Positions 1-64,000 of a stretch of DNA of 64,000 nucleotides are shown piece after piece. Position numbers and translations under genes: made by a program. A model generated the notes under the pieces. The model searched no databases, was not told the DNA's origin, and was given only the letters and a program-made list of their open reading frames with translations. This stretch comes from Kibdelosporangium persicum (GTDB taxonomy: Bacteria; Actinomycetota; Actinomycetes; Mycobacteriales; Pseudonocardiaceae), in assembly GCF_013280595.1 (NCBI RefSeq), contig NZ_JAAATY010000005.1, forward strand, positions 310,001 through 374,000, read 5' to 3'. How positions within the stretch are numbered: the stretch's first letter is position 1; the number at the start of each line of letters is the position of its first letter.

Positions 1-1327
1 CGAGGTTCAGCGTGGCCGCCGTGGACACCGGATGCAGCTCGCGGAGTTTCGGATCCAGGTGCGGCGGCAGCGGCAGACCGGTCCACTCGTTGTCGTGGAT
101 CTTGTGGTGTGCCATGCCCGCGTACGGCTTGCCCGCCGGAACCTGCATGCGCAGCAGGAACTCCAGTTCCCATCGGGCTTCGTCGAGGATGTCCGGCACA
201 CCGTTGGCGCGCTCCGGGATGCGCAGGTTGCCGTCACCGAACGCCCGCGGGGACCGTTCGAACTCGCTCATCAACTGCGCGACCGAGATGCCGCCGTTCA
301 CCACGTACTTGCCGTGGTCGCCCGCGTCGTACCAACCGCCGCGGACATCCAGCCGGTAGTCACAAACACCTGGCTGGCAGGCGACGTTCGTGTCGCCCTG
401 GTTCGGCGGGACGTCCAGGTGCCCGGCCGGGCGTGCGTACCGCGCTCCGACCAGCGACTCCTCGATCGGGGTTCCGCTTCGCTGGTGGTAGAAGAAGGCC
501 AGGGAGTCGGTCTTCAGCCGTTGGTAGAACTCTCCCCCGATGTCGAAGGGAACGCTCGTCTCGCCGTCCGCGCTGAGCGTGTAGCCCTTGCCCGGGGCGG
601 CCCGGCTGAAGTCGATCGTGTGCGTGTTCTGGCGTGAGGTCGGATCGATCCCTCGCGGCTTGGAGTTCCCGCTCGCCGCGACAGTGCCGTCCGGGCGGGA
701 CAGCCGCCACGCGACCGGCTCCGTCGCCGTGGTGACGAGGGTCGCGTGCTTCGCCGAACTGGGCAGATAGCCGGTCTGGTTGACCCTGACCCGTGGTCCG
801 GTATCCGGAATGTACGGCGGCGGCTCCGAACCGCCGGCCAACGACACGTCGTCCACGCAGAAATCAAAGGAATCGGCGTTACCGCCGATCTGGAACGCCA
901 CCTGCGCCTTGGCCGTGGTCACCGTGGAGGTGAACTCGTACTCCTGCCTGGTCGCCGACGAGGTGAGCGGAACCTGTTGGGACAGTTCGGCGGTGTACGG
1001 CGGGTCGGCCAGCTGGACGTTGGCCCGGACAGTGGCCGAAGTGGACGCCGACGCGGTGAACGCGAACTTGTACGACTGCCCGGCCTCCAGGTCGATCTCG
1101 TTCTGGCCGATGATCGCGTCCCATGGGTTGACCGTCCCGCCCGGGACGGTGGCGCATAACCTGCCGTCGACGACCGCGCCGGGCGCGTTGCTCGTCCACC
1201 ACCATGGCGCCGTACCCGCGTCAAAGCCGCCGTTGGTGACCTGTTCGGCCGGCTCGGCGGTCGCCGCGGCCGGTGTCGTCAGCGCCAGCGACATGCCCAG
1301 CAACCCGATGAACGTCTTGCGCCACAT
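1..1327 (-). CDS. Secreted glycoside hydrolase family 9 cellulase, 5' part
   Basis: The gene runs off the left edge; 442 N-terminal residues are present. A signal peptide (about residues 1-24, ending TPAAATA) is followed by a CBM4/9-like beta-sandwich (about 29-165), an Ig-like CelD_N domain opening RVRVNQTGYLPSS (about 178-265) and the start of the GH9 catalytic domain. The motif GGWYDAGDHGKYV near residues 329-341 holds the aspartates typical of GH9 inverting endoglucanases. The ATG at 1327 follows AAGGAC at good spacing. The family cleaves beta-1,4-glucan outside the cell. A CebR-type operator lies 34 bases upstream, so induction by cello-oligosaccharides is likely. The C-terminus and any further CBM lie outside the window. 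Confidence 0.9.
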   Translation of the reverse strand, partial: MWRKTFIGLLGMSLALTTPAAATAEPAEQVTNGGFDAGTAPWWWTSNAPGAVVDGRLCATVPGGTVNPWDAIIGQNEIDLEAGQSYKFAFTASASTSATVRANVQLADPPYTAELSQQVPLTSSATRQEYEFTSTVTTAKAQVAFQIGGNADSFDFCVDDVSLAGGSEPPPYIPDTGPRVRVNQTGYLPSSAKHATLVTTATEPVAWRLSRPDGTVAASGNSKPRGIDPTSRQNTHTIDFSRAAPGKGYTLSADGETSVPFDIGGEFYQRLKTDSLAFFYHQRSGTPIEESLVGARYARPAGHLDVPPNQGDTNVACQPGVCDYRLDVRGGWYDAGDHGKYVVNGGISVAQLMSEFERSPRAFGDGNLRIPERANGVPDILDEARWELEFLLRMQVPAGKPYAGMAHHKIHDNEWTGLPLPPHLDPKLRELHPVSTAATLNL

Positions 1328-1360
1328 CTGCCGTCCTTTCGCAGGGGAGTACGCAGATTC

Positions 1361-1374
1361 TGGGAGCGCTCCCA
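1361..1374. promoter_or_regulatory. CebR-type operator upstream of the GH9 gene
   Basis: TGGGAGCGCTCCCA is a perfect 14-bp palindrome, identical to the operator described for CebR/CelR (LacI family), the repressor of cellulose-utilisation genes in Streptomyces and Thermobifida. It lies 34 bases upstream of the GH9 start. No CebR gene is in the window, so the regulator is assumed to be elsewhere. Confidence 0.85.
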
Positions 1375-1467
1375 GTCTGGCCTCCGCCTGCCCGGCCGTC
1401 AACAACCGATTCGGGAGAGGTCCCGGGCGGGCGGGGCACGCTGAGGCGGAACCCGTTAGGAGAGATC

Positions 1468-1854
1468 ATGATCGGACCCATGCCGCCACCGCCGGACCCG
1501 GCCGGCGATCAGGTTCCCGCGCCCGGCGCCATCAAGGCGGCGTCGACATTGTGGATCATCACGGGAGTTCTCGTGACCTTCGCGTACGGCTACGCGGCGT
1601 TCCGCGCTTACGGCGCGGGCGACGATCGTCTTGCCGCACTGGCCGCGGTGTTCACGGTCGTCGGCCTTGTCCTGTGGCGCTTCGGCAGAGCGCTTCGCTA
1701 CGGCCGGGACCACCGCAGGGCGTTGATGGTCTGTGGCGCACTGGTCTCCATCGCGATCATTCCGCTGATTCTCGTCATCCCCGCGATGGTGTTGCAGTAC
1801 CAGCAGACCGGCAACCACTGGTTCGCCCTGCCACCGGCCGGTTCCCAGGCGTGA
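1468..1854 (+). CDS. Small membrane protein of unknown function
   Basis: 128 residues, not assigned to a family. A short proline-rich cytosolic N-terminus (PMPPPPDPAGD) precedes three hydrophobic segments: about 24-46 (TLWIITGVLVTFAYGY), 55-72 (LAALAAVFTVVGLVLW) and 84-110 (GALVSIAIIPLILVIPAM). An AGGAG-like ribosome site a few bases before the ATG at 1468 supports the start. It is divergent from the cellulase gene and upstream of the ThiF-like gene, but the gap of about 150 bases contains that gene's own operators, so an operon is unlikely. Confidence 0.75.
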   Translation: MIGPMPPPPDPAGDQVPAPGAIKAASTLWIITGVLVTFAYGYAAFRAYGAGDDRLAALAAVFTVVGLVLWRFGRALRYGRDHRRALMVCGALVSIAIIPLILVIPAMVLQYQQTGNHWFALPPAGSQA

Positions 1855-1951
1855 CCCGCGAGCACTACCCCTTGTGGACAGCGTTTCCCGGCTCGCGGCA
1901 GATGCCCGGCATACAGCGCCGAAATCCGCTCGATAACCACCGCCTTGACTG

Positions 1952-1985
1952 TTGACTCTGTCAAGCATTAGCTTGACTATGTCAA
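1952..1985 (+). promoter_or_regulatory. Tandem palindromic operators before the ThiF-like gene
   Basis: Two copies of the palindrome TTGAC-N3-GTCAA lie at 1952-1964 and 1973-1985, with centres 21 bp apart (two helical turns, same DNA face). They end 17 bases before the ATG at 2003. This arrangement fits cooperative binding of a dimeric repressor, for example of the MarR type. No such regulator is adjacent, so its identity is unknown. Confidence 0.65.
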
Positions 1986-2002
1986 CGACTTGGGAGGGCG
2001 GC

Positions 2003-2998
2003 ATGACGGGTCTGGCGGCGTTGGAGGATGTCCTGGCCGGCGAATCGCCTTCCTGGCAACCGGTGATCGTCACCTGCGACGACGATGCCCTTCGTGCTCT
2101 GTGTCGTGACCGGGGAATCGCCGTTCTGGACACGCTTGACCAGCAACTGGCGGAGCTTGCCCGAGTGCGGTCCCCAGGCGCCGGGCGGGACTCGCCGGCC
2201 AGGTGGGTGTACTTCCCGTGGGAACGCCGCGTCGTGCACCTGCTGGCGGAGAACGACTTCTTCGATGTGATCACCGATCGGAACCAGGACAAGATCAGTC
2301 GCGCTGAGCAGGATGTTCTGCGGGGAAGGACTGTCGGCGTGATCGGTCTGTCGGTCGGTGGCGAAGCGGCGGTCACGGTGGCGCAGGAACACCTGTGTGG
2401 TCACATCAAGCTCGCCGACTTCGACCGCCTTGATCTGTCGAACCTCAACCGCCTCAATGCCGGAGTGGACGACCTCGGCGTGCCGAAGGCATGGATCGTG
2501 GCCAGACGGATCGCCAAGATCGATCCTTACATGCGAGTCACCGTCTTCGACGAAGGCGTGACACCCGCCAATGTGGACGCATTCCTGGATGGAGTCGACC
2601 TGCTGGTCGAGGAATGCGACGACCTCGCGTTGAAGTACGGCATCCGCGTACGGGCCAAGGCGCGCGGGCTTGACGTCGTGTACGCGGCCGATGAGCGCGG
2701 TTTCCTCAGCATCGAGCCGTACCGCACTCATCCCGATCTACCGGTTTTCCACGGTCTGGTGAACGGCCCACAGGAGCTCACCGACTGGCTCGGCGAGCTC
2801 TCCGACCGGTCACGCCGCTCCGTGCCACTCATCGGGCAGTCGCTGTGCGGTTATCCCCAGTTGGCCGGTGAGGCGCGGTGGGCCGCGGGACAGGTCGGCC
2901 ATGTGGCCCGGCGGCTCTTGCTGGGCGAGGCCTTGCCGCCCTTCCACGGTCACCTCGATCCCGCGGAGTGGATAAGCGGCCCTTCCGAGGCGATCTGA
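2003..2998 (+). CDS. ThiF/E1-like adenylyltransferase-fold protein (MoeY-like N-terminal part)
   Basis: 331 residues from the ATG at 2003, chosen because GGGAGG lies just upstream; a longer reading would run through the operators. The first 100 residues are family-specific. A Rossmann-type ThiF domain follows, with glycine-rich GVIGLSVGGEAA (near 112), LADFDRLDLSNLNR and DLLVEECDDLALK. ThiF/MoeB/E1 proteins adenylate C-terminal glycines of ubiquitin-like sulphur carriers. The glycine loop is GLSVGG rather than the usual GxGGxG. The sequence resembles the E1-like part of MoeY (Rv1355c) proteins but lacks the nitroreductase-like half. No sulphur-carrier gene is nearby, so the substrate is unknown. 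Confidence 0.75.
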   Translation: MTGLAALEDVLAGESPSWQPVIVTCDDDALRALCRDRGIAVLDTLDQQLAELARVRSPGAGRDSPARWVYFPWERRVVHLLAENDFFDVITDRNQDKISRAEQDVLRGRTVGVIGLSVGGEAAVTVAQEHLCGHIKLADFDRLDLSNLNRLNAGVDDLGVPKAWIVARRIAKIDPYMRVTVFDEGVTPANVDAFLDGVDLLVEECDDLALKYGIRVRAKARGLDVVYAADERGFLSIEPYRTHPDLPVFHGLVNGPQELTDWLGELSDRSRRSVPLIGQSLCGYPQLAGEARWAAGQVGHVARRLLLGEALPPFHGHLDPAEWISGPSEAI

Positions 2999-3197
2999 GG
3001 TGGACAGAACCATCGGCGATGGACTGACGGGCGGGCGCCCCGCTCAGCCACCGGTCCCGCGTCGTCAAGACCCTGCGAAACCCGTTCTGACCAGGCATGA
3101 TCACCGCGTCGAAAAAAGTCCGGGAACTCGTGTCGACTTCGGCGGCCCGTGTTCGACGCAGTGACGAGACCACGTCAGAACAACCTAGGAGCACCCC

Positions 3198-3773
3198 ATG
3201 CGCACCCTGATCTCCACCGCCTTCGTCTCGCTCGACGGTGTCGTGGAAGCGCCCGGTGGAGAGCCGGGATACCGCAACTCGGGCTGGACCTTCAAGGACA
3301 TCGAGTTCGACCCGGCCGCGTACGAGATCAAGGGCCGCGAGCAGGACGAGGCCGCGGCCATGATGCTGGGCCGCGTCAGCTACGAGGCGTTCTCGCCGGT
3401 GTGGCCGACGATGACCGAGGACTTCGCCGGCTACAACGTGATGCCCAAGTACGTCGTGTCGACCACGCTGCAGGAGAAGGACCTGGTCGGCAACTGGGGC
3501 GAGATCACCATCCTCCGGTCACTGGACGACGTCGCCGCGCTGAAGGAGACCGAGGGCGGGCCGATCATCGTGCACGGCAGCGCCACGCTGAACCACAACC
3601 TGTCCGACGCGGGCCTGATCGACCGCTACCACCTGCTGCTGTTCCCGGTCCTGCTCGGCGCGGGCAAGCGCCTGTTCAGCGAGGCCGACCGGGACAAGCA
3701 GAACCTCAGGCTCGTCGAGAGCGAGTCCTACCCCAACGGCATCCAGAAGCTGGTCTACGACATCGTCCCCTGA
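3198..3773 (+). CDS. Dihydrofolate reductase-fold (RibD C-terminal-like) protein
   Basis: 191 residues. It opens with MRTLISTAFVSLDGVVEAPGG, typical of the YwjB/YyaP dihydrofolate-reductase-like family, and has the RibD_C-type core MLGRVSYEAFSPVW (NADPH-binding region), YVVSTTL and IIVHGSATLNHNL. These proteins bind NADPH but mostly have unknown substrates; a true DhfR role is not implied. GGAG six bases upstream sets the ATG at 3198. The gene converges with the ABC exporter operon across palindrome copy 1. Confidence 0.85.
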   Translation: MRTLISTAFVSLDGVVEAPGGEPGYRNSGWTFKDIEFDPAAYEIKGREQDEAAAMMLGRVSYEAFSPVWPTMTEDFAGYNVMPKYVVSTTLQEKDLVGNWGEITILRSLDDVAALKETEGGPIIVHGSATLNHNLSDAGLIDRYHLLLFPVLLGAGKRLFSEADRDKQNLRLVESESYPNGIQKLVYDIVP

Positions 3774-3785
3774 CCACCCCAACCC

Positions 3786-3833
3786 CCTCGTGAGTGTTTA
3801 ACCGTGTTCTAACACCGATAAACACTCACGAGG
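3786..3833. repeat. Palindromic repeat, copy 1
   Basis: 48-bp near-perfect palindrome opening CCTCGTGAGTGTTTA and closing with its complement; here the matching arms extend two bases further out at each end (17 bp in all). The loop contains a second inverted repeat (GTGTT CT AACAC). It lies between two convergent genes, so it can serve as a bidirectional terminator. Five more copies lie at 9026, 15499, 24735, 47585 and 53172. There is no U-tract. Confidence 0.9.
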
Positions 3834-3845
3834 GGTGAGCTGGGA

Positions 3846-5699
3846 TTATTCGACGGGGGCCGCGAACTGCGCGGAGTACAGCCGGTGGTACGCGCCTGCA
3901 CGGTCGAGCAGTTCCTCGTGCGTGCCCTGCTCGACGATGCGGCCGGATTCCATCACCAGGATCACGTCCGCGTCACGGATCGTGGACAGCCGGTGGGCGA
4001 TCACGAAACTCGTCCGCGACGACCGCAACGCCGCCATCGCGTGCTGCACCAACGACTCCGTGCGGGTGTCGACCGAGCTCGTCGCCTCGTCCAGGATCAG
4101 CAGCGACGGGCTCGCCAGGAACGCCCTGGCAATGGTCAGCAACTGCTTCTCACCGGCCGAGACGTTCGTGCCCTCCTCGTCGATGACGGTGTCGTACCCG
4201 TCCGGCAGGGTGCGTACGAAGCGGTCGACGTACGTGGCACGGGCGGCCGCGATGATCTCCTCCTCGGTCGCGCCCGGCTTGCCGTACGCGATGTTGTCGC
4301 GGATGGTTCCCCCGAACAGCCACGTGTCCTGCAGCACCATGCCCGTCTGGGAACGCAGGTCCTCCCGTCGCAGTGCGGTGATGTCCACGCCGTCGAGCGT
4401 GATCCGGCCGGCGTCCAGCTCGTAGAACCGCATGATCAGGTTGACCAGCGTCGTCTTGCCCGCGCCGGTGGGCCCCACGATGGCGACGGTCTGACCGGGT
4501 TCGGCCACCAGCGACAGGTTCTCGATCAGCGGCTGGTCCTCCTTGTACGAGAACGACACGTTCTCGAACTCGACCCGTCCGCGCCGCCGCGCGGGCAGCG
4601 ACGCGTCCGCCGGGTCGGGCTTCTGCTCCTCGGCGTCCAGCAGTTCGAACACCCGCTCCGCCGACGCCACACCGGACTGCAGCAGGTTCGCCATCGACGC
4701 CACCTGAGTCAGCGGCTGCGTGAACTGCCGTGAGTACTGGATGAACGCGGTGACCTCGCCGAGCGTCATCGTGCCTGACGTGATCCGCACGCCACCGACC
4801 ACCGCGATGGCCACGTAGCTCAGGTTCGACAGGAACATCATCGACGGCATGATCAGGCCGGACACGAACTGGGCGCCGGACGCCGCCTGGTACAGGTCCT
4901 CGTTACGGCGCCGGAACTCCTCTTCGGACTCCCGCTGCCTGCCGAACGCCTTCACCAACTGGTGCCCGGTGAACGACTCCTCGATGTGCGCGTTGAGCGC
5001 GCCGGTGTGCTTCCACTGCGCGATGAACAGCTTCTGCGCCCGCTTGCCGACCGTTCTGGTCACGAACACCGACGCCGGGATCACGAGCAACACGATCAAC
5101 GCGAGCAACGGCGAGATCGTGAACATCATGACGATCACGCCGAGGACGGTCAGCACCGACGTCAGCAGCTGGCTGATCGTCTGCGCCAGCGTGGTCGAGA
5201 TGTTGTCGATGTCGTTGGTGACACGGGAGAGCAGCTCACCGCGCGGCTGGCTGTCGAAGTACCGCAACGGAAGCCGGTGCAGCTTCGCCTCGACGTCCTC
5301 GCGTAGCCGGTAGACCACGCGCTGCACGACGTTGTTCAGCAGGATGCCCTGTGCCCAGCTGAACAGCGATGCCGAGAGGTACAGCCCGAGCACCCACCAG
5401 AGCACTGTGGCCAGTGCGCTGAAGTCGATGCCGGGGGTACGGCCGATTACGCCGTCGAAGATGATGTCGGTGGCGTCACCGAGGACCTTCGGCCCCGCGA
5501 CGTTGAACCCGACGGCGACCACGCAGAGTCCGAGCACCAGGGCGAGGCTGAGGCGTTCCGGCCGCATGCGGCCGATGAGCCGTTTCGCGGACGTGCCGAA
5601 GTCGTTGGCCTTGCTGACCGGTGCCTGCATGGCCGCGAAGCGTCCGCCGGGTCCGCCCGCGGCGGGCTGGGGACGGCGGGTCGTGGTGGGAGTGCTCAT
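3846..5699 (-). CDS. ABC exporter subunit with consensus ATPase site (heterodimer partner B)
   Basis: 617 residues: a six-helix exporter domain (about 40-340) and an ATPase domain (about 370-610). Walker A is GPTGAGKTT, Walker B SLLILDEATSSVD with the catalytic Glu, and the H-loop IAHRLST. The signature is degenerate, NVSAGEKQ instead of LSGGQ. In heterodimeric exporters this pattern means that this subunit supplies Walker A/B of the active site and the weak signature of the inactive one. The ATG at 5699 overlaps the stop of the upstream partner by ATGA. The pair resembles Rv1272c/Rv1273c and is probably controlled by the divergent TetR protein. The substrate is unknown. Confidence 0.93.
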   Translation of the reverse strand: MSTPTTTRRPQPAAGGPGGRFAAMQAPVSKANDFGTSAKRLIGRMRPERLSLALVLGLCVVAVGFNVAGPKVLGDATDIIFDGVIGRTPGIDFSALATVLWWVLGLYLSASLFSWAQGILLNNVVQRVVYRLREDVEAKLHRLPLRYFDSQPRGELLSRVTNDIDNISTTLAQTISQLLTSVLTVLGVIVMMFTISPLLALIVLLVIPASVFVTRTVGKRAQKLFIAQWKHTGALNAHIEESFTGHQLVKAFGRQRESEEEFRRRNEDLYQAASGAQFVSGLIMPSMMFLSNLSYVAIAVVGGVRITSGTMTLGEVTAFIQYSRQFTQPLTQVASMANLLQSGVASAERVFELLDAEEQKPDPADASLPARRRGRVEFENVSFSYKEDQPLIENLSLVAEPGQTVAIVGPTGAGKTTLVNLIMRFYELDAGRITLDGVDITALRREDLRSQTGMVLQDTWLFGGTIRDNIAYGKPGATEEEIIAAARATYVDRFVRTLPDGYDTVIDEEGTNVSAGEKQLLTIARAFLASPSLLILDEATSSVDTRTESLVQHAMAALRSSRTSFVIAHRLSTIRDADVILVMESGRIVEQGTHEELLDRAGAYHRLYSAQFAAPVE

Positions 5700-7438
5700 G
5701 CTGCCTGCTCCGGGGTGAGCTGGGACTCGACGATCTCGACATAGGTGGGGCACGTGCCCATCAGCTCGCGATGGGTTCCGGTGCCGACCACTTCGCCGTT
5801 CTCCAGGACGATGATCTGGTCCGCGTCGAGCACAGTGGACACACGTTGGGCGACCACGATCACCGCCGCGTGCTCGGTCCGTGGCCGCAGCGCGGCACGC
5901 AACGCGGCGTCCGTCGCGAGGTCCAGCGCGGAGAACGCGTCGTCGAACAAGTAGATCTCCGGTTCGCGCACCAGGGCTCGCGCGATCGACAACCGTTGCC
6001 GCTGACCACCGGACACGTTGGTGCCGCCCTGCGCGATGGTCGCGTCGAGACCGCCCATCTCCTCGACGAAGTCCCGTGCCTGCGCGATCTCCAGCGCCTG
6101 CCACAGTTGCTCGTCCGTCGCGGCCGGATTCCCGTACAGCAGGTTGGATCGCACGGTGCCGGTGAACAGATACGCCTGCTGTGGCACCAATCCGATCCGG
6201 CTGCGCAGCACCTCGGGGTCCACCGTACGGACATCCGTGCCGTTGACGCGGACCTCCCCCGCGGTCACGTCGATGAACCTGGGGATCAGGTTCATCAGGG
6301 TGGTCTTGCCCGCGCCGGTACTGCCGATGATCGCGGTGGTCTTGCCTGCCTCCGCGCGCAAGGAGATGTCCCGTAGCACCGGATCGACCGCGCCCGGATA
6401 CCGGAACTCCACGTTCTGGAACGTGACCTCGGCGCGTCCGGGAAGCTCGGCGACGGGCGAGTCCGGCGGCCGCACGGACGGCTCGGTGTCCAGCACCTCC
6501 AAGATCCGCTCGGCGCAGACGGCGGCACGCGGGATCATCATCGAGATGAACGTGGCCATCATGACCGACATCAGGATCTGCACCAGGTAGGTCAGGAACG
6601 CGGTGAGCGCGCCGACCTGCATCTCACTGGCACCGACGCGGTGCGCGCCGAACCACAGCACCGCGACGCTGGAGACGTTGAGGATCAGCATCACGGTCGG
6701 GAAGATCATCGCCTGCAGCCGTCCGACCCGCAGCGCGGTGTCGGTGAGCCGCTGGTTCGTGTCGCCGAACCGGTCGGTCTCCGCCTTTTCGCGGACGAAC
6801 GCGCGGACCACGCGGATACCGGTCAGCTGTTCCCGCAGCACCCGGTTGACCTGGTCGATGCGTTCCTGCATCAGCCGGAACTGCGGGACCATGCGCGAGA
6901 CGATCAGGCCGATCGAGATGGCCAGCGCGGGCACGCAGACCAGCAGCAGCCAGGACAGCCCGACGTCCTCCTGCAACGCCATGACCACGCCCGCCACGCA
7001 CATGATCGGCGCGGCGACGAACATCGTGGCCATCATGACCACCAGCAACTGCACCTGCTGCACGTCGTTGGTGGTGCGCGTGATCAGCGAGGGAGCGCCG
7101 AACGTGGCGACCTCGCGCGCGGAGAACTCGCCCGCGCGGTGGAAGATCCCAGCCCGCACGTCGCGCCCGAACGCCATGGCCGTGCGTGCGCCGTACAGGA
7201 CCGCCGCGACGGAACAGGCGATCTGCAGCAGCGACACGGCGAGCATCCAGACGCCGGTGGTGATGATGTACTCGTTGTCTCCACGCGCGACACCGTTGTC
7301 GATGATGTCGGCGTTGAGGCTGGGCAGATAGAGCGATGCGATCGTGCCGACGAGTTGCAGCACGAGCACGATGGTCAGCTCTCTGCGGTACGGCCGCAGG
7401 TAGGTGACCAGCAAGCGGTTCAGCACCAGTTCCCCCAT
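5696..7438 (-). CDS. ABC exporter subunit with degenerate Walker B (heterodimer partner A)
   Basis: 580 residues: transmembrane exporter domain (about 15-310) and ATPase domain (about 335-570). Walker A is GSTGAGKTT and the signature NVSGGQRQR is canonical. Walker B reads IYLFDDAFSALD, with Asp where the catalytic Glu normally sits, and the switch His is Gln (VAQRVST). These defects match the degenerate signature of the downstream partner, so the two proteins form one dead and one live ATP site, as in TM287/288 and BmrCD. It is the first gene of the operon and starts 77 bases from the divergent TetR gene. Confidence 0.93.
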   Translation of the reverse strand: MGELVLNRLLVTYLRPYRRELTIVLVLQLVGTIASLYLPSLNADIIDNGVARGDNEYIITTGVWMLAVSLLQIACSVAAVLYGARTAMAFGRDVRAGIFHRAGEFSAREVATFGAPSLITRTTNDVQQVQLLVVMMATMFVAAPIMCVAGVVMALQEDVGLSWLLLVCVPALAISIGLIVSRMVPQFRLMQERIDQVNRVLREQLTGIRVVRAFVREKAETDRFGDTNQRLTDTALRVGRLQAMIFPTVMLILNVSSVAVLWFGAHRVGASEMQVGALTAFLTYLVQILMSVMMATFISMMIPRAAVCAERILEVLDTEPSVRPPDSPVAELPGRAEVTFQNVEFRYPGAVDPVLRDISLRAEAGKTTAIIGSTGAGKTTLMNLIPRFIDVTAGEVRVNGTDVRTVDPEVLRSRIGLVPQQAYLFTGTVRSNLLYGNPAATDEQLWQALEIAQARDFVEEMGGLDATIAQGGTNVSGGQRQRLSIARALVREPEIYLFDDAFSALDLATDAALRAALRPRTEHAAVIVVAQRVSTVLDADQIIVLENGEVVGTGTHRELMGTCPTYVEIVESQLTPEQAA

Positions 7439-7441
7439 GCA

Positions 7442-7506
7442 AGAAACGACTCGTGTCTAATAATGCGCAAGGTAGACCACTGACGTAAGAAACGCAACGT
7501 ATCTTA
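7442..7506. promoter_or_regulatory. Paired palindromic operators between the ABC exporter and TetR genes
   Basis: Two related imperfect palindromes fill the 77-bp divergent gap. The better one (7486-7506) has arms TAAGAAACG and CGTATCTTA around CAA (8 of 9 pairs match). The other (7442-7458) has arms AGAAACG and CGTGTCT around ACT (6 of 7 pairs). The shared shape AGAAACG-N3-CGTRTCT suggests two sites for one dimeric repressor, most simply the TetR protein encoded at 7516. Confidence 0.65.
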
Positions 7507-7515
7507 GGAGCTCGG

Positions 7516-8118
7516 GTGACGGACACCAGGACGAGGCGCCGCGGCACCGAGCTCGAGCATGCGATTCTGGACGCCGCGTGGGCCGAACTGAGTGAGGTCG
7601 GCTACCCGTCTCTAACCATAGAGGCAGTGGCAAAACGGGCAGGGACAAGCAAACCCGTCATCTACCGGCGATGGCCGAGCCGAGCCGCGCTGGTCATCGC
7701 CGCATGGGCCCGCCGTCAGCCGATCCACGAGGCAGCACCCGACCAGGGTTCGCTGAGAGCGGATCTGCTGTGGCTGTTCACCCGGATCGCCACCCGGATG
7801 GACGCGATGATGAGCCAGACGATCGCGGGCGTGATGGCCGAGGCGTTCAAACACCCCGAGGTCCAGGACCTGCTGCGGGACCGCCTCGACTCCGCTCCCC
7901 TGGCCAGGACGCTGGGGACCATCGTGGAGAACGCCGTGGCCCGCGGCGAACTGCGCCCGGCCGCCCTGCCGCGTCGCGTGCTGCGGCTGCCGCTCGACCT
8001 GCTGCGCTCGGAAGCGATCCTGTGCGGAACCCCGCTGTCGGAGGAGACGCTGGCCGCTCTGGTGGACGACGTGTACATCCCGCTGCTGAAGGGCCTGGCA
8101 GCAGACCACGGTCACTGA
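7516..8118 (+). CDS. TetR/AcrR family transcriptional regulator
   Basis: 200 residues from a GTG at 7516; AGGAG lies 7-8 bases upstream. The N-terminal helix-turn-helix spans about residues 12-60 (AILDAAWAELSEVGYPSLTI ... AKRAGTSKPVIYRRWPS). The C-terminal helical ligand domain resembles the TetR_C group common in actinobacteria. It is divergent from the heterodimeric ABC exporter and shares a gap with two related palindromes. It is therefore probably a ligand-sensing repressor of the exporter and of itself; the ligand cannot be read from the sequence. Confidence 0.9.
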   Translation: MTDTRTRRRGTELEHAILDAAWAELSEVGYPSLTIEAVAKRAGTSKPVIYRRWPSRAALVIAAWARRQPIHEAAPDQGSLRADLLWLFTRIATRMDAMMSQTIAGVMAEAFKHPEVQDLLRDRLDSAPLARTLGTIVENAVARGELRPAALPRRVLRLPLDLLRSEAILCGTPLSEETLAALVDDVYIPLLKGLAADHGH

Positions 8119-8185
8119 GCGAGCCACGGCAGGATGGATTCCCAGGCGGACCCGCGCCCCCCAGATGTACGGCTACGCGGGTGGA

Positions 8186-8632
8186 TCAGGAAGGATTCGG
8201 CGCGTCCGCCACACGGAAGACGGGATGCGCGGACGCCTCCGCGGCGAAGGCGCTGGCCGGGTCGCGCGGCTTCGCGTCGAAGTAGGGCCTCGTCACAGGT
8301 TCCTTACGGACGTACGCCTGGAGCACCGGCGCGCTTTCCTCGGCGCCGCACTCGAACACGCTGACTGTCCGCGTCTTCCGGCCGTGCCGTAGCCGAACCT
8401 CGCCGGCCGCGCGTGCGTTGTGCACCCATGCCACGTTTCCGTAAGGCGAGACAAGCCATTCCTTGCCGTCGAACCTCAGCAGACGGATCGGTGTCGTGCG
8501 CGCGAGGCCGGTACGCCTCCCCACAGTCGTGAGCAGGACATAGCTACGCGGTGCGACGCCGACGCGCAACGCTGCTCCGATGACGGCGTTGCCGACCTTC
8601 CTGACCACGCCGTACTTGTACTTCCTGGCCAC
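8186..8632 (-). CDS. Deazaflavin (F420)-dependent nitroreductase-family protein
   Basis: 148 residues. It matches the Ddn/Rv3547-like split-barrel family: VGVAPRSYVLLTTVGRRTG, TTPIRLLRFDGKEWLVSPYG and WVHNARAAGEVRLRHGRKT are characteristic (the last region is the usual WxxNLRAxG). These enzymes use reduced F420 to reduce quinones or similar acceptors. The start lies nine bases after the stop of the 109-residue protein gene upstream, so the two are probably cotranscribed. The exact substrate is unknown. Confidence 0.88.
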   Translation of the reverse strand: MARKYKYGVVRKVGNAVIGAALRVGVAPRSYVLLTTVGRRTGLARTTPIRLLRFDGKEWLVSPYGNVAWVHNARAAGEVRLRHGRKTRTVSVFECGAEESAPVLQAYVRKEPVTRPYFDAKPRDPASAFAAEASAHPVFRVADAPNPS

Positions 8633-8641
8633 CAGGCCACC

Positions 8642-8971
8642 CTATCCGCGGGCGCGGCCTGGCGTCTGTTCTGCCACACCGTGGCGCAGCGGGGTTCTGT
8701 CGTCGGGCGAGTGCGCGGGCGAGACCGGCGACGTCCTGGGGGTATCCGTGGCGCCCGGGGCGTTGCGCTGGTCGCCGCCTGCGGGTTGTGCTCCGTCGGC
8801 AAGTTCATCCAGACGGGTGATCAGCAGCTGCTCGACCTGGGCCCGGTTGGCGTGCTCACGTTCGTGCTCAAGGACCTGCCGGAGTTCGTCCCCGGACAGC
8901 GATCGGATGCGATGCCGCAGGTCACCCGTGGAAAGCTGGTCGTAGTCGTTGATCGGGAAGTCATCTGCCAT
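8642..8971 (-). CDS. Small actinobacterial protein, DUF8129-like
   Basis: 109 residues. The N-terminal MADDFPINDYDQLSTGDLRH followed by SLSGDELRQVLEHEREHA and VEQLLITRLDELADGAQP is a widespread actinobacterial small domain of predicted helices with unknown function. The last 45 residues (from QPAGGDQRNAPG) are low-complexity and probably disordered. It lies downstream of dapA, separated by palindrome copy 2, and just upstream of the F420-type reductase gene. Confidence 0.75.
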   Translation of the reverse strand: MADDFPINDYDQLSTGDLRHRIRSLSGDELRQVLEHEREHANRAQVEQLLITRLDELADGAQPAGGDQRNAPGATDTPRTSPVSPAHSPDDRTPLRHGVAEQTPGRARG

Positions 8972-9025
8972 GCCGATCGGCTACCCGGATGGACCCGGGC
9001 CTAACTCCCCGTCCGCCCTGGTGAA

Positions 9026-9073
9026 CCTCGTGAGCGTTTATCCGTGTTCTAACCCTGATAAACGCTCACGAGG
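9026..9073. repeat. Palindromic repeat, copy 2, overlapping the end of dapA
   Basis: 48-bp palindrome of the same family, with a paired change: GAGTGTTTA/TAAACACTC becomes GAGCGTTTA/TAAACGCTC, so pairing is kept although the sequence differs. The right arm, read on the minus strand, encodes LVSVYQG and the TAG stop of dapA falls in the loop (9049-9051). It separates dapA from the next minus-strand gene. Confidence 0.9.
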
Positions 9074-9951
9074 GGGGCCAGCGCGGCTGTGAGGCGCTGG
9101 AGGTGGGGCGGTGGCGACTCGACCAACGGGAGGCGCACGGTCGCGTGCGGGATGATCCCGAGTTCGGCCAAGGCGGCCTTCGCCATGATGGCGCCCTGGG
9201 ACGTGTGCATGATGGCGTCCATCAACCGGAGCAGCGACTCCTGGATCGCCTTCGCCGAGCCGAGATCGCTGTCGCGGACGGCCCGGATGAGCTCGGCGTT
9301 GCGGTCGGCGACGACATTGCCGACGACGCTGACCACACCGGTGGCGCCGCACGCGAGGTAGGCCAGGTTCAGTTCGTCGATACCGCAGTAGTAGGCCAGC
9401 GATGTGCGGGCCATCAGGGACATCGCTTCGAACAGGTTGCCCTTGGCGTCCTTGACCGCGCGGATCCGCGGATGCCCGGCGAGTTCGGTCAGCGTGGCGG
9501 CTTCCATGGCCATGCCTGTACGGGCGGGCACGTCGTAGAGCATCACCGGGAGCTCGGTGGCGTCCGCCACTGCCACGCAATGGGCGATCAAGCCTGCCTG
9601 AGTCGGCTTGGAGTAGTACGGGCAGACGAGCAGCAGCGCATCCGCTCCGGCCGCTTCGGCTTCGCGTGCCCGGCGAACGCTGGCGGCGGTGTCGTAGGTG
9701 CCGACACCGACGGTCACCCGGGCCTGGCTCTTCGCCTGAGCCGCCACGGCACGGACCGACTGGACAGTCTCGTCGTCCGTCAGGGTGGGCGACTCACCAG
9801 TCGTCCCGGCCACCACGATCCCGTCGCAGCCTGTGGCCAGGAGGTGGTCCATGAGGTTCGCCAGGCCAGGCTCGCTGATCGTGCCGTCGGGATTCATCGG
9901 GGTCACCATGGCGACGAGGTTGGCGCCGAAGAGCTGCTGTGCGTCGGTCAT
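9049..9951 (-). CDS. dapA: 4-hydroxy-tetrahydrodipicolinate synthase (DapA family)
   Basis: 300 residues. DapA condenses pyruvate with aspartate semialdehyde in lysine and diaminopimelate synthesis. Visible signatures are GTTGESPTLTDDE, LLLVCPYYSKPTQ, MLYDVPARTG (catalytic Tyr in this region) and the Schiff-base Lys in IRAVKDAKGN. The ATG at 9951 fits the usual family N-terminus; the ribosome site is weak. The last seven residues (LVSVYQG) come from an arm of palindrome copy 2, so the natural C-terminus was replaced or extended. It is divergent from a LysR regulator. A DapA-like aldolase acting on another substrate cannot be excluded. Confidence 0.9.
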   Translation of the reverse strand: MTDAQQLFGANLVAMVTPMNPDGTISEPGLANLMDHLLATGCDGIVVAGTTGESPTLTDDETVQSVRAVAAQAKSQARVTVGVGTYDTAASVRRAREAEAAGADALLLVCPYYSKPTQAGLIAHCVAVADATELPVMLYDVPARTGMAMEAATLTELAGHPRIRAVKDAKGNLFEAMSLMARTSLAYYCGIDELNLAYLACGATGVVSVVGNVVADRNAELIRAVRDSDLGSAKAIQESLLRLMDAIMHTSQGAIMAKAALAELGIIPHATVRLPLVESPPPHLQRLTAALAPLVSVYQG

Positions 9952-10023
9952 GGTCCGATCGTGGCGCGTCCGATAGGTGTGGTCCAGCGATGCTTTCTTG
10001 CCGGTATTGCGTAACCTGGCTTT

Positions 10024-10914
10024 ATGATCGATGTCGCTGCCCTGCGGGCGTTGCGGTCGGTGGCCGCCCTCGGCACGCTGGCACGGGCGGCCGAGGAGCT
10101 CGGGTTCACCGCCTCCGCGGTGTCGCAGCAGATCAAGCGGCTGGAACGGCAAGTCGGTGTGCCCGTACTGGCCCCGGCGGGACGCGGGGTCGTGCTCACC
10201 CCGGCCGGACAAGCCATTGTGGACTCGGCGGCCGAGGTGTTCCAGGCGTTGGAGCGGTGTGCCGAAGCGGCCCAGTCGGTCTCGGCGGGCACGCCGCGGG
10301 GTGTCCTGCGCGTGGTCGCCTTCTCGACTGCCATCCGTGGGCTGCTCGCGCCCGTCATTCCGCGACTGGCGGCGCACTGCCCGGATCTGCGCCTGCACAT
10401 CACCGAGCAGGACCCCGACCAGGCCCTGCACAGCGTCGACGCCGCGACGGCCGACCTCGCTCTGGTCCACGACGCCGACGGGCTGCCAGTCCCGTTGCCC
10501 CTGTCCTTGACCCAGCGCCACGTGCACACCGACGTCGGCGACGTCGTGATGAGCCGGACGCACCCGCTGGCGCGCCTCGACCGGCCCCTCACCGGCACTG
10601 ATCTCGCCGGTCACGCGTGGGTGACCAGCCCACCTGGTTCGGTGTGCCACCAATGGTTCCGGCGCCTGTTCGCGGACGCCGCCGAAGAGCCCGACGTGCA
10701 CCACCTGGTCGACGACTTCGCCACCCAGCTGGCGCTGGTCGCCGCGGGCGACGTGCTCGCGTTGATCCCCCGCCTCGCCCGCCCGCCCCTGGGCGATGGG
10801 CTCGTATCCCGGCCGTTGCGCCGCCGGCCGAAGCGAGAGATCAACGCGGCCTGGCGGCGCAGCGCCAACGCCAGCCCGGCGATCCAAGCCGTGCTCACCG
10901 CGCTCGCCGATTAG
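10024..10914 (+). CDS. LysR family transcriptional regulator
   Basis: 296 residues. An N-terminal winged helix-turn-helix (about 1-60; LRSVAALGTLARAAEELGFT then SAVSQQIKRLERQVG) is followed by a periplasmic-binding-protein-like effector domain from about residue 90. It starts 72 bases from the divergent dapA start, the usual position for a LysR protein controlling its neighbour and itself. A link to lysine or diaminopimelate supply is inference. It ends one base before the convergent flavin-reductase-like gene. Confidence 0.9.
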   Translation: MIDVAALRALRSVAALGTLARAAEELGFTASAVSQQIKRLERQVGVPVLAPAGRGVVLTPAGQAIVDSAAEVFQALERCAEAAQSVSAGTPRGVLRVVAFSTAIRGLLAPVIPRLAAHCPDLRLHITEQDPDQALHSVDAATADLALVHDADGLPVPLPLSLTQRHVHTDVGDVVMSRTHPLARLDRPLTGTDLAGHAWVTSPPGSVCHQWFRRLFADAAEEPDVHHLVDDFATQLALVAAGDVLALIPRLARPPLGDGLVSRPLRRRPKREINAAWRRSANASPAIQAVLTALAD

Positions 10915-10915
10915 C

Positions 10916-11437
10916 TCACCGGGCGAAATCCCAGCGAGTGGCGCCGTGCGGTTCGGCGCTGGCCACACCGAAAGCGGTGTGCAACGTCAGGCGGTACAGG
11001 TGCCACGGCGGCGGGCCCGCGCTGGGCGCGCTGTACGGGGCCGTGAAAGCGTCGCCCTCCACCGAGACCGGCCAGCCGCCCGTGCGGTAGACGGCCGCCA
11101 CACGCTCCAGAGTGGACGAGTCGGTGACCCGGTGCGCCTCGCCTTCCAGGACCAGGTCGAGGCCACGCAAGCGCACCGACACACTGCACGCCGGATTGGC
11201 CGCCAGATTGCGCGACCTGCGTGTGCCCGGTCCGCCCTTGAAGTACAGCGCACCGTCCACCCACACCGCACCGACGCCTGCGGTGTGCGGCCGCCCGTCA
11301 GGCCGTACGGTCGCGACGAAGAACGTCAGGTCCGCGGTGGGCGTATCGGCCGTGAGGATGTCAAGCGCACGGCTCCACGGCAGTTCCGCGGTCCCGTACC
11401 GGTCGAGGTTACGTGTCGATGTTGGGGTGTCAGTCAT
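10916..11437 (-). CDS. Pyridoxamine 5'-phosphate oxidase-family flavoprotein
   Basis: 173 residues from the ATG at 11437. The split-barrel pattern FFVATVRPDGRPHTAGVGAV, ALYFKGGPGTRRSRNLAAN and CSVSVRLRGLDLVLEGEAHR is typical of the PNPOx-like superfamily, whose members bind FMN, F420 or heme. True PNPOx substrate residues are not evident, so a general FMN- or F420-dependent reductase is more likely. The reading continues upstream without a stop, but that part has no family signal. Confidence 0.82.
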   Translation of the reverse strand: MTDTPTSTRNLDRYGTAELPWSRALDILTADTPTADLTFFVATVRPDGRPHTAGVGAVWVDGALYFKGGPGTRRSRNLAANPACSVSVRLRGLDLVLEGEAHRVTDSSTLERVAAVYRTGGWPVSVEGDAFTAPYSAPSAGPPPWHLYRLTLHTAFGVASAEPHGATRWDFAR

Positions 11438-11481
11438 GCCTACGCGTCGAACGAGCCGGGCCCACATCGACACCGGCCGAA

Positions 11482-12318
11482 TTAGTTCACGAGCTGAGCT
11501 ATCTCGGTGAGCACCCGGCTGCCCGTGATGGCCATCCGGCCATCGATGTCGGATTCGGGGTGGTAGGCGGTGACAGCCGCGGCGACCACGTCGAACCGTT
11601 CGAAGATGTCGCCGACGATGCCGAGCAGCCGCACGAGGCTCAAACCGCCTTCGGCGCTGTACTGGTTGGCGACGCCTTCGCTCGGGTCGAGGCAGTCGAG
11701 GTCGATGTGCAGGTACACCCGGTTCACCCGGCCGCGAAGACCGTCCAGTTCCGCCCGCAGCCGGGCATCGCTGAAGGTGTTGCCTTCCAGCACATGGATC
11801 GGCGACCGCAACAGGTCCTCGCGCTGACCTGGCTCGTAGTCCCGGACGCTGATCTGCAGGACGTTGCCCGGACTGACCGGCCGCAGGCCGAGGACCCGGT
11901 CCCGCAGGGACGACCAGCCGTCCCCGGTCAGCACCGCGAGCCCCATCGCGTCGAGGGAACCCGAGTGGGACCGCTCGGGGGTGTCGAAGTCCGGGTGCGC
12001 GTCGAACCACACCACGCCCAGGTCGTCGGTGCCGCATCCCGCGGACGTACCAAGGCTGCTGTTGCAGTCCCCGGCGACGACGAGCGGGAACACCCCTTCG
12101 GCGAGCGCGGCCCGGACGTGCTCCTTGAGCCGGCGGGCCAGTTCGAAGACTCGGGCCGCCTCGGGCAACGAGGGGTCGACGGCGGGAACGGTCACCGTCT
12201 GAACCGCCGCGAGCTGGGCTGATGCCGCCTGCACCAGCCGCGCGGGCCCCCGGCCACGGTCAACCCCTTCCCGGCCGTCATGGAAAGGCGACATGATCAC
12301 CCGTAGCGGCTTCACCAA
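11482..12318 (-). CDS. Arginase/agmatinase-fold protein with an altered metal ligand
   Basis: 278 residues of the ureohydrolase superfamily. Manganese-ligand motifs are visible as VVWFDAHPDFDTPE (DAHxD) and YLHIDLDCLDPSEG (DxDxxDP). The first motif, normally GGDHS, reads AGDCNSS, so the His ligand is replaced by Cys. Arginases and agmatinases cleave guanidino groups to urea, but this change means the activity could differ or be lost. It is divergent from a secreted carbohydrate-active gene, with no arginine-pathway gene nearby, so the substrate is open. Confidence 0.85.
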   Translation of the reverse strand: MVKPLRVIMSPFHDGREGVDRGRGPARLVQAASAQLAAVQTVTVPAVDPSLPEAARVFELARRLKEHVRAALAEGVFPLVVAGDCNSSLGTSAGCGTDDLGVVWFDAHPDFDTPERSHSGSLDAMGLAVLTGDGWSSLRDRVLGLRPVSPGNVLQISVRDYEPGQREDLLRSPIHVLEGNTFSDARLRAELDGLRGRVNRVYLHIDLDCLDPSEGVANQYSAEGGLSLVRLLGIVGDIFERFDVVAAAVTAYHPESDIDGRMAITGSRVLTEIAQLVN

Positions 12319-12419
12319 GCCTCCTCTGCCGAGCGGACGGACTGGACGGCGGATACCCCTGTCAGCCGTCGATCACGCCGCCCGGTGAGCTGTTCGGCGT
12401 AACTTTGGCCCAAATCCAA

Positions 12420-12461
12420 CCTACTTTCGTTGACTTTGTGCAAAAGTAGGCCGTACTTTCG
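12420..12461 (+). promoter_or_regulatory. Putative promoter and operator of the PA14/DUF1080 gene
   Basis: TTGACT (12430-12435) and TACTTT (12454-12459), 18 bp apart, resemble -35 and -10 elements. They are interleaved with TACTTTCG at 12422-12429 and 12454-12461 (32 bp, three turns) and the inverted copy AAAGTAGG at 12443-12450. This looks like a repressor-controlled promoter, but it was read by eye only. AAAGGAG before the ATG at 12505 is the ribosome site. Confidence 0.4.
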
Positions 12462-12504
12462 CTGAGCATTAGCGGAGATCCCTGCTCTCCTCAAAGGAGC
12501 AAAG

Positions 12505-15489
12505 ATGCTTCTGGCTGTCCACGAACGATGCCGCCAGTCGCTCGTAGCGGCACTAGTCCTGTTCACCTTCCTGTCCTGTTTTGTCACGGCGCCTGCCCGC
12601 GCCGACATCCCGCCGCAACAGCCGGGCGTGACGTTACGGGTCTACGACCTGCAGACCGGGCTGGACAGACTGTGCACGATCAAGTCCGGTCAGACCCCCA
12701 ACGTCGACAAGCTGATGCCGGTGATCAACTGGACCGGCACCGCCGACTTCGGGATCAGCGACATGTTCGTGTCCGAGGTGACCGGCAACATCAACATCCC
12801 CACCGCGGGCACCTACCAGTTCCGCCTGACCAGCGATGACGGCTCAAGGCTGCGCATCGACGGCCAGGTGGTCATCAACCACGACGGGCTGCACGGGGCG
12901 ACCCCGGTGACCGGCTCGGTCCAGCTCACCGCGGGTTACCACGCGCTGCGGATCGACCACTTCGACAACCTCGCCGACCAGCAGATCACGTTGGAATGGC
13001 AGCCACCGGGCGCGTCGAGCTTCGCCGTGGTGCCGAACTCGGTGCTCAGCACCGACGCCGACGTGGTCCGCGTGACGTCGCCGGGACGCAAGGAGTGCGA
13101 AGGCGCCGCGGACTCACCGGGCGACGGCCTGCCGTTGACCGGCGTGCACCCCGGTTTCACGCTGACCAACCTGCGCCCCAGCGGGTTTCAGCCCCAGGTG
13201 ACCGGAATGGACTGGCTGCCCGACGGCAGGCTGGCGATCGCCACGTGGGGTGGCTCCAACAACGTGCTCGGCGAGGTCTACCTGCTCAGCAACGTCGCGG
13301 GCAACACCGACCCGTCACGCGTGCAGGCGAAGCGCGTCGCGAGCGACTTGAAAGAGCCGATGGGCATCAAGCACGTCGACGGCAAGCTGTACGTCTCCGA
13401 GAAGCATCGCCTCGTCGAGCTGAACGACACCAACGGCGACGAAGTGACCGACAACTACCGGACTGTCGCCACATGGCCGTTCGGTGGCAACTTCCACGAG
13501 TTCGCGTTCGGTCTGCTGTACAAGGGCGGCTACTTCTACGCCAACCTTTCCGTGTCCATCAACTACGGCGGTGCCACGACCGATCCGCAGCCCGCGCCGA
13601 ACCGCGGCACCACGATCAAGGTCAACAAGGCAACGGGCGAGGTGTCGTACATCGCGGGGGGCCTGCGCACGCCGCACGGCATCGGCTGGGGCCCTGAAGG
13701 TGACATCTTCGTCACCGACAACCAGGGCGGCTGGCTGCCCGCGAACAAACTGGTCCGGGTCAAGCAGAACCGGTTCTTCAACCACTACACCAACCCGGCG
13801 GGCCCGTTCGACGCGCAGCCCGTGACGGCGCCGGTACTGTGGTTGCCGCACAACGAGATCGCCAACTCGCCGAGCAACCTCGTCATGCTGCCGCAAGGGC
13901 CCTTCGCCGGGCAGCTCGTGTACGGTGACGTCACCTACGGCGGTCTCCAGCGCGCGTTCCTCGAGAAGGTCAACGGCGAGTACCAGGGTGCTGTTTTCCG
14001 GATGACGCAAGGACTCGAGTCCGGAGTCAGCCGGATCAGCCTCGGCCCGGACGGCGCGATCTACACCGGCGGCATCGACGGTGGCGGCAACTGGGGCCAG
14101 CCCGGCAAACTCGCCTACGGCCTGCAGAAGATCACGCCCAACGGCACGAACACCTTCGACATCCTCTCGATGCGGGCCGTGCAAGGCGGGTTCGAACTTC
14201 AGTACACCCAGCCGTTGTCGGCCGAGACCGTGCAGGACCTCGTGACGAAGTACCAAGTGTCGCAATGGCGTTACGTGCCGACACCCGCGTACGGCGGCCC
14301 GAAGGTCGACGAGCAGACGCTTCGCGTGTCCAGTGCGACGGTCTCCGCCGACCGCAGGAAGGTCACCCTGCAGATCCCCGGCCTGCAGGCCGGACGGGTC
14401 GTCCACGTCCGCTCGCCGCGGCCGTTCGCTTCCGAATCCGGCACGACACTGTGGAGCACGGAAGCGTGGTACACCCTCAACTCCCTGCCGGGCGGGCCGT
14501 CCGCCAGCGTGACCTATGAGGCGGAGCGCGCGGCCCTGAGCGGTGGCGCGGCGGTCAACACCAACCACACGGGCTACGAAGGCACCGGATTCGTCGACGG
14601 GTACTGGAACAAGGGCGCCGCCACGACGTTCGCCGTGAACGTGCCCTCGGCCGGGACCTACAACGTCGGCCTGCGGTTCTCCAACGGGCCGGATCCCAGT
14701 CCCGGCGCGAAGTCCGTGAGCGTCTACGTCAACGGGACCAAGGTCCGGCAGACCCGGCTGGCCAGCACGACCACCTGGGAGAACTGGGCGACACAACCGG
14801 AGGCATTGACCCTCAACGCCGGCGCTAACTCGATCTCGTACCGGTTCGACGACGGCGACGCGGGCAACGTCAACCTCGACAACATCACCGTCACCGCGGC
14901 CACGCGTATCCCCCTGTTCACCGGCAACAAACTCGACGCGTGGGAACTGAAGTCCGGCGGCGCGGCGACGTGGCCGGTCACCGCCGGTTCGATGGAAACC
15001 CTCGGCGGGGACATCCGTACCAAGCAGAAGTTCGGCGACTTCAAGCTGCACGTCGAGTGGTACGAACCCAACTACCCGTCGAACGTGACCGGACAGGCAC
15101 GCGGCAACAGCGGCGTGTATCTCCAGGAGCGCTACGAACTCCAGGTGCTCGACTCGTACGGCGACACCAGTCTCGCCAACGACGAGGCCGGCGCGATCTA
15201 CTCGAAGAAGGCACCGGACGTGAACGCCGCGAGGGCTCCGCTGACCTGGCAGACCTACGACATCACGTTCCGCGCGGCCCGGTTCGACAGCGCCGGGAAC
15301 AAGACCGACAACGCACGGGTGACCGTCGTCTGGAACGGCGTGACCGTCCACAATGACGTGGCGATCGACGGCCCGACCGGCGGAGGCGATCCGGAAAGCG
15401 CCGCCGCGGGCGCGATCCGCCTGCAGGACCACGGCGATCCCGGTGAGAACCCGAGGTTCCGCAACATCTGGATAGAACCGATCAGCTGA
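12505..15489 (+). CDS. Secreted multidomain protein: PA14, beta-propeller, CBM6/35-like, DUF1080
   Basis: 994 residues. A signal peptide (about 1-33, ending TAPARA) is followed by a PA14-like domain (about 45-175; GTYQFRLTSDDGSRLRIDGQ), a glucose/sorbosone-dehydrogenase-like propeller (about 215-540; MDWLPDGRLAIATWGG, GLRTPHGIGWGPEGDIFVTD), a carbohydrate-binding module of the CBM6/35 type (about 665-800; VTYEAERAALSGGAAVN) and a C-terminal 3-keto-disaccharide hydrolase (DUF1080) fold (about 805-994; FGDFKLHVEWYEP, GNSGVYLQERYELQVLDSYG). The combination suggests extracellular oxidative or hydrolytic sugar processing. No tested substrate can be assigned. It converges with a CsbD gene across palindrome copy 3. 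Confidence 0.88.
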   Translation: MLLAVHERCRQSLVAALVLFTFLSCFVTAPARADIPPQQPGVTLRVYDLQTGLDRLCTIKSGQTPNVDKLMPVINWTGTADFGISDMFVSEVTGNINIPTAGTYQFRLTSDDGSRLRIDGQVVINHDGLHGATPVTGSVQLTAGYHALRIDHFDNLADQQITLEWQPPGASSFAVVPNSVLSTDADVVRVTSPGRKECEGAADSPGDGLPLTGVHPGFTLTNLRPSGFQPQVTGMDWLPDGRLAIATWGGSNNVLGEVYLLSNVAGNTDPSRVQAKRVASDLKEPMGIKHVDGKLYVSEKHRLVELNDTNGDEVTDNYRTVATWPFGGNFHEFAFGLLYKGGYFYANLSVSINYGGATTDPQPAPNRGTTIKVNKATGEVSYIAGGLRTPHGIGWGPEGDIFVTDNQGGWLPANKLVRVKQNRFFNHYTNPAGPFDAQPVTAPVLWLPHNEIANSPSNLVMLPQGPFAGQLVYGDVTYGGLQRAFLEKVNGEYQGAVFRMTQGLESGVSRISLGPDGAIYTGGIDGGGNWGQPGKLAYGLQKITPNGTNTFDILSMRAVQGGFELQYTQPLSAETVQDLVTKYQVSQWRYVPTPAYGGPKVDEQTLRVSSATVSADRRKVTLQIPGLQAGRVVHVRSPRPFASESGTTLWSTEAWYTLNSLPGGPSASVTYEAERAALSGGAAVNTNHTGYEGTGFVDGYWNKGAATTFAVNVPSAGTYNVGLRFSNGPDPSPGAKSVSVYVNGTKVRQTRLASTTTWENWATQPEALTLNAGANSISYRFDDGDAGNVNLDNITVTAATRIPLFTGNKLDAWELKSGGAATWPVTAGSMETLGGDIRTKQKFGDFKLHVEWYEPNYPSNVTGQARGNSGVYLQERYELQVLDSYGDTSLANDEAGAIYSKKAPDVNAARAPLTWQTYDITFRAARFDSAGNKTDNARVTVVWNGVTVHNDVAIDGPTGGGDPESAAAGAIRLQDHGDPGENPRFRNIWIEPIS

Positions 15490-15498
15490 CACCCCCTC

Positions 15499-15544
15499 TC
15501 GTGAGTGTTTATCAGGGTTAGAACCCTGATAAACACTCACGAGG
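15499..15544. repeat. Palindromic repeat, copy 3 (most perfect copy)
   Basis: Two perfectly complementary 22-bp arms (15499-15520 and 15523-15544) are separated only by AG. It lies between convergent genes, 9 bases after one stop and 1 base before the other. The perfect stem would form a very stable hairpin in RNA of either strand. Confidence 0.92.
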
Positions 15545-15545
15545 C

Positions 15546-15758
15546 TTACTTGTCGTCCTTCAGGGCCTCTTTGGCGTCGTGTACTGCCGCGGCGCCCTTG
15601 TCGCGCAGGTCGTGACCGGCTTCCTTCATCTCGCCGCCGAGTTTGTCACGCTTGCCTTCGGCTTCCATGTCCTCGTTGTCGGTGGCTTCGCCCAGTCGCT
15701 GCTTGGCCTCACCGCCGACCTGCTGGGCCTTGTCCTTGGCCTTGTCGAAGGTGCTCAT
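15546..15758 (-). CDS. CsbD-family stress protein
   Basis: 70 residues: MSTFDKAKDKAQQVGGEAKQ, then RLGEATDNEDMEAEGKRDKL. This is the CsbD pattern of small, highly charged helical proteins, which are SigB-controlled stress proteins in Bacillus. The ATG at 15758 is preferred over one twelve codons upstream because GAGGAGG lies before it and the family starts here. A second CsbD-like gene lies at 32332 within the stress-signalling region. The molecular function is unknown. Confidence 0.87.
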   Translation of the reverse strand: MSTFDKAKDKAQQVGGEAKQRLGEATDNEDMEAEGKRDKLGGEMKEAGHDLRDKGAAAVHDAKEALKDDK

Positions 15759-15820
15759 GGCGTCGGCCTCCTCGATGGTCTGGCACTGTGCCACCTCTCG
15801 GGTGCCCGCCCCGCCCGGTC

Positions 15821-16249
15821 TTACACGTGCGTCACGAGCAGGGTCACCCCGGCCTCCCCGCCGCAGTCGACGAACACCGGGCCGACGCCGTTGCCCACGG
15901 TCGGCGCGACGTTCGCCTTGGCGAGGAAACCGTTGGGGTCGTTCTTGAGAATCCGGATGTTCACCAGCGCCGGATTGTCCGGGAAGCCGCCGAGCACCGT
16001 CTTCAGGCCGGTTCCCCCGCCGCAGTCGCCGGTGATCGTGACTTCCTGGCCGCGCTCGGTGGTGGGGTTCGGGCTGACCCGGACCGTCGCCCGTGCGCCC
16101 TTCGGCGGCCTGGCTTCCTGCTCGCTCATTTCCTGTGCACTCCCTGACGCGTCACTCGCGCCCGCGGTCCCGATGACGCCTGCGGCGATCAGGCCGGACA
16201 CCGCGACCAGCCCACCGACCACGCGTCCTGTCGTGGTGATCCTCGGCAT
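15821..16249 (-). CDS. Secreted protein with one conserved-type Cys pair
   Basis: 142 residues. A signal peptide (about 1-30; VVGGLVAVSGLIAAGVIGTA) is followed by a single Ig-like beta-rich region with VSPNPTTERGQEVTITGDCG and PVFVDCGGEAGVTLLVTHV. The two cysteines are placed to form one disulphide. AGGGGAA before the ATG at 16249 is a good ribosome site. I do not recognise a named family. It lies immediately downstream of the LuxR-type ATPase regulator gene, but the gap of about 100 bases suggests its own promoter. Confidence 0.8.
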   Translation of the reverse strand: MPRITTTGRVVGGLVAVSGLIAAGVIGTAGASDASGSAQEMSEQEARPPKGARATVRVSPNPTTERGQEVTITGDCGGGTGLKTVLGGFPDNPALVNIRILKNDPNGFLAKANVAPTVGNGVGPVFVDCGGEAGVTLLVTHV

Positions 16250-16350
16250 GGTTTCCCCTTCCTGACTCTGCGACCGTTTCCCAGACAGGCGCTCGCATCG
16301 GCAGGAAGGTTCTGGCGCACGGGAAATGTGACCCAAGCGACACCGGCCGG

Positions 16351-18789
16351 TCACTGCTTGTCGGGCACGGATGCCTGCGTGATCCAGGTGGCGACCTGGG
16401 TACGTGAGTCGAGGCCGAGTTTCCGCAGGATTCTGTCGACGTGCCCTTCGGCCGTGCGCTGGGAGATCACGAGTTTCCGCGCGATCGCCTTGTCCGACAG
16501 GCCCGCGGCGATCAGGTGCGCCACATCGAGTTCCCGTTCGGTCAAGGCCGCGAACCGGGAGGTGTCCGCGGACGGCGGCGCTGTCTTGTCCTCGGCCAGC
16601 GCGTAGGCGATCGCGTCTTCGAAAGTCAATTCCTCGCCGTGGGCGACCTTCGCTTCGTACAGGCGGTCGCCAAGCGCTTGCCGGCACTGCGTGACGCAGT
16701 CCGCGCGCGGAGCCCCGAAGTACAGCGAGCCGAACATGGGATAACCGACCGACCGCCAGATCCGTTGTGCCGCACCGAGCATCGTGGCGGCACGGTCCCA
16801 GTTGGCGTGGGCGGCCTCGGTCCACGCGAGCACTTCGACGGCGAGCACGATGCCCAGCTGGTCCTTGAACTCGCGCTTGATCCGCAGGCACTGCCGGCCG
16901 TACTCGGCTGCCTGACGCAGATCGCCGCGACTCAACGCCACGAGCGCCAGCCCGTAGATCGCGTAGGCGTACGCCCACTTCTCGCCATGCGCCCGGGCGA
17001 TCGCACAGGCTTCGTCGCACAGGACGGCCGCTGTGTCGAGATCACCCTGGAACACCGAGGCGACGGCCGACTCGATCCCGGCCATCAGCACATTGCTGTC
17101 CAGCACACCCAGGCGCCGGTAGCGTTCCTGTGCGTCCTTGAACAGGGATTTCGCGTAGTCCACGTCGTCGCCGACCAGCGCGTTGCACCCGAGCCGGTGC
17201 ACGGCGTAAGCCAGCGCCACGTCGTCGCCGGAGTCGCTCGCACAGTCGCGGCACTCCTCAAGCATGGTGACAGCCTCGGCGACCTGCCCCTGCAGCGTAC
17301 GGATGTATCCGTTGACCCAGAGCGCTTTTCTCCGGTCGTCACCGAACGCCCCGGCGGACACCACAGTGGACCCAAGGGCACGGTCAAGCCAATGCCGCCC
17401 CTCACCCAGTGTCCCGCAACCGATCCAGTAGAACCACAAGGTGGCGGCGAGCCGCAGGCCTGCCGCCGATTCGGCAGGTGCTGACAGGCTGAAGTCCAGC
17501 GCGGCACGGAAGTTGGCGTGCTCCAGCGTGGTCCGCCTGACCACCTCCGCCTGTCTCGGCCCGAACCACTGCCTCTCACAGTGCTCCGCCAGGTCGAGGT
17601 AGTGGTCACGGTGCCTGCGCCGCACGGCCGTTTCCTGGCCGGACTCCCGCAACTTCTCCAGCCCGTACTGCCGAAGCGGCTCCAGCAGCCGGAAGCGGCT
17701 GCGCGCCACGTCCGGTTCGCAGACCAGCACGGACTTGGCGATCAGCCGGAACAGATGGATCAGCACCTCCTCGGCGGCCAGACCGGCTCCGGAACAGACC
17801 TCCTCAGTCGCGCGCATGTCGAAGCCACCGGCGAAGACCGACGCCCGCATCCAGAGGTTCTGTTCGGCCGGTGTGCAGAGGTTGAAGCTCCACTCGACCG
17901 CCGCGCGCAGCGTCTGGTGACGGGGCAGCCTGCCCTGCGTAAGCACGGCCGGCGACCGGTAGCAATCGGCCAGTCGGGCCCGCAACTGGTGGAGCGTCAG
18001 CACCCTGAGCTGGACCACGGACAGTTCGATGGCCAGCGGGATACCGCCGAGCAGACGACAGACCTCGGCGATCTGCCCCTGGCTTTCCGTGGTCACCGCG
18101 AAACCCGGTCGCACGGCGGCCGCGCGTTCACTGAACAACGTCAGCGCCGGATAACGTGCCCATTCCCCGGGCGACAAGGACTCTGGGGATTCCGGCAGCG
18201 GGAGCGGATCGACCCGCCACAGGTGCTCGCACCTGACGCTGAGCCGCTCCCGGCTGGTCGCGAGCACCCGCAGCCCGGGCGCGGCTCGTAGCAGGACGTC
18301 CACCAGGTCCGCGCACGCTTCCACCAGGTGTTCGCAGTTGTCCAGAATCAACAACAACTGCCGGTCGCGGAGATGGCCCGCGAGCACTTCGGTCCGATCG
18401 CGTCCGGTCTCGTCGTGCACCGCGAGCGTCTCGAGAATCGTGTGCGGGACCAGGTCGCCGCCGCGCAGGCCCGCGAGTTCGACCAGCCAGACCCCGTCAC
18501 GGAACACACGACGCAGGTCGGTCCCGGCCTGTAACGCCAGCCGTGTCTTGCCGACGCCGCCCACGCCTGTCAACGTCACCAGCCGTGCCTTCGACAGCAG
18601 GTTCCTGACCTCGGCCAGATCCTGCTTGCGGCCTACGAAACTCGTCGTGTCAGCAGGCAGATTGCCCTGCCGACGGGTTGCAAGGGCACTACCCACGGGT
18701 AAAACCTTGCTGGCCGTTCGCCATCGGGTCAACGCGCGACGTAGTCGTTCCCCCAGAGGGAGCAACGAGCGCTCCCCCTCCGATGACAA
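16351..18789 (-). CDS. Large ATP-binding LuxR-family regulator
   Basis: 812 residues. An NB-ARC-like ATPase region starts after FVGRKQDLAEVRNLL, with Walker A GVGGVGKTR (about 75-83) and Walker B-like LLLILDNCEHLVE. A long helical TPR-like middle follows (about 400-740), and the C-terminus carries a LuxR helix-turn-helix (about 745-805; FAALTERELDVAHLIAAGLS, KAIARKLVISQRTAEGHVDR). Such proteins act as signal-dependent activators. The start codon is uncertain; no clear ribosome site precedes the ATG at 18789. The gene is divergent from the CBM35 protein at 18970, which may be a target. Confidence 0.88.
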   Translation of the reverse strand: MSSEGERSLLPLGERLRRALTRWRTASKVLPVGSALATRRQGNLPADTTSFVGRKQDLAEVRNLLSKARLVTLTGVGGVGKTRLALQAGTDLRRVFRDGVWLVELAGLRGGDLVPHTILETLAVHDETGRDRTEVLAGHLRDRQLLLILDNCEHLVEACADLVDVLLRAAPGLRVLATSRERLSVRCEHLWRVDPLPLPESPESLSPGEWARYPALTLFSERAAAVRPGFAVTTESQGQIAEVCRLLGGIPLAIELSVVQLRVLTLHQLRARLADCYRSPAVLTQGRLPRHQTLRAAVEWSFNLCTPAEQNLWMRASVFAGGFDMRATEEVCSGAGLAAEEVLIHLFRLIAKSVLVCEPDVARSRFRLLEPLRQYGLEKLRESGQETAVRRRHRDHYLDLAEHCERQWFGPRQAEVVRRTTLEHANFRAALDFSLSAPAESAAGLRLAATLWFYWIGCGTLGEGRHWLDRALGSTVVSAGAFGDDRRKALWVNGYIRTLQGQVAEAVTMLEECRDCASDSGDDVALAYAVHRLGCNALVGDDVDYAKSLFKDAQERYRRLGVLDSNVLMAGIESAVASVFQGDLDTAAVLCDEACAIARAHGEKWAYAYAIYGLALVALSRGDLRQAAEYGRQCLRIKREFKDQLGIVLAVEVLAWTEAAHANWDRAATMLGAAQRIWRSVGYPMFGSLYFGAPRADCVTQCRQALGDRLYEAKVAHGEELTFEDAIAYALAEDKTAPPSADTSRFAALTERELDVAHLIAAGLSDKAIARKLVISQRTAEGHVDRILRKLGLDSRTQVATWITQASVPDKQ

Positions 18790-18969
18790 AAGGACGAACG
18801 CCTGTTACTCGTCCGGCACCACCCGCGGCGCCGCCGGAGATTACCCGCGCGTCGGGGAGCGACCGGTACTGCACGGCCGGCGCCCCGAGGAGATGCCCTG
18901 CGCACATGTCCGCCCTGATCGTTCCCTGTGTTGTGTTAATCCTGACGCGACGGTCCGGAAGGAGGTCGG

Positions 18970-19668
18970 GTGAACCGCAGGGTGAGGTGGGCGGTGGTCG
19001 GCGCCGGTGCGTGCGCGGTCGTCGCCGTGGTGACGACGCTGCTGATGAGTCCGGTCGACCAACCGGTCGGCGCGCGCATCACCGTGCCGCAGGCTGACGC
19101 CACCAAGGAGGCGACACTCCCACCGCCACCGTCCTCTGTGTCCGTGATCCTCCCGGCGCCGCCCATCGACACGCCACCAAGCACTGCGCACGACATTCCA
19201 GCGCGGAACACCCCGGCGACGGTCCCACCCGAACACCGCCGTCACGTGCCCGCGCCGCCGCCGCCGGAACCGGCGCCGCCCAAGTTCTCGGCCGCCGAAC
19301 TGCAGGCCGAGAACGCCAGGGTCCGCCACGGGGACGTCGAGTCCGAACACGCCGGGTTCACCGGCTCCGGGTACGTCAACTACGACAACGAGGCGGGCAG
19401 TTCGGTGGAGTGGACGGTGACCGCGTCCACGACCACGGCAGCGGATGTGGTCTTCCGGTTCGCCAACGGCAGTTCCGAAAGACGGCCGATGGACATCAGG
19501 GTGAACGGCATCCTGGCCCGGACGGTCACCTTCCCGGTCACCGACGGGTGGTCGGACTGGCGGACGGTGACCGTGCCGGTGAACCTGTTGGCAGGCACCA
19601 ACACCGTCAAGGCCACGGCGACCACCTCGAACGGCGGCCCGAACGTCGACAGGATCACCCTGGGGTGA
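18970..19668 (+). CDS. Membrane-anchored or secreted CBM35 protein
   Basis: 232 residues from a GTG at 18970 with GGAAGGAGG upstream. The N-terminal hydrophobic segment (about 8-27; AVVGAGACAVVAVVTTLL) lacks a clear cleavage site and could be an anchor. A Pro/Thr-rich linker (about 45-108) leads to a C-terminal carbohydrate-binding module of family 35 type (about 110-232; AENARVRHGDVESEHAGFTG, GGPNVDRITLG). There is no catalytic domain, so it may be a cell-surface glycan-binding protein. Its 3' end overlaps the convergent LacI regulator gene by 14 bases. Confidence 0.82.
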   Translation: MNRRVRWAVVGAGACAVVAVVTTLLMSPVDQPVGARITVPQADATKEATLPPPPSSVSVILPAPPIDTPPSTAHDIPARNTPATVPPEHRRHVPAPPPPEPAPPKFSAAELQAENARVRHGDVESEHAGFTGSGYVNYDNEAGSSVEWTVTASTTTAADVVFRFANGSSERRPMDIRVNGILARTVTFPVTDGWSDWRTVTVPVNLLAGTNTVKATATTSNGGPNVDRITLG

Positions 19669-20710
19669 CCGGTGGTGGTGCCGTGCTGGACCGGACGACC
19701 AGTTCGGTCGGAACACTGACCGGTTCGGTGGCCTGGGCCTCGCCGGTGATCTCGGCGAGCAGGGCGGCCACGGCGTTGCGGCCGACCGCTTGGAACGACT
19801 GGCGAACGGTGGTGAGCGGGGGCCAGAACTGCGCGGCCCCGTCCATGTCGTCGAATCCGACGACACTCACCTCGCCCGGCACGGCCCGGCCTTTCTCGTG
19901 CAGCGCCCGCAACAAGCCCAGTGCCATCTGGTCGTTCGCGGCGAAGACAGCTGTGACCGTGGCTTCGTCGGCCAACCGCAGCCCGTGCTCGTAGCCTGAC
20001 TCGGCTGACCAGTCGCCGGTGAGCACGGGCGGTACTTCCCGGCCGGCCCGTTCGAGCGTCGCCTGCCACGACTTGCGGCGCCGTTCGGCCGCGTACGACT
20101 GAGGTGGGCCGGCGATGTGCCAGACGGTCCGGTGGCCCAGGTCGAGCAGGTGGCGGGTCGCCGAGGCGGCGCCCTCGGCCTGGTCGGTGTCGACCACGGG
20201 ATACGTGTAATGCGCACTGGAGTCGATGACCACCACGGGAAGCCCGCTGGGCAGCTCGATCTCGCTCTCGTCCAGCTCGTGCCGCTCGATCAGGATGATC
20301 ACGCCGTCCACCGCCTGCTCGTTGAGCCTGCTGAAGGCGCCGGTGACCTCGCCCTGGGTCGGCCGGGTCATCGGCATCAGCGTGATCGAGAAGCTCTCGG
20401 CGACCGCGGCGGCGGCGATCGCGCTGAGGGTGCGGCTGTTGCCGAAGGTCGGCACCGCGGACATGATCACGCCGATGCTGCGGAACCTGCCGTTGCGCAG
20501 TGCCCGCGCCGCGCTGTTCGGCCGGTAGCCCACGCGGCGCATCGCGGCCAGCACCCGTTCGCGGGTGGCGTCGTCGACGTTCGTCCTGCCGTTGGCGACG
20601 CGGGACACCGTCTGCCCCGACACCCCCGCCTCCCTGGCCACGTCGGCCATGGACGGGCCTCTTCCGCCGGTAGTGCGCACGACAGGGGACTCCTCGGGTG
20701 TCCTGGACAT
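19655..20710 (-). CDS. LacI family transcriptional regulator of the galactan locus
   Basis: 351 residues. A LacI helix-turn-helix (about 20-45; MADVAREAGVSGQTVSRVAN) and hinge (PNSAARALRNGRFRSIGVI) precede a sugar-binding periplasmic-protein-like domain. It is divergent from the GH35 gene, and the gap contains a perfect palindrome with the central CG expected for a LacI protein. A second half-site overlaps its own start. It probably represses itself and the GH35-GH30 pair and is released by a galactose-containing sugar. Confidence 0.92.
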   Translation of the reverse strand: MSRTPEESPVVRTTGGRGPSMADVAREAGVSGQTVSRVANGRTNVDDATRERVLAAMRRVGYRPNSAARALRNGRFRSIGVIMSAVPTFGNSRTLSAIAAAAVAESFSITLMPMTRPTQGEVTGAFSRLNEQAVDGVIILIERHELDESEIELPSGLPVVVIDSSAHYTYPVVDTDQAEGAASATRHLLDLGHRTVWHIAGPPQSYAAERRRKSWQATLERAGREVPPVLTGDWSAESGYEHGLRLADEATVTAVFAANDQMALGLLRALHEKGRAVPGEVSVVGFDDMDGAAQFWPPLTTVRQSFQAVGRNAVAALLAEITGEAQATEPVSVPTELVVRSSTAPPPVTPG

Positions 20711-20741
20711 GTTTACGTCAGCAGGTTAGCCTCGGCGAGTC

Positions 20742-20759
20742 GATGTTTACGTAAACATC
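20742..20759. promoter_or_regulatory. LacI-type operator before the GH35 gene
   Basis: GATGTTTACGTAAACATC is a perfect 18-bp palindrome with a central CG, typical of LacI-family sites. It lies between the LacI regulator gene and the GH35 start. A related half-site, ATGTTTACGT, is at 20709-20718 over the regulator's start codon, 34 bp away. Confidence 0.85.
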
Positions 20760-20781
20760 CGCCGGAACCGGAGTGACGACG

Positions 20782-22542
20782 ATGCCTGACTTCGCCATCG
20801 GCGAGACGGACTTCCTGCTCGACGGCCGTTCTTTCCGGATTCTCTCCGGCGCCCTGCACTACTTCCGGGTGCACCCGGACCTGTGGGCCGACCGCATCGA
20901 GAAGGCCCGGCTGATGGGGCTCAACACCATCGAGACGTACGTCCCGTGGAACGCCCACGCCCCGCGGCCCGGCCGGTTCGACCTGTCCGGCGGCCTCGAC
21001 CTGGGCCGGTTCCTCAGCCTGATCGCCGAAGCCGGGATGTACGCGATCGTGCGGCCTGGCCCGTACATCTGCGCCGAGTGGGACAACGGCGGCCTACCGG
21101 CCTGGCTGTTCCGTGACCCGAGCGTGGGCGTTCGCCGGTACGAGCCTCGCTATCTCGCCGCCGTCCGCGAATACCTGGACCAGGTGTACCGGGTGGTCGT
21201 GCCACACCAGATCGACCGCGACGGCCCCGTCCTGCTCGTCCAGATCGAGAACGAATACGGCGCCTTCGGTGACGACAAGCGCTACCTCGCAGCGTTGACG
21301 CAGTACACCCGCGAAGCCGGGATCACCGTTCCGCTCACGACCGTCGACCAGCCGGTTCCGCACATGCTCGAAGCCGGCAGCCTCGACGGACTGCACCGCA
21401 CCGCGTCCTTCGGTTCACGCAGCACTGAGCGGCTCGCGACGCTGCGGGCCCACCAACCCACCGGTCCGCTGATGTGCAGCGAGTTCTGGGACGGCTGGTT
21501 CGACCACTGGGGCGCGCACCACCACACCACCCCGGTCGAGGAGTCGGCGTCCGATCTGGACGCCCTGCTCGCCGCGGGCGCGTCGGTCAACCTCTACATG
21601 TTCCACGGCGGCACGAATTTCGGTCTCACCAACGGCGCCAACGACAAGGGTGTCTACCAGCCACTGGTTACTTCGTACGATTACGACGCGCCCTTGGACG
21701 AAGCGGGCAATCCGACGCCCAAATACCACGCCTTCCGCGAGGTGATCGCCCGCTATCACAAGGTCCCCGACAGCGTTCCGCCTCCGCCGCAACCCGCCCC
21801 CACGCCCACCGCGGCACTGCGTGACCCCGTCTGGCTGCTGGACGCACCCCAACGATGGGGGACGTGGCAGACACACGAGCACCTGCCGGTTTTCGACGAG
21901 CTCACGCCGATCCCCCGGCTTGCCTTGCTGCGTACGGCAATCAGCGGTGATCACCCCGGTGTGCTGACGTTCGGCGAGGTCCGTGACCGCGCGACGGTGT
22001 TCTTCGACGGCCACCAAGTCGGCACACTGATACGCGAGCACCACGACCGTGCCATCGCCTTGCCCAGGGCGCGTGGCGAACTGCTGGTACTGGTGGAAGA
22101 CGAGGGACGAGTCAACTACGGCGAGCGGATCGGCGAGCCCAAGGGCATCATCGGCGGCGCCACCCTGAACGGGCGAGAGCTGTCCACGTGGGACATTTTG
22201 CCGATCGACCCGGCTGCCGTGCCTGATATCCGGCCCGGCACAGGCAGCGAGGCAGCCGTGTCCGGCCCGTTGGCCGGGCCGGTGGTGATCCGCGCCGAGT
22301 TCGATGTCCCGCGGCCCGCGGACCTCTTCCTCGACACCGCCGAGTGGGGCAAGGGAATCGTGTGGGTCAACGGCTTCGCGCTCGGCCGCTACTGGCGTCG
22401 TGGTCCACAACGGACGTTGTACGTGCCTGGCCCGGTGGTACGGGAAGGCACCAACGAGATCGTCGTACTGGAACTCGGCACCCTGCTCGATCCCCAGGTC
22501 CGTTTTGTCCCCCATCCCCTGCTCGGCCACACCGAATCCTGA
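20782..22542 (+). CDS. Beta-galactosidase, glycoside hydrolase family 35
   Basis: 586 residues from the ATG at 20782 (a GTG at 20773 would add three). The TIM barrel occupies about residues 1-330. The acid/base Glu is in LLVQIENEYGAFG and the nucleophile Glu in LMCSEFWDGWFDHWG; the N-terminal ILSGALHYFRVHPDLW and GGTNFGLTNGAN are also family hallmarks. Beta-sandwich domains fill the C-terminus. There is no signal peptide, so it probably cleaves imported beta-galactosides in the cytosol. Together with the next gene, a secreted GH30 enzyme, it suggests stepwise use of beta-1,6-galactan chains. Confidence 0.93.
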   Translation: MPDFAIGETDFLLDGRSFRILSGALHYFRVHPDLWADRIEKARLMGLNTIETYVPWNAHAPRPGRFDLSGGLDLGRFLSLIAEAGMYAIVRPGPYICAEWDNGGLPAWLFRDPSVGVRRYEPRYLAAVREYLDQVYRVVVPHQIDRDGPVLLVQIENEYGAFGDDKRYLAALTQYTREAGITVPLTTVDQPVPHMLEAGSLDGLHRTASFGSRSTERLATLRAHQPTGPLMCSEFWDGWFDHWGAHHHTTPVEESASDLDALLAAGASVNLYMFHGGTNFGLTNGANDKGVYQPLVTSYDYDAPLDEAGNPTPKYHAFREVIARYHKVPDSVPPPPQPAPTPTAALRDPVWLLDAPQRWGTWQTHEHLPVFDELTPIPRLALLRTAISGDHPGVLTFGEVRDRATVFFDGHQVGTLIREHHDRAIALPRARGELLVLVEDEGRVNYGERIGEPKGIIGGATLNGRELSTWDILPIDPAAVPDIRPGTGSEAAVSGPLAGPVVIRAEFDVPRPADLFLDTAEWGKGIVWVNGFALGRYWRRGPQRTLYVPGPVVREGTNEIVVLELGTLLDPQVRFVPHPLLGHTES

Positions 22543-22560
22543 CCGGAGGGCAGTTCGACG

Positions 22561-24555
22561 ATGAACCTGAAACGCCTGCTGACCATCCTTTGTGTCCCCG
22601 TGGCGGCCGCCGCCGTCCCCGCTGCCGTGCCCGCTGCCGCGGCGGCGGCCGAGTCGGTGACCGTGCGGCCCGATCCGACGTACCGGCAGCAGCCCTTCGA
22701 AGGGTGGGGTGCCAGCCTGGCGTGGATGGCCGTGGCGACCGGCGGATACCCCAACGAGATCCGCAACCGGCTCGCCGACATGGTCTTCGGTCCGGAAGGG
22801 CTGAACTTCACGATCGCCCGCTACAACATCGGCGGCGGGAACGCCCCTGACGTACCGCCGTATCTGCGCGCGGGTGGCGCGGTGCCGGGCTGGTGGAAGG
22901 CGCCTGCGGGCACGACCCGCGACGACAAGGACTGGTGGACGCCCGGCGACCCGGCCGAGTTTGATCCGGCGGCCGATCCGAACCAGCGGTGGTGGGTCGA
23001 CCGGATCAAGAACCGGGTGACCAAGTGGGAGACGTTCAGCAACTCCCCGCCGTACTTCCACACCGTATCCGGTTACGTCTCCGGCGGATTCAACGCCACC
23101 GACGAGCAGTTGCGTACCGAGAAGATCGGTGACTTCACCGCCTACCTCGCGCAGGTCACCAAAACCCTGGAGCGCGCGCACGGGATCAAGGTCTCCTCAG
23201 TGGACCCGTTCAACGAGCCCAACACCAACTACTGGAAGACCACCCTCGGCAGCGACGGCAACCCGACCGGCGGTCGCCAGGAAGGCGCACACATCGGCCC
23301 CGCGGTGCAGTCACAGGTGATTCCGGTGATGGCGCAAGCGTTGTCGTCGTCGGGATCTCGTGCCGTGGTGTCCGCACCGGACGAGACGAACCCGGACCTG
23401 TTCGCCGCCGACTGGCACGGCTGGTCGCCGGAGTCCCGCGCCAAGGTCGGTCAGCTCAACGTGCACACCTACGGCACCGGGAACCGCCCGATCGCCAGGG
23501 ATATCGCCAAGGGCGCGGCGAAACCGCTGTGGATGAGCGAGGTCGGCGGGAGCTGGCTGGACCGCCAGGACTTCACCAGCATGGACCCGGGTCTCGGGCT
23601 GGCCGCGCAGATCACCGGTGACCTGCGCGAGCTGGAGCCGAGCGCGTGGATCAGCTGGCAGCCGATCGAGGACTACAACAACATGAAGCCGGGCGGCGAG
23701 ACCCCGGCGGGGATGAACTGGGGCGAGATCCAGGTCCCGTTCGACTGCCCGGCGAACGCCACCCTGCGGACGTGTCCGATCAGGACGAACACGAAGTACC
23801 ACACCATGCGTAACTTCACCCACCACATCAAGCCGGGTGACCGGCTGATCGGCGTGAACGACAGGGCCAGCACGGCGGCGATGCGTGGCGAGAACCTGGC
23901 CACGGTGGTCCACACCAATGCGAGCACCGTCGAACGCGACGTCGTGCTGGACCTCTCCGGCTTCGCGTCCATCCGCAACGGCGCGTCCGTCACGCCGGTC
24001 ATCACCGATGTCGGCAACGCTCTCAAGCCCGGCAAGCCCGTGCGAGTGATCGGCAAGAAGGCCACGATCCGCGTCCCGGCCCGCTCGGTGACCAGCCTGG
24101 TCGTCACCGGCGTCAGCTCCGCCGCACCCGGCACCGGCCTCGCCTCCGGCAAACCGTTCTCGTTCACCGGCGTGCAGAGCGGCAAGGCACTGACCGCGGA
24201 GAACGGCACGCTCGTGCAGCGCACGACAGACGCGTCGGCCCCGGCGCAGCGCTGGACGCTCACCAACCGCACCGGCAGCCACGGCAACCGCGACCAGTTC
24301 ACCATCACCAACGCCGCCAACGGGCAAGTCCTCAGCACCGCGAACGGCGCCGTCACACTCGCCCCGGCGGAAACCGACAACCCGGCCTCACGCTGGCGGC
24401 TCTCCACCACGGGCGACGGGACGTGGACGTTCGTCAACGTAGGCACCGGTGAGCTGCTGGACGTGATCGGCGAGTCCCGTGAGGACGGTGCCCGCATCGG
24501 GCTCTACCGCGCCACCAACGGTGCCAACCAGCGTTGGACAGCCGTCACACGCTGA
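22561..24555 (+). CDS. Secreted GH30 enzyme (endo-beta-1,6-galactanase-like) with ricin-type CBM13
   Basis: 664 residues. A signal peptide (about 1-30, ending AAAAAA) is followed by a GH30 barrel opening QQPFEGWGASLAWMAVATGG. The acid/base Glu is in SSVDPFNEPNTNYW and the nucleophile Glu in LWMSEVGGSW. A small beta domain (about 410-520) and a C-terminal ricin-like CBM13 (about 525-664) complete it. The arrangement matches subfamily GH30_5 beta-1,6-galactanases; that assignment is from motif memory, not a search. It starts 18 bases after GH35 and is probably cotranscribed under the LacI regulator. Confidence 0.9.
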   Translation: MNLKRLLTILCVPVAAAAVPAAVPAAAAAAESVTVRPDPTYRQQPFEGWGASLAWMAVATGGYPNEIRNRLADMVFGPEGLNFTIARYNIGGGNAPDVPPYLRAGGAVPGWWKAPAGTTRDDKDWWTPGDPAEFDPAADPNQRWWVDRIKNRVTKWETFSNSPPYFHTVSGYVSGGFNATDEQLRTEKIGDFTAYLAQVTKTLERAHGIKVSSVDPFNEPNTNYWKTTLGSDGNPTGGRQEGAHIGPAVQSQVIPVMAQALSSSGSRAVVSAPDETNPDLFAADWHGWSPESRAKVGQLNVHTYGTGNRPIARDIAKGAAKPLWMSEVGGSWLDRQDFTSMDPGLGLAAQITGDLRELEPSAWISWQPIEDYNNMKPGGETPAGMNWGEIQVPFDCPANATLRTCPIRTNTKYHTMRNFTHHIKPGDRLIGVNDRASTAAMRGENLATVVHTNASTVERDVVLDLSGFASIRNGASVTPVITDVGNALKPGKPVRVIGKKATIRVPARSVTSLVVTGVSSAAPGTGLASGKPFSFTGVQSGKALTAENGTLVQRTTDASAPAQRWTLTNRTGSHGNRDQFTITNAANGQVLSTANGAVTLAPAETDNPASRWRLSTTGDGTWTFVNVGTGELLDVIGESREDGARIGLYRATNGANQRWTAVTR

Positions 24556-24563
24556 CGCCCGAT

Positions 24564-24674
24564 CCACTGGATGCCGCCTGTTTGGGCGTCGCCGAAACGG
24601 GTAGCCGCTACCGACCGGACTCGGAGGAAAGCAGCGGTGTCCACGGGGAACGCGGCGGTGGCGGCATCCAGTGG
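24564..24674. other. Non-coding inverted repeat of unknown nature
   Basis: A perfect 15-bp inverted repeat (CCACTGGATGCCGCC at 24564-24578 and its complement at 24660-24674) encloses 81 bases. The inside has its own small hairpin (GGTAG CCG CTACC). It lies after the GH30 stop and before palindrome copy 4. No plus-strand gene follows, so it is not an ordinary riboswitch leader. It could be a small mobile element or a structured 3' end. Confidence 0.6.
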
Positions 24675-24734
24675 GTGGCATGACGCGGAGTACGGCAGGC
24701 AGCCGGCCGGTGACACCCACGCCTGACTGCTCAA

Positions 24735-24782
24735 CCTCGTGAGTGTTTATCAGGGTTAGAACCCCGATAAACACTCACGAGG
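24735..24782. repeat. Palindromic repeat, copy 4
   Basis: Arms 24735-24757 and 24760-24782 are complementary except at one position (CAGGG facing CCCCG) around an AG loop. It lies between the GH30 gene and the convergent MOSC gene. Confidence 0.9.
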
Positions 24783-24808
24783 GAACGTTGTCCGCAGGCG
24801 GCCAAAGG

Positions 24809-25453
24809 TCACCGCACCCGGGTTCGTCGTAGGACCTTGGCCAGGATGTCCTCGGCCAGCGCCTCGGCTCCGGTCAGCCGCGTGAGCAGGTCCGGCCGGC
24901 GGGTGATCGCCTGGAAGACCAGGTCGACGGTCACGCCGTGTCCCGGCCTGGTCAGCACCTCCACGGCATCTCCGGCTCGGATCGCACCCGGCCGGATCAC
25001 GCGCAGGTAGGCGCCCGGCACGCCGCGGTCGATGAACGTCCGAATCCAGTCCCCGCGTTCCAGCCATGCCGCGAACGTCCTGCACGGGGTTCGCGGCGCA
25101 CTGACCTCAAGCACGACCTCGTGCCCGACACGCCACCGTTCACCGATTTCGGCGCCGTTGACGTCGACGCCGATCGTGGTCAGGTTCTCGCCGAAACCGC
25201 CGGAGGGCAGCGTTGTGCCCAGATCCTTCTGCCAGTCGTCGAGATCCTCCCGCGCGTAGGCGTAGACAGCCCGGTCCGGTCCGCCGTGGACGGTGCCGTC
25301 ACTGATCTTGTCACCGGCCAGCCCGGACGCCCCCGCCTCGGGCGCGGACACCGCCACAGGCCCGGTCACAGGCCGCTTGTCGATCCCGCTGTGTCCCGTC
25401 GCGGCCAGCATCGGCCGCAGATCGCCGACGTTGACCGACAACACCGCGCCCAT
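24809..25453 (-). CDS. MOSC domain protein (YiiM-like)
   Basis: 214 residues from the ATG at 25453, chosen because GGTGAG lies before it and the family begins near GAVLSVNVG. The MOSC core is clear: GDKISDGTVHGGPDRAVYAY, SGGFGENLTTIGVDVN, and VLEVSAPRTPCRTFAAWL with the conserved Cys. MOSC proteins bind the molybdenum cofactor; YiiM-type members reduce N-hydroxylated bases. It converges with the GH30 gene across palindrome copy 4 and is divergent from a DUF3040 gene. Confidence 0.9.
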   Translation of the reverse strand: MGAVLSVNVGDLRPMLAATGHSGIDKRPVTGPVAVSAPEAGASGLAGDKISDGTVHGGPDRAVYAYAREDLDDWQKDLGTTLPSGGFGENLTTIGVDVNGAEIGERWRVGHEVVLEVSAPRTPCRTFAAWLERGDWIRTFIDRGVPGAYLRVIRPGAIRAGDAVEVLTRPGHGVTVDLVFQAITRRPDLLTRLTGAEALAEDILAKVLRRTRVR

Positions 25454-25544
25454 GAACTCACCGTTCCCGAGAAGATCCTTGTTTCCGTGGAATGACAGCG
25501 GGTAGCCACGCGGCAGTCCGCCAATCGGCGTCCCAGGAGGCACG

Positions 25545-25880
25545 ATGGATGCCCGGTATCACCAACGTCGGCTTCGCCAGATCGAGCACACTCTCGAGAT
25601 GTCCGACCCGTCATGGGCACAGTCCGTGGGCCTGCGTCCGAGCAGGGCACGACGGGCCAACCGGCTCCCGGTACGCCTCGCGGTGGACGCGGCCGGGGTG
25701 GGCTGCATCGCCTTCGGAGCGGCGACGGAGGCGTTCCTGGTCATCTTCCTGGGCTGTCTGCTGGTGATGTCAGGTGCCTGCATGCACACAACCAGGAGGC
25801 AGACGCCCCTCGGCGGGGCCACTAGCTCGCGGAATCCAGGCGCGAGGTCAGGCCGTCCAGGTCTTCCCGCAGCTTGGTGA
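25545..25880 (+). CDS. DUF3040-like small membrane protein
   Basis: 111 residues; AGGAGG lies five bases before the ATG at 25545. The opening MDARYHQRRLRQIEHTLEMS resembles DUF3040 proteins, common in actinobacteria and of unknown function. One hydrophobic region follows (about 45-78; AAGVGCIAFGAATEAFLVIF). The last 20 residues look unstructured and overlap, head-on, the 3' end of the small coiled-coil gene on the other strand by about 60 bases. Confidence 0.7.
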   Translation: MDARYHQRRLRQIEHTLEMSDPSWAQSVGLRPSRARRANRLPVRLAVDAAGVGCIAFGAATEAFLVIFLGCLLVMSGACMHTTRRQTPLGGATSSRNPGARSGRPGLPAAW

Positions 25881-26001
25881 GGTCGCGTGCGTGCTGCGCG
25901 AGTTGCTCCGTGTGCCGGTCGATCCGTTCCTGCAGGTCCGCGACGAGGTCGCTGGTCCGCGGTGCTGTCGACTCAGGCGTCCCCGTGGCTTCAGGGTCCA
26001 T
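25822..26001 (-). CDS. Small coiled-coil protein
   Basis: 59 residues. After an acidic, Thr/Pro-rich N-terminus (MDPEATGTPESTAPRTSD) the rest is one predicted amphipathic helix or coiled coil (LVADLQERIDRHTEQLAQHA, then RDLTKLREDLDGLTSRLDSA). The strong ribosome site GGGAGGTGAC before the ATG at 26001 and the clean coding pattern support a real gene. It lies 65 bases downstream of the STAS-ANTAR-GAF gene in the same direction. The function is unknown. Confidence 0.75.
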   Translation of the reverse strand: MDPEATGTPESTAPRTSDLVADLQERIDRHTEQLAQHARDLTKLREDLDGLTSRLDSAS

Positions 26002-26066
26002 GAGTCACCTCCCAGTCCGCCCTGTCTGCTCAAGGCTCCCTCCCCTCTACCCGATCATGGGCGGGC

Positions 26067-27320
26067 CTAAACACCTTCTGTCCGCCGTTCCGGCTTGGTG
26101 GCTTCGTGGTGTACCGCCTCCAGCGCGTCCACGACGACAGTTCGCGCATGCCAATCCAGCCATGTGGCGATCTCCGTGGCGGCGTGGTCGAGTTTGGCGG
26201 CCTGCAACCGCGTCGGCGTGAACCCGGTGTCCACGTGACAGGTCGTGACCACGCCGACACACGAGTTGTCCGTGGTCAGCAACGGGGTGCTGACCACGGT
26301 GCCGACACCGGCCTTGAGCAGCACGTCCCGGCCTGGGAGACACTGTTCCTCGGAGACGTTCTCAAGGACCACGCGGGTTTTGCCCGCCACCGCTCTGCGC
26401 CACGGCGCCATCGGGTCGTCCTCGCCGGCCAGGTGATCGGCGAGGTCCGGGGTGAGGCTGCGGGACGATTCGACACTCAGCCGTCCGCCGGGCGGCTCCA
26501 CCAGCTGCACGGCGGCCATCACCGCGCCCACGTATTTCACGACCTCGTCGACGAACGAACTCAGCACCGCCGACCTGTTGCCGCGTTGCCGGGCACTCTG
26601 GGCGAATATCGACAGCGACGGCGCGGGTCGCCGGGTGCGTCCCGGGAACCACACCGGGCCTTCCGGAGCAGGAGCGTCGAGCAAGGCACGGGCCAGTGCG
26701 TGAAGCCGGAGGTTGTGCCGTTGGGCGCTGTCACGCAGCAGGTCGAACGCCGCCTCCGGCACACGCAGCCCGTACCGTTCCTGAACGACACCCAGCGCCC
26801 GTGCGATCACCGGCCTGGTGCGCAACGCGGCACGCAGGTTGAACACCTCTTGGCGCAGTTCACCCAACTCGGGTGGACCGGGCATGTCCGTCCGTGCCCT
26901 GCCGACGTGGCCGACCGGCTCCGGCGTCCCCAGGCACGCCGCGATCGCCATAGGCACGTTCTCGTGCACGTTGACGAGGTGAGTGGCGTGCATCAGCCCC
27001 AGGACCCGCCGCACGTGTGAGCTGGACGCGACCGTGAGCAGGCGCCGTCCGGTCAGCGCGAGCCGGTCGGCCTGTTCGATCAGGACCCGCACGCCGGGCG
27101 CGCCGAGCAGCACAACCTGGTCGAGGTCGACCACGACGTAACGGCTCTCGCCCGGTATCCGGGTACGCAGACAATGATCCAGGGTCCGGCTGCCGTCCAC
27201 GTCGATTTCGCCGCGGACGCGCAGGATGACGAGGACGTCGCCCGGTTTCCATTCGGTGTCTACGTGGATGCGCGGGCCGGAACGCCCGTTCCCGACGAGC
27301 GGTGGATCGGTTCTGCCCAC
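26067..27320 (-). CDS. STAS-ANTAR-GAF signalling protein
   Basis: 417 residues from a GTG at 27320, set by AGGAG six bases upstream. Domains in order: STAS-like (about 16-133; VRGEIDVDGSRTLDHCLRT, VVVDLDQVVLLGAPGVRVL), ANTAR (about 150-215; LRTRPVIARALGVVQERYGL), GAF (about 240-400; FVDEVVKYVGAVMAAVQLVE, GVGTVVSTPLLTTDNSCVGV). ANTAR domains bind hairpins in nascent RNA and oppose termination; they normally sit at the C-terminus, so this order is unusual. The STAS domain has Leu-Gly-Ala where antagonists carry the phosphorylated Ser, so it may not be switched by phosphorylation. Confidence 0.82.
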   Translation of the reverse strand: MGRTDPPLVGNGRSGPRIHVDTEWKPGDVLVILRVRGEIDVDGSRTLDHCLRTRIPGESRYVVVDLDQVVLLGAPGVRVLIEQADRLALTGRRLLTVASSSHVRRVLGLMHATHLVNVHENVPMAIAACLGTPEPVGHVGRARTDMPGPPELGELRQEVFNLRAALRTRPVIARALGVVQERYGLRVPEAAFDLLRDSAQRHNLRLHALARALLDAPAPEGPVWFPGRTRRPAPSLSIFAQSARQRGNRSAVLSSFVDEVVKYVGAVMAAVQLVEPPGGRLSVESSRSLTPDLADHLAGEDDPMAPWRRAVAGKTRVVLENVSEEQCLPGRDVLLKAGVGTVVSTPLLTTDNSCVGVVTTCHVDTGFTPTRLQAAKLDHAATEIATWLDWHARTVVVDALEAVHHEATKPERRTEGV

Positions 27321-27459
27321 AGTGTGCTCCTGATCTCGTGTACCGGCGGCGTACACGGAAAGAGCCGCTCTGCTGGACTCACCCGACACATCCCACCGTA
27401 ACCGCCACACCGCATGGCGTGGTGACGAGAACCGGCGTGGTTATCGGGTACCCGGGACC

Positions 27460-28011
27460 ATGGACGTTCACCGGTTGATGCGAGCCGTCGAGAATCTCCG
27501 TGCGGTCGACCGTCCCGCGGCCACGGTGGCCGCGGCGGTTCGCAGGGGACTGAAAGCGTCGAAGGCCGACGGCGCGTTGCGCGGATCGTGGCTGGGACAC
27601 CCGCTGCATCCGTTGATGGTCACTGTGCCGATCGGGGCGTGGGTGTCGGCGGCAGTCCTCGACGCGGGGAACCGCAACGACGACGCGGCCCGCAAGCTCA
27701 TCGCGATCGGGCTGACGGCCGCTCCGCCCACCATCCTGCTCGGGCTGGCTGATTACGGCGAACTCGACAAGCGCCAGCGGCGTGTCGGGCTCGTGCACGC
27801 GGTCACCAACGCCGCCGCAGTGGGGTGCTTCGCCGCGTCCTACCAGTTGCGGCGACGCGGGCGACACACTGCCGGAAAGCTCATGAGCACGCTCGCGCTC
27901 ACCGTGCTGAGCACCGGAGGCGCGCTCGGCGGACACCTGTCATACGCGCAGGGAGCAGGCGTGCACCGGTGGCAGGCACCGCGCTCCATCGAGGATGGCA
28001 CCGTCGGCTGA
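27460..28011 (+). CDS. DUF2231 membrane protein
   Basis: 183 residues. The family motif LGHPLHPLMVTVPIGAWVSA is followed by four hydrophobic segments, and GALGGHLSYAQGAGV near the end is also conserved. In many actinobacteria DUF2231 proteins are linked to heme or Rieske-type electron transfer; no Rieske domain is attached here. The start ATG at 27460 is divergent from the STAS-ANTAR-GAF gene. Confidence 0.87.
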   Translation: MDVHRLMRAVENLRAVDRPAATVAAAVRRGLKASKADGALRGSWLGHPLHPLMVTVPIGAWVSAAVLDAGNRNDDAARKLIAIGLTAAPPTILLGLADYGELDKRQRRVGLVHAVTNAAAVGCFAASYQLRRRGRHTAGKLMSTLALTVLSTGGALGGHLSYAQGAGVHRWQAPRSIEDGTVG

Positions 28012-28021
28012 CGGACGGCAG

Positions 28022-28190
28022 TTAACAGCGAGCCACCGACGCGGCCACGTCTTCCAGCGGCGAACAGCGGCTCGCGCACAGCTTCCCGGTGGCCATGTCG
28101 ATCTCGCCGGACAACTCCACGACGACGATCGCGCCGAGAACGCGGACACCGACCCTGCTGGTTTGACCCCGGAGAACGCCTGATTCACGG
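28022..28190 (-). pseudogene. Possible remnant of a STAS-domain gene
   Basis: One minus-strand frame ending at the TAA at 28022-28024 reads VRVLGAIVVVELSGEIDMAT and then KLCASRCSPLEDVAASVARC. The part VVVELSGEIDMATG is typical of the first strand and helix of STAS domains, but the rest of the domain is absent and no good start codon is present. The neighbours are stress-signalling genes with intact STAS domains, so this is probably a truncated copy. Chance similarity is possible. Confidence 0.35.
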
Positions 28191-28249
28191 CGGACGCGTT
28201 CGGCCGAGGGCTCACCGTATTGGGGTCGCCGGGCGGAGCGCGAACCCCG

Positions 28250-29722
28250 TCAGGTGGCACCGGTGGGGCGGCTCGGCCGGGTCCAGCGGGCGAGCAGGAT
28301 GGTGGCGTCGTCCCGCGGTGTCTCGTTCTGGTGGGCGATGACGGCGTTGATCAGCCGGCGGGCGATTTCCGGGAGCGGGTGTGCCACCGCGGTCTCACGA
28401 CGGAGGAAGTCGGTCAGACGGGCCTCGCCGAACGGGTCCCCGGCCTCGTCACGGGCTTCGGTGATCCCGTCCGTGCAGAGCACCAGCAAGTCCTCCGGTC
28501 GCAGCGTCTGCGCGCCGACCTCGATGTCACCCACGCCCGAACCGAGCGGGCGGCAGCGGCCCGCACCCAACGGTTCGACCACCTCACCCGCCCGCATGAT
28601 CAACGGGTCGGGGTGCCCGGCGTTGATGTAGCGGAGCCGGCCGCTGGCGAGATCCAGCTCGGCGAGGACGGCCGTGACCGACACCGCGTCGCCGAACTGC
28701 CTGCCGATGGTCTGGTCGATCAGCCTGGCCTGTTCATGGAGCCCGTGACCGGCGTGCCGGGCACTGCGGTGCGCGGCCAGTGCGGCCGCCGCGACCAGGC
28801 CGCTGCGCAGGTCACGACCCACTGAGTCCAGCACGATCAAGGTCGCGGTGCTCTCCGACAGGGCGTAGTCGAACGCGTCACCGCTGACGGTGTGGCCGGG
28901 CTCCAGGACGCCGGTCACCACGAAGCCGTCCACACCGGCGGTCAACGGCGGCAACAGCGACCAGATCAGCTCGGCGTTCACCGTCCGCTGGGTGCGCAGC
29001 CGGGTCCGGTCGAACACGTCGCCGTACTGGGAGAGCAGGGTGACCATGTGCCCGAGCAGGTGGGACAGCCACCGGCACTGCACCCGCAGACCCGGGTCGT
29101 GGAGATCGTCGACGCTGTCCACCGCGACCTCGAGGACACCGAGACGCTCGGCTCCGTCCAGCAGGGGCACCCAGAGCCGCGGTCCGGCGGACGTCGCCGA
29201 CGGCTGGATCCGTGCCTGTTGGAACGCACGTCCCGCGAGCGTGGTGTCCACGTCCAGCGCACTGTCCTTGTCACCTGTGTCCGGGTGCCGGAGGGGCTGT
29301 AGGCACTGCTGCTCATAGTCGACCAGGTAGATGGTGATGCGCACCCCGAGCGCCTTGCCGGCGGCTTCGGCGACCGACGGCAGCCGGTCCGGCGGCGCGA
29401 GTTCCGTGCCCTCCAGCAGCCGGACCAGGGCGGCGAAGGCATCGCCACGGGGTTCGGCGTCCCGGACCGGCCGGCTGTAGACGGCCCGGTGTGTCCACGT
29501 CAGTTCGTCGAGGCGTTCGTTGATCGCCTGGGCGAGGATGTCGCGCTGGAGCGGGGGCAACGACCCGAGCCCATGGACGTACGCGTCGACCTCCAGGAAC
29601 CCGGCCTCACCGCCTATCCCGAGGTAGCGCAGCCACAACTGTTCCACCGTCAGCTCGGCGCGCTTCATCGCGCGCCTGACGCTGCGCTGCTGCTCGCCGG
29701 CACGTCCATGGTCATTGCTCAT
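28250..29722 (-). CDS. GAF-PP2C (SpoIIE/RsbU-like) protein phosphatase
   Basis: 490 residues from the ATG at 29722 (one at 29734 is also possible). The N-terminal 90 residues are not recognised. A GAF-like sensor domain (about 105-245) is followed by a SpoIIE-type PP2C domain (about 265-485) with VSGDAFDYALSESTATLIVL, LRYINAGHPDPLIM, LLVLCTDGITEARDE and ETPRDDATILLARW, which carry the metal-binding Asp residues. RsbU-type phosphatases dephosphorylate STAS antagonists and so free sigma factors. The STAS antagonist at 31810 and RsbW-like kinase at 30463 are plausible partners. Confidence 0.9.
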   Translation of the reverse strand: MSNDHGRAGEQQRSVRRAMKRAELTVEQLWLRYLGIGGEAGFLEVDAYVHGLGSLPPLQRDILAQAINERLDELTWTHRAVYSRPVRDAEPRGDAFAALVRLLEGTELAPPDRLPSVAEAAGKALGVRITIYLVDYEQQCLQPLRHPDTGDKDSALDVDTTLAGRAFQQARIQPSATSAGPRLWVPLLDGAERLGVLEVAVDSVDDLHDPGLRVQCRWLSHLLGHMVTLLSQYGDVFDRTRLRTQRTVNAELIWSLLPPLTAGVDGFVVTGVLEPGHTVSGDAFDYALSESTATLIVLDSVGRDLRSGLVAAAALAAHRSARHAGHGLHEQARLIDQTIGRQFGDAVSVTAVLAELDLASGRLRYINAGHPDPLIMRAGEVVEPLGAGRCRPLGSGVGDIEVGAQTLRPEDLLVLCTDGITEARDEAGDPFGEARLTDFLRRETAVAHPLPEIARRLINAVIAHQNETPRDDATILLARWTRPSRPTGAT

Positions 29723-29975
29723 GACAGTCACCATTCATGACGGTTGGACGTACGGCGGTGGTTCCGCTCACCGCAGACGCCGCACCGTGGACTGGGCGAC
29801 CCGTTCGGCCGCCTGGCGCACTGTCGTGCGTTGCTCCCGACGGCTGCTCCGGGAGGAGCCGTCCAGGACCATTCCCGCACCTCCCTCCTTGAGACGCCGC
29901 GCTCGACTGCCCCGAGGTACCCGGCTTGGCCGCGTTCAACCCTGCCGGCCGCGGGGAGGCGGCACGGTCGTCCTC

Positions 29976-30269
29976 TCAGGACCGACGAGAGCGCCGGCCC
30001 GGGTGTTCACGAGCGTTGGCGTCCTCACGGGTGAACAGCACGCGGCACCCAGCCAGGTCCACTGTGGTCACTCGCCATCCGGCGGACCGCCAGCCCATCG
30101 CCTGCACGAGGTAGCCGTTCGCCCACCACTCCCGATGCCGGTAGGCCGAGGCCGGCAGCCCGCCGACCATGTCGGCGATGTCGGCGAAGTCGAGCCGCAC
30201 GGCGGTCAGGCCCCGGTCAGCCTCGGTGGTGAGAAAGGCGCTCAACGGCGCGTACTTCTTGCCCGGCAT
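29976..30269 (-). CDS. Small DUF7662-like protein
   Basis: 97 residues from the ATG at 30269. The pattern KKYAPLSAFLTTEADRGLTA, LDFADIADMVGGLPASAYRH, EWWANGYLVQAMGWRSAGWR is a conserved small domain found alone or at the end of restriction- or regulatory-type proteins; its function is not established. The last 15 residues are basic. The 250 bases on its 3' side, up to the phosphatase start, show no gene. Confidence 0.7.
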   Translation of the reverse strand: MPGKKYAPLSAFLTTEADRGLTAVRLDFADIADMVGGLPASAYRHREWWANGYLVQAMGWRSAGWRVTTVDLAGCRVLFTREDANAREHPGRRSRRS

Positions 30270-30462
30270 CGGACACGCCCCCGGCGTCGGATGAACTGAT
30301 CGGTCACCCAACGAGATGCCCACCGTGCACAGTGTTATGCCGTTGTTCCGAACCCGGTTGCGGGCAACCTGTGACACGACTTCCGGGCTCCGTGGCGGCA
30401 CCGGAGGCACGAGCAGGTACCTTGGGAACCCGGACCTGTGTCTGCGAGGGACGGCGCTGCGG

Positions 30463-30969
30463 ATGCTTGACGACACTGACCCACACATATCGAAGTCACC
30501 AGCGGCCCTGCGTGCCTGGGCCCGCCAGTTGCCCGAGCCCATCTGCGAGACCGTCCTCGACGCCGATCTGTCCCTGCCTTTCCTGTTCCACGAGGTCGTC
30601 GCCGTCAACGGCGCGTTGTCCCCGCAGCGGCACGCGATCTCCGGCTGGGCACGCCGCCTCGGCTTCGACGGCCACCACGTCGAGGACATGATGCTCGCCG
30701 TCGACGAAGCCGTGGCCAATGCCATCGAGCACGGCTACCGTGACCGCCCGGCCGACGACCCCGGGATCGTGATGCTGTTCGCGGCGTCGATGCCGGCTCA
30801 GGGCATGGCACACGTCGTCGTGGCCGACAACGGCTCCTGGCGGCCGCCGACCGACTCCGGGTTCCGCGGCCGCGGGCTGTCGATCATCCAGAAGATCACG
30901 AACCTGTTCGAGCTGCACTACGACCACACCGGCACGGTCACCCGCATGGCCTGGTACCTGCCGTCGTGA
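30463..30969 (+). CDS. RsbW-like anti-sigma factor / serine kinase
   Basis: 168 residues from the ATG at 30463; the reading is open further upstream, but that part is not conserved. The GHKL ATPase motifs are visible: N-box MLAVDEAVANAIEHGYRD, G1 VVADNGSWRPP and G2 GRGLSIIQK. Proteins of this HATPase_c_2 family bind sigma factors and phosphorylate STAS antagonists. It converges with the GAF-ANTAR gene (2 bases apart) and lies in the same island as a PP2C phosphatase and a STAS antagonist, enough for a complete partner switch. Confidence 0.85.
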   Translation: MLDDTDPHISKSPAALRAWARQLPEPICETVLDADLSLPFLFHEVVAVNGALSPQRHAISGWARRLGFDGHHVEDMMLAVDEAVANAIEHGYRDRPADDPGIVMLFAASMPAQGMAHVVVADNGSWRPPTDSGFRGRGLSIIQKITNLFELHYDHTGTVTRMAWYLPS

Positions 30970-30971
30970 CG

Positions 30972-31787
30972 TCAGCCGGTGGGCGGCCCGAGCTCGGCGT
31001 GCCGGGTGGCGACGGTGCGGGCGACCTCGGCGAGCTTGATGTTCAGGTCCTGCGAGGCACGGCGGAGCAGCTCGAAGGCCTCGTCGGCGCTGATGCCGCG
31101 ACGCTGCATCAGGATGCCCTTGGCCTGCCCGATGACGTCCCGGGTCTCCAGCGCGCGCCGCAGGTGGACCTGCTCCAGTTCCGCCAGGCGCACGGCCTCG
31201 GTGGTCGCCACCGCCAGTGACGCGTGGGTGGCCAGGAGCAACGCCTGGTCACGCGTGGCCTCGTCGCCGAGTTTGCCTGTTCCGCGTGAGTACAGGTTGA
31301 GCGCACCGGACAGCCGCGGTGGGGTGATGTCCGGCAGCATCGCCGTGGACAGAACCGACCGGTAACCCAGTTCGGCGGCCTTCGGACCGAACCGCAGCCA
31401 TCTCGGCTCGTCGGCGAGGTCTCCGCTGTAGGTGTACGCCACGCCCGGCGTGCGTGCCGCCTCCAGGCAGGGGCCCTCGTTGAACTGGTACTGCCATTCG
31501 TCCAGTTCGGCACCGAGGGGGTCAGTCTCCACCGGGGTGTGCAACGCCCCGTCGTTGGACCGCAGCGTCACGCTGACCAGTTCGACCTCCGGCAGCACCG
31601 CGACTGCCGCCTCAGCCACGTGCTGGAGCACGCCCGCCACGCTGTCCGCGGCCAGCAGCATCCTCGTCAACTGGGCGAACTGCCTGGCCAGGGGGCTGCG
31701 ATCGGGGTCACCGGCGGGATGTGGCGCGTCGGCGGGACGCGCGACGAACTCCGCCTTGTCCCGGCTCCACTCATCCTGAGCGACCAC
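30972..31787 (-). CDS. GAF-ANTAR transcription antitermination regulator
   Basis: 271 residues from a GTG at 31787, with GGACGGAG upstream. The GAF domain spans about 40-190 (LLAADSVAGVLQHVAEAAVA, YQFNEGPCLEAARTPGVAYT). The C-terminal ANTAR domain (about 200-260; LRRALETRDVIGQAKGILMQ, GISADEAFELLRRASQDLNI) is typical. These proteins respond to small molecules or redox and bind two-hairpin RNA leaders. The STAS gene at 31810 lies 22 bases upstream in the same direction, so the two are probably cotranscribed. Confidence 0.92.
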   Translation of the reverse strand: MVAQDEWSRDKAEFVARPADAPHPAGDPDRSPLARQFAQLTRMLLAADSVAGVLQHVAEAAVAVLPEVELVSVTLRSNDGALHTPVETDPLGAELDEWQYQFNEGPCLEAARTPGVAYTYSGDLADEPRWLRFGPKAAELGYRSVLSTAMLPDITPPRLSGALNLYSRGTGKLGDEATRDQALLLATHASLAVATTEAVRLAELEQVHLRRALETRDVIGQAKGILMQRRGISADEAFELLRRASQDLNIKLAEVARTVATRHAELGPPTG

Positions 31788-31809
31788 GTCTCCGTCCTTC
31801 CCCGAGGAG

Positions 31810-32139
31810 TCATTCCGACACTTGTTCCGCCTCGTCGCCCGTTAACAGCTTCTGCAGGCCGGCCAGCCGCACAACGCGTTGCAACTGCGGTGACGCGGCC
31901 CGGATGGTCAAGCCACCGGCGACGGACGAAGCACGGGCCCGTGCCCGCAGCAGCGCTCCCAGTCCGGTGGAGTCGCAGAAACTCACCCCGGACCCGTCGA
32001 CGACCAGATGTACGTACCCGCGGTCGAGCAGGTTCGAGAGCTTGCGCAGGATCACGTCGCCCGTTTCGAGCGTCAGGTCCCCCGCCACGGCCACGTGAGC
32101 GGTGGAGCCGCTCGTGAGGACCACTTCGATCGGATTCAC
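31810..32139 (-). CDS. STAS-domain anti-anti-sigma factor
   Basis: 109 residues from a GTG at 32139 (AGGTG nine bases upstream). The core HVAVAGDLTLETGDVILRKL and VVDGSGVSFCDSTGLGALLR matches RsbV/SpoIIAA proteins; the Ser in CDSTG is the usual phosphorylation site for an RsbW-type kinase. It precedes the GAF-ANTAR gene by 22 bases. The likely partners are the kinase at 30463 and the phosphatase at 28250. Confidence 0.9.
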   Translation of the reverse strand: MNPIEVVLTSGSTAHVAVAGDLTLETGDVILRKLSNLLDRGYVHLVVDGSGVSFCDSTGLGALLRARARASSVAGGLTIRAASPQLQRVVRLAGLQKLLTGDEAEQVSE

Positions 32140-32331
32140 CGCGTCAACACCTGGACCACTCGCCTGACAACCCCACCGGCATGCCGCCGTCGATCTCATG
32201 TTCGTGTCCTGACCAGGGCAGGCGCCGGCTACCAGGCTCGGGCATCGGCCGCCTCCCCGTCGTCGTCATCCGATACGTCAAGACCTCGGCTACCCCGCCG
32301 CCACGGCGGATAACCGGTGAGGCACTCCACA

Positions 32332-32502
32332 TCATCGCCCCATCAGCCGGTCGCGGGCGTCGCGCGCGGCCTGCTTGACGGCTTCGGTCACCCGCTCGGC
32401 TTTGCCCTCGTCAGCGAGTTGCTCGTCGCCGGTGGCCTCGCCGATCTCCTCCTTCGTCTCGGCCATGGTTTGCTCGTCCTTGTCCGGTGTGTTCTCGGAC
32501 AC
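32332..32502 (-). CDS. Small CsbD-like stress protein
   Basis: 56 residues from a GTG at 32502, with AGGAG nine bases upstream. The charged helical sequence MAETKEEIGEATGDEQLADE and GKAERVTEAVKQAARDARDR is the CsbD-type pattern also seen at 15546. An ATG twelve codons in (MAETKEE) could be the start. It sits on the edge of the stress-signalling island, which fits SigB-like control. Confidence 0.75.
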   Translation of the reverse strand: MSENTPDKDEQTMAETKEEIGEATGDEQLADEGKAERVTEAVKQAARDARDRLMGR

Positions 32503-32567
32503 GCCTGATCACTCCTGCCGGTGGTGGGTCCCGTGGGGTTCCCATTCCGGCCGCGGTTCAATCCGCA

Positions 32568-33272
32568 CTAGGCAGCCAGCAGGCGGTCGATCGCGCGCGG
32601 CAGAACCGCACGCAGATCGCTCAACGTCTCCCGGCGGGTGATGTGCGAGGCAGTGGCCACCTCGATGAGCGAATTGCCGCGTGCCGCCAACGCACCGCAG
32701 TACCTGAACTTCTTCGTCTGGTCCGCTGTCTCGTCGCAGTACGCGAAGAAGGCGTCAACACCGGCCGGTTGACCGATGCCGAGGTCGGTTCTGATCTTGT
32801 GGTCGAAACCGTCTTCGTCCTTCCACGTCGTACAGGCAGCGGCCTGCGCGGCGACCAGTTCGACCACGTTCTTGCCTGTGCGCGCCTGGAACGCCCATGC
32901 CGCGTTGTGCACCAGGATCCGGTCGCCGGAGAACATCCGATACCGCCCGGGTCCCAGCGTGAAGCCGAGCTTCTTGCCGCAGAGCCCGTCCGCCGGTGTC
33001 AAGGAGTTCGGGGTGTCCTCGTCCTCCTCCGCCGCGGGAATGCCGTAATCGGCCATTCCGTCGAGCGGAATGACGGCCCGGCGGACCTTCGCCTGCAGTT
33101 GTGCCCACGACTCCCCTTCCGTCGTCGGCGGAACTGACCCGGTCGTCGTCTGCCCGGTCGCGGTCTGCCCGATCGTGCTCGGCCCGCTCGAAGGTGGCCC
33201 TGACGGCGGGGTGGCCTGCGGGGCGGAACAGGCGGACAGAACAAGACAGGCGAACAACACTCGACGTAGCAC
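32568..33272 (-). CDS. Lipoprotein of unknown function
   Basis: 234 residues from a GTG at 33272 preceded by GGGGGAGAAG. The signal peptide ends in a lipobox, LVLSAC, with Cys-15 as the predicted lipidation site. A Pro/Ser/Thr-rich linker (about 18-52) leads to a globular domain with four cysteines (GLCGK, ACTTW, AYCDE, RYCGA), likely two disulphides. The layout recalls the extracellular sensor domains of mycobacterial PknH-type proteins, but similarity is not firm. It probably sits on the outer face of the membrane. Confidence 0.8.
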   Translation of the reverse strand: MLRRVLFACLVLSACSAPQATPPSGPPSSGPSTIGQTATGQTTTGSVPPTTEGESWAQLQAKVRRAVIPLDGMADYGIPAAEEDEDTPNSLTPADGLCGKKLGFTLGPGRYRMFSGDRILVHNAAWAFQARTGKNVVELVAAQAAACTTWKDEDGFDHKIRTDLGIGQPAGVDAFFAYCDETADQTKKFRYCGALAARGNSLIEVATASHITRRETLSDLRAVLPRAIDRLLAA

Positions 33273-33397
33273 GGCTTCTCCCCCGGTCACGGAAAGTCGA
33301 ACACGACAGTATCGCGTACTCGACGGGCCACCGAGGCACATTCCGTTTCACATGCGAGTTGCATCCGGTACCGGGGTACAGGTTTACCGTCGAACCC

Positions 33398-33733
33398 ATG
33401 AGCACAGAGCAACAGTGGGCGCCGCAGGCGTGCACCTTGCCGACAGAGCAACAACCACTGCGCGAGGCGGAGTTCGACGAACTGTTCGCGGCCTCGGTGC
33501 ACGGGGTGACTCGGCGGACTCCGGCCGAGCTGCGGCTGGACCTCGACGCGACTGAGCAGGTCGCCGCGCGGACAGCGGGTCTGGTCGTGCGCGAGACCGG
33601 ATGTTGTTCCTTCTTCACCTTCCGGCTCACCGCCACCGGCGGCGGTCTGCGGCTCGACATCACTGTGCCCGAGTCCCAGACCGGTGTCCTCGACGCGCTG
33701 CAGGCCCGAGCCACCGCGAAGGCGACGAAGTGA
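33398..33733 (+). CDS. Conserved small protein encoded with a MerR regulator
   Basis: 111 residues. The sequence opens with [20 protein letters not shown] and carries a Cys-Cys motif in [16 protein letters not shown]. This type is common in actinobacteria next to MerR genes, but its function is unknown; the cysteines suggest metal or thiol chemistry. Its stop overlaps the GTG of the MerR gene (GTGA), so translation is coupled. Confidence 0.8.
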
Positions 33734-34158
33734 CCGGGCTACGCAGCAAGCAGCTCGCCGAGGCAGCCGGGGTGAATCCGCAGACCCTGCGCTACTACGA
33801 GCGCCGCGGCCTGCTGTCCGAACCGGAGCGGACACTCGGCGGGCACCGCGTCTATCCGCCGGAGGCCGTCGCCGTGCTGCGGATGATCAAGGCGGCACAA
33901 CGGCTCGGCTTCACGCTCGACGAGATCGCCGACCTCCTGGACGTTGGCCGTCATCGGCACAGTCCCGGGCTGCGGGCCCGGGTCACCGCGAAACTGGCCG
34001 ACGTGGAGGCCAGGATCGCCGACCTGGGCGCCATCCGGGACACCCTGCGGACCGCGCTCGCTGCCGGGTGCGACGACCTGATCACGTGCTCACACACCGC
34101 TTCCTGCCCGATCCCGTTCTCCGGCGTCGCCGGGGCGGAACTATCGTCACGGCCATGA
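33730..34158 (+). CDS. MerR family transcriptional regulator
   Basis: 142 residues. The MerR winged helix is at about 4-70 ([40 protein letters not shown]), followed by a coiled-coil dimer helix. The C-terminal [18 protein letters not shown] contains three Cys and a His, as in metal-responding MerR proteins. It is coupled by overlaps to the small Cys-Cys protein before and the YnfA-like protein after, so it is not divergent from its targets as MerR genes often are. The likely signal is a metal or electrophile. Confidence 0.9.
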
Positions 34159-34487
34159 CCCTGGCTCGTTCGCTCGTGTTGTTCGCCCTCGCCGCGCTCG
34201 CCGAGATCGGTGGTGCGTGGCTGGTCTGGCAAGGCGTCCGGGAACACCGGGGTCTACTGTGGATCGCCGGTGGCGTGGTCGCCCTTGGCGTGTACGGGTT
34301 CGTCGCGACGCTGCAACCGGACGCTCACTTCGGCCGGATCCTCGCGGCGTACGGCGGTGTGTTCGTCGCGGGTTCACTGGCGTGGGGCATGATCGTGGAC
34401 AGGTTCCAGCCGGATCGCTGGGACTACGCCGGCGCCGCGATCTGCCTGATCGGCGTGGCGGTGATCATGTACGCGCCCAGGGGCTAG
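34155..34487 (+). CDS. YnfA/UPF0060 family membrane protein
   Basis: 110 residues with four predicted membrane helices ([73 protein letters not shown]). The pattern and conserved Glu in the first helix match YnfA, a relative of small multidrug resistance transporters. The ATG overlaps the MerR stop by ATGA, so this is the third gene of a coupled operon. Export of a toxic compound or metal complex is inference. Confidence 0.88.
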
Positions 34488-34561
34488 CACGCCCAAGCCG
34501 ACCGATGAGTTTTCACGATCGGCCGGGTCCATCCTCCGAGACGACTGAGAGGAGGGTCCGA

Positions 34562-34906
34562 GTGGACCTGTACAGCGTGATGCCGGTGAGTGACGCGACC
34601 AAGGCACTGGCGTGGTTCGAGGTGTTCTTCGGGCGCCCGGCCGACGAGGTCATCGGCGAGGAGTACCTCTGGCAGGTCGGCGTGAACGCGTGGGTCGTCG
34701 TCGACGACCGGAACGTGCGGGCCGACCGCGTGGGTCAGGCCATGATCACGCTCGGAGTGACCGGCCTCGACGACATCCTGGCCCGCCTCGCCGCACACGG
34801 CATCGGCCATGAACCGGTGGAGACCTACGGCAACGGCGTACGTCACGTCGTGGTGCTGGACCCGGACGGCAACAGCCTGTCGCTCGCCGAGGCGCCAACT
34901 CCGTAG
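34562..34906 (+). CDS. VOC (glyoxalase/bleomycin-resistance) family protein
   Basis: 114 residues from a GTG at 34562; GGAGGG lies upstream. The VOC pattern is clear: VMPVSDATKALAWFEVFFGR, EEYLWQVGVNAWVVVD, and the C-terminal HVVVLDPDGNSLSLAE. One paired beta-alpha-beta module is complete and probably dimerises. The substrate is unknown. It follows YnfA by 74 bases and may be in the same transcript. Confidence 0.82.
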   Translation: MDLYSVMPVSDATKALAWFEVFFGRPADEVIGEEYLWQVGVNAWVVVDDRNVRADRVGQAMITLGVTGLDDILARLAAHGIGHEPVETYGNGVRHVVVLDPDGNSLSLAEAPTP

Positions 34907-34929
34907 CACGACCGCGACCGGCGGCAGTC

Positions 34930-35003
34930 GGCACCCCGTGTCGACCTTTGCGGCACCCCGTGTCGACCTTTGCGGCACCCCGTGTCGACCTTTGCGGCAC
35001 CCC
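34930..35003. repeat. 22-bp tandem repeat array A
   Basis: Three identical 22-bp units at 34930-34951, 34952-34973 and 34974-34995, each containing GTGTCGACC, are followed by a partial unit (GGCACCCC) that runs into GAAATTCCCC. A related array in opposite orientation lies at 40684-40766. There are no spacers, so it is not CRISPR. The nearby gene on the right is a pseudogene. Confidence 0.9.
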
Positions 35004-35099
35004 GAAATTCCCCTGGCGATGCCGCGACGGTCAGGCGGACTCCCAGTGCGTTGGTCCGGGTCGGACCAGCACAGCGTTGTGCTGGCCCGACCCGGTGCT

Positions 35100-35784
35100 C
35101 TACTGCTGGCCGAAGGTCACCACCAACCGGCCGTCCGCCGCGAACGACCACCTCGGCGCACCGGGGTAGGACGAGCACCGGGACCCGTTCGTACCGGACC
35201 AGAACTGGTTCGAACTGTCCGAGTTGCCGATGATCCTGTCGTTCGAGCCGCTGCCGCTACGGCAGGAGACGTTGTTCCGGAACACCGAAGTGCCGCCGTC
35301 GAACGAGTAGTCGCGCTCGGCGTTGTCGATGCTGACGTTGTCCGACACCGTCGATGTTCGGCAGGCCGCCGGAAGTGGTCGGGTTGAGCCGGATCGTGTT
35401 ACTGCCCGCGTTCACGGTGACGGGCAACGACTTGGTGACCCAGGTGTTCCACGCACCCGTGCTCTCGAACGACACCGCCTGCACGGTCGTACCGTTGACG
35501 ATCAGGTCGGCGGGGCGGCTACTGCTCGTGCCGTTGGCGAACCGCACCTCCAGCGTCGCCGTACCTGCCGCCGAGGCGGTCGCGGTGAACTGGGCGTAGG
35601 CGCCAGTCGCGTTGGTGCCGTTGCAGAAGCCGGAACCGGAGAAACCCGACCAGTTGCTGTCGATCGTGCCGGTGCAGGTCGCCGGGGACGCCTCGACCTC
35701 ATAACGTGTGGTCGCGGCGCTCGCCGACGCGGGGACCACCACGGCCAGGAGCACGGCACCAGAGACCAGAAGCGAGCATCTCAT
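35100..35784 (-). pseudogene. Broken CBM35 beta-helix (pectinase-type) gene
   Basis: The first part (from the ATG at 35784) encodes a signal peptide and a complete CBM35 module very like that of the next gene (shared NAGSNTIRLNPTTS and GLPNID). Right after GLPNID, near 35355, the frame is lost. The other frame then reads the end of a parallel beta-helix protein (DYSFDGGTSVFRNNV, CSSYPGAPRWSFAADGRLVV). The linker and most of the catalytic domain are missing, so an internal deletion with frameshift is likely. The gene starts 15 bases after the PL1 gene stop, so it was probably cotranscribed with it. Confidence 0.85.
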
Positions 35785-35799
35785 CGTCTGCCACCCATG

Positions 35800-37179
35800 T
35801 CAGAGCTTGCCCGCGCCCGCGCCGGCAGTGACGGATGCCTTGACGGTGCTGACGTTGTCCGCGGTGTAGCTGTACGGGATGGGCGCCACGGTTCCGTTGA
35901 CCTCGCAGGGTCCGGAGTTGGTCAGCGAGTTGTCGCGTGCCACCAACCGCCCGGGATCAGATTCCGCGTACCCGCTCGCCGACCAGCACGCCTGCTGCAC
36001 GTTCTCGAAGACGTTGCCCTCCACGAGCAGTCCGGCGTCCATAAGAGACGCGATGGCGTACGAGTCCTCGTTGTTGTTCACATTGGAGTAGTAGTTGTTG
36101 AACACGTGGACCGTCTCACCGAAGCGCACGCGCGGGCTGCGCTCGAACGTGCGGTCGAACCAGTTGTGGTGGTAGGTGACCCGCAGATGACCGCGGTCCT
36201 CACCGCCGTTGCCGTCGGAGTGGCCGACCAGCGAGGTCTTCCAGTGATTGCGGACGATGTTCCAGGACACCGTGATGTAGTCGGCGGCGTGGGTGATGTC
36301 GATCATGCCGTCGTAGTGGTCGGGGTCGTTCTCGATCGTGCTGGACATCGTGTTGTGGTCGAGCCAGATGTGCGTGGCGTTCTCGATCTGGATCGCGTCC
36401 CTGCCGGGTACGCCGCGGATGTTCATGTTCTGGATGATCACGTTGGCGGGGCGCATGTCCTCGATGTTGAGGGTGGTCCCGGAGATCCCCGATCCGGCGC
36501 CGACACCGCGGATCGTCTTGTCGGCACTGATCTCGACGGTGCCTGAGCCGCTGAGCATCCCGTTGACCAGAATGGTCCTGGCACCCGAGGCCTGCGCCTG
36601 GGTCCGGAAATCGGCGAAACTGCTCACGGTGACCGTGGACCCGCTTGCGCCACCGGTGGTACCACCGGCCTGTGTGGCCCAGCCGAGGATCCCACCGGGC
36701 GGCGGCTCAGTGGAGCCACCGCTGTCGAAGTCGAGGTAGTCGATGTTGGGCAGGCCGCTGGACGTGGTCGGGTTCAGCCGGATCGTGTTGCTGCCCGCGT
36801 TCACCGGCACGCTCACCGTCTTGGTCGTCCACGTCGACCAAGCCCCGGTTGCCTCGAACGACGGCGTCTGCACTGAGGCGCCGTTCACGACCAGGTTGGC
36901 CGGTCGAGCCGCCGTGGAACCGTTCGCGAACCGCAGCGCCAGTGTTGCCGTGCCAGCCGTCGACGCGTTCACCGTGAACTGGACGTAGCCGCTCGTTCCG
37001 TTGGTACCGTTGCAGAAACCGGCGCCGGAGTAGCCGGGCCAGTCGGAGTCGATCGTGCCGATGCACGCCGCCGGGGCGGTTTCGGCCTCATAGCGGGTGA
37101 TCGCGGCGCCTGCCGAGGCAGGGACCACCAGCCCGGCCAGCAAGGCAACGCCTGCGACCAAAGGCATGCGTCTCATCAT
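35800..37179 (-). CDS. Secreted pectate lyase, family PL1, with N-terminal CBM35
   Basis: 459 residues. A signal peptide (about 1-25), CBM35 (about 27-150; RYEAETAPAACIGTIDSDWP), a short Pro/Gly linker and a PL1 beta-helix (about 165-435). Lyase hallmarks are ATHIWLDHNTMSS, DGMIDITHAADYITVSWN (calcium-binding region) and RSPRVRFGETVHVFNNYYSN with the catalytic Arg. PL1 enzymes cleave polygalacturonate by beta-elimination using calcium. A good ribosome site (GGGAGATGG) precedes the ATG at 37179. It is followed by the broken CBM35 gene and preceded by the PL3 gene. Confidence 0.93.
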   Translation of the reverse strand: MMRRMPLVAGVALLAGLVVPASAGAAITRYEAETAPAACIGTIDSDWPGYSGAGFCNGTNGTSGYVQFTVNASTAGTATLALRFANGSTAARPANLVVNGASVQTPSFEATGAWSTWTTKTVSVPVNAGSNTIRLNPTTSSGLPNIDYLDFDSGGSTEPPPGGILGWATQAGGTTGGASGSTVTVSSFADFRTQAQASGARTILVNGMLSGSGTVEISADKTIRGVGAGSGISGTTLNIEDMRPANVIIQNMNIRGVPGRDAIQIENATHIWLDHNTMSSTIENDPDHYDGMIDITHAADYITVSWNIVRNHWKTSLVGHSDGNGGEDRGHLRVTYHHNWFDRTFERSPRVRFGETVHVFNNYYSNVNNNEDSYAIASLMDAGLLVEGNVFENVQQACWSASGYAESDPGRLVARDNSLTNSGPCEVNGTVAPIPYSYTADNVSTVKASVTAGAGAGKL

Positions 37180-37371
37180 CCATCTCCCAAGTCAAAGTGT
37201 GGCCCGCGGTCCGGCGTACTGCCGCGACATGGCCGGGATGTCCGCTGCGAGTGCAGGGTGTACGAGTGGAAAGCCTCCGGCCGAACGCCGCCCCAGGCAT
37301 GTGACGTCTTGTCGGAATGACGATGTGCCGGCTGGACCGCGGGTCGTGCGGTCCAGCCGGGCCGGTCGGCC

Positions 37372-38160
37372 TTACTGGTAGGTGATGTCGGACGCGGAGT
37401 AGACGCAGTTCTTCCCGTCCGCGCCGGTGCCGACCTTCTTGGACTCGCCTTCGCCCTTCTTGACACCGTTGTACTTGTCGCAGATGGTGACCTTCCTGCT
37501 GCTGTCACCCACGATCGTGACGCGGCTGAGCCGCGCGGTGTCGCCGTAGTTCACGTTGATGCTGACTATGTTCTTCGCCGACATCTCGATCCGTACGTTC
37601 TCCACCCGCACGTGCCGGGTCTGCGGGTTGTTGCTGCAGTTGCCGCATGTCCGGACGAGCTTGCCGATGCCCTGGGCGGCGAAGTTGCGCACGATCATCG
37701 TGCCGGGGGCGTTGTGCTGGAACACCTTGTCGCTGGCGCTCAGCGCACCGCCGCCGTCGATGGTCATCGTCTGCGAGGCGGACGTGCCCTTGAACGTCGC
37801 GGCGTCCTCACCCACGTCCTCCCACCACACGTTGCGCAACGTGCAGGTGCCCAGGCAGTGCACGCCGTCGGCGCCGGGCTTGCCGATGATCACGTTGGCC
37901 AGCGTCGCCCCGTCGGCGAGCTCGAACACCGCCTTCTGGCTCTCGCTGCCGCCGCCACCGCCCAGTCCCTCCGGGATGATCCGCTTCATCCCGTAGTCCC
38001 GGGAGCCGGAGACCTTGACGGTGCTCGTCACGGTCTCCTGGCCGTTGGCCGGTGGCACCGTCAACGCCTGCGCGGGCTGCGCGACCACCACGATCATGCC
38101 CGCCGCGAAGACGCCGGCGAACCCACCGGACAGGAACCGACGCCACTTCGTCGTGGCCAT
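37372..38160 (-). CDS. Secreted pectate lyase, family PL3
   Basis: 262 residues from the ATG at 38160, set by GGAGGTTCT just upstream; the frame is open further up but without family signal. The signal peptide covers about 1-33 (ending QPAQA). The PL3 core is recognisable: [50 protein letters not shown] and the Cys-rich [20 protein letters not shown]3 lyases cleave low-methyl pectin or polygalacturonate. A LacI-type palindrome lies 86 bases upstream. It acts with the PL1 enzyme downstream. Confidence 0.92.
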
Positions 38161-38245
38161 AGAACCTCCGAAGCACTTTGCAGGATGACTCCCCGAAGGG
38201 AAAGTCTTGTCGTGCGAGCCGGCCGCCGGACCGACCCTACGCACG

Positions 38246-38259
38246 GGAAAGCGCTTTCC
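38246..38259. promoter_or_regulatory. LacI-type palindromic operator upstream of the PL3 gene
   Basis: GGAAAGCGCTTTCC is a perfect 14-bp palindrome with the central GCGC found in LacI-family sites. It lies 86 bases upstream of the PL3 start. The cognate regulator is not in the window. It differs from the CebR box before the cellulase gene (TGGGAGCGCTCCCA). Confidence 0.6.
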
Positions 38260-38424
38260 GCAAGGCTCCTTGTCGATGAAACCCCTTTCACACAAGACGA
38301 TCGCGCTGCGTCGCGGTTCGTGGCAGCCGAGTCGCGGGATCAGTCCACCGGAGCCGCCCGCGTCGCCGGCGCGAGTGTCCTTAATGTACTTCGGACGCGG
38401 CCCGGCCGAGCGGAAGCGGGACCG

Positions 38425-39813
38425 TCACCACTCCGCGGTCCGCGGCCTGAGGGCGTCCTCTCGGGACTCCATCGTTTTGCCGTTCACGTTCGAGTAGACA
38501 CTGACCAGGTCGTCGGTGGTCAGGTACTGGTCGGGCACACCGGACGGCGCGGACACGACCAGCAGGGTCGGCGCCGGGACCTCGTTGAAGAAGCGGTGGA
38601 TCGCCAGCCCGTTGCTGACCGCGACCTTGATCCCGGCCTGGATGCCCAGCGTCTCCCCGGCCTTCGCCTGCCAGCCGCGGTTCCACATCGCCGCGGCGAG
38701 CACCGGTACGAACAGGTGGGTCACGCCCGCGGCCGTCACCAGCCCATGCCGCTCCGGACGGCCGAAGTCCTCGCAGATCTGGATCGCGAACCGGCCCAGC
38801 CGGGATTCCAGGAGATTCAGCTGCCGGATGTGCGGGATGTACTCGTCACGCTTGATGTCGCCGAGGTCCACGCCGTACTCGTGCTGCTTCGCGGTGGTGA
38901 AGGCGAAACCGGACTGCTTGTCCTGGGTCATCAGCAGGCGTGCGCATCCCGAGCGGTGCACCAGGACCGCACGGTTCGGCGGACGGCTGCTCTGCAGGTT
39001 CGGCCCGACCGTCTGCACGGGCCCGCTGCCCAGCAGCAGCCAGGTCAACAGCCCGCCCTCCGGCCGCGGGGTGGACTGGAGCAGCTCGCACCACTTGGCC
39101 AGCAGGGTGTCGTCCAGGCTCGCCTCAGGCAGGATCGCCAGCATCGCGCCGCTGGCGTCGAGCGCGGCCAAGGCTTCGGCCAGGTGCGGGAGCAGTCGTT
39201 CGGCGGACGGCGTGACGGAGTAGAAGGCTCCCCGCCCGGGGAGCGTCCACAGCACGTCTTCGGGTTCGGCCAGGAACGGCAGCTGCGCGATGACCGGGGA
39301 CGGCGGCGAGTCGAGCTCCTCGGCGTCCACGGCCATTTCGGTGTCGGGCAGGTCGTAGAGCTCGGGAACGAACTGCAGGTGCAGGTCGGCGCTGTGGTAT
39401 GGGGGCACCCTGATCAGGTTCAGGAAGCCGTCGATGTACTCGGGATCCTCGTTCGGCCGCAGCCACGAGGCCCGCTTGAACACCAGAGAACCGCTGGTCT
39501 GGTCGTTGAGCCTGCCGGTCATCGTCAATCGGGTGCGCAACCCGTCCAGCGGGCTGAACGCGAGGGTGTCGGTCTCCTTGCTGGCGTGCAGCAGGGCCAG
39601 GTCGAGGCCCAGCAGCACCCCGAACGCCTCAGGACTCGCGGTCGGCGGATCCGGCAGCAGGTGGTCGGCCAGCGAGCCGGTCTGCTCGACGTCCAGCCGG
39701 ACCTGGCCGGCGACCTCGCCGACCCGCCTGCTCTCCGACCAGTCGCTCAGCACGCTCGCGTCGACCGTCCGCAGCAGGTCGTAGAGCTTGACATAGGCAT
39801 CCGCCGGGTCCAT
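38425..39813 (-). CDS. Nitrilase-fold (CN hydrolase-like) protein of unknown function
   Basis: 462 residues from the ATG at 39813, with AAGGAAG upstream. The C-terminal half resembles the carbon-nitrogen hydrolase fold with its Glu-Lys-Cys triad: Glu-230 (MLAILPEASLDD), Lys-299 (LLMTQDKQSGF) and Cys-347 (FAIQICEDFGRPE). The first 170 residues are not recognised. It is not a standard amidase or NAD synthetase. Only 38 bases separate it from a divergent winged-helix gene, suggesting a dedicated regulator. Nitrilase folds also occur in some reverse-transcriptase defence proteins (DRT1), but no reverse transcriptase is here. Confidence 0.7.
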   Translation of the reverse strand: MDPADAYVKLYDLLRTVDASVLSDWSESRRVGEVAGQVRLDVEQTGSLADHLLPDPPTASPEAFGVLLGLDLALLHASKETDTLAFSPLDGLRTRLTMTGRLNDQTSGSLVFKRASWLRPNEDPEYIDGFLNLIRVPPYHSADLHLQFVPELYDLPDTEMAVDAEELDSPPSPVIAQLPFLAEPEDVLWTLPGRGAFYSVTPSAERLLPHLAEALAALDASGAMLAILPEASLDDTLLAKWCELLQSTPRPEGGLLTWLLLGSGPVQTVGPNLQSSRPPNRAVLVHRSGCARLLMTQDKQSGFAFTTAKQHEYGVDLGDIKRDEYIPHIRQLNLLESRLGRFAIQICEDFGRPERHGLVTAAGVTHLFVPVLAAAMWNRGWQAKAGETLGIQAGIKVAVSNGLAIHRFFNEVPAPTLLVVSAPSGVPDQYLTTDDLVSVYSNVNGKTMESREDALRPRTAEW

Positions 39814-39851
39814 ACTTAACACTTCCTTGACGATTGGGCGGTGGTTGCGAG

Positions 39852-40454
39852 ATGGATGCCAGTTGCGCGTTTCCAACGCGCTCGCACACGTCCAGCGCGT
39901 CGTCGACCGGCCTGGAGCACGGGCTGAAGGTCTGGGCAGGCCGCCTCGCCGAGGAGACCGGGGACGGCAAGGTCCTCGGTGAGCAGGCAGCGGTCGACCG
40001 GTGGACCGCCGCGGTGAGCCGTTGGCTGGTGGACGCGACCCTGCTGGCCGATGTGCCGAACCTGCACGAGGCCTTGGAAGTCCTGCGTGCGGCGGCCATG
40101 CGTGCGCACCCCGCGGGCCCGACGGCCCGGCTGGAGACGACACTCGTCACGCTCGCGGAATTCGCGCGGGCGGGCTTGGACCGGGCGCGGCAGAACCAGC
40201 TCGCCGACACCCTCGACCCGAACTCGTGGGCGGCGCGGATGCTGGTGCTCGTCTTCGAGAGGCCGCACATCACCAGCGCGGACATCGTCACCGAGCTCGC
40301 GACGCACGAAGCCCAGATCAGCCGCAGCGGGAAGGCTCTCGTCGAACGAGGCCTGCTCGTCAAGAACCGGCACGGCCGATCGAAGGGCTGGCACGTCACG
40401 CCGCGTGGTGCCGTCACCGCCCAGCGGCTCACCGAGCGGCGAACACACCCCTGA
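39852..40454 (+). CDS. Winged-helix protein divergent from the nitrilase-fold gene
   Basis: 200 residues from the ATG at 39852 (a TTG at 39834 would add six). The first 130 residues are helical and unrecognised (LEHGLKVWAGRLAEETGDGK). The C-terminal 65 residues form a MarR-like winged helix (ERPHITSADIVTELATHEAQ, ISRSGKALVERGLLVKNRHG). It probably regulates the nitrilase-fold gene and itself from the 38-bp shared gap. A sensor or effector role for the N-terminal part is open. Confidence 0.72.
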   Translation: MDASCAFPTRSHTSSASSTGLEHGLKVWAGRLAEETGDGKVLGEQAAVDRWTAAVSRWLVDATLLADVPNLHEALEVLRAAAMRAHPAGPTARLETTLVTLAEFARAGLDRARQNQLADTLDPNSWAARMLVLVFERPHITSADIVTELATHEAQISRSGKALVERGLLVKNRHGRSKGWHVTPRGAVTAQRLTERRTHP

Positions 40455-40595
40455 CCTGTTGCTCACTCCGTCTACCTTGCAGAACAGACAAACGGCGATC
40501 CGGCGGGCGTGTTCGCCGCGGATCACCGCGCACTGTTCCATCATCGCCGACTTTATAGTGCAGTTACAGCGAGTTACCCAAATGGCGTAGCGGAA

Positions 40596-40613
40596 CCGCG
40601 GGAAAACCCGCGG
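40596..40613. terminator. Terminator-like hairpin
   Basis: A perfect 7-bp GC stem (CCGCGGG/CCCGCGG) around AAAA, about 140 bases after the winged-helix gene stop. There is no U-tract, as is common for actinobacterial terminators. It could equally be a chance hairpin. Confidence 0.35.
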
Positions 40614-40683
40614 CCGACGCCAGGCGGCGCGGCCGATCTAGCGACCGGAACACCAGGAAAGCAGCCGCCCCCGCACGCCGCGA

Positions 40684-40766
40684 GGGGAATTTCGCGGTGC
40701 CGCAAAGGCGAACTCGACGTGCCGGAAAGGTCGACACGGGGTGCTGGAAAGGTCGACACGGCGGGA
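40684..40766. repeat. 22-bp tandem repeat array B (inverted relative to array A)
   Basis: Three diverged 22-bp units (starting at 40701, 40723 and 40745) carry AAAGGTCGACACGG or close variants, the reverse complement of the unit at 34930. The flank GGGGAATTTCGCGGTGC (40684-40700) is likewise the complement of the flank beside array A. The two arrays therefore face each other across 5.7 kb. The MCO pseudogene begins 69 bases to the right. Confidence 0.85.
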
Positions 40767-40834
40767 CGTCGCCGGGAGCGTGCAGCACGGTGCCGCGCAT
40801 GGGGGTCTCCTTTCGGGTATGCCTCCAGGAACCG

Positions 40835-41723
40835 TCATCGTCGCTGACCAGGGAGCTTCTGGCGAAAGGTGCACGGACCGGGCACCTCGCCGGGTTTACC
40901 GTCGTGACGTGGACAATCGCGGGGAAGTCCGCGAGTTGCCGGCCACGCGGCGAGCCAGGATTTCACCCGAACAGGGGCGGGGCCTGCCCCGTAGCTGTGC
41001 AGGTGGAACGGGTGATCCATGGTGTGGTCGTTGACCAGCTCCCAGACCTCCGTGGTGCCGGAGCGGACCCGGATGTCCACCCGGTCGTGGTCGAACGTGC
41101 GGCCGTCGATGGTGAACACGCTGCCGCCGTCGCCGTTGAGCACCAGCCGCCGGGTTCGTACGGCCGGAGTGGGCGGCTCGATCGTGCGCAAAGCGCCAGG
41201 CAGAGCCACCGGCGCGAGTCCGGACGGCACGTTCAGGCTCGCCAGCAGGCGGTCTTCGCTGACCGTGCCGTTCGGGCCGTACACCGAATACGGCAACGCC
41301 CGCAGTTCCAACCGTCCTGCCGTGGTGGCGTCGACCAGAATCTCGGCCCGCTCCCCCGGCGTCAGCAGGATTTCCGTCACCTCGACAGGGTGTTCGACCA
41401 GTCCGCCGTCGGTAGCGACCAGGTGGAAGGCCCGGTGGTCCGCCTCGGCCAGCGCCAGGTGCCGCAAGGGGGCGTCCACGTCGGGCGAGAGCGGCAGTCC
41501 GTGGATGTGCAGGCTCGTCGGCACGTCGAGGCCGTTGCGGAACGGCAGCCGGACCCGCTCACCTTCCCGCCACCGCAACAACGGCCCGGGAACGCGGCCG
41601 GAGTACGCGAGACGGTCGCCCAGTGGCGCCGCGGTCAGTTCGCCGGTCAGCCCGGGGAATTCGGGTAACTCCCCGGCGGCTCTTCGTCCACAGCAGACCC
41701 GCGGCGATCGTACGCGGGTTCAC
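40835..41723 (-). pseudogene. Decayed multicopper oxidase gene
   Basis: The middle is clear multicopper oxidase: PLLRWREGERVRLPFRNGLD, TSLHIHGLPLSPDVD, and WELVNDHTMDHPFHLHSYGA with type-2/3 copper His residues. The intended start is the GTG at 41723 (NPRTIAAGLLW), but the frame breaks near 41670 between this Tat-like N-terminus and GELPEFPGLTGELTAAPLGD. The C-terminus after HLHS is scrambled; the final HCxxxH copper motif is missing, leaving a trace as DGKPGEVPGPCTF. The function is probably lost. The GTG overlaps the stop of the dehydrogenase gene upstream, so it was once coupled to it. Confidence 0.78.
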
Positions 41724-42769
41724 GACTGCTCCCCGGCGACGAGAACGACCTTGCCCGCGACCGTGCCGGATTCGGCCAGGCGCATCGCGGCCGTGATGTC
41801 GGTCATCGGGATCCGGGCGGCGACCTGGGCGCGCAGGGTTCCGTCGGCCAGCAACGCGAACACCTGACCGAGGTCCTCCCGCATCCGAGCCTGGAACGCG
41901 GCCTTGTTCCGCCGGCCCGCCCAGATGTTGTAGAAGGACGCGCTCCGGCCGTTGGGCAACGCGTTCCACCACAGCAGACGCGCGATCAGCTTCAGCACGG
42001 GCAGACGCGACGAGCCTTGCTGGTCACGGGTCGACGCCGTGCCGTACGAGACGAGCGATCCGCGGCTGTTGAGCAGCCGGTACGAGTCCACGATGCCAGG
42101 CCCGCCCACGTGATCGAAGACCGCGTCCACACCGGACGGCGCCAGCTTGCGAACCTGGTCGACGAGATCCTTCGCCCGGTAGTCGAGCGGGATCGCACCC
42201 AGCTCCCGGACAGCGTCGTGGTGACGCGGGGACGCCGTGCCGATGACACGCACACCAGCCGCGTGCGCGAGCTGCACGAGCGTCGACCCGACGCCACCGT
42301 TCGCGCCCAGCACCAGGATCGTCTGGCCCGCACGGACTTTGGCGGACCGGTGCAACATCTGCCACGCCGTGATCCCGTTCACCACGACCGTCTCCGCGTC
42401 TTCCGGGGCGATGCCGTCCGGCACCGGAACCGCGTCGCCGGCGTCGGCGAGAACGTGGCTGGCCCAGCCACCGATCTTGGTCAGCACGGCGACCCGCGTG
42501 CCGATCAGCGTCCGGTCGACGCCGTCACCCACGGCCTCGACGACACCGACCACGTCATAACCGGGAACGAACGGGAACGGCGGCTGGTCGTAGTACTTCC
42601 CCCGGCGCATCTGCTGCTCGGCGAAGGACACGCCGCTTGCCTCCATCCGCACCAGGACCTGCCCAGGTCCGGCCGGAACACCGGGACGCCGCCGGACCTG
42701 GAAGCCGTCCGGGCCGACGATCCCTGGGAGCACGATCTCGGTGACAGTCGCGTTCAGTGATGTGTTCAT
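41720..42769 (-). CDS. Zinc-independent alcohol dehydrogenase / quinone oxidoreductase-family protein
   Basis: 349 residues of the medium-chain dehydrogenase superfamily. The N-terminal GroES-like part (GQVLVRMEASGVSFAEQQMR, FPFVPGYDVVGVVEAVGDGV) lacks the catalytic-zinc Cys/His set, as in quinone oxidoreductases. The Rossmann motif is ILVLGANGGVGSTLVQLAHA for NADPH. It probably reduces quinones or enones. The ATG at 42769 is divergent from the MFS gene, and the downstream multicopper oxidase gene is coupled to it but broken. Confidence 0.9.
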   Translation of the reverse strand: MNTSLNATVTEIVLPGIVGPDGFQVRRRPGVPAGPGQVLVRMEASGVSFAEQQMRRGKYYDQPPFPFVPGYDVVGVVEAVGDGVDRTLIGTRVAVLTKIGGWASHVLADAGDAVPVPDGIAPEDAETVVVNGITAWQMLHRSAKVRAGQTILVLGANGGVGSTLVQLAHAAGVRVIGTASPRHHDAVRELGAIPLDYRAKDLVDQVRKLAPSGVDAVFDHVGGPGIVDSYRLLNSRGSLVSYGTASTRDQQGSSRLPVLKLIARLLWWNALPNGRSASFYNIWAGRRNKAAFQARMREDLGQVFALLADGTLRAQVAARIPMTDITAAMRLAESGTVAGKVVLVAGEQS

Positions 42770-42894
42770 GCCCCATTTCTCGCACCCGCGGCCGGGGTTC
42801 CGCCTCGGCGAAAACCACCTATTCGGCCGCGGTGGACGCACTAGGCGATTTTCACCGACGCGACCACATCGGCCCCGCTGCCAGCCTCGGCACC

Positions 42895-44081
42895 ATGACG
42901 AGCACGACGGCGACGACCACGACGACCCAGCGAGGGCCGACCCCGGTGGCGCGGGCCACCCTGCTGGGCGCGGCCACGCTGACGATCATGGCGGCCGCCG
43001 TCATCGCACCGAGTCCCCGGCCATGAGCACGGTTTTCCCAGGTCAGGACGTGCTGGTCCGGCTCGCGCTGACCGTCACCTCGTTGGCGATCGCGATCAGC
43101 GCCCCGCTCTCGGGTCTCCTCGCCGACCGCTTCGGGCGACGGCCACTGCTGGCCGGCGGCCTGGCGCTGTACGCGGTCGCGGGCACGTCGGGCTACTTCG
43201 TGTCCGACCTCGCGGTGTTGCTGGTCACGCGAGCCCTGCTGGGGATCGCGGTCGGCGCGGTGATGACCGCGGTCAGCGCGATGATCACCGACTGGTTCGA
43301 CGGACCGCGCCGCGCGTCGTTCCTCGGCCTGCAACAGGCCTTCGCGAGCCTCGGCGGCGTGCTGTTCCTGCCGCTCGCCGGTGTCCTGGCCACGGTGGAC
43401 TGGAGGTTGCCGTTCTGGCTCTACGCCTGCTCGGCGCTCCTGCTGCCGTTCGCACTGTGGGCCCTCGACGAGCCGCCGCGCGTCGACAGACCCGTGTCCG
43501 GCTCCGGCCGGTCACGACATGTTCTGCGAATCAACGGCATCTACGTCCTTGCCCTGGTCGCGACGCTGGCGTTCTACATGGCGCCTACGCAGTTGCCTTT
43601 CCTGACGGCCGAATTCGGGCTCGGCCCGGCGGTCACCGGCGTCGTCGTCGCCGCAAGCACCTTCACCGGCGTGGTGGGCGCCCTCGCTTTCCCGGTGCTG
43701 AAACGAAAACTGACGGCCACGGCGATCACCACGGCCAGCGTCGCCCTGCTGGGACTGGGCTGGCTGGTGATCGGCACGGCGGCCGACGTCGTGCTCGTCG
43801 GGGCAGGCCTGCTCATCGGCGGCGCAGGCGTCGGGCTCGTGGTTCCCAATGTGAACCTCAGGCTGGCGGACCTGGCCACCGCCGAGCGACGCGGCCGAGT
43901 CCTCAGTGGACTCGTCACCGGCATCTTCCTCGGCCAGTTCCTCTCGCCGCTGGCCGCACAACCCCTTGTCCAGACCATCGGCATCGCCGACGCCTTCACC
44001 TACAGCGGCGTCGCGATGGCCGCGGGCGCGGCACTCGCCGCCCTGGTCCTCCCGCACCGAAACGAAAGGAAAGCCCGATGA
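42895..44081 (+). pseudogene. MFS transporter gene with a single-base frameshift
   Basis: From the ATG at 42895 the frame reads a short N-terminus and helix 1 (ATLLGAATLTIMAAAVIAPS) and then stops at CCATGA near 43024. The next frame picks up at once with AMSTVFPGQDVLVRLALTVT and continues through eleven more helices, including GLLADRFGRRPLLAGGLALY (the MFS loop 2-3 motif), to 44081. One missing base between 43013 and 43022 (expected ...APSLPAMSTVF) explains it. An ATG at 43023 could restart translation, but the product would lack helix 1. A sequencing error is possible. Confidence 0.8.
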
Positions 44082-44494
44082 TCTACCACGGCAACCGCTT
44101 CACCCTCAAACCCGGCGTCACGCCCGAGCAACTCGAAGAGGCCCTGGAGAGCCTGCGCAACCAGGGCCGCGTCATCCCCTCGGTGAAGTCCTTCGTGGTC
44201 GGCCCCGACCACGGCGGCGAGTACGACTACGGCGCTGTCTTCGTCATCGAGGACCTGGCGGGCTACTGGGAGTACCTGGTCCACCCCGCGCACCTGAACA
44301 CCGACCGGGTCGGGCTGCCGCTGGTGGACAAGTTCGCCTCGTTCGACGTGACCGACGACGAGGACCCACAGCTGGGCGAGAAGATCGCCGAACTGCACAA
44401 GCGCCGCTACGACAGCATGCCCGACATCAGCGATCTGGTCGCCGGCCTCGGTGAGTACACCGGCAGCGCCGCACCCGGCCGGCACGGCGAATGA
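44078..44494 (+). CDS. Stress-responsive alpha/beta barrel (Dabb) protein
   Basis: 138 residues. It has the ferredoxin-like Dabb pattern: RFTLKPGVTPEQLEEALESL, VKSFVVGPDHGGEYDYGAVF, HPAHLNTDRVGLPLVDKFAS. Dabb dimers act in small-molecule chemistry or stress. The ATG overlaps the MFS stop by ATGA and the next gene may also overlap, so the three form a transcript. No specific substrate can be named. Confidence 0.85.
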   Translation: MIYHGNRFTLKPGVTPEQLEEALESLRNQGRVIPSVKSFVVGPDHGGEYDYGAVFVIEDLAGYWEYLVHPAHLNTDRVGLPLVDKFASFDVTDDEDPQLGEKIAELHKRRYDSMPDISDLVAGLGEYTGSAAPGRHGE

Positions 44495-44520
44495 CCACAA
44501 GACATCCTCTGGAGACAACC

Positions 44521-44964
44521 ATGTCCTACGACAGACTCGCCCGGTCCTGGGTGGACATCTGGAACGGCGACCTCTCCCTGATCGACAGCACGGTGCACGA
44601 GGACTTCGTCTCGCACGCCGCCCCGATGCGGGGCGGCCCGGTCGCGGACTCGGTGGGGCGGGCCGGCCTGGCCGAGTGGATCGGCGGAATCCGGGCCGCC
44701 GTCCCGGACCTGCGCTTCACCGTCCAAATAGGACCACTGGTGGACAATCCGTACCTGTTCATGCGCTGGCACGCCGAAGGCACGTACCTCGGCGGTATCC
44801 CCGGCGCCGCCGACGGCCCGATTCCGGTGGATTTCCACGGCACCGACATCCTGCGGATCACCGACAGGGCGAACGGCGAGGGAGTGATCACCGAGTACTG
44901 GCTCAACGCCGACATCCTCTGGCTGACCCAGCAGCTAGGCCTGCAAGTCGGGCAGGTCACGTAG
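44521..44964 (+). CDS. SnoaL-like (ester cyclase-type) protein
   Basis: 147 residues from the ATG at 44521 with GGAGA seven bases upstream; an ATG at 44491 overlapping the previous stop is also possible. The pattern SWVDIWNGDLSLIDSTVHED, IRAAVPDLRFTVQIG, YLFMRWHAEGTYLGGIPGA and VDFHGTDILRI matches the SnoaL/NTF2-like fold. Some members close polyketide rings; most have unknown substrates. Its 3' end overlaps the convergent LAL regulator by 30 bases. Confidence 0.87.
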   Translation: MSYDRLARSWVDIWNGDLSLIDSTVHEDFVSHAAPMRGGPVADSVGRAGLAEWIGGIRAAVPDLRFTVQIGPLVDNPYLFMRWHAEGTYLGGIPGAADGPIPVDFHGTDILRITDRANGEGVITEYWLNADILWLTQQLGLQVGQVT

Positions 44965-47553
44965 CTGCCTGCGGGAGGTGATGCCGAGCTTGCGGAAGAT
45001 GTTGCGCAGGTGGGCGTCGATCGTGCGGGGGCTGAGGAACAGCCGGGCGGCGACCTCTTTGGACGTCGCCCCGGTGGCCACCAGCCGCGCGATGTGCACC
45101 TCCTGCATGGTGAGCTCGTCGTAGCTGTGCACGGAACGGCTGCGTGCCTGTCCTCCGGTGGCACGCAGTTCGTCCGCGGCGCGGCGGGCGAACGCCTCCA
45201 TCCCTGTCTGCGAGAACATCTCGTGCGCGTTGCGGAGGATCTGGCGGGCGTCGAGCCTTCGGCCTTGACGCCGAAGCCATTCCCCGTACAGCAACAGTGC
45301 CCGCGCCTGGTACGGCAGCACGGCGCTGCCGTCCAGCCGGGAGATGGCTTCGCGGTAGTCGTCCTCCTTGCCGGTGACCAGGCCACGGGCGTACGCCGCG
45401 ACACCCAGTCCCCAGGTCGTGTTGCTGGCCTCGGTACGTTCGGTCAGCGACGCCAGTGCCTCCTCGGCGGCCGCGTCCTCGCCGCACCGGACCGCCGCCT
45501 CGACCAGCTCAGGCAGCGTGATTCCGGCGATGAACAGGTCTCCGTTGGCGACCGCCTGCCGTGCCGCGGTCAACGCGGCCGGGTAGTCGGCCAGGCCGTT
45601 GTTCAGGATCGCCGCCGCCCAATGGATGTTGGCGACAAGTTGCCCGATTCCCCGGGTGTCCGCCATCGCCCTGGCGGCCTCGATGGTCTCGAGCGCTTCC
45701 TTGCGGCGACCGCGCATCCCGGCCAGGTGCAGGCGGGGATACATCAGCGGCGGTATGCCCGCGGCGTCCGCGATCGCCTCCTCCTCGGCGATGGCAGACA
45801 TCGCCTTGCCGAAGTCCCCGCTGTACACGGCGTTGGACGCGGTCAGCGCGAGGCCGAGCCGCAGCATCATCGGCGAGCCGGACTCCCGGCCGGACTTCGT
45901 GATCCACTCCGTGACCGCGGTGTGCGCGTCCGCGTCCCACAGCTCGGACGCGATCATGGAGGCCAGCGCGGGACGCGCGGCGATCGCCTCGTCGTCGGCG
46001 ACGACCGCGCGCAGCACCGGCACGGCCGCCCGGTACCCCTCGGTGGTCAGCATGACCAGCGCGTCCAGGACGTCCGGTGATTTCGGGGCGGGCGGGGCGC
46101 AGCGGGCCGCGTCCACCACCGTGTCCAGCACACCACTGGCCCGGCCGACCAGCAGCGCCATCTCCAGCGCGTCCAGGTAACAGTCCCGCGACCACTTCGG
46201 GTCCAGCCCGGCCAGCCGGTCCGCGGCCCGCAGCATGAACCTCGGCCCGTCGCTGTCGTTGTGCCTGACGAACGCGATCTGCCCACGGAGCAGGTCGACC
46301 GTGGCCTGCCGCACCTCGTCCAGCCCGCTGGCGTCCACAGTGGACAGAAGTTCCGCGGCCGCCTCGGCGGTCCCCGCTTCGAGTTTCGCCCGCACCGCGG
46401 CGAGCGTGCGTTCCGTCCGTCTGTCCGGGTCCAGCGACAACGCGGCGGCTCGTTCGAGGAACGCGGCCGACGCCGCGACGCCGCCCCGCGCCCGCGCGCG
46501 GGCCGCCGACTGCTCCAGTTCGGCGGCCAGGCTCTCGTCCGGGCCGGTGCCGGACTGTGCTCGATGCCACGCCCGGCGATCAGGATCGCTCTCCGGGTCC
46601 GTGACGTCGGCGAGCACGCGGTGCGCGGTGTGCCGCAGGCCCACGTCGGCCGCGTGGTAGACCGTGGACCGGGCCAGCGGATGACAGAACCGCACCCGCG
46701 TGCCGAACTCGACCAGCCCGGACGCCTCCGCGGCGCCGCTCGCCGCCACGTCGATGCCCAGCTCACGGGCGGCGGCCCACAACAGGACCGGGTCTCCGGT
46801 CGGCTCCGCGCTGGCGACCGTCAGCAGCGTCCGCACATCAGCGGGCAGGCCGGCCAGCCGAGCCGCGAAGCTGCGCTCGATCCGGGTCGGCACCGAGGAC
46901 GTCTCCGGCAGGTCGAACCCACCGGCCCTGGGCAACTCCAGCAACGCCAACGGATTGCCCCGCGCCTCGGCCAGGATTCGGTCACGCACCTGCTCGTCGA
47001 GCGTGGCCGGCAGCAACGCGCGGGCGTCCGGCTCGGCCAGCCCTTCGACGACGAGACCAGGAAGCTCCTCGAGCCCCTGACGAGCCGCGAAGATCATCGC
47101 GACCGGCTCCGAGACGATCCGGCGCGCGAGGAACGTCAACGCCTTCGCCGAGGCGTCGTCCAGCCAGTGCGCGTCGTCGATCACCAGCAGCACCGGCTGC
47201 CGGGCGGCCGCGGCCCCGAGCAGCTGCAGAGCCGCCAGCCCGATCCGGAACATCTCCGGCGTGCCCTCGGCCAGGCCGAACGCCACCCGCAGGGCCTCCG
47301 GCAGTTCACCGGCGTGCCCCAGCATCGGCATGCACAGCTGGTGCAGCGCGGCGAACGGCATCTCCGACTCGAACTGGGACCCGGAAGCCTGGATGACCAG
47401 GAAACCCGGCGTCGACCGGCGGGCGTGGTCGAGCAGTGCGCTCTTGCCGATGCCCGGCCCGCCCCGCAGCACCAGCGCACCGCCCTGGCCCTTGGCCGCG
47501 GCACGCGTCAGTTCCTCGACACGGCGGATCTCGTCATGTCTGCCGATCAGCAT
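44935..47553 (-). CDS. LAL-type (large ATP-binding) LuxR-family regulator
   Basis: 872 residues. An N-terminal ATPase domain has Walker A LRGGPGIGKSALLDHARR (about 31-38) and Walker B VLLVIDDAHWLDDASAKALT. A long helical repeat region follows, and the C-terminal LuxR helix-turn-helix is at about 805-865 (LTMQEVHIARLVATGATSKE, RLFLSPRTIDAHLRNIFRKL). LAL proteins activate sugar-use or secondary-metabolism genes. It faces the Dabb-SnoaL genes convergently, and its start is 54 bases from the end of the histidine kinase gene. Confidence 0.92.
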   Translation of the reverse strand: MLIGRHDEIRRVEELTRAAAKGQGGALVLRGGPGIGKSALLDHARRSTPGFLVIQASGSQFESEMPFAALHQLCMPMLGHAGELPEALRVAFGLAEGTPEMFRIGLAALQLLGAAAARQPVLLVIDDAHWLDDASAKALTFLARRIVSEPVAMIFAARQGLEELPGLVVEGLAEPDARALLPATLDEQVRDRILAEARGNPLALLELPRAGGFDLPETSSVPTRIERSFAARLAGLPADVRTLLTVASAEPTGDPVLLWAAARELGIDVAASGAAEASGLVEFGTRVRFCHPLARSTVYHAADVGLRHTAHRVLADVTDPESDPDRRAWHRAQSGTGPDESLAAELEQSAARARARGGVAASAAFLERAAALSLDPDRRTERTLAAVRAKLEAGTAEAAAELLSTVDASGLDEVRQATVDLLRGQIAFVRHNDSDGPRFMLRAADRLAGLDPKWSRDCYLDALEMALLVGRASGVLDTVVDAARCAPPAPKSPDVLDALVMLTTEGYRAAVPVLRAVVADDEAIAARPALASMIASELWDADAHTAVTEWITKSGRESGSPMMLRLGLALTASNAVYSGDFGKAMSAIAEEEAIADAAGIPPLMYPRLHLAGMRGRRKEALETIEAARAMADTRGIGQLVANIHWAAAILNNGLADYPAALTAARQAVANGDLFIAGITLPELVEAAVRCGEDAAAEEALASLTERTEASNTTWGLGVAAYARGLVTGKEDDYREAISRLDGSAVLPYQARALLLYGEWLRRQGRRLDARQILRNAHEMFSQTGMEAFARRAADELRATGGQARSRSVHSYDELTMQEVHIARLVATGATSKEVAARLFLSPRTIDAHLRNIFRKLGITSRRQLRDLPDLQA

Positions 47554-47584
47554 GAAGGAACCGTAACGCCTGTCCCCAGCCCCA

Positions 47585-47632
47585 CCTCGTGAGTGTTTAT
47601 CGGTGTTCTAACCCTGATAAACACTCACGAGG
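47585..47632. repeat. Palindromic repeat, copy 5, overlapping the end of a histidine kinase gene
   Basis: 48-bp palindrome of the same family; 15-bp outer arms pair perfectly. The right arm encodes, on the minus strand, the tail LVSVYQG of the kinase, and the TAG stop (47608-47610) is in the loop, exactly as at dapA. Confidence 0.9.
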
Positions 47633-49035
47633 GGGTCCTGTGGGGTGCGTGGCAGGCGGAGGACGAACCGCGCGCCTCCGCCGGGGGCGTTGCCCGCTGT
47701 GAGGTCGCCGCCGTGCAGACGGGCGTTCTCCCGGGCGATCGCCAATCCCAATCCGCTGCCGGGCGTTCGGGTACGAGCGGAATCGGCTTTGTAGAAACGG
47801 TCGAACACGTGCGCCAGGACGTGTTCGGGCAGACCAGGTCCGTGGTCGGTGACCTCGATCGACACCTGTTCACGTGACGCCGAGACGGACACGCGCACGG
47901 GCGGTTCGCCGTGCCGCAGCGCGTTGCCGACCAGGTTGGCGACGATGACGTCCAGGCGGCGCCGGTCCAGCCGCAGCTGGATGTCGTCCGGCGCCACGAG
48001 TTCGACCCGGTCCGCCCAGCTACGGGCACGCAGGCAGTCGCGCACGGCATTGGCCACGTGCACGTCCTCGATCCGCAGGTGGGCGGTGCCCGCGTCGAAA
48101 CGGGACACCTCCATCAAGTCCTCGACCAGCCGGACCAGCCGATGGGTCTCGGTGATCGCGAGTCGCGCGGACTCCCTGGCGTCCGGCTCCATCCGGTCGG
48201 CGGTGGTCGCCAGCACCTCGGCCACCGCCGTCAGCGTGCTCAGCGGCGTACGCAGCTCGTGCGACACGTCGGCGGCGAATCTCTTCGCGTCAGCCTGCAT
48301 CCGCTGCATCGCGGCCATCGACGCCTGTACCGACTCGGCCATCTCGTTGATGGTGACGGTCAGCTCGGCCAGTTCGTCGGCACCTCGGGGTGACGACCGC
48401 GCATCGAGGTCGCCTGCGGCCAACCGGCGCGCGGTGTCACGCAGTCTGCGCACCGGGCGCAGCACGCTGCCCGCGGCGACCAGCGCCAGCAACAATGCCA
48501 GCGGTAACGCCCACGCAGCGGTGACGGCCGCGGACCGGGTGAGGCCGTCGATCTGCTGCTCGACATCGGTGAGGTCGTGCATGGAGTACACCTCGATGCC
48601 GGACGGCGTCCGCACACCGTCCAGCGCGGTGATCATGATGGGCGTGCCGACCAGGAGCCAAGGCGTGCCGTTGACGGTGATCCGTTGCGTGACGAGCCGG
48701 TTCTGGGTGCGCACGGCGGTGCGCAGTTCGTCGGTGACCAGGTCGGTGCCTTCCGCGGAGCGCAGGTCCTGGAAGGTCACCACCGCGTTCGTCCCGACAG
48801 CCGCTCGTAGCCGGTCGAGCGTGCTTTGGATCGGCGGATACGTCAGCTCCGGGGTGATCGCCTGGATCTGGCCGGTGATGGTGCCGGTGATCCGTTGCTG
48901 GGTCGAGGTGACCAGTGCGGAGCTCGCCGATCCGGCGCTCGACCAGGCCGCCGCGGCGGCGCCGAGCACGGTCACCAGCACGAAGGCGACGAGCAGCCGG
49001 GCACGCAGTCCGCCCGGCCGGAACCGTCTGGTCAT
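47608..49035 (-). CDS. Sensor histidine kinase
   Basis: 475 residues. Two membrane helices (about 12-34 and 170-193) flank an extracellular sensor region. A HAMP domain (LRPVRRLRDTARRLAAGDLD), HisKA with RFAADVSHELRTPLSTLTAV (phospho-His) and a GHKL ATPase (VANLVGNALRHGEPPVRVSV, DHGPGLPEHVLAHVFDRFYK, GSGLGLAI) follow. The final LVSVYQG comes from palindrome copy 5 and is not a natural kinase end. Its ATG overlaps the stop of the response regulator by ATGA. The signal is unknown. Confidence 0.93.
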   Translation of the reverse strand: MTRRFRPGGLRARLLVAFVLVTVLGAAAAAWSSAGSASSALVTSTQQRITGTITGQIQAITPELTYPPIQSTLDRLRAAVGTNAVVTFQDLRSAEGTDLVTDELRTAVRTQNRLVTQRITVNGTPWLLVGTPIMITALDGVRTPSGIEVYSMHDLTDVEQQIDGLTRSAAVTAAWALPLALLLALVAAGSVLRPVRRLRDTARRLAAGDLDARSSPRGADELAELTVTINEMAESVQASMAAMQRMQADAKRFAADVSHELRTPLSTLTAVAEVLATTADRMEPDARESARLAITETHRLVRLVEDLMEVSRFDAGTAHLRIEDVHVANAVRDCLRARSWADRVELVAPDDIQLRLDRRRLDVIVANLVGNALRHGEPPVRVSVSASREQVSIEVTDHGPGLPEHVLAHVFDRFYKADSARTRTPGSGLGLAIARENARLHGGDLTAGNAPGGGARFVLRLPRTPQDPLVSVYQG

Positions 49036-49706
49036 ACCGGCCCGAACCGGTAGCCGAACCCGCGCACGGTCTGCACATACCGCGGCGCCGCCGCGTTGGC
49101 CTCGATCTTCGCCCGCAGCCGCTGCACGCAGTTGTCGACGAGCCGGGAATCACCGAGGTAGTCGTGCTCCCACACCTCCTCCAGCAACTGCTGGCGGCTG
49201 AACACGCGGCCGGGCGCCCGGGACAGGGTCAGCAGCAGCCGCAACTCGGTCGGCGTCAGCGTCACCGGCTTGCCGTGTAACGACACCGTCAGCGCGGTGG
49301 TGTCGACGCTCAGGTCGCCATGCACCCGGACGCCGTCCGGAACACCGGCGCTGCGGCGCAGCACCGCGCGAATCCGGGCGTCGAGCACGGTGGGCTGCGC
49401 GGGCTTGACGACGTAGTCGTCCGCGCCCGCCGCCAGCCCTTCCACCACGTCGAAGTCGTCCCCCCGGGCGGTGAGCATGATCACGGGTATCTCACCGGCC
49501 GCCCGGATCCGGCGGCACACCTCGATTCCGTCGACGCCCGGCAGCATCAGGTCGAGCACCACCAGGTCCGGCGGGCCCGCGTGGAACTCACGCAGCCCGT
49601 CCTCGCCGGTCTCCGCCGTGCGGACGTCGTGGCCGTGTCTGCCCAGCGCGATCTGCAGCCCGCGCCGGACCAGGGGATCGTCCTCGATGAGCAGAATCGC
49701 CGCCAC
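49032..49706 (-). CDS. OmpR-family response regulator
   Basis: 224 residues from a GTG at 49706 (the frame is open upstream, but the family begins at AAILLIEDDPLVRRG). The receiver domain has acidic IEDD, phospho-Asp in LVVLDLMLPGVDG and Lys in DDYVVKPAQP. The winged helix covers about 125-222 (LTPTELRLLLTLSRAPGRVF, RYVQTVRGFGYRFGPV). It is coupled to the kinase gene by an ATGA overlap. Confidence 0.93.
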   Translation of the reverse strand: MAAILLIEDDPLVRRGLQIALGRHGHDVRTAETGEDGLREFHAGPPDLVVLDLMLPGVDGIEVCRRIRAAGEIPVIMLTARGDDFDVVEGLAAGADDYVVKPAQPTVLDARIRAVLRRSAGVPDGVRVHGDLSVDTTALTVSLHGKPVTLTPTELRLLLTLSRAPGRVFSRQQLLEEVWEHDYLGDSRLVDNCVQRLRAKIEANAAAPRYVQTVRGFGYRFGPV

Positions 49707-49829
49707 GCGTCCAGTATGGACACCACTGACCCGCGCCTGCGGAATGTGTGCCCGCTTGCGACACAACCGGGACACGGCCACGGCAGCGCCGGGACACGGC
49801 CACCGTGACCGGCGCGGGCCGCCGACCGG

Positions 49830-50687
49830 CTACTGGTTCTCGATCTGGGCGCGAACCCGCTCGACGGCCTGGACGGCGGCGTCCGGCTCGTCGACGTAGA
49901 TGTAGTGGCCGCTCTTGGTGGCAGTGGTCAGCTTGGCGCGGCTGGACAGGGCGAGCCACTTGCGCTGCCCCTCGTTCCACGCCTGCTCCAGGCCCGGCCC
50001 GTACTCGGGAAGGGCCGCGAGGTACGGCTGGCCGTGCTCGACCACCTCGACGGGGATGTCACCCGCGGAACGGACCTCGCCGTCGGTGATCGCGAGCTTC
50101 TCGGGGTTCTCCCCGCGGAAGACCGCGACGCTCTGCGCACGGACGTCGGCCGCCGGGCCGGTCGCGGACTCGGGGATCAGCCTGGTCGTGTCCGCGCCCG
50201 TCGTCGCCGGGGTGGCGTCCAGCAGGACCAGCCCCTTGACCTTGTCGCCGTGGTCAGGGGCGTACCGGGCGGCGATCCACCCGCCCAGTGAGTGCCCGGC
50301 CAGCACGACGGGCGCGTTCCCGGCGACCTGGCTGAGCACCCCGGTCAGGATCTTGCCGGTGCTCTCCAGGGTCTGCGGCCCGTCCGGCTGGTCGCTCGCG
50401 CCTTCGCCGAGCCGGTCGTAGGAACAGACCCGGCCCTTGCCGCTCAGGGTGTTCTGGAAGCCGGCCAGCTTGTCCAGGCCGTCGCCCAGACCGGCCAGCA
50501 GCACCACGACCGGCCCGCCGTCCTCCGAACTGCCGGAGCAGGACACGTTCACCGACCGGCCTTCGACAGTGATCTTCGTGGTGCCGGTGACCAGGCCTTC
50601 GGCGGCCTCGTCGCAACCAGCCAGCGCGCCGACGAGCATGGTGCAGCACAGCGCGGTCACAGCGGACGCCCGGACGTTGGGGAACAA
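49830..50687 (-). CDS. Alpha/beta hydrolase lipoprotein
   Basis: 285 residues from a TTG at 50687, favoured because GGAGAGATC lies just before it and it gives a proper lipoprotein signal (TMLVGALAGC, Cys about 24). An ATG at 50762 has no ribosome site. The hydrolase fold shows VVVLLAGLGDGLDKLAGFQN (oxyanion region), the nucleophile Ser in VLAGHSLGGWIAARY, and a His in KSGHYIYVDEP. It probably acts as an esterase or similar on the outer membrane face. The substrate is unknown. Confidence 0.87.
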   Translation of the reverse strand: MFPNVRASAVTALCCTMLVGALAGCDEAAEGLVTGTTKITVEGRSVNVSCSGSSEDGGPVVVLLAGLGDGLDKLAGFQNTLSGKGRVCSYDRLGEGASDQPDGPQTLESTGKILTGVLSQVAGNAPVVLAGHSLGGWIAARYAPDHGDKVKGLVLLDATPATTGADTTRLIPESATGPAADVRAQSVAVFRGENPEKLAITDGEVRSAGDIPVEVVEHGQPYLAALPEYGPGLEQAWNEGQRKWLALSSRAKLTTATKSGHYIYVDEPDAAVQAVERVRAQIENQ

Positions 50688-50821
50688 GATCTCTCCAAGG
50701 GAAAAGTCAACCAGTGTCGGAAGGACTCGAACGCTAGGGATTCGACGGTCCCGAGTCGTCACCGCACAGTGGACACCTGCACGTAGCTCGCTCGGGGGAC
50801 GCGACCGCTACGCTCGCCCCC

Positions 50822-51958
50822 GTGATCGACCTCCAGCGAGTCGCGGACTTGTGGCGACGGTCCGACGTCACGGTCCGGGATCTCCCCCTCGCGCTGTTAC
50901 TCGCGGTCCTCTCGCTGATTCCGGCGTTCGACGGCCACGGAACGCAGGTCGGCGACGTGCCACGGCACTCCATGGACACGTTGGCGGTCGCGGTGGTCGC
51001 CCTCGAATCGCTGCCGCTGACCGTGCGCCGGAAGTGGCCGGCGCTCTGCCTTGCCCTGGTGGCGATCGGCTTCGCCCTCGACCAGCTCCGCGGCTACCAC
51101 ACCGTGGCGGGCACCGCGCTGCCGATCGCGTTGCTGAGCGCGGGAGCTCACCTGGAACGTCACCGGCGCACCACCATCGTCGTGGGCACCGCCGCGTACG
51201 TCCCGCTGGCCATCGCCCTCGACCATCAGGGCGGAGCCGAGGACGTGACCGGGTTCGTCACGTTCTACTTCGGGATGGCCATCGCCTGGGGCATCGGCGG
51301 GTGGCTCCGGCTTTTCCGGGCGAACGAGGCGGAACGCCGCCGCCACGTCGCCGAGACAACCCGGGCCGCGGAACGCACCCGCGTCGCTCGCGAGCTGCAC
51401 GATGTCGTGACCCACCACGTGACGGTGATGGTGGTTCAGGCCGAGGCGGCACGCTACCTGACCACGTCCCCCGAACGTCTCGACGAGACCCTCACGGCCA
51501 TCACCGACACCGGCCGCCGGGCCATCACGGATCTGCGGCACATGCTCGATGTGCTCAACCCCGACCACGGCACTGATCACGGGCTGCACGCCCTCGTCGA
51601 GCAGATCCGGCAGGCCGGGCAGCCGGTGGAGTTCATCGAGGAAGGCAGGCCGGTGAACGCGGCGGACAGCGCCGGGGCGGCCGCCTACCGGGTCGTGCAG
51701 GAGGCGCTGACGAACGCTCTCAAGTACGCCCACGGCAGCCGCACGACCGTCCACGTGCACCACGGTGACAAGGAGATCACCGTCGAGGTGGGCACCGACG
51801 GACCCGGTTCGCCGGCCACGTCCCCCGGCGGAAGCGGGCGTGGCCTCGCCGGTCTGCGCGAACGGGTCGACGTGCTCGGTGGCGAGTTCACGTCAGGCTG
51901 GCGTGACGGAGGCGGTTTTGTTGTGCGGGCCCGTATCCCGGCCGGGAGTTCGTCGTGA
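50822..51958 (+). CDS. NarL-type sensor histidine kinase
   Basis: 378 residues from a GTG at 50822. Four to five membrane helices (about 22-160) lead into a HisKA_3 domain with ERTRVARELHDVVTHHVTVM (phospho-His in ELHDVV), then a GHKL ATPase with VVQEALTNALKYAHGSRTTV and GSGRGLAGLRERVDVLGGEF. The structure is that of DesK/LiaS-type kinases that sense membrane or cell-envelope state. The stop overlaps the response regulator's GTG. Confidence 0.93.
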   Translation: MIDLQRVADLWRRSDVTVRDLPLALLLAVLSLIPAFDGHGTQVGDVPRHSMDTLAVAVVALESLPLTVRRKWPALCLALVAIGFALDQLRGYHTVAGTALPIALLSAGAHLERHRRTTIVVGTAAYVPLAIALDHQGGAEDVTGFVTFYFGMAIAWGIGGWLRLFRANEAERRRHVAETTRAAERTRVARELHDVVTHHVTVMVVQAEAARYLTTSPERLDETLTAITDTGRRAITDLRHMLDVLNPDHGTDHGLHALVEQIRQAGQPVEFIEEGRPVNAADSAGAAAYRVVQEALTNALKYAHGSRTTVHVHHGDKEITVEVGTDGPGSPATSPGGSGRGLAGLRERVDVLGGEFTSGWRDGGGFVVRARIPAGSSS

Positions 51959-52614
51959 CGGCGCCGGTCCGTGTCCTCGTCTGCGACGACCAGGAGCTGA
52001 TCCGCACCGGGATCGCGACCATCGTCGACGCGCAGCCCGACCTGGAGGTGGTGGGCGAGTGCGGGGACGGGTGCACCGCGGTCGACCTCGCCGTCCGGCT
52101 GCGACCGGACGTGGTGGTGATGGACGTCCGGATGCCGGTCCTCGACGGCATCGAGGCGACCCGCCGGCTGGCCGGTGCCGGCGTCACCCAGCCCACCAAG
52201 ATCCTCGTGGTGACCACGTTCAACCTGGACGAGTACGTGTACGAGGCGTTGCGCGCCGGAGCCAGCGGCTTCCTGCTCAAGGACGCACCGCCGGCACAGT
52301 TGCTGCACGGCATCCGGACCGTCGCCACCGGTGCGGCGCTGCTGGCGCCCGAGGTGACCCGTCAGCTCGTCGGCCGTTACGCCGCGCGGATCCGCCCGGT
52401 CAAAGGCACTCCGGACGACGTGCCGCTGACGCCACGCGAACTGGAGGTGCTGCGCCTCATCGCGGACGGTCTCTCCAACAGCGAGATCGCCGCGACTCTG
52501 GTGATCAGTCACGAGACCGTCAAGACGTACGTGTCACGCATCCTCACCAAGTTGCAGCTCCGCGACCGCGTACAGGCGGTCGTCTACGCCTATCGCCAGG
52601 GCCTCGTGGCCTGA
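51955..52614 (+). CDS. NarL/LuxR-family response regulator
   Basis: 219 residues from a GTG at 51955 overlapping the kinase stop (GTGA). Receiver: VLVCDDQELIRTG, phospho-Asp in DVVVMDVRMPVLDG, Lys in GFLLKDAPPAQLL. LuxR helix-turn-helix at about 155-210: LTPRELEVLRLIADGLSNSE, ISHETVKTYVSRILTKLQLR. It is partner to the preceding kinase. No efflux or target genes directly follow on the same strand. Confidence 0.94.
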   Translation: MTAPVRVLVCDDQELIRTGIATIVDAQPDLEVVGECGDGCTAVDLAVRLRPDVVVMDVRMPVLDGIEATRRLAGAGVTQPTKILVVTTFNLDEYVYEALRAGASGFLLKDAPPAQLLHGIRTVATGAALLAPEVTRQLVGRYAARIRPVKGTPDDVPLTPRELEVLRLIADGLSNSEIAATLVISHETVKTYVSRILTKLQLRDRVQAVVYAYRQGLVA

Positions 52615-52687
52615 GTCCGACCGTCACTGTCCTCAGTGGACATGGGTTGACGGCACCGCGACTGTGACCGCTGGAGCGCGATCCAGG

Positions 52688-53116
52688 TCAAGCCAGCAGC
52701 AGCACTCCGCCCGTGAGCAACGCGGCGACCTTGACGAGCTCCAGCGCGACATACGCGACATGGGCGTGCGATCGTGGCAACTCCTCGCCCGCGAGCACGC
52801 GATCCGACCGCTTGCTCAACCGGGGCCGGACAAGCGCCACCTGGATCACGAGCATCGCGATCGCCAGGCACAGCGGTATCAGCACCCGCACAGGCGGTGC
52901 CGCGATGACGAGCGCGGCCGCGATCACCAACGCCAGGACACCTTCGACGACGTTGAGCGCACGGAAGACGATCCGGCCGATCCCCAGGCCGATCGGCACC
53001 GTCACCCCCGGCGCCCGGAACTTCAGAGGCGCTTCGAGGAACGAGATCGCCAGCACCATGCCGAGCCACCCGAACGTCACGGCCACCGCCACGCCCACCA
53101 GCCGACCACCTTTCAC
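52688..53116 (-). CDS. Four-helix membrane protein (DUF4149-like)
   Basis: 142 residues with four hydrophobic helices (VGVAVAVTFGWLGMVLAIS, ALNVVEGVLALVIAAALVIA, VRVLIPLCLAIAMLVIQVAL, VALELVKVAALLTGGVLLLA). The segment SFLEAPLKFRAPGVTVPIGL recalls small DUF4149/TMEM205-type proteins, but this is a weak match. It converges with the response regulator gene. Confidence 0.75.
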   Translation of the reverse strand: MKGGRLVGVAVAVTFGWLGMVLAISFLEAPLKFRAPGVTVPIGLGIGRIVFRALNVVEGVLALVIAAALVIAAPPVRVLIPLCLAIAMLVIQVALVRPRLSKRSDRVLAGEELPRSHAHVAYVALELVKVAALLTGGVLLLA

Positions 53117-53171
53117 CCTCGATCACGCCGAATCCTACCGAGCGTCGCGCGCTTCGCCCTGGCCTGAAAAA

Positions 53172-53219
53172 CCTCGTGAGTGTTTATCAGGGTTCTAACG
53201 CTGATAAACACTCACGAGG
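53172..53219. repeat. Palindromic repeat, copy 6
   Basis: 48-bp palindrome with perfectly paired outer arms and a loop reading GGGTTCTAACGC. It lies between the start of the membrane protein gene and the end of the macrodomain gene, both on the minus strand, 50 bases after the macrodomain stop. Confidence 0.9.
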
Positions 53220-53268
53220 TTCGGCGGCGCGCCGCTCGCACTGTGGCGGTCCAGCCGGAGACGACTCG

Positions 53269-53745
53269 TCAGTCGAAGTCGTACACGGTGGTGGGCACGT
53301 CACGAGCCAGCAGTGTCTCGGCGATGATGGGTTCGATGTGCTTCCACTGACCGCCGGCGATGCCGGTTCCTATCCGGGGCATGTGCACGCTGGCCTTGAG
53401 CCGTAGCGCGTGGTCGGCGACAGTGCTCAGGCAACGCGCCACGGCGTCGTAGCGGATCGGCGGCCCCTTGCTGCCGGTACGCATGCCGCGCTGGGCCACC
53501 ATGTTCGCCACCCACGTGTCGGGACGGACCTGAACCAGTTGCGTCGCACCGAGCCTGAAGTCGTTGCGGGCCCGCTCCCGGTGCCAGTCACGGTAGGCAC
53601 GTTCCGGTTCGGGCCACCGCTTCGAGATCGCCAGCACAAAACCCTTGCCCCATCCGCCGAGATCGTTGCAGACATGATCGATGATCTTCGGCCCCTTGGC
53701 CTGGGGGCTCGTCGCATCGCCCTTGATCACTCGCAACGCCTGCAT
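53269..53745 (-). CDS. Macrodomain protein (ADP-ribose-related)
   Basis: 158 residues from the ATG at 53745. The macrodomain pattern is visible: ALRVIKGDATSP, HVCNDLGGWGKGFVLAISKR, RLGATQLVQVRPDTWVANMV and VHMPRIGTGIAGGQWKHIEP. These domains bind or hydrolyse ADP-ribose; the HVCNDLGGWGKG loop is close to the ALC1/YmdB-like group that removes ADP-ribose or acetyl-ADP-ribose. It is divergent from the DUF998 gene. No ADP-ribosyltransferase gene is next to it. Confidence 0.87.
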   Translation of the reverse strand: MQALRVIKGDATSPQAKGPKIIDHVCNDLGGWGKGFVLAISKRWPEPERAYRDWHRERARNDFRLGATQLVQVRPDTWVANMVAQRGMRTGSKGPPIRYDAVARCLSTVADHALRLKASVHMPRIGTGIAGGQWKHIEPIIAETLLARDVPTTVYDFD

Positions 53746-53917
53746 CCTGGTGATGGTGCCAGCGGCATCGGTTGCCGTCGACGCGTTTTCCCCGCTGCCG
53801 TAGCGACGTCGTCGCGTGTCCCGGCCGCCCGGAACCAGGCGGGTAGGGATATCTCCACTCACGGCTGGGGTGTTTTCCGGCTGTCGGACCGGGCCCGCCG
53901 CACGCGAGTCTTTGTCC

Positions 53918-54640
53918 ATGACGATCGTGTCTCCACCGCGCGGCGACGCGGCCAGAACGCAGCCATGGCTGATCGTGTCGGCCGGGGCGATCTGTTGGGG
54001 CGCGCTGGCGTTCGTCGTGCTGCATCTGGTCAGCGGCCGTGATCCACTTCGGGATGCCGTGTCGCTGTACGCGTTCACCGACCAGGCGCCGGGACTGCTG
54101 GCCGTCAGCATCCTGTGGGTGGCCTTCGGTTCCGTCACGACAGTGGGCGCGCTGGCCGCGGCCGGCGTTCCGCTCAGCCGCACCACGAAGGTCCTTTTTG
54201 GACTTTGGTCCGGTGGCTTGGCGCTCGCGGCCGTCTTCCCGGTCAGCTACGGGCAACTGTCCAGCCTTGTCAGCGGTGAGATCCATCAGTACGCCTGCGT
54301 GGCCGCCTTCCTGAGCGTCCCGGCGATCGGTCTCTCCCTGGCCGCTGGGACCCGGGGCATTCCCGCCCTGGCACGCGACCGCGCCACGGTGCTTCGCTGG
54401 ACCCGCTACAGCATGGCCGGCCTTGTCCTGTTCGCGGTCAGCTACCTGCTCGACAAGAGCGCAGGTGTCCCGCTGGGCACGATCCTGCCGGTCGGCCTCA
54501 CCCAGCGGATCACGCTCGTCATCGACATCGGGCTGCTCTGCGCGGTCATCCGGCTCGCCTACGGCGCCTCGGCGTCCAGCCGGACCGCCCGGCCGATCAC
54601 CGCGGCGCCCGGGTACGCGGACCTCTCCCCGGGCAGGTGA
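53918..54640 (+). CDS. DUF998 membrane protein
   Basis: 240 residues from the ATG at 53918. Six hydrophobic segments are visible (LIVSAGAICWGALAFVVLHL, PGLLAVSILWVAFGSVTTVG, LFGLWSGGLALAAVFPVSYG, QYACVAAFLSVPAIGLSLAA, SMAGLVLFAVSYLLDKSAG, ITLVIDIGLLCAVIRLAYGA). The pattern matches DUF998, an actinobacterial membrane family of unknown function. The reading continues upstream but without similarity. Confidence 0.82.
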   Translation: MTIVSPPRGDAARTQPWLIVSAGAICWGALAFVVLHLVSGRDPLRDAVSLYAFTDQAPGLLAVSILWVAFGSVTTVGALAAAGVPLSRTTKVLFGLWSGGLALAAVFPVSYGQLSSLVSGEIHQYACVAAFLSVPAIGLSLAAGTRGIPALARDRATVLRWTRYSMAGLVLFAVSYLLDKSAGVPLGTILPVGLTQRITLVIDIGLLCAVIRLAYGASASSRTARPITAAPGYADLSPGR

Positions 54641-54727
54641 CGGCCTCACTCCACGGGGGGATACCAGCTGATTGAGCTTCCGCCGAACGGGTAATCAGTG
54701 CCAAAGACCCGAAGGGAGCAGCTGATC

Positions 54728-55126
54728 ATGTCTAGTCGGACCGACGATCGATCGGTCGCGGAGCTGGTGGGGCAGGCATCCGAGCAGGTGTCCCGTCTGG
54801 TCCGGGACGAGATCCGGTTGGCGACCAGGGAACTCGCCGAGAAGGGCAAGCGGGCCGGGATCGGCGCCGGGTTGTTCGGCGGAGCCGGGCTGTTCGCGTT
54901 CTTCGGTGTCGCCGCACTGATCACCGCCGCCATCCTGGCGTTGTCGCTGGCGCTGGCGCCGTGGCTGGCCGCCGTGCTGGTCGGACTGGTGCTGCTGCTG
55001 ATCGCCGGTGTGGTCTCGCTGCTGGGCAAGAAGCAGATCGACGCCGCCACGCCGCCGATCCCGCAGGAGGCCGCCAAGAACGTCAAGACCGACATCGCCG
55101 CCGTGAAGGAAGGCCTGCACCGATGA
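54728..55126 (+). CDS. Actinobacterial holin-X-like (PF07332) membrane protein
   Basis: 132 residues from the ATG at 54728 (GGGAG upstream). A basic N-terminal helix (SVAELVGQASEQVSRLVRDE) is followed by two membrane helices (AGLFAFFGVAALITAAILAL, WLAAVLVGLVLLLIAGVVSL). The family is named after phage holins but is found as a housekeeping trio with DUF3618 and DUF4235 proteins. Its stop overlaps the next ATG by four bases. Confidence 0.87.
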   Translation: MSSRTDDRSVAELVGQASEQVSRLVRDEIRLATRELAEKGKRAGIGAGLFGGAGLFAFFGVAALITAAILALSLALAPWLAAVLVGLVLLLIAGVVSLLGKKQIDAATPPIPQEAAKNVKTDIAAVKEGLHR

Positions 55127-55530
55127 GCGACACACCGCGACCGGATGTCGACGAGATCAGGCAGGACATCGAGCGCACCCGCCGCGAACTGGGCGATACG
55201 GCCGAAGCGTTGGCGCACAAGGCCAACGTGTCCGCACGCGCCAAGGAGAAGGCCACCGAGGTGCTCGACACCACGAAGGCCAAGGCGGCCGTCGCCAAGG
55301 ACACCGTGAAGGCCAAGGCCGAGCAGGCGATGCACGTGGCGCACGTCAAGGCCGAGGACGCCTCCCTGCAGGCCCAGAAGACCATCGACAACCTCCCCGA
55401 ACCGGCCGCGCGCCGCGCCCGGGGCATCGTCGTGGCGATCCAGCGCAGGCCGGGTGTCTTCATCGCAGGCGCGGTCGTGTCCATCGCGGTGCTGCGGCGG
55501 ATCGCCCGGCGGAAGAAGGGACAGGCCTGA
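55123..55530 (+). CDS. DUF3618 protein
   Basis: 135 residues. The N-terminal signature VDEIRQDIERTRRELGDTAE is typical of DUF3618. A long charged helix follows with Ala/Lys repeats (AKEKATEVLDTTKAKAAVAK), and one membrane helix lies near the C-terminus (GVFIAGAVVSIAVLRRIA). It is the second gene of the trio. Function unknown; a membrane-linked structural role is plausible. Confidence 0.9.
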   Translation: MSDTPRPDVDEIRQDIERTRRELGDTAEALAHKANVSARAKEKATEVLDTTKAKAAVAKDTVKAKAEQAMHVAHVKAEDASLQAQKTIDNLPEPAARRARGIVVAIQRRPGVFIAGAVVSIAVLRRIARRKKGQA

Positions 55531-55814
55531 TGCTGCGGTTGCTCTACCGGCCTCTCGGCCTGCTGTTCGGGTTGCTCGGCGGAATCGCCGCCAGCGCGGT
55601 CTTCGCCCGCACGTGGAAACTGGCCACCGGCGACGCCGAGGCGCCCAGCGCGACCGACCAGGACCGCGGCTGGCGCGAGGTACTGCTCGCCGCCGCGGTG
55701 CAGGGCGCGGTGTTCGGTGTGGTCAAGACCGCGATCGACCGCGGTGGCGCCGTCGGGTTCCGCAAGATGACCGGTGAGTGGCCGGGCGACAAGTCGTCCA
55801 AGACCGACGACTGA
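55530..55814 (+). CDS. DUF4235 membrane protein
   Basis: 94 residues; the ATG shares a base with the previous stop (TGATG). The opening LLYRPLGLLFGLLGGIAASA with VFARTWKLATGD, and LLAAAVQGAVFGVVKTAIDR are family features. Two membrane helices. It is the third gene of the holin-X/DUF3618/DUF4235 trio. Confidence 0.9.
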   Translation: MLRLLYRPLGLLFGLLGGIAASAVFARTWKLATGDAEAPSATDQDRGWREVLLAAAVQGAVFGVVKTAIDRGGAVGFRKMTGEWPGDKSSKTDD

Positions 55815-56040
55815 TCCGCCCGGCCGGTGGTGACGTCCGGCAAGGGCACTTGGCGGTGTGGCGGTTGACGATGTGCCAGGGCCCGTCGGGGCACCCCGGC
55901 ACGTCCGGCGACCGCCGCCCGCCTGTCCTGGGTCGAATCCCCGCGCCCTTGACAGTCCTTTTCGCGCCAGAAGTTTTTCGGAGGTGACCACCACAATTAG
56001 TTGAGGAATCAATCAACAACCTTGTACGTTCGGCAGCGTT

Positions 56041-57063
56041 ATGAAGAACATCGGTTTCCTCTCGTTCGGGCACTGGTCGGACAGCCCGCACTCGCAGACC
56101 AGGACGGCGTCCGACGCGTTGACGCAGGCCGTCGACCTGGCCGTGGCCGCGGAGGAGCTGGGCGCGGACGGCGCGTACTTCCGGGTGCACCACTTCGCCA
56201 GGCAACTGGCGTCGCCGTTCCCGCTGCTGGCCGCGATCGGCGCGAAGACCGGCCGCATCGAGATCGGCACCGGCGTGATCGACATGCGGTACGAGAACCC
56301 GATGTACATGGCCGAGGACGCCGGTGCCGCGGACCTCATCGCCGGTGGCAGGCTCCAGCTGGGCATCTCCCGTGGCTCACCCGAGCAGGTGATCGACGGC
56401 TGGCGGTACTTCGGCTACCAGCCGAGTGAGGGCGACACCGACGCGGACATGGCCCGCAAGCACGCCGAGGTCCTGCTGAAGGTCCTCGAGGGCAAGGGGT
56501 TCGCCCAGCCCAACCCCCGGCCGATGTTCGCCAACCCGCCCGGCCTGCTGCGGATCGAGCCGCACTCGCCGGGACTGCGCGAGCGGATCTGGTGGGGCGC
56601 CGCGTCCAACGGCACCGCGGTGTGGGCGGCCCAGCAGGGCATGCACCTGATGAGCTCGACGCTGAAGACCGACGAGGGCGGGGCGCCGTTCCACGTCCAG
56701 CAGGCCGAGCAGATCCGGGCGTTCCGCAAGGCCTGGACCGAGGCCGGCTGGGCACACGAACCACGCGTGTCGGTGTCGCGCAGCATCTTCGCGCTCACCT
56801 CGGAGCTCGACCGCGCGTACTTCGGCAGCGACGGCGACAGCACCGACCAGATCGGCTACATCGACGCCGACACCCGGGCGATCTTCGGCCGTACCTACGC
56901 CGCCGAACCGGACGAGCTGGTCAGCCAGCTCGCCGGCGACGAGGCCATCGCCGAAGCCGACACACTGCTGCTGACCGTGCCCAACCAGCTCGGCGTCGAC
57001 TACAACGCGCACGTGATCGAGAACGTGCTCACCCACGTGGCTCCGGCGCTCGGCTGGCGCTGA
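56041..57063 (+). CDS. LLM-class flavin-dependent oxidoreductase
   Basis: 340 residues of the luciferase-like monooxygenase superfamily. Characteristic parts are MKNIGFLSFGHWSDSPHSQT, VAAEELGADGAYFRVHHFAR, RIEIGTGVIDMRYENPMYMA and LIAGGRLQLGISRGSPEQVI. These use FMN or F420 to oxidise small molecules. An inverted repeat (GTTGA ... TCAAC, 56000-56017) lies 23 bases upstream and could be an operator. The 226 bases between DUF4235 and this gene hold no other gene. Confidence 0.9.
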   Translation: MKNIGFLSFGHWSDSPHSQTRTASDALTQAVDLAVAAEELGADGAYFRVHHFARQLASPFPLLAAIGAKTGRIEIGTGVIDMRYENPMYMAEDAGAADLIAGGRLQLGISRGSPEQVIDGWRYFGYQPSEGDTDADMARKHAEVLLKVLEGKGFAQPNPRPMFANPPGLLRIEPHSPGLRERIWWGAASNGTAVWAAQQGMHLMSSTLKTDEGGAPFHVQQAEQIRAFRKAWTEAGWAHEPRVSVSRSIFALTSELDRAYFGSDGDSTDQIGYIDADTRAIFGRTYAAEPDELVSQLAGDEAIAEADTLLLTVPNQLGVDYNAHVIENVLTHVAPALGWR

Positions 57064-57194
57064 CCGCCAGGCGTCCCACTGTGCTCGGTAGGGCCACCCC
57101 CAGCGGCCCTACCGAGCACTTCATTCGCCGTCGAAACTCGCCACGAGCCCTCCCCAGACAGCTGACACCATCGTGTCGGACCGCGTGTACCAAC

Positions 57195-57212
57195 CGCGTA
57201 CCAACCGCGTAC
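57195..57212. repeat. CGCGTAC direct repeat with 11-bp period, distal copy
   Basis: CGCGTAC occurs at 57195-57201 and 57206-57212, exactly 11 bp apart, with a degenerate CGCGTGT at 57182-57188. The same heptamer and spacing occur at 58954-58971 before the SARP gene. This copy ends at the stop of the DUF885 gene. Confidence 0.75.
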
Positions 57213-58883
57213 TCACCGCTGCTCCAGCAGGCTCTTAGTCCAGTCGTCCACCACGTCGGCCAGCACGGCCAGCGGCAAGGTTCCGCCGTTGAGGACGGTG
57301 TCGTGAAACGTGCGGATGTCGAACCGGTCGCCGAGGGCGGCCTCCGCGGCGGCTCGGATCCGGCTGATCTCCAGGCGTCCGACCATGTACGCCAGTGCCT
57401 GGCCCGGCAGCCCGATGAATCGGTTGACCTCGGCTTCGACCTCCACGTCCGGCAGGACCGTGTTGGCGCGCACGTAGTCGATGGCCGCGGACCGGCTCCA
57501 CCCCTTGGCGTGCAGTCCGGTGTCGACGACCAGACGGACCGCACGCAACACGTCGGCCACCAGCATGCCCATCCGGGACAGCTCGTCGGAATAGAGGCCC
57601 ATCTCGTCAGCCAGCCGCTCGGTGTACAGCGCCCAACCTTCGACGTAGGCCGTGCTCAGCGGCAGCCTGCGCAGCATCGGCAGGTGGCTGAGGCCCTGTG
57701 CCCTGGTCACCTGGAAGTGATGGCCGGGCACGCCTTCGTGGAACGCCACGGTCTCGCAGGAGTAGCGGAACCGCTCGGTCGGCCTGGTGATGTTGGTGAA
57801 GAAGGTGCCGGGTCGTTGTCCCTCGGGCGAGGGCATCAGATAGGTCCCTGACGGGATCGCCGCGTCCTGTGCCGGCGGAACCGCTTCGACCACACACCGC
57901 TGCTCGGGCACGACGGCGAACCACTTCGGCGCCTCGACTTCGGCCTTGGCCACCGCCACGCGGGCGGCTTCGAGCATCTCCTCCCCGTCGTGCCAGCGCA
58001 GCCGCTGGTCGAACCGCAGCCGGTGGAAGATCTCCGCGACGTCCGAGGTCCCGAACAGCTTCTCGCCACTCCGGGCGATCTCGGCGTGCAGGTTCGCCAC
58101 GTGTTCTCTGCCCGTCTGGTGCAGATCCTCCGTCGACCTGTGCGCGTCGGTGTGCACGCGGATCAGGCTCGCGTAGATCGGCTCGCCATCAGCGATCCAG
58201 CACAGGCCCGGTCGCTCGTCGGGCCGGGCGTGCAGCGCGATCTTGCCGATGACCGCGCGGTACGAGGCCATGGCCGGCCGGATCTCCGATTCGAGCAACC
58301 GGCGGCCCTGTTCGGCGTACGTCTCCAGACCGTCCTGGCGCAGCGGGTGCAGCAGCGGGTCGTCGGCGCCGAGCGCCAGTGCCCGATCAAGCTGTGTCGT
58401 GGCCGAGTCCACCAGTCTCGCGACCGGCGGCCGTCCCGCGTCGGTGCCGTCCACGTGACGCTGCGCCGCTGTCGACAGGTAGCCGCGGAACTTCGCCAGC
58501 CGTGCCAGATAGGCCTCTGCCTGGGCCGTGTCGGTGACCGTGACCCTCGGCAGGAAGTACATCGCCCTGGCCGCCGGGGCGACGAAGAAGTCGGTGACCG
58601 TGTACTCGGCCGCCCGGGAGTCGATCCGATGACATACCGCTTCGGCCTGCTGCTCGACCATGGCCTTGGTGACCCGGTCGACGGCCGGCAGCGCGGCGTC
58701 GTCCAGTGCCCGCGCTCGGGTCACGATGTCGGACGCCCGCGCCCGCACCGCGTCGCAGGCGCCCACGGACAGGTCCGGCATGGCGCTGTCGGCATCCCTG
58801 ATGCCGAACATCGACGCGAGCAGCGGGTCCTCGTCGGTGATGACCTCGACGAGTTCATCGGCCAGCATGTCGGCGGTTGTCAT
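57213..58883 (-). CDS. DUF885 family protein (metallopeptidase-like)
   Basis: 556 residues from the ATG at 58883. The family core is clear: TFFTNITRPTERFRYSCETV, AFHEGVPGHHFQVTRAQG, STAYVEGWALYTERLADEMG, SRMGMLVADVLRAVRLVVDT. The HEGxPGHH motif is the likely zinc site, and DUF885 proteins are predicted peptidases. There is no signal peptide. It is divergent from the AfsR/SARP gene (gap of about 150 bases) with heptamer repeats in the gap and at its 3' end, so it may be a SARP target. It could process a peptide product of the cluster, but that is a guess. Confidence 0.88.
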   Translation of the reverse strand: MTTADMLADELVEVITDEDPLLASMFGIRDADSAMPDLSVGACDAVRARASDIVTRARALDDAALPAVDRVTKAMVEQQAEAVCHRIDSRAAEYTVTDFFVAPAARAMYFLPRVTVTDTAQAEAYLARLAKFRGYLSTAAQRHVDGTDAGRPPVARLVDSATTQLDRALALGADDPLLHPLRQDGLETYAEQGRRLLESEIRPAMASYRAVIGKIALHARPDERPGLCWIADGEPIYASLIRVHTDAHRSTEDLHQTGREHVANLHAEIARSGEKLFGTSDVAEIFHRLRFDQRLRWHDGEEMLEAARVAVAKAEVEAPKWFAVVPEQRCVVEAVPPAQDAAIPSGTYLMPSPEGQRPGTFFTNITRPTERFRYSCETVAFHEGVPGHHFQVTRAQGLSHLPMLRRLPLSTAYVEGWALYTERLADEMGLYSDELSRMGMLVADVLRAVRLVVDTGLHAKGWSRSAAIDYVRANTVLPDVEVEAEVNRFIGLPGQALAYMVGRLEISRIRAAAEAALGDRFDIRTFHDTVLNGGTLPLAVLADVVDDWTKSLLEQR

Positions 58884-58953
58884 CAAATCCCCTAGGCACT
58901 GTGTCTCATCACCGGCTCGATCCACGCGAGCCACCGTCAAGCCCACTAGACGC

Positions 58954-58993
58954 CGCGTACTTCCCGCGTACTCCCACCGAACGGCGCTAGGAT
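58954..58993 (+). promoter_or_regulatory. SARP-box-like direct repeats and promoter of the AfsR/SARP gene
   Basis: CGCGTAC occurs at 58954-58960 and 58965-58971, 11 bp apart. SARP regulators bind heptamer direct repeats with this spacing just upstream of the -10 element. TAGGAT (58988-58993) is a good -10 candidate. The site fits autoregulation or control of the divergent DUF885 gene. Confidence 0.65.
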
Positions 58994-59033
58994 CGCGGTA
59001 CGTCGCATGGCCCGAAGACCGACGGGGGCGAAC

Positions 59034-62000
59034 ATGGTGGGAGACACGGACTTCCGCCTGTTGGGGACCTTGGACGTGACGGTGGCGGGCCGGGCGATCA
59101 CCGTTCCGGCCGGCAGGCAGCAGGTGGTCCTGGCGGGTCTGCTGTTGCGCGGCAACCAGATAGTCCGGGTCAGTGAGCTGATCGACTGGTTGTGGGACGA
59201 GGAGACGCCGGACAACGCGGCGTCCACGGCCCAGGCCTACGTCCGGCGGCTGCGGCAGACGCTGAACGCCAAGGACCTCATCACCACCATGCCGCACGGG
59301 TACCGGATCAACCTGGCGCCCGACGAGCTGGACTTGTTCCGGTTCCGCAGCCTGGTCAAGCAGGCCGACGAAACCGCCGACCCGGCCGCGCGGACCGACC
59401 TGATCACGCGGGCCCTCGCGCAGTGGCGCGGCCCGGCACTGGCCGACATCCCGGCCTGCTCGTTCCGGGAACGCGAAGTGACCCGGCTGACCGAGGAGCA
59501 CCTGCGGGCGACCGAGATCCGTGTCGACTGCGACCTCGCCCTCGGACGGCACGCGCAACTGCTGCCCGAACTGCGCAACCTGACGACCCAGCACCCGTTC
59601 CGGGAGCGTTTGCAGAGCCAGTTGATGGTCGCGTTGTACCGCTCGGGCCGCCAGGTCGAGGCACTCGCCCAGTTCCAGGACGTGCGCGCCAGGCTGGCCG
59701 ACGAGTTCGGAGTGGATCCCGGTGAGCAGCTGCGGCAGTTGCACCAGCGGATCCTCACCAACGACCCGGCACTGACGCTGCCGTCGAAGCCGCGTCCGGC
59801 CGAGGCCGCCGATGTCCCGGCTGTTGCCGCCGTGCCCGCCCAGCGCCCGGTGCCGCGGCAGCTGCCGGCCGGTCTGCGGGACTTCGTCGGCCGGGAGGAG
59901 ACGTACGAACAGATCGTCACGCTGTTGTCCGGCGACGCGGGCACAGGTGTTCCGGTGGTGGCGATCTCCGGGCAGCCCGGGGTCGGCAAGTCCGCACTGG
60001 CCGTCCAGGTGGCCCACCACCTGCGGGCGCGGTTCCCGGACGGGCAGCTCTTCGTCGACCTGCTCGGCAACGCGCTGGACAGGGAGCTGACCGCGGAGCA
60101 GGTGCTCGCCCGGTTCCTGCAGGCTCTCGGCCTGCCCCCGGACCAGCTTCCCGACGATCTCAACGGCCTCGTCGGCGCTTACCGAACCGCGCTCGCCGAC
60201 CGGAACGTGCTGGTTGTCCTCGACAACGCGGCCAGCGCCGGACAGGTGCGCAACCTGCTGCCCACCACGCCGGGGTCGGGAGCGCTGGTGACCAGCCGCA
60301 GACCACTGCGCGGCCTGGCTGTGCTGGGCGGAGCACAGTTGGTCAACCTGGACGTCCTCGACACCGAACAGTCGATCGCGCTTCTCAACACCATCGTGGG
60401 GCACGACCGCCTGCACGATCCCGACGCGTTGGGCGAGGTCGCCGAGTTGTGCGGCCATCTGCCGCTCGCACTGCGCATCGCGGGAGCGAACCTGCTGCTG
60501 CGGGACGACGACTCGGCGCAGGCGTACGTCACCGATCTGCGGCACGGCAACCGGCTCACCGCACTGGAGATCGAGGACGATCCCGGCGCCACGGTACGGG
60601 CCGTGTTCGACCTGTCCTATCTGGCGCTGAAACCGGAGGTCGCGCGTCTGTTCCGGCAGTTGAGCCTGGTGCCGGGGCCCGACTTCTCCCGGGAGGCGGT
60701 GGCGGTCCTCGGCCGGCTGTCCCAGCAGCGCGCCGACAAACTGCTGGCCGAACTGGTCGTCGCCGGGCTGATCCAGCAGACCGCGGCGGACCGGTTCCGC
60801 TTCCACGACCTGTTGCGGCTCTACAGCGCGGAGCGCTGCCAGATCGAGGAGAACCCCGGCGAGACGGAAGCGGCGCGGGCCCGGCTGTTCGCCTACTACG
60901 TGCGCTGGCTCGACGCTGTGGCCGACGTGCTGTGGCGGACCTGGAGCCGGCTGCCCCGTACCGAGGTGGAACTGGCGGTGCCAAGCCCGACCTTCGACCA
61001 CCAGGCGCCCGCCTTCGCGTGGATGGACCAGGAAGGCCCTAACGTCATCGCCGCGATCCTCGACGCCGCGGAACACGGACCGGTGCATGCCGCATGGCAC
61101 CTCGTCGAATCGCTGTGTGCCTACCTGGTGACCCGTGGCCGATACCGGGCCGAGGGGTTCATCGCCGCGCGAGCCGCCTTGCAGGCGGCTCAAGCCGCCG
61201 GAGACGCCCATGCCGAGGCGGCCATGCACTACGTCCACGCCTCCATCTCCTACCGCGTGCAGGAGCACGCCGCGGCGATGGCGCACACGTTGGCCGAGCT
61301 GGAGGCCTACGACCGGTGCGAATCTCATGAGGGCCGGGCACGGGCGCTGGTCAGCCTCGGCATCCTGTACCAGGCCGACGGGAAGCTCAGGGCCGCCGCC
61401 GAACAGGTCGAGAAGGGCGTGCGCCTCGCCGAGGAACACGGGTTCGACGCGGTCCGGCTCTTCGGGCTGATCAACCTGAGCGTCATCGAAGAACAGCGGG
61501 GTCACCTCGACCGGGCGGAATGGTCCGCGTACGAGGCCCTGAAGATGGCCCCGGCGAGCGGCAACCCCGTGACGGAGGCCGCCTCCCGGGTGTGCCTCGG
61601 CCACGTGATGGTCCGCCAGGGCCGGTTCGGCGACGCCATCGGCCAGTACACGGCGGCACTGGCCCGCTACCGGGAAACCGGCACCCGGCATTACGTGGCG
61701 GAGACGTTGCGAGGGCTGGCCAACGCCAACACCTTGACCGGCGATCACCAAGCCGCGCTGGCCCACGCCCACGAAGCACTGGCCGTCGCCGAGGAGTCCG
61801 GCATCGACCAGGATCAGGTCGACTCACTGGTCACGCTCGCCGCGGCGCACCAAGGTATGGGACACACCGACGAGGCGGCGACCTGTGCCCGCAACGCGTT
61901 GGAGATGTCGCGGGGCCTCGGCTATCGGCGCGGCGAGATCGTCGCCCTGCTGGAGCTGGCATCGCAGTGCCGTCAGCGTGGTGACCTCTCCACCGCTGGG

Positions 62001-62327
62001 GAGCACGCGCGCCACGGTGCCGAGCTCAGCAGGCGCGCGGAACTGGTCGGATTCGAAGGACGAAGCGAGACTTTCCTGGCGTGGCTCGCGTTCGAGGCAC
62101 GGGATCTCATCGTCGCGCGGGACCACGCCCAGCGAGCGCTGGCCGTGTACGTCAACGCCGGTTCCCCGTTCGGCCAGGCGCAGGCACTGCACGTTCTCGG
62201 CCTGAGCTTCGCGGCGGGCGGCGACCACGAGCGGGCCAGATCATGCTGGGAACAGGCCCTGGACCGGTTGGCCGGGCTGGCCATCCCGGAGACCGACGAA
62301 CTACGCCGGCTGCTGGCTCCCACCTGA
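59034..62327 (+). CDS. AfsR/SARP family transcriptional regulator
   Basis: 1097 residues from the ATG at 59034 (one at 59007 is possible). OmpR-like winged helix (about 5-90; FRLLGTLDVTVAGRAITVPA), bacterial transcriptional activator domain (about 95-245), NB-ARC ATPase with Walker A SGQPGVGKSALAVQVAHH (about 311-319) and Walker B VLVVLDNAASAGQ, then a TPR array (about 700-1090). AfsR-type proteins activate secondary-metabolite genes. CGCGTAC repeats stand before it. Its 3' end overlaps the convergent MFS gene by 27 bases. Confidence 0.94.
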   Translation: MVGDTDFRLLGTLDVTVAGRAITVPAGRQQVVLAGLLLRGNQIVRVSELIDWLWDEETPDNAASTAQAYVRRLRQTLNAKDLITTMPHGYRINLAPDELDLFRFRSLVKQADETADPAARTDLITRALAQWRGPALADIPACSFREREVTRLTEEHLRATEIRVDCDLALGRHAQLLPELRNLTTQHPFRERLQSQLMVALYRSGRQVEALAQFQDVRARLADEFGVDPGEQLRQLHQRILTNDPALTLPSKPRPAEAADVPAVAAVPAQRPVPRQLPAGLRDFVGREETYEQIVTLLSGDAGTGVPVVAISGQPGVGKSALAVQVAHHLRARFPDGQLFVDLLGNALDRELTAEQVLARFLQALGLPPDQLPDDLNGLVGAYRTALADRNVLVVLDNAASAGQVRNLLPTTPGSGALVTSRRPLRGLAVLGGAQLVNLDVLDTEQSIALLNTIVGHDRLHDPDALGEVAELCGHLPLALRIAGANLLLRDDDSAQAYVTDLRHGNRLTALEIEDDPGATVRAVFDLSYLALKPEVARLFRQLSLVPGPDFSREAVAVLGRLSQQRADKLLAELVVAGLIQQTAADRFRFHDLLRLYSAERCQIEENPGETEAARARLFAYYVRWLDAVADVLWRTWSRLPRTEVELAVPSPTFDHQAPAFAWMDQEGPNVIAAILDAAEHGPVHAAWHLVESLCAYLVTRGRYRAEGFIAARAALQAAQAAGDAHAEAAMHYVHASISYRVQEHAAAMAHTLAELEAYDRCESHEGRARALVSLGILYQADGKLRAAAEQVEKGVRLAEEHGFDAVRLFGLINLSVIEEQRGHLDRAEWSAYEALKMAPASGNPVTEAASRVCLGHVMVRQGRFGDAIGQYTAALARYRETGTRHYVAETLRGLANANTLTGDHQAALAHAHEALAVAEESGIDQDQVDSLVTLAAAHQGMGHTDEAATCARNALEMSRGLGYRRGEIVALLELASQCRQRGDLSTAGEHARHGAELSRRAELVGFEGRSETFLAWLAFEARDLIVARDHAQRALAVYVNAGSPFGQAQALHVLGLSFAAGGDHERARSCWEQALDRLAGLAIPETDELRRLLAPT

Positions 62328-63539
62328 GGAGTTGGCCAGCCGCCAGGCCACGAGCAACAGCGCGCACAGGGCCAGACCGGCGACACCGGCGCCGGTGATC
62401 ACCGATGACGGCGCGAACGACTCGGCGAGGACACCGAACAGCACCACGGCACCGCCTTGGGTCACCCGCATGAACGTGAAGAGCAGGCCTATCGTCTGCC
62501 CGCGCCGCGAGTCGGGGGCGGTTTGGCTGTACTCCGCGCCGAGCGGAACCCAGAAGCAGGTGGCGACACCGGCGAGCGCGAACAGCGCGGCTCCCGCCCA
62601 CACACCGGGCTGCAGGACGAAGACCACAAAAGGCAGGCAGGTCATCGCCATGAGCGGTGCCATGAGCCGGGACCGGTGGGCGGGCTTGACCCAGCGCGAG
62701 TACGCCCACAGACCGACCACGATCCCCACGCAGTTGCCCGCCATCAGCACTCCCGCGACGGCGACGCCGGCCCCGATCTGTGCGGCGTACGGAACGGCGA
62801 GCGTCTCGCACACCATGCTGACCGCAATGAGCAGCGGGAAGAACACGAGTACCCGTAGCCTCCGATGCCGGGCGACAAATCCGACGGCCGAACGCAGCGA
62901 AGCGAGCCACGGACCCGCGTCCGTCCCGGCTGCCGTCGCGGGCCGGTACGCCAGCCCGACGCGGAGCAGGACAGCGGAGGCCAGGAAGGTGCCGGCGTTG
63001 AGCACCAGCACCGTGCCGATGCCCAGCCAGCCGACCGCCACCCCGGAGAACCCGTACCCCAGTGCGAAGCCCAGGTGCCCGACGATGAGGTTCATGGAGG
63101 TGCCGGTCACGAAGTGTTCGCCGGTCAGCACCACGGACATGGTGGCGGTGTGCGAACTGGTGAACGGTGTGTCCAGCAACCGGGCGGCGATCAGCAGGAT
63201 CCAGAGCCCGGCCAGGGGCATTCCGGGGATCGCCATGCACAGCAGCAGCGCCGCCCGGCCCACGTCCGCCCAGATCATGACGGTCCGGCGGGGATACCGG
63301 TCGGACAGGCCGGCCAGCAGCGGGCCGCCGAGCAGGTCGGGGACCACGGTCAGCGCGAACGTCACGGCCATCAGGCCGGCGGACTGGGTCCGCTCGTACA
63401 CCGCGATCATCAACGCGGCTCGCGCCAGGTAGTCCCCGGCCGTCGACAGGCTCCGGCCGAAGAAGAGCGCCCGGAACTCGCGGTTCGCGAGCACTTCCCG
63501 GTAGCCGACGCGCTCGGGCGCCGACGTCGGCCGGCTCAC
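62301..63539 (-). CDS. MFS transporter (product export type)
   Basis: 412 residues from a GTG at 63539. About 11-12 hydrophobic helices; the loop GLSDRYPRRTVMIWADVGRA matches the MFS loop 2-3 motif. The family resembles macrolide/antibiotic exporters of the MFS_3 type. The start overlaps the stop of the SagB-like gene (GTGA), so it is translated in the same transcript. Together with the SARP gene it suggests export of a natural product. Confidence 0.9.
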   Translation of the reverse strand: MSRPTSAPERVGYREVLANREFRALFFGRSLSTAGDYLARAALMIAVYERTQSAGLMAVTFALTVVPDLLGGPLLAGLSDRYPRRTVMIWADVGRAALLLCMAIPGMPLAGLWILLIAARLLDTPFTSSHTATMSVVLTGEHFVTGTSMNLIVGHLGFALGYGFSGVAVGWLGIGTVLVLNAGTFLASAVLLRVGLAYRPATAAGTDAGPWLASLRSAVGFVARHRRLRVLVFFPLLIAVSMVCETLAVPYAAQIGAGVAVAGVLMAGNCVGIVVGLWAYSRWVKPAHRSRLMAPLMAMTCLPFVVFVLQPGVWAGAALFALAGVATCFWVPLGAEYSQTAPDSRRGQTIGLLFTFMRVTQGGAVVLFGVLAESFAPSSVITGAGVAGLALCALLLVAWRLANSSGGSQQPA

Positions 63540-64000
63540 GCCTTGGTACCGATCACCGCGCAGCCCATCACCAGTTCCCCGGCGGGATCGAGACCGAGCA
63601 GGTCCTCCACCAGCTCGTCACGGATCGCCGACGTGAACGTCATCCCCAGGCCCAACGCGGTGACCAGCAGGTACACCGTCTGATTGAGGTGTCCGACATC
63701 GAAGTGCAGCACCCGGTAGGTCCGTGGTGTGTGGTATTTCCACATGCTGCGATCCAGGACCGCGGTGTAGAAGACCACCATCGCCGAATTGTCGACCCAG
63801 GACTGTTCACAGACGATGCGGGCGATGTCGTCGTCACCGCACGGTCCGCCGATCCGCTCGAGAACGTGGGCCGTGGGGTTGTAGTGATAAATCCCCGGCT
63901 CCACCCCGTCGATCGCCCGCGCGCAGACATAAACCTCGGTCGGATGCCGGCCACCCCCCGAAGGCGAGGTCTTGAACACCGTCTGCGATCGCTCATCGAT
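63536..64000 (-). CDS. SagB/ThcOx-family nitroreductase-fold dehydrogenase, C-terminal part
   Basis: 155 residues; the gene continues past the right edge. The nitroreductase fold shows FKTSPSGGGRHPTEVYVC (the SPSGGxRHP motif of SagB-type oxidases), PGIYHYNPTAHVLERIGG, RVLHFDVGHLNQTVYLLVTA and LVEDLLGLDPAGELVMG. SagB-type FMN enzymes oxidise azolines to azoles in ribosomal peptide natural products, though some members act elsewhere. Coupling with an MFS exporter and a nearby SARP gene supports a biosynthetic role. Partner cyclodehydratase and precursor genes would lie beyond the edge. Confidence 0.85.
   Translation of the reverse strand: MDERSQTVFKTSPSGGGRHPTEVYVCARAIDGVEPGIYHYNPTAHVLERIGGPCGDDDIARIVCEQSWVDNSAMVVFYTAVLDRSMWKYHTPRTYRVLHFDVGHLNQTVYLLVTALGLGMTFTSAIRDELVEDLLGLDPAGELVMGCAVIGTKA

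Follow-up and report, generated by a model that had tools for sequence, protein, structure and literature searches.

Palindromes with constant ends and centre and variable complementary arms at gene ends of Kibdelosporangium persicum and related Pseudonocardiaceae

Why should nearly the same palindrome recur at gene ends throughout a stretch of bacterial DNA, and is it a transcription terminator, a mobile sequence or both? The question arises from six palindromes in a 64,000-nucleotide stretch of the Kibdelosporangium persicum genome (the window), which an initial annotation had described as mobile or REP-like repeats doubling as bidirectional terminators. All six are present, with 46-bp cores that begin within 1 bp of the starts it had reported. 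They are listed below with the strand that reads AG in the loop.

3787..3832, minus strand: copy 1, between a RibD_C-domain gene (plus strand, stop 13 nt away) and an ABC transporter gene (minus strand, stop 13 nt away)
9027..9072, minus strand: copy 2, whose two arms carry the paired change; a DHDPS-family gene (9049.., minus strand) has its stop codon within the core
15498..15543, plus strand: copy 3, with perfect 22-bp arms, between a PA14/3-keto-disaccharide hydrolase gene (plus strand, stop 8 nt away) and a CsbD-like gene (minus strand, stop 2 nt away)
24736..24781, plus strand: copy 4, between a glycosyl hydrolase/ricin-lectin gene (plus strand, stop 180 nt away) and a MOSC-domain gene (minus strand, stop 27 nt away)
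47586..47631, minus strand: copy 5, between tandem genes; the core holds the stop codon of a histidine kinase gene (47608-49035, minus strand), and a LuxR-type regulator gene (minus strand) is next
53173..53218, minus strand: copy 6; the best facing stop is that of an ORF at 53269.. (minus strand), 50 nt away, and the assignment of the left-hand gene is uncertain

Copy 3 indeed combines perfect 22-bp arms with a loop of 2 bases, and the paired substitution reported for copy 2 is a T-to-C change in one arm matched by an A-to-G change in the other. At all six copies a facing ORF stop lies at most 50 nt away or inside the element, as expected from the proposed location downstream of genes, the gene assignment at copy 6 being weak because our ORF caller gave two different classes in two runs. 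A 15-base arm, allowed up to three mismatches, matches the window 12 times (mean 0.37 and maximum 3 in 100 shuffles). Rfam 15 has no match in the window, and at copy 3 there are only weak matches, far under the gathering score. At two copies a gene takes its final codons and its stop from the element: the histidine kinase gene (47586-47631) and the DHDPS-family gene (9027-9072). Since it forms the gene end at copies 5 and 2, the C termini of both proteins are changed or set by the element.

The window contains other repeats. An inverted pair at 34929-35027 and 40679-40768 (90 nt, 84% complementary) has one arm made of three 22-bp tandem units. Two direct repeats (168 and 228 nt, 77% identical, 1389 nt apart) lie at 35350-35758 and 36739-37147 and are probably a duplicated gene.

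Distribution and anatomy of the palindrome

We searched the whole genome from which the window derives (G000; 10.35 Mb in 89 contigs) with the 46-bp motif, allowing up to three mismatches. There are 384 forward and 383 reverse matches and none to a reversed control pattern; the genome-wide search suggested at the outset therefore reveals a large dispersed family. We sampled 938 kb of G000, about half of it picked around known copies, and found 110 palindromes whose arms measure 16 bp or more; 79 are this element, and the next cluster has 2 members.

Exact matches to a 40-bp core are found in 94 of 390 genomes of the window's family (Pseudonocardiaceae), in 11 of its 46 genera, with up to 481 copies per genome and a very uneven spread within genera. 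In the Amycolatopsis group, for example, G288 carries 481 exact copies, whereas G240 and G263 have none. Named records with the pattern, among the matches listed, belong to Amycolatopsis, Kibdelosporangium, Prauserella, Qaidamihabitans and Actinophytocola. Across 396 genomes sampled over the phylum, among which G000 is the sole member of its family, a 42-bp pattern occurs in G000 alone. A covariance model (R1) detects candidates in 200 of the 390 family genomes at E <= 0.001; these E-values are rough, at most 15 candidates were scored per genome, and hits outside the carriers of the exact pattern are not counted as members. The viral contigs, plasmids and phages searched with the pattern gave no match. 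Rhodococcus rhodnii NRRL B-16535 was dropped as a carrier from another family, 8 kb of it being 100% identical to G003. The latter belongs to the window's GTDB genus, and L048 and the other JOAA records titled Rhodococcus rhodnii NRRL B-16535 look mislabelled. Open-access literature searched by arm strings, topics and taxa holds nothing on this element among the matches listed, and the available parts of a stem-loop catalogue (PMC2267715) and of the RepRanger paper (PMC12306157) hold nothing on these genera.

Copies from several genera have in common their ends, CTCGTGAGTG and CACTCACGAG, and their centre, GTT-NN-AAC. Ends and centre are constant partly by virtue of the search pattern; the two loop bases are left free by it, and 179 of 183 copies have AG there on one strand. 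The ends are joined to the centre by 9-bp arms, which differ among genomes and among copies, yet are complementary. For a chosen set of 34 copies, 96.5% of cells are paired and double changes occur at every one of the nine inner pairs; covariation scores 0.377, compared with 0.085 after shuffling (reached in 0 of 500 shuffles). Part of the G000 copies have a weaker outer extension, approximately CCCCAGCTCACCC on one side with its complement on the other.

We find that arm pairing differs in strictness between genomes. For 183 copies from 22 genomes, a count that leaves out loci L120-L138 (no genome label), arm identity is 0.834, against 0.767 (maximum 0.792) for within-genome and 0.493 for across-genome shuffles of the arms. 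G001, a single-contig genome, has perfect inner arms in 74 of 100 copies (mean 9.9, maximum 19 in 1000 shuffles). These represent 13 arm types, and 11 of the remaining 26 copies, which are imperfect, combine two of those types as hybrids. Perfect inner arms occur in 4 of 72 sampled G000 copies, compared with 4.0 expected under arm reassortment; most copies there carry mismatches at one or two inner positions, the commonest combination being mismatched at two, and overall arm identity (0.821) is marginally above the maximum of 300 shuffles (0.818). The proposal that pairing is under selection or was kept by gene conversion has to be taken with caution: covariation of the arms is strong between genomes and within several of them, but in G000 perfect inner pairing is no commoner than reassortment would give.

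Position relative to genes

Genes were called with our own codon-usage ORF caller, which miscalls some short genes, and copies less than 1500 nt (G000) or 700 nt (other species) from the end of a stretch were excluded. The 78 sampled G000 copies lie between 37 convergent, 32 tandem and 9 divergent gene pairs, one of the nine having a facing ORF on review. All 853 adjacent gene pairs in the same sequence divide into 163 convergent, 528 tandem and 162 divergent ones, and the convergent excess (37/78 versus 163/853) is significant (Fisher p 8e-8). Of 91 copies in other species, 47 are convergent, 41 tandem and 2 divergent, and 1 lies inside a called gene. The nearest facing stop is at most 20 nt away in 60 of 69 G000 copies (median 5), which upholds gene 3' ends as their location, and in 78 of 88 copies elsewhere. 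Among 106 facing stops 86 are within 20 nt, and in 22 of the 106 cases the stop codon is part of the element (19 TGA in CTCGTGA and 3 TAG of the core). In G001 no oriented copy is found over 2.23 Mb (G001:C1, 4.91-7.14 Mb of 11.76 Mb), roughly opposite base 1; with the origin position assumed, this is possibly a terminus-side desert. The last two twelfths of that record are denser, with 17 and 20 of 100 copies.

These placements bear on what might read the palindrome. Ends and centre that stay constant, at fixed spacing, across genera would suit a dimeric DNA-binding protein (a nucleoid or insulator protein) recognizing them in duplex DNA. We regard this as unlikely: a duplex binder needs no match between 9-bp arms that it does not read, yet the arms covary, and the copies are located at 3' ends and seldom lie between divergent genes (11 of 169 copies versus 294 of 1535 gene pairs). 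Hairpins at mRNA 3' ends with a nearly invariant AG loop could alternatively be RNA elements, read via the loop by a protein or RNase in 3'-end protection or processing. Such a reader is quite unlikely given that the RNA strand is not fixed: in tandem contexts the loop in the upstream gene's RNA is AG in 19 and CU in 13 G000 copies, and AG in 17, CU in 23 and GG in 1 copy elsewhere. Inner mismatches, read in the RNA sense, show no strand preference either (G-U 12 versus A-C 15 in other species, 10 versus 12 in G000). The lack of an RNA-strand preference in both loop and mismatches suggests that the uniformity of the element is imposed on DNA.

The location is that of an intrinsic terminator, a stable hairpin directly downstream of genes, with a mean fold energy of -27.7 kcal/mol in 32 tandem copies and the short stop distances given above (60/69 at most 20 nt). 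The same 32 copies have a mean of 2.4 T in the first 12 nt after the stem, and there is no true U-tract. T is mildly enriched after the stem, at 0.38-0.44 at +4 and +5 and 0.41 at +9 versus 0.16 in the genome. U-poor terminators are known from high-GC bacteria.

Turnover at orthologous slots and evolution of the arms

Syntenic stretches from six genomes of the window's genus allowed us to compare 20 copies in 12 slots, 5 of them common to two or three species and 7 seen in one species. At all 12 slots at least one alignable relative lacks the element near the aligned end. Empty sites in relatives, which had been named as a check on mobility, are therefore present throughout this comparison. 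Orthologues of copy 3 have unrelated hairpins directly after the stop codon in G001, G002 and G004 (judged by eye), nothing clear in G003, and the first half of the element in G007. The orthologues of copy 1 show no element, and several have other hairpins (again by eye); two of the hairpins at these copy 1 and copy 3 orthologues fold at -34.0 and -30.8 kcal/mol. A slot followed in eight genomes holds the element in G000, G001 and G003, with different arms in each, an unrelated palindrome with 23-bp arms in G002, an ordinary hairpin in G006, and no element in G004, G005 and G007. Its flanks are 96% (left) and 93% (right) identical between G003 and G004. In Amycolatopsis, the slot that carries the element in G228 is occupied in G233 and G261 by two different palindromes unrelated to it, and at a second slot G233 has another palindrome.

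Slots that are empty in relatives, or that hold an ordinary hairpin, an unrelated palindrome or other arms, indicate that copies turn over, and the presence of other hairpins in the same slot fits a terminator role. Together, the tight stop-codon distance, the convergent excess and the replacement by ordinary hairpins argue for bidirectional termination. At slot C (L170-L173, L298-L303; G007 2274 in the joined region), the G007 element adjoins one arm of the ordinary hairpin of G000 and G004, as if it had landed in or beside an existing terminator. Loci L250-L267, from three genomes of the Amycolatopsis group, contain several other dispersed long palindromes (2-5 copies each per 100-140 kb), some of which occupy a slot held by the element in a relative.

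Could the copies simply be ordinary terminators of independent origin, made alike by selection alone and never copied? The ordinary hairpins in equivalent slots speak for this. However, a hairpin terminator needs no fixed ends and centre, yet hundreds of copies have them; the ordinary hairpins of relatives share none of the fixed parts, and arms differ from genome to genome at orthologous slots. We therefore consider independent origin highly improbable.

The arms themselves can be followed at shared slots. At one slot common to G000, G003 and G007 the flanks are shared right up to the element, as are an unusual outermost base, a difference between the left and right arm starts, and the loop strand, yet the arms are of GTCCG/GGCCG type in G003 and of ATCAG/ATCGG type in G000 and G007. 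In 4 of the 5 shared slots all species have the loop on the same strand. In the fifth its strand differs, and the G002 arms (GTTATCCGG) look nearer to those of G007 than to those of other G002 copies. At one slot the arms of G001 and G002 are nearly identical, a misfit with simple genome-typical arms. We read these alignments to mean that some copies may descend from a common ancestor, their arms having later been overwritten from copies in the same genome, in addition to independent gains. Arm evolution is largely concerted within a genome, and at orthologous slots the arms are mostly genome-typical.

On balance we lean towards the view, drawn from sequence comparison, that the copies are bidirectional hairpin terminators without a true U-tract, one family per genome, which would be homogenised and spread by copying from site to site. 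RNA read through a slot would fold, and transcription would stop. Copies may swap sequence within a genome via ectopic gene conversion or template switching, for which the fixed ends and centre could act as homology handles. Replacement of one arm would first yield a hybrid, whose other arm would then be corrected to match by intra-hairpin copying; alternatively, the unit would be copied as a whole. Template switching is known to correct imperfect palindromes. Copying into the terminator region of another gene end would create a new copy. Arms that are free in sequence yet complementary, set between fixed parts, are to be expected if the hairpin depends on pairing and copying depends on the ends and centre. 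No copying enzyme was found.

More specific, and in our opinion doubtful, is a terminator cassette, in which a hairpin-acting enzyme would copy the 46-bp palindrome between gene ends and overwrite the arms of existing copies. Terminators are usually viewed as evolving gene by gene. Were the cassette real, stop signals would be replaced one by one with a single species 'dialect', dialects would drift in concert, and terminators would no longer evolve as independent sites but would make up a genomic compartment that is mobile and homogenised. Copying machinery of this kind, if it exists, would be a new route for the spread of regulatory hairpins. What the alignments make directly legible is how a very short non-coding element evolves in concert and how it splits into sequence-fixed and structure-only parts: hundreds of genes have a member of one sequence family in their terminator slot, and the family exchanges places with unrelated hairpins in sister species.

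Comparison with known repeat and terminator systems

REPs are palindromes of 20-50 nt, mostly intergenic and present in hundreds of copies, some with a conserved internal mismatch, according to the part of PMC8266576 available to us. The present family is likewise a high-copy, extragenic short palindrome (384 forward matches, in a gene-end context). It could thus be a non-autonomous REP-type palindrome moved by a Y1 (RAYT/IS200-type) transposase acting on single-stranded hairpins, with termination as a side effect. A dispersed hairpin, the gene-end location and the empty sites agree with this, and the loop strand polarity and standard inner mismatches in G000 recall the bulge of E. coli REP (PMC8266576, same part). 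Pfam Y1_Tnp, however, has no match in G000, so that the Y1 transposase envisaged elsewhere in the genome is absent; it is present in 5 of 54 tested genomes and lacking in 22 of the 24 that have at least 100 copies (present in 2). This excludes Y1 transposases as a general explanation. There is no one-sided, unpaired GTAG or CGTC-like tag, the flanks of 32 and 79 G000 copies being mirror-symmetric and C/G-rich, and no BIME-like or dimeric arrangement in the sampled G000 sequence, where copies are single and the closest pair is ~1.1 kb apart. Genes between close pairs look like ordinary operon genes (translations inspected by eye). Replication-strand bias is not seen in G001 (57 of 100 copies, p 0.19, origin assumed at base 1). 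The mobile, REP-like character first proposed thus stands as far as the dispersed family and the empty sites go; in the strict sense of a REP, with a Y1/RAYT gene in G000, an end tag and dimers, it does not, and we judge movement by a Y1 enzyme very unlikely.

Neisseria offers another model, in which DNA uptake sequences arranged as pairs also function as terminators; we give it almost no credence here. That such pairs can form terminators and number in the hundreds is established (PMC2397512, consulted in part), but uptake sequences are also found singly, whereas 52 of the 56 occurrences of the 10-mer CTCGTGAGTG in 464 kb fall within the palindromes. The 4 single occurrences outside palindromes compare with 0.9 expected, and the uptake-sequence reading was rejected.

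Taken together, the element is a dispersed gene-end palindrome with fixed feet, a fixed tip and free arms, without a Y1 enzyme, with visible turnover and largely concerted arms. Its closest known counterparts are REPs and the uptake-sequence terminators of Neisseria. It resembles the REPs that accompany a RAYT (TnpA-REP) in being a short, high-copy, mostly intergenic palindrome (PMC8266576, in part), and differs from them in having no Y1 in G000, no GTAG tag and no dimers, and in its free complementary arms between fixed parts. CGTC-tagged REPs are palindromic repeats that also have no dedicated transposase (PMC3733652, in part), but the present element, at ~46 bp, has no CGTC-type unpaired tag; in the main text of that paper, as far as available, actinobacteria, Streptomyces and Mycobacter have 0 occurrences each. 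Like the uptake-sequence terminators of Neisseria (PMC2397512, in part), it is a dispersed sequence arranged in inverted pairs that would act as a terminator; unlike them, it has no comparable single copies, and its arms are the variable part. Uptake sequences reportedly also come in species dialects (PMC3630211). With ordinary intrinsic terminators it shares a strong hairpin near stop codons and the same slots in relatives, and it differs from them in having no true U-tract and a sequence common to hundreds of genes.
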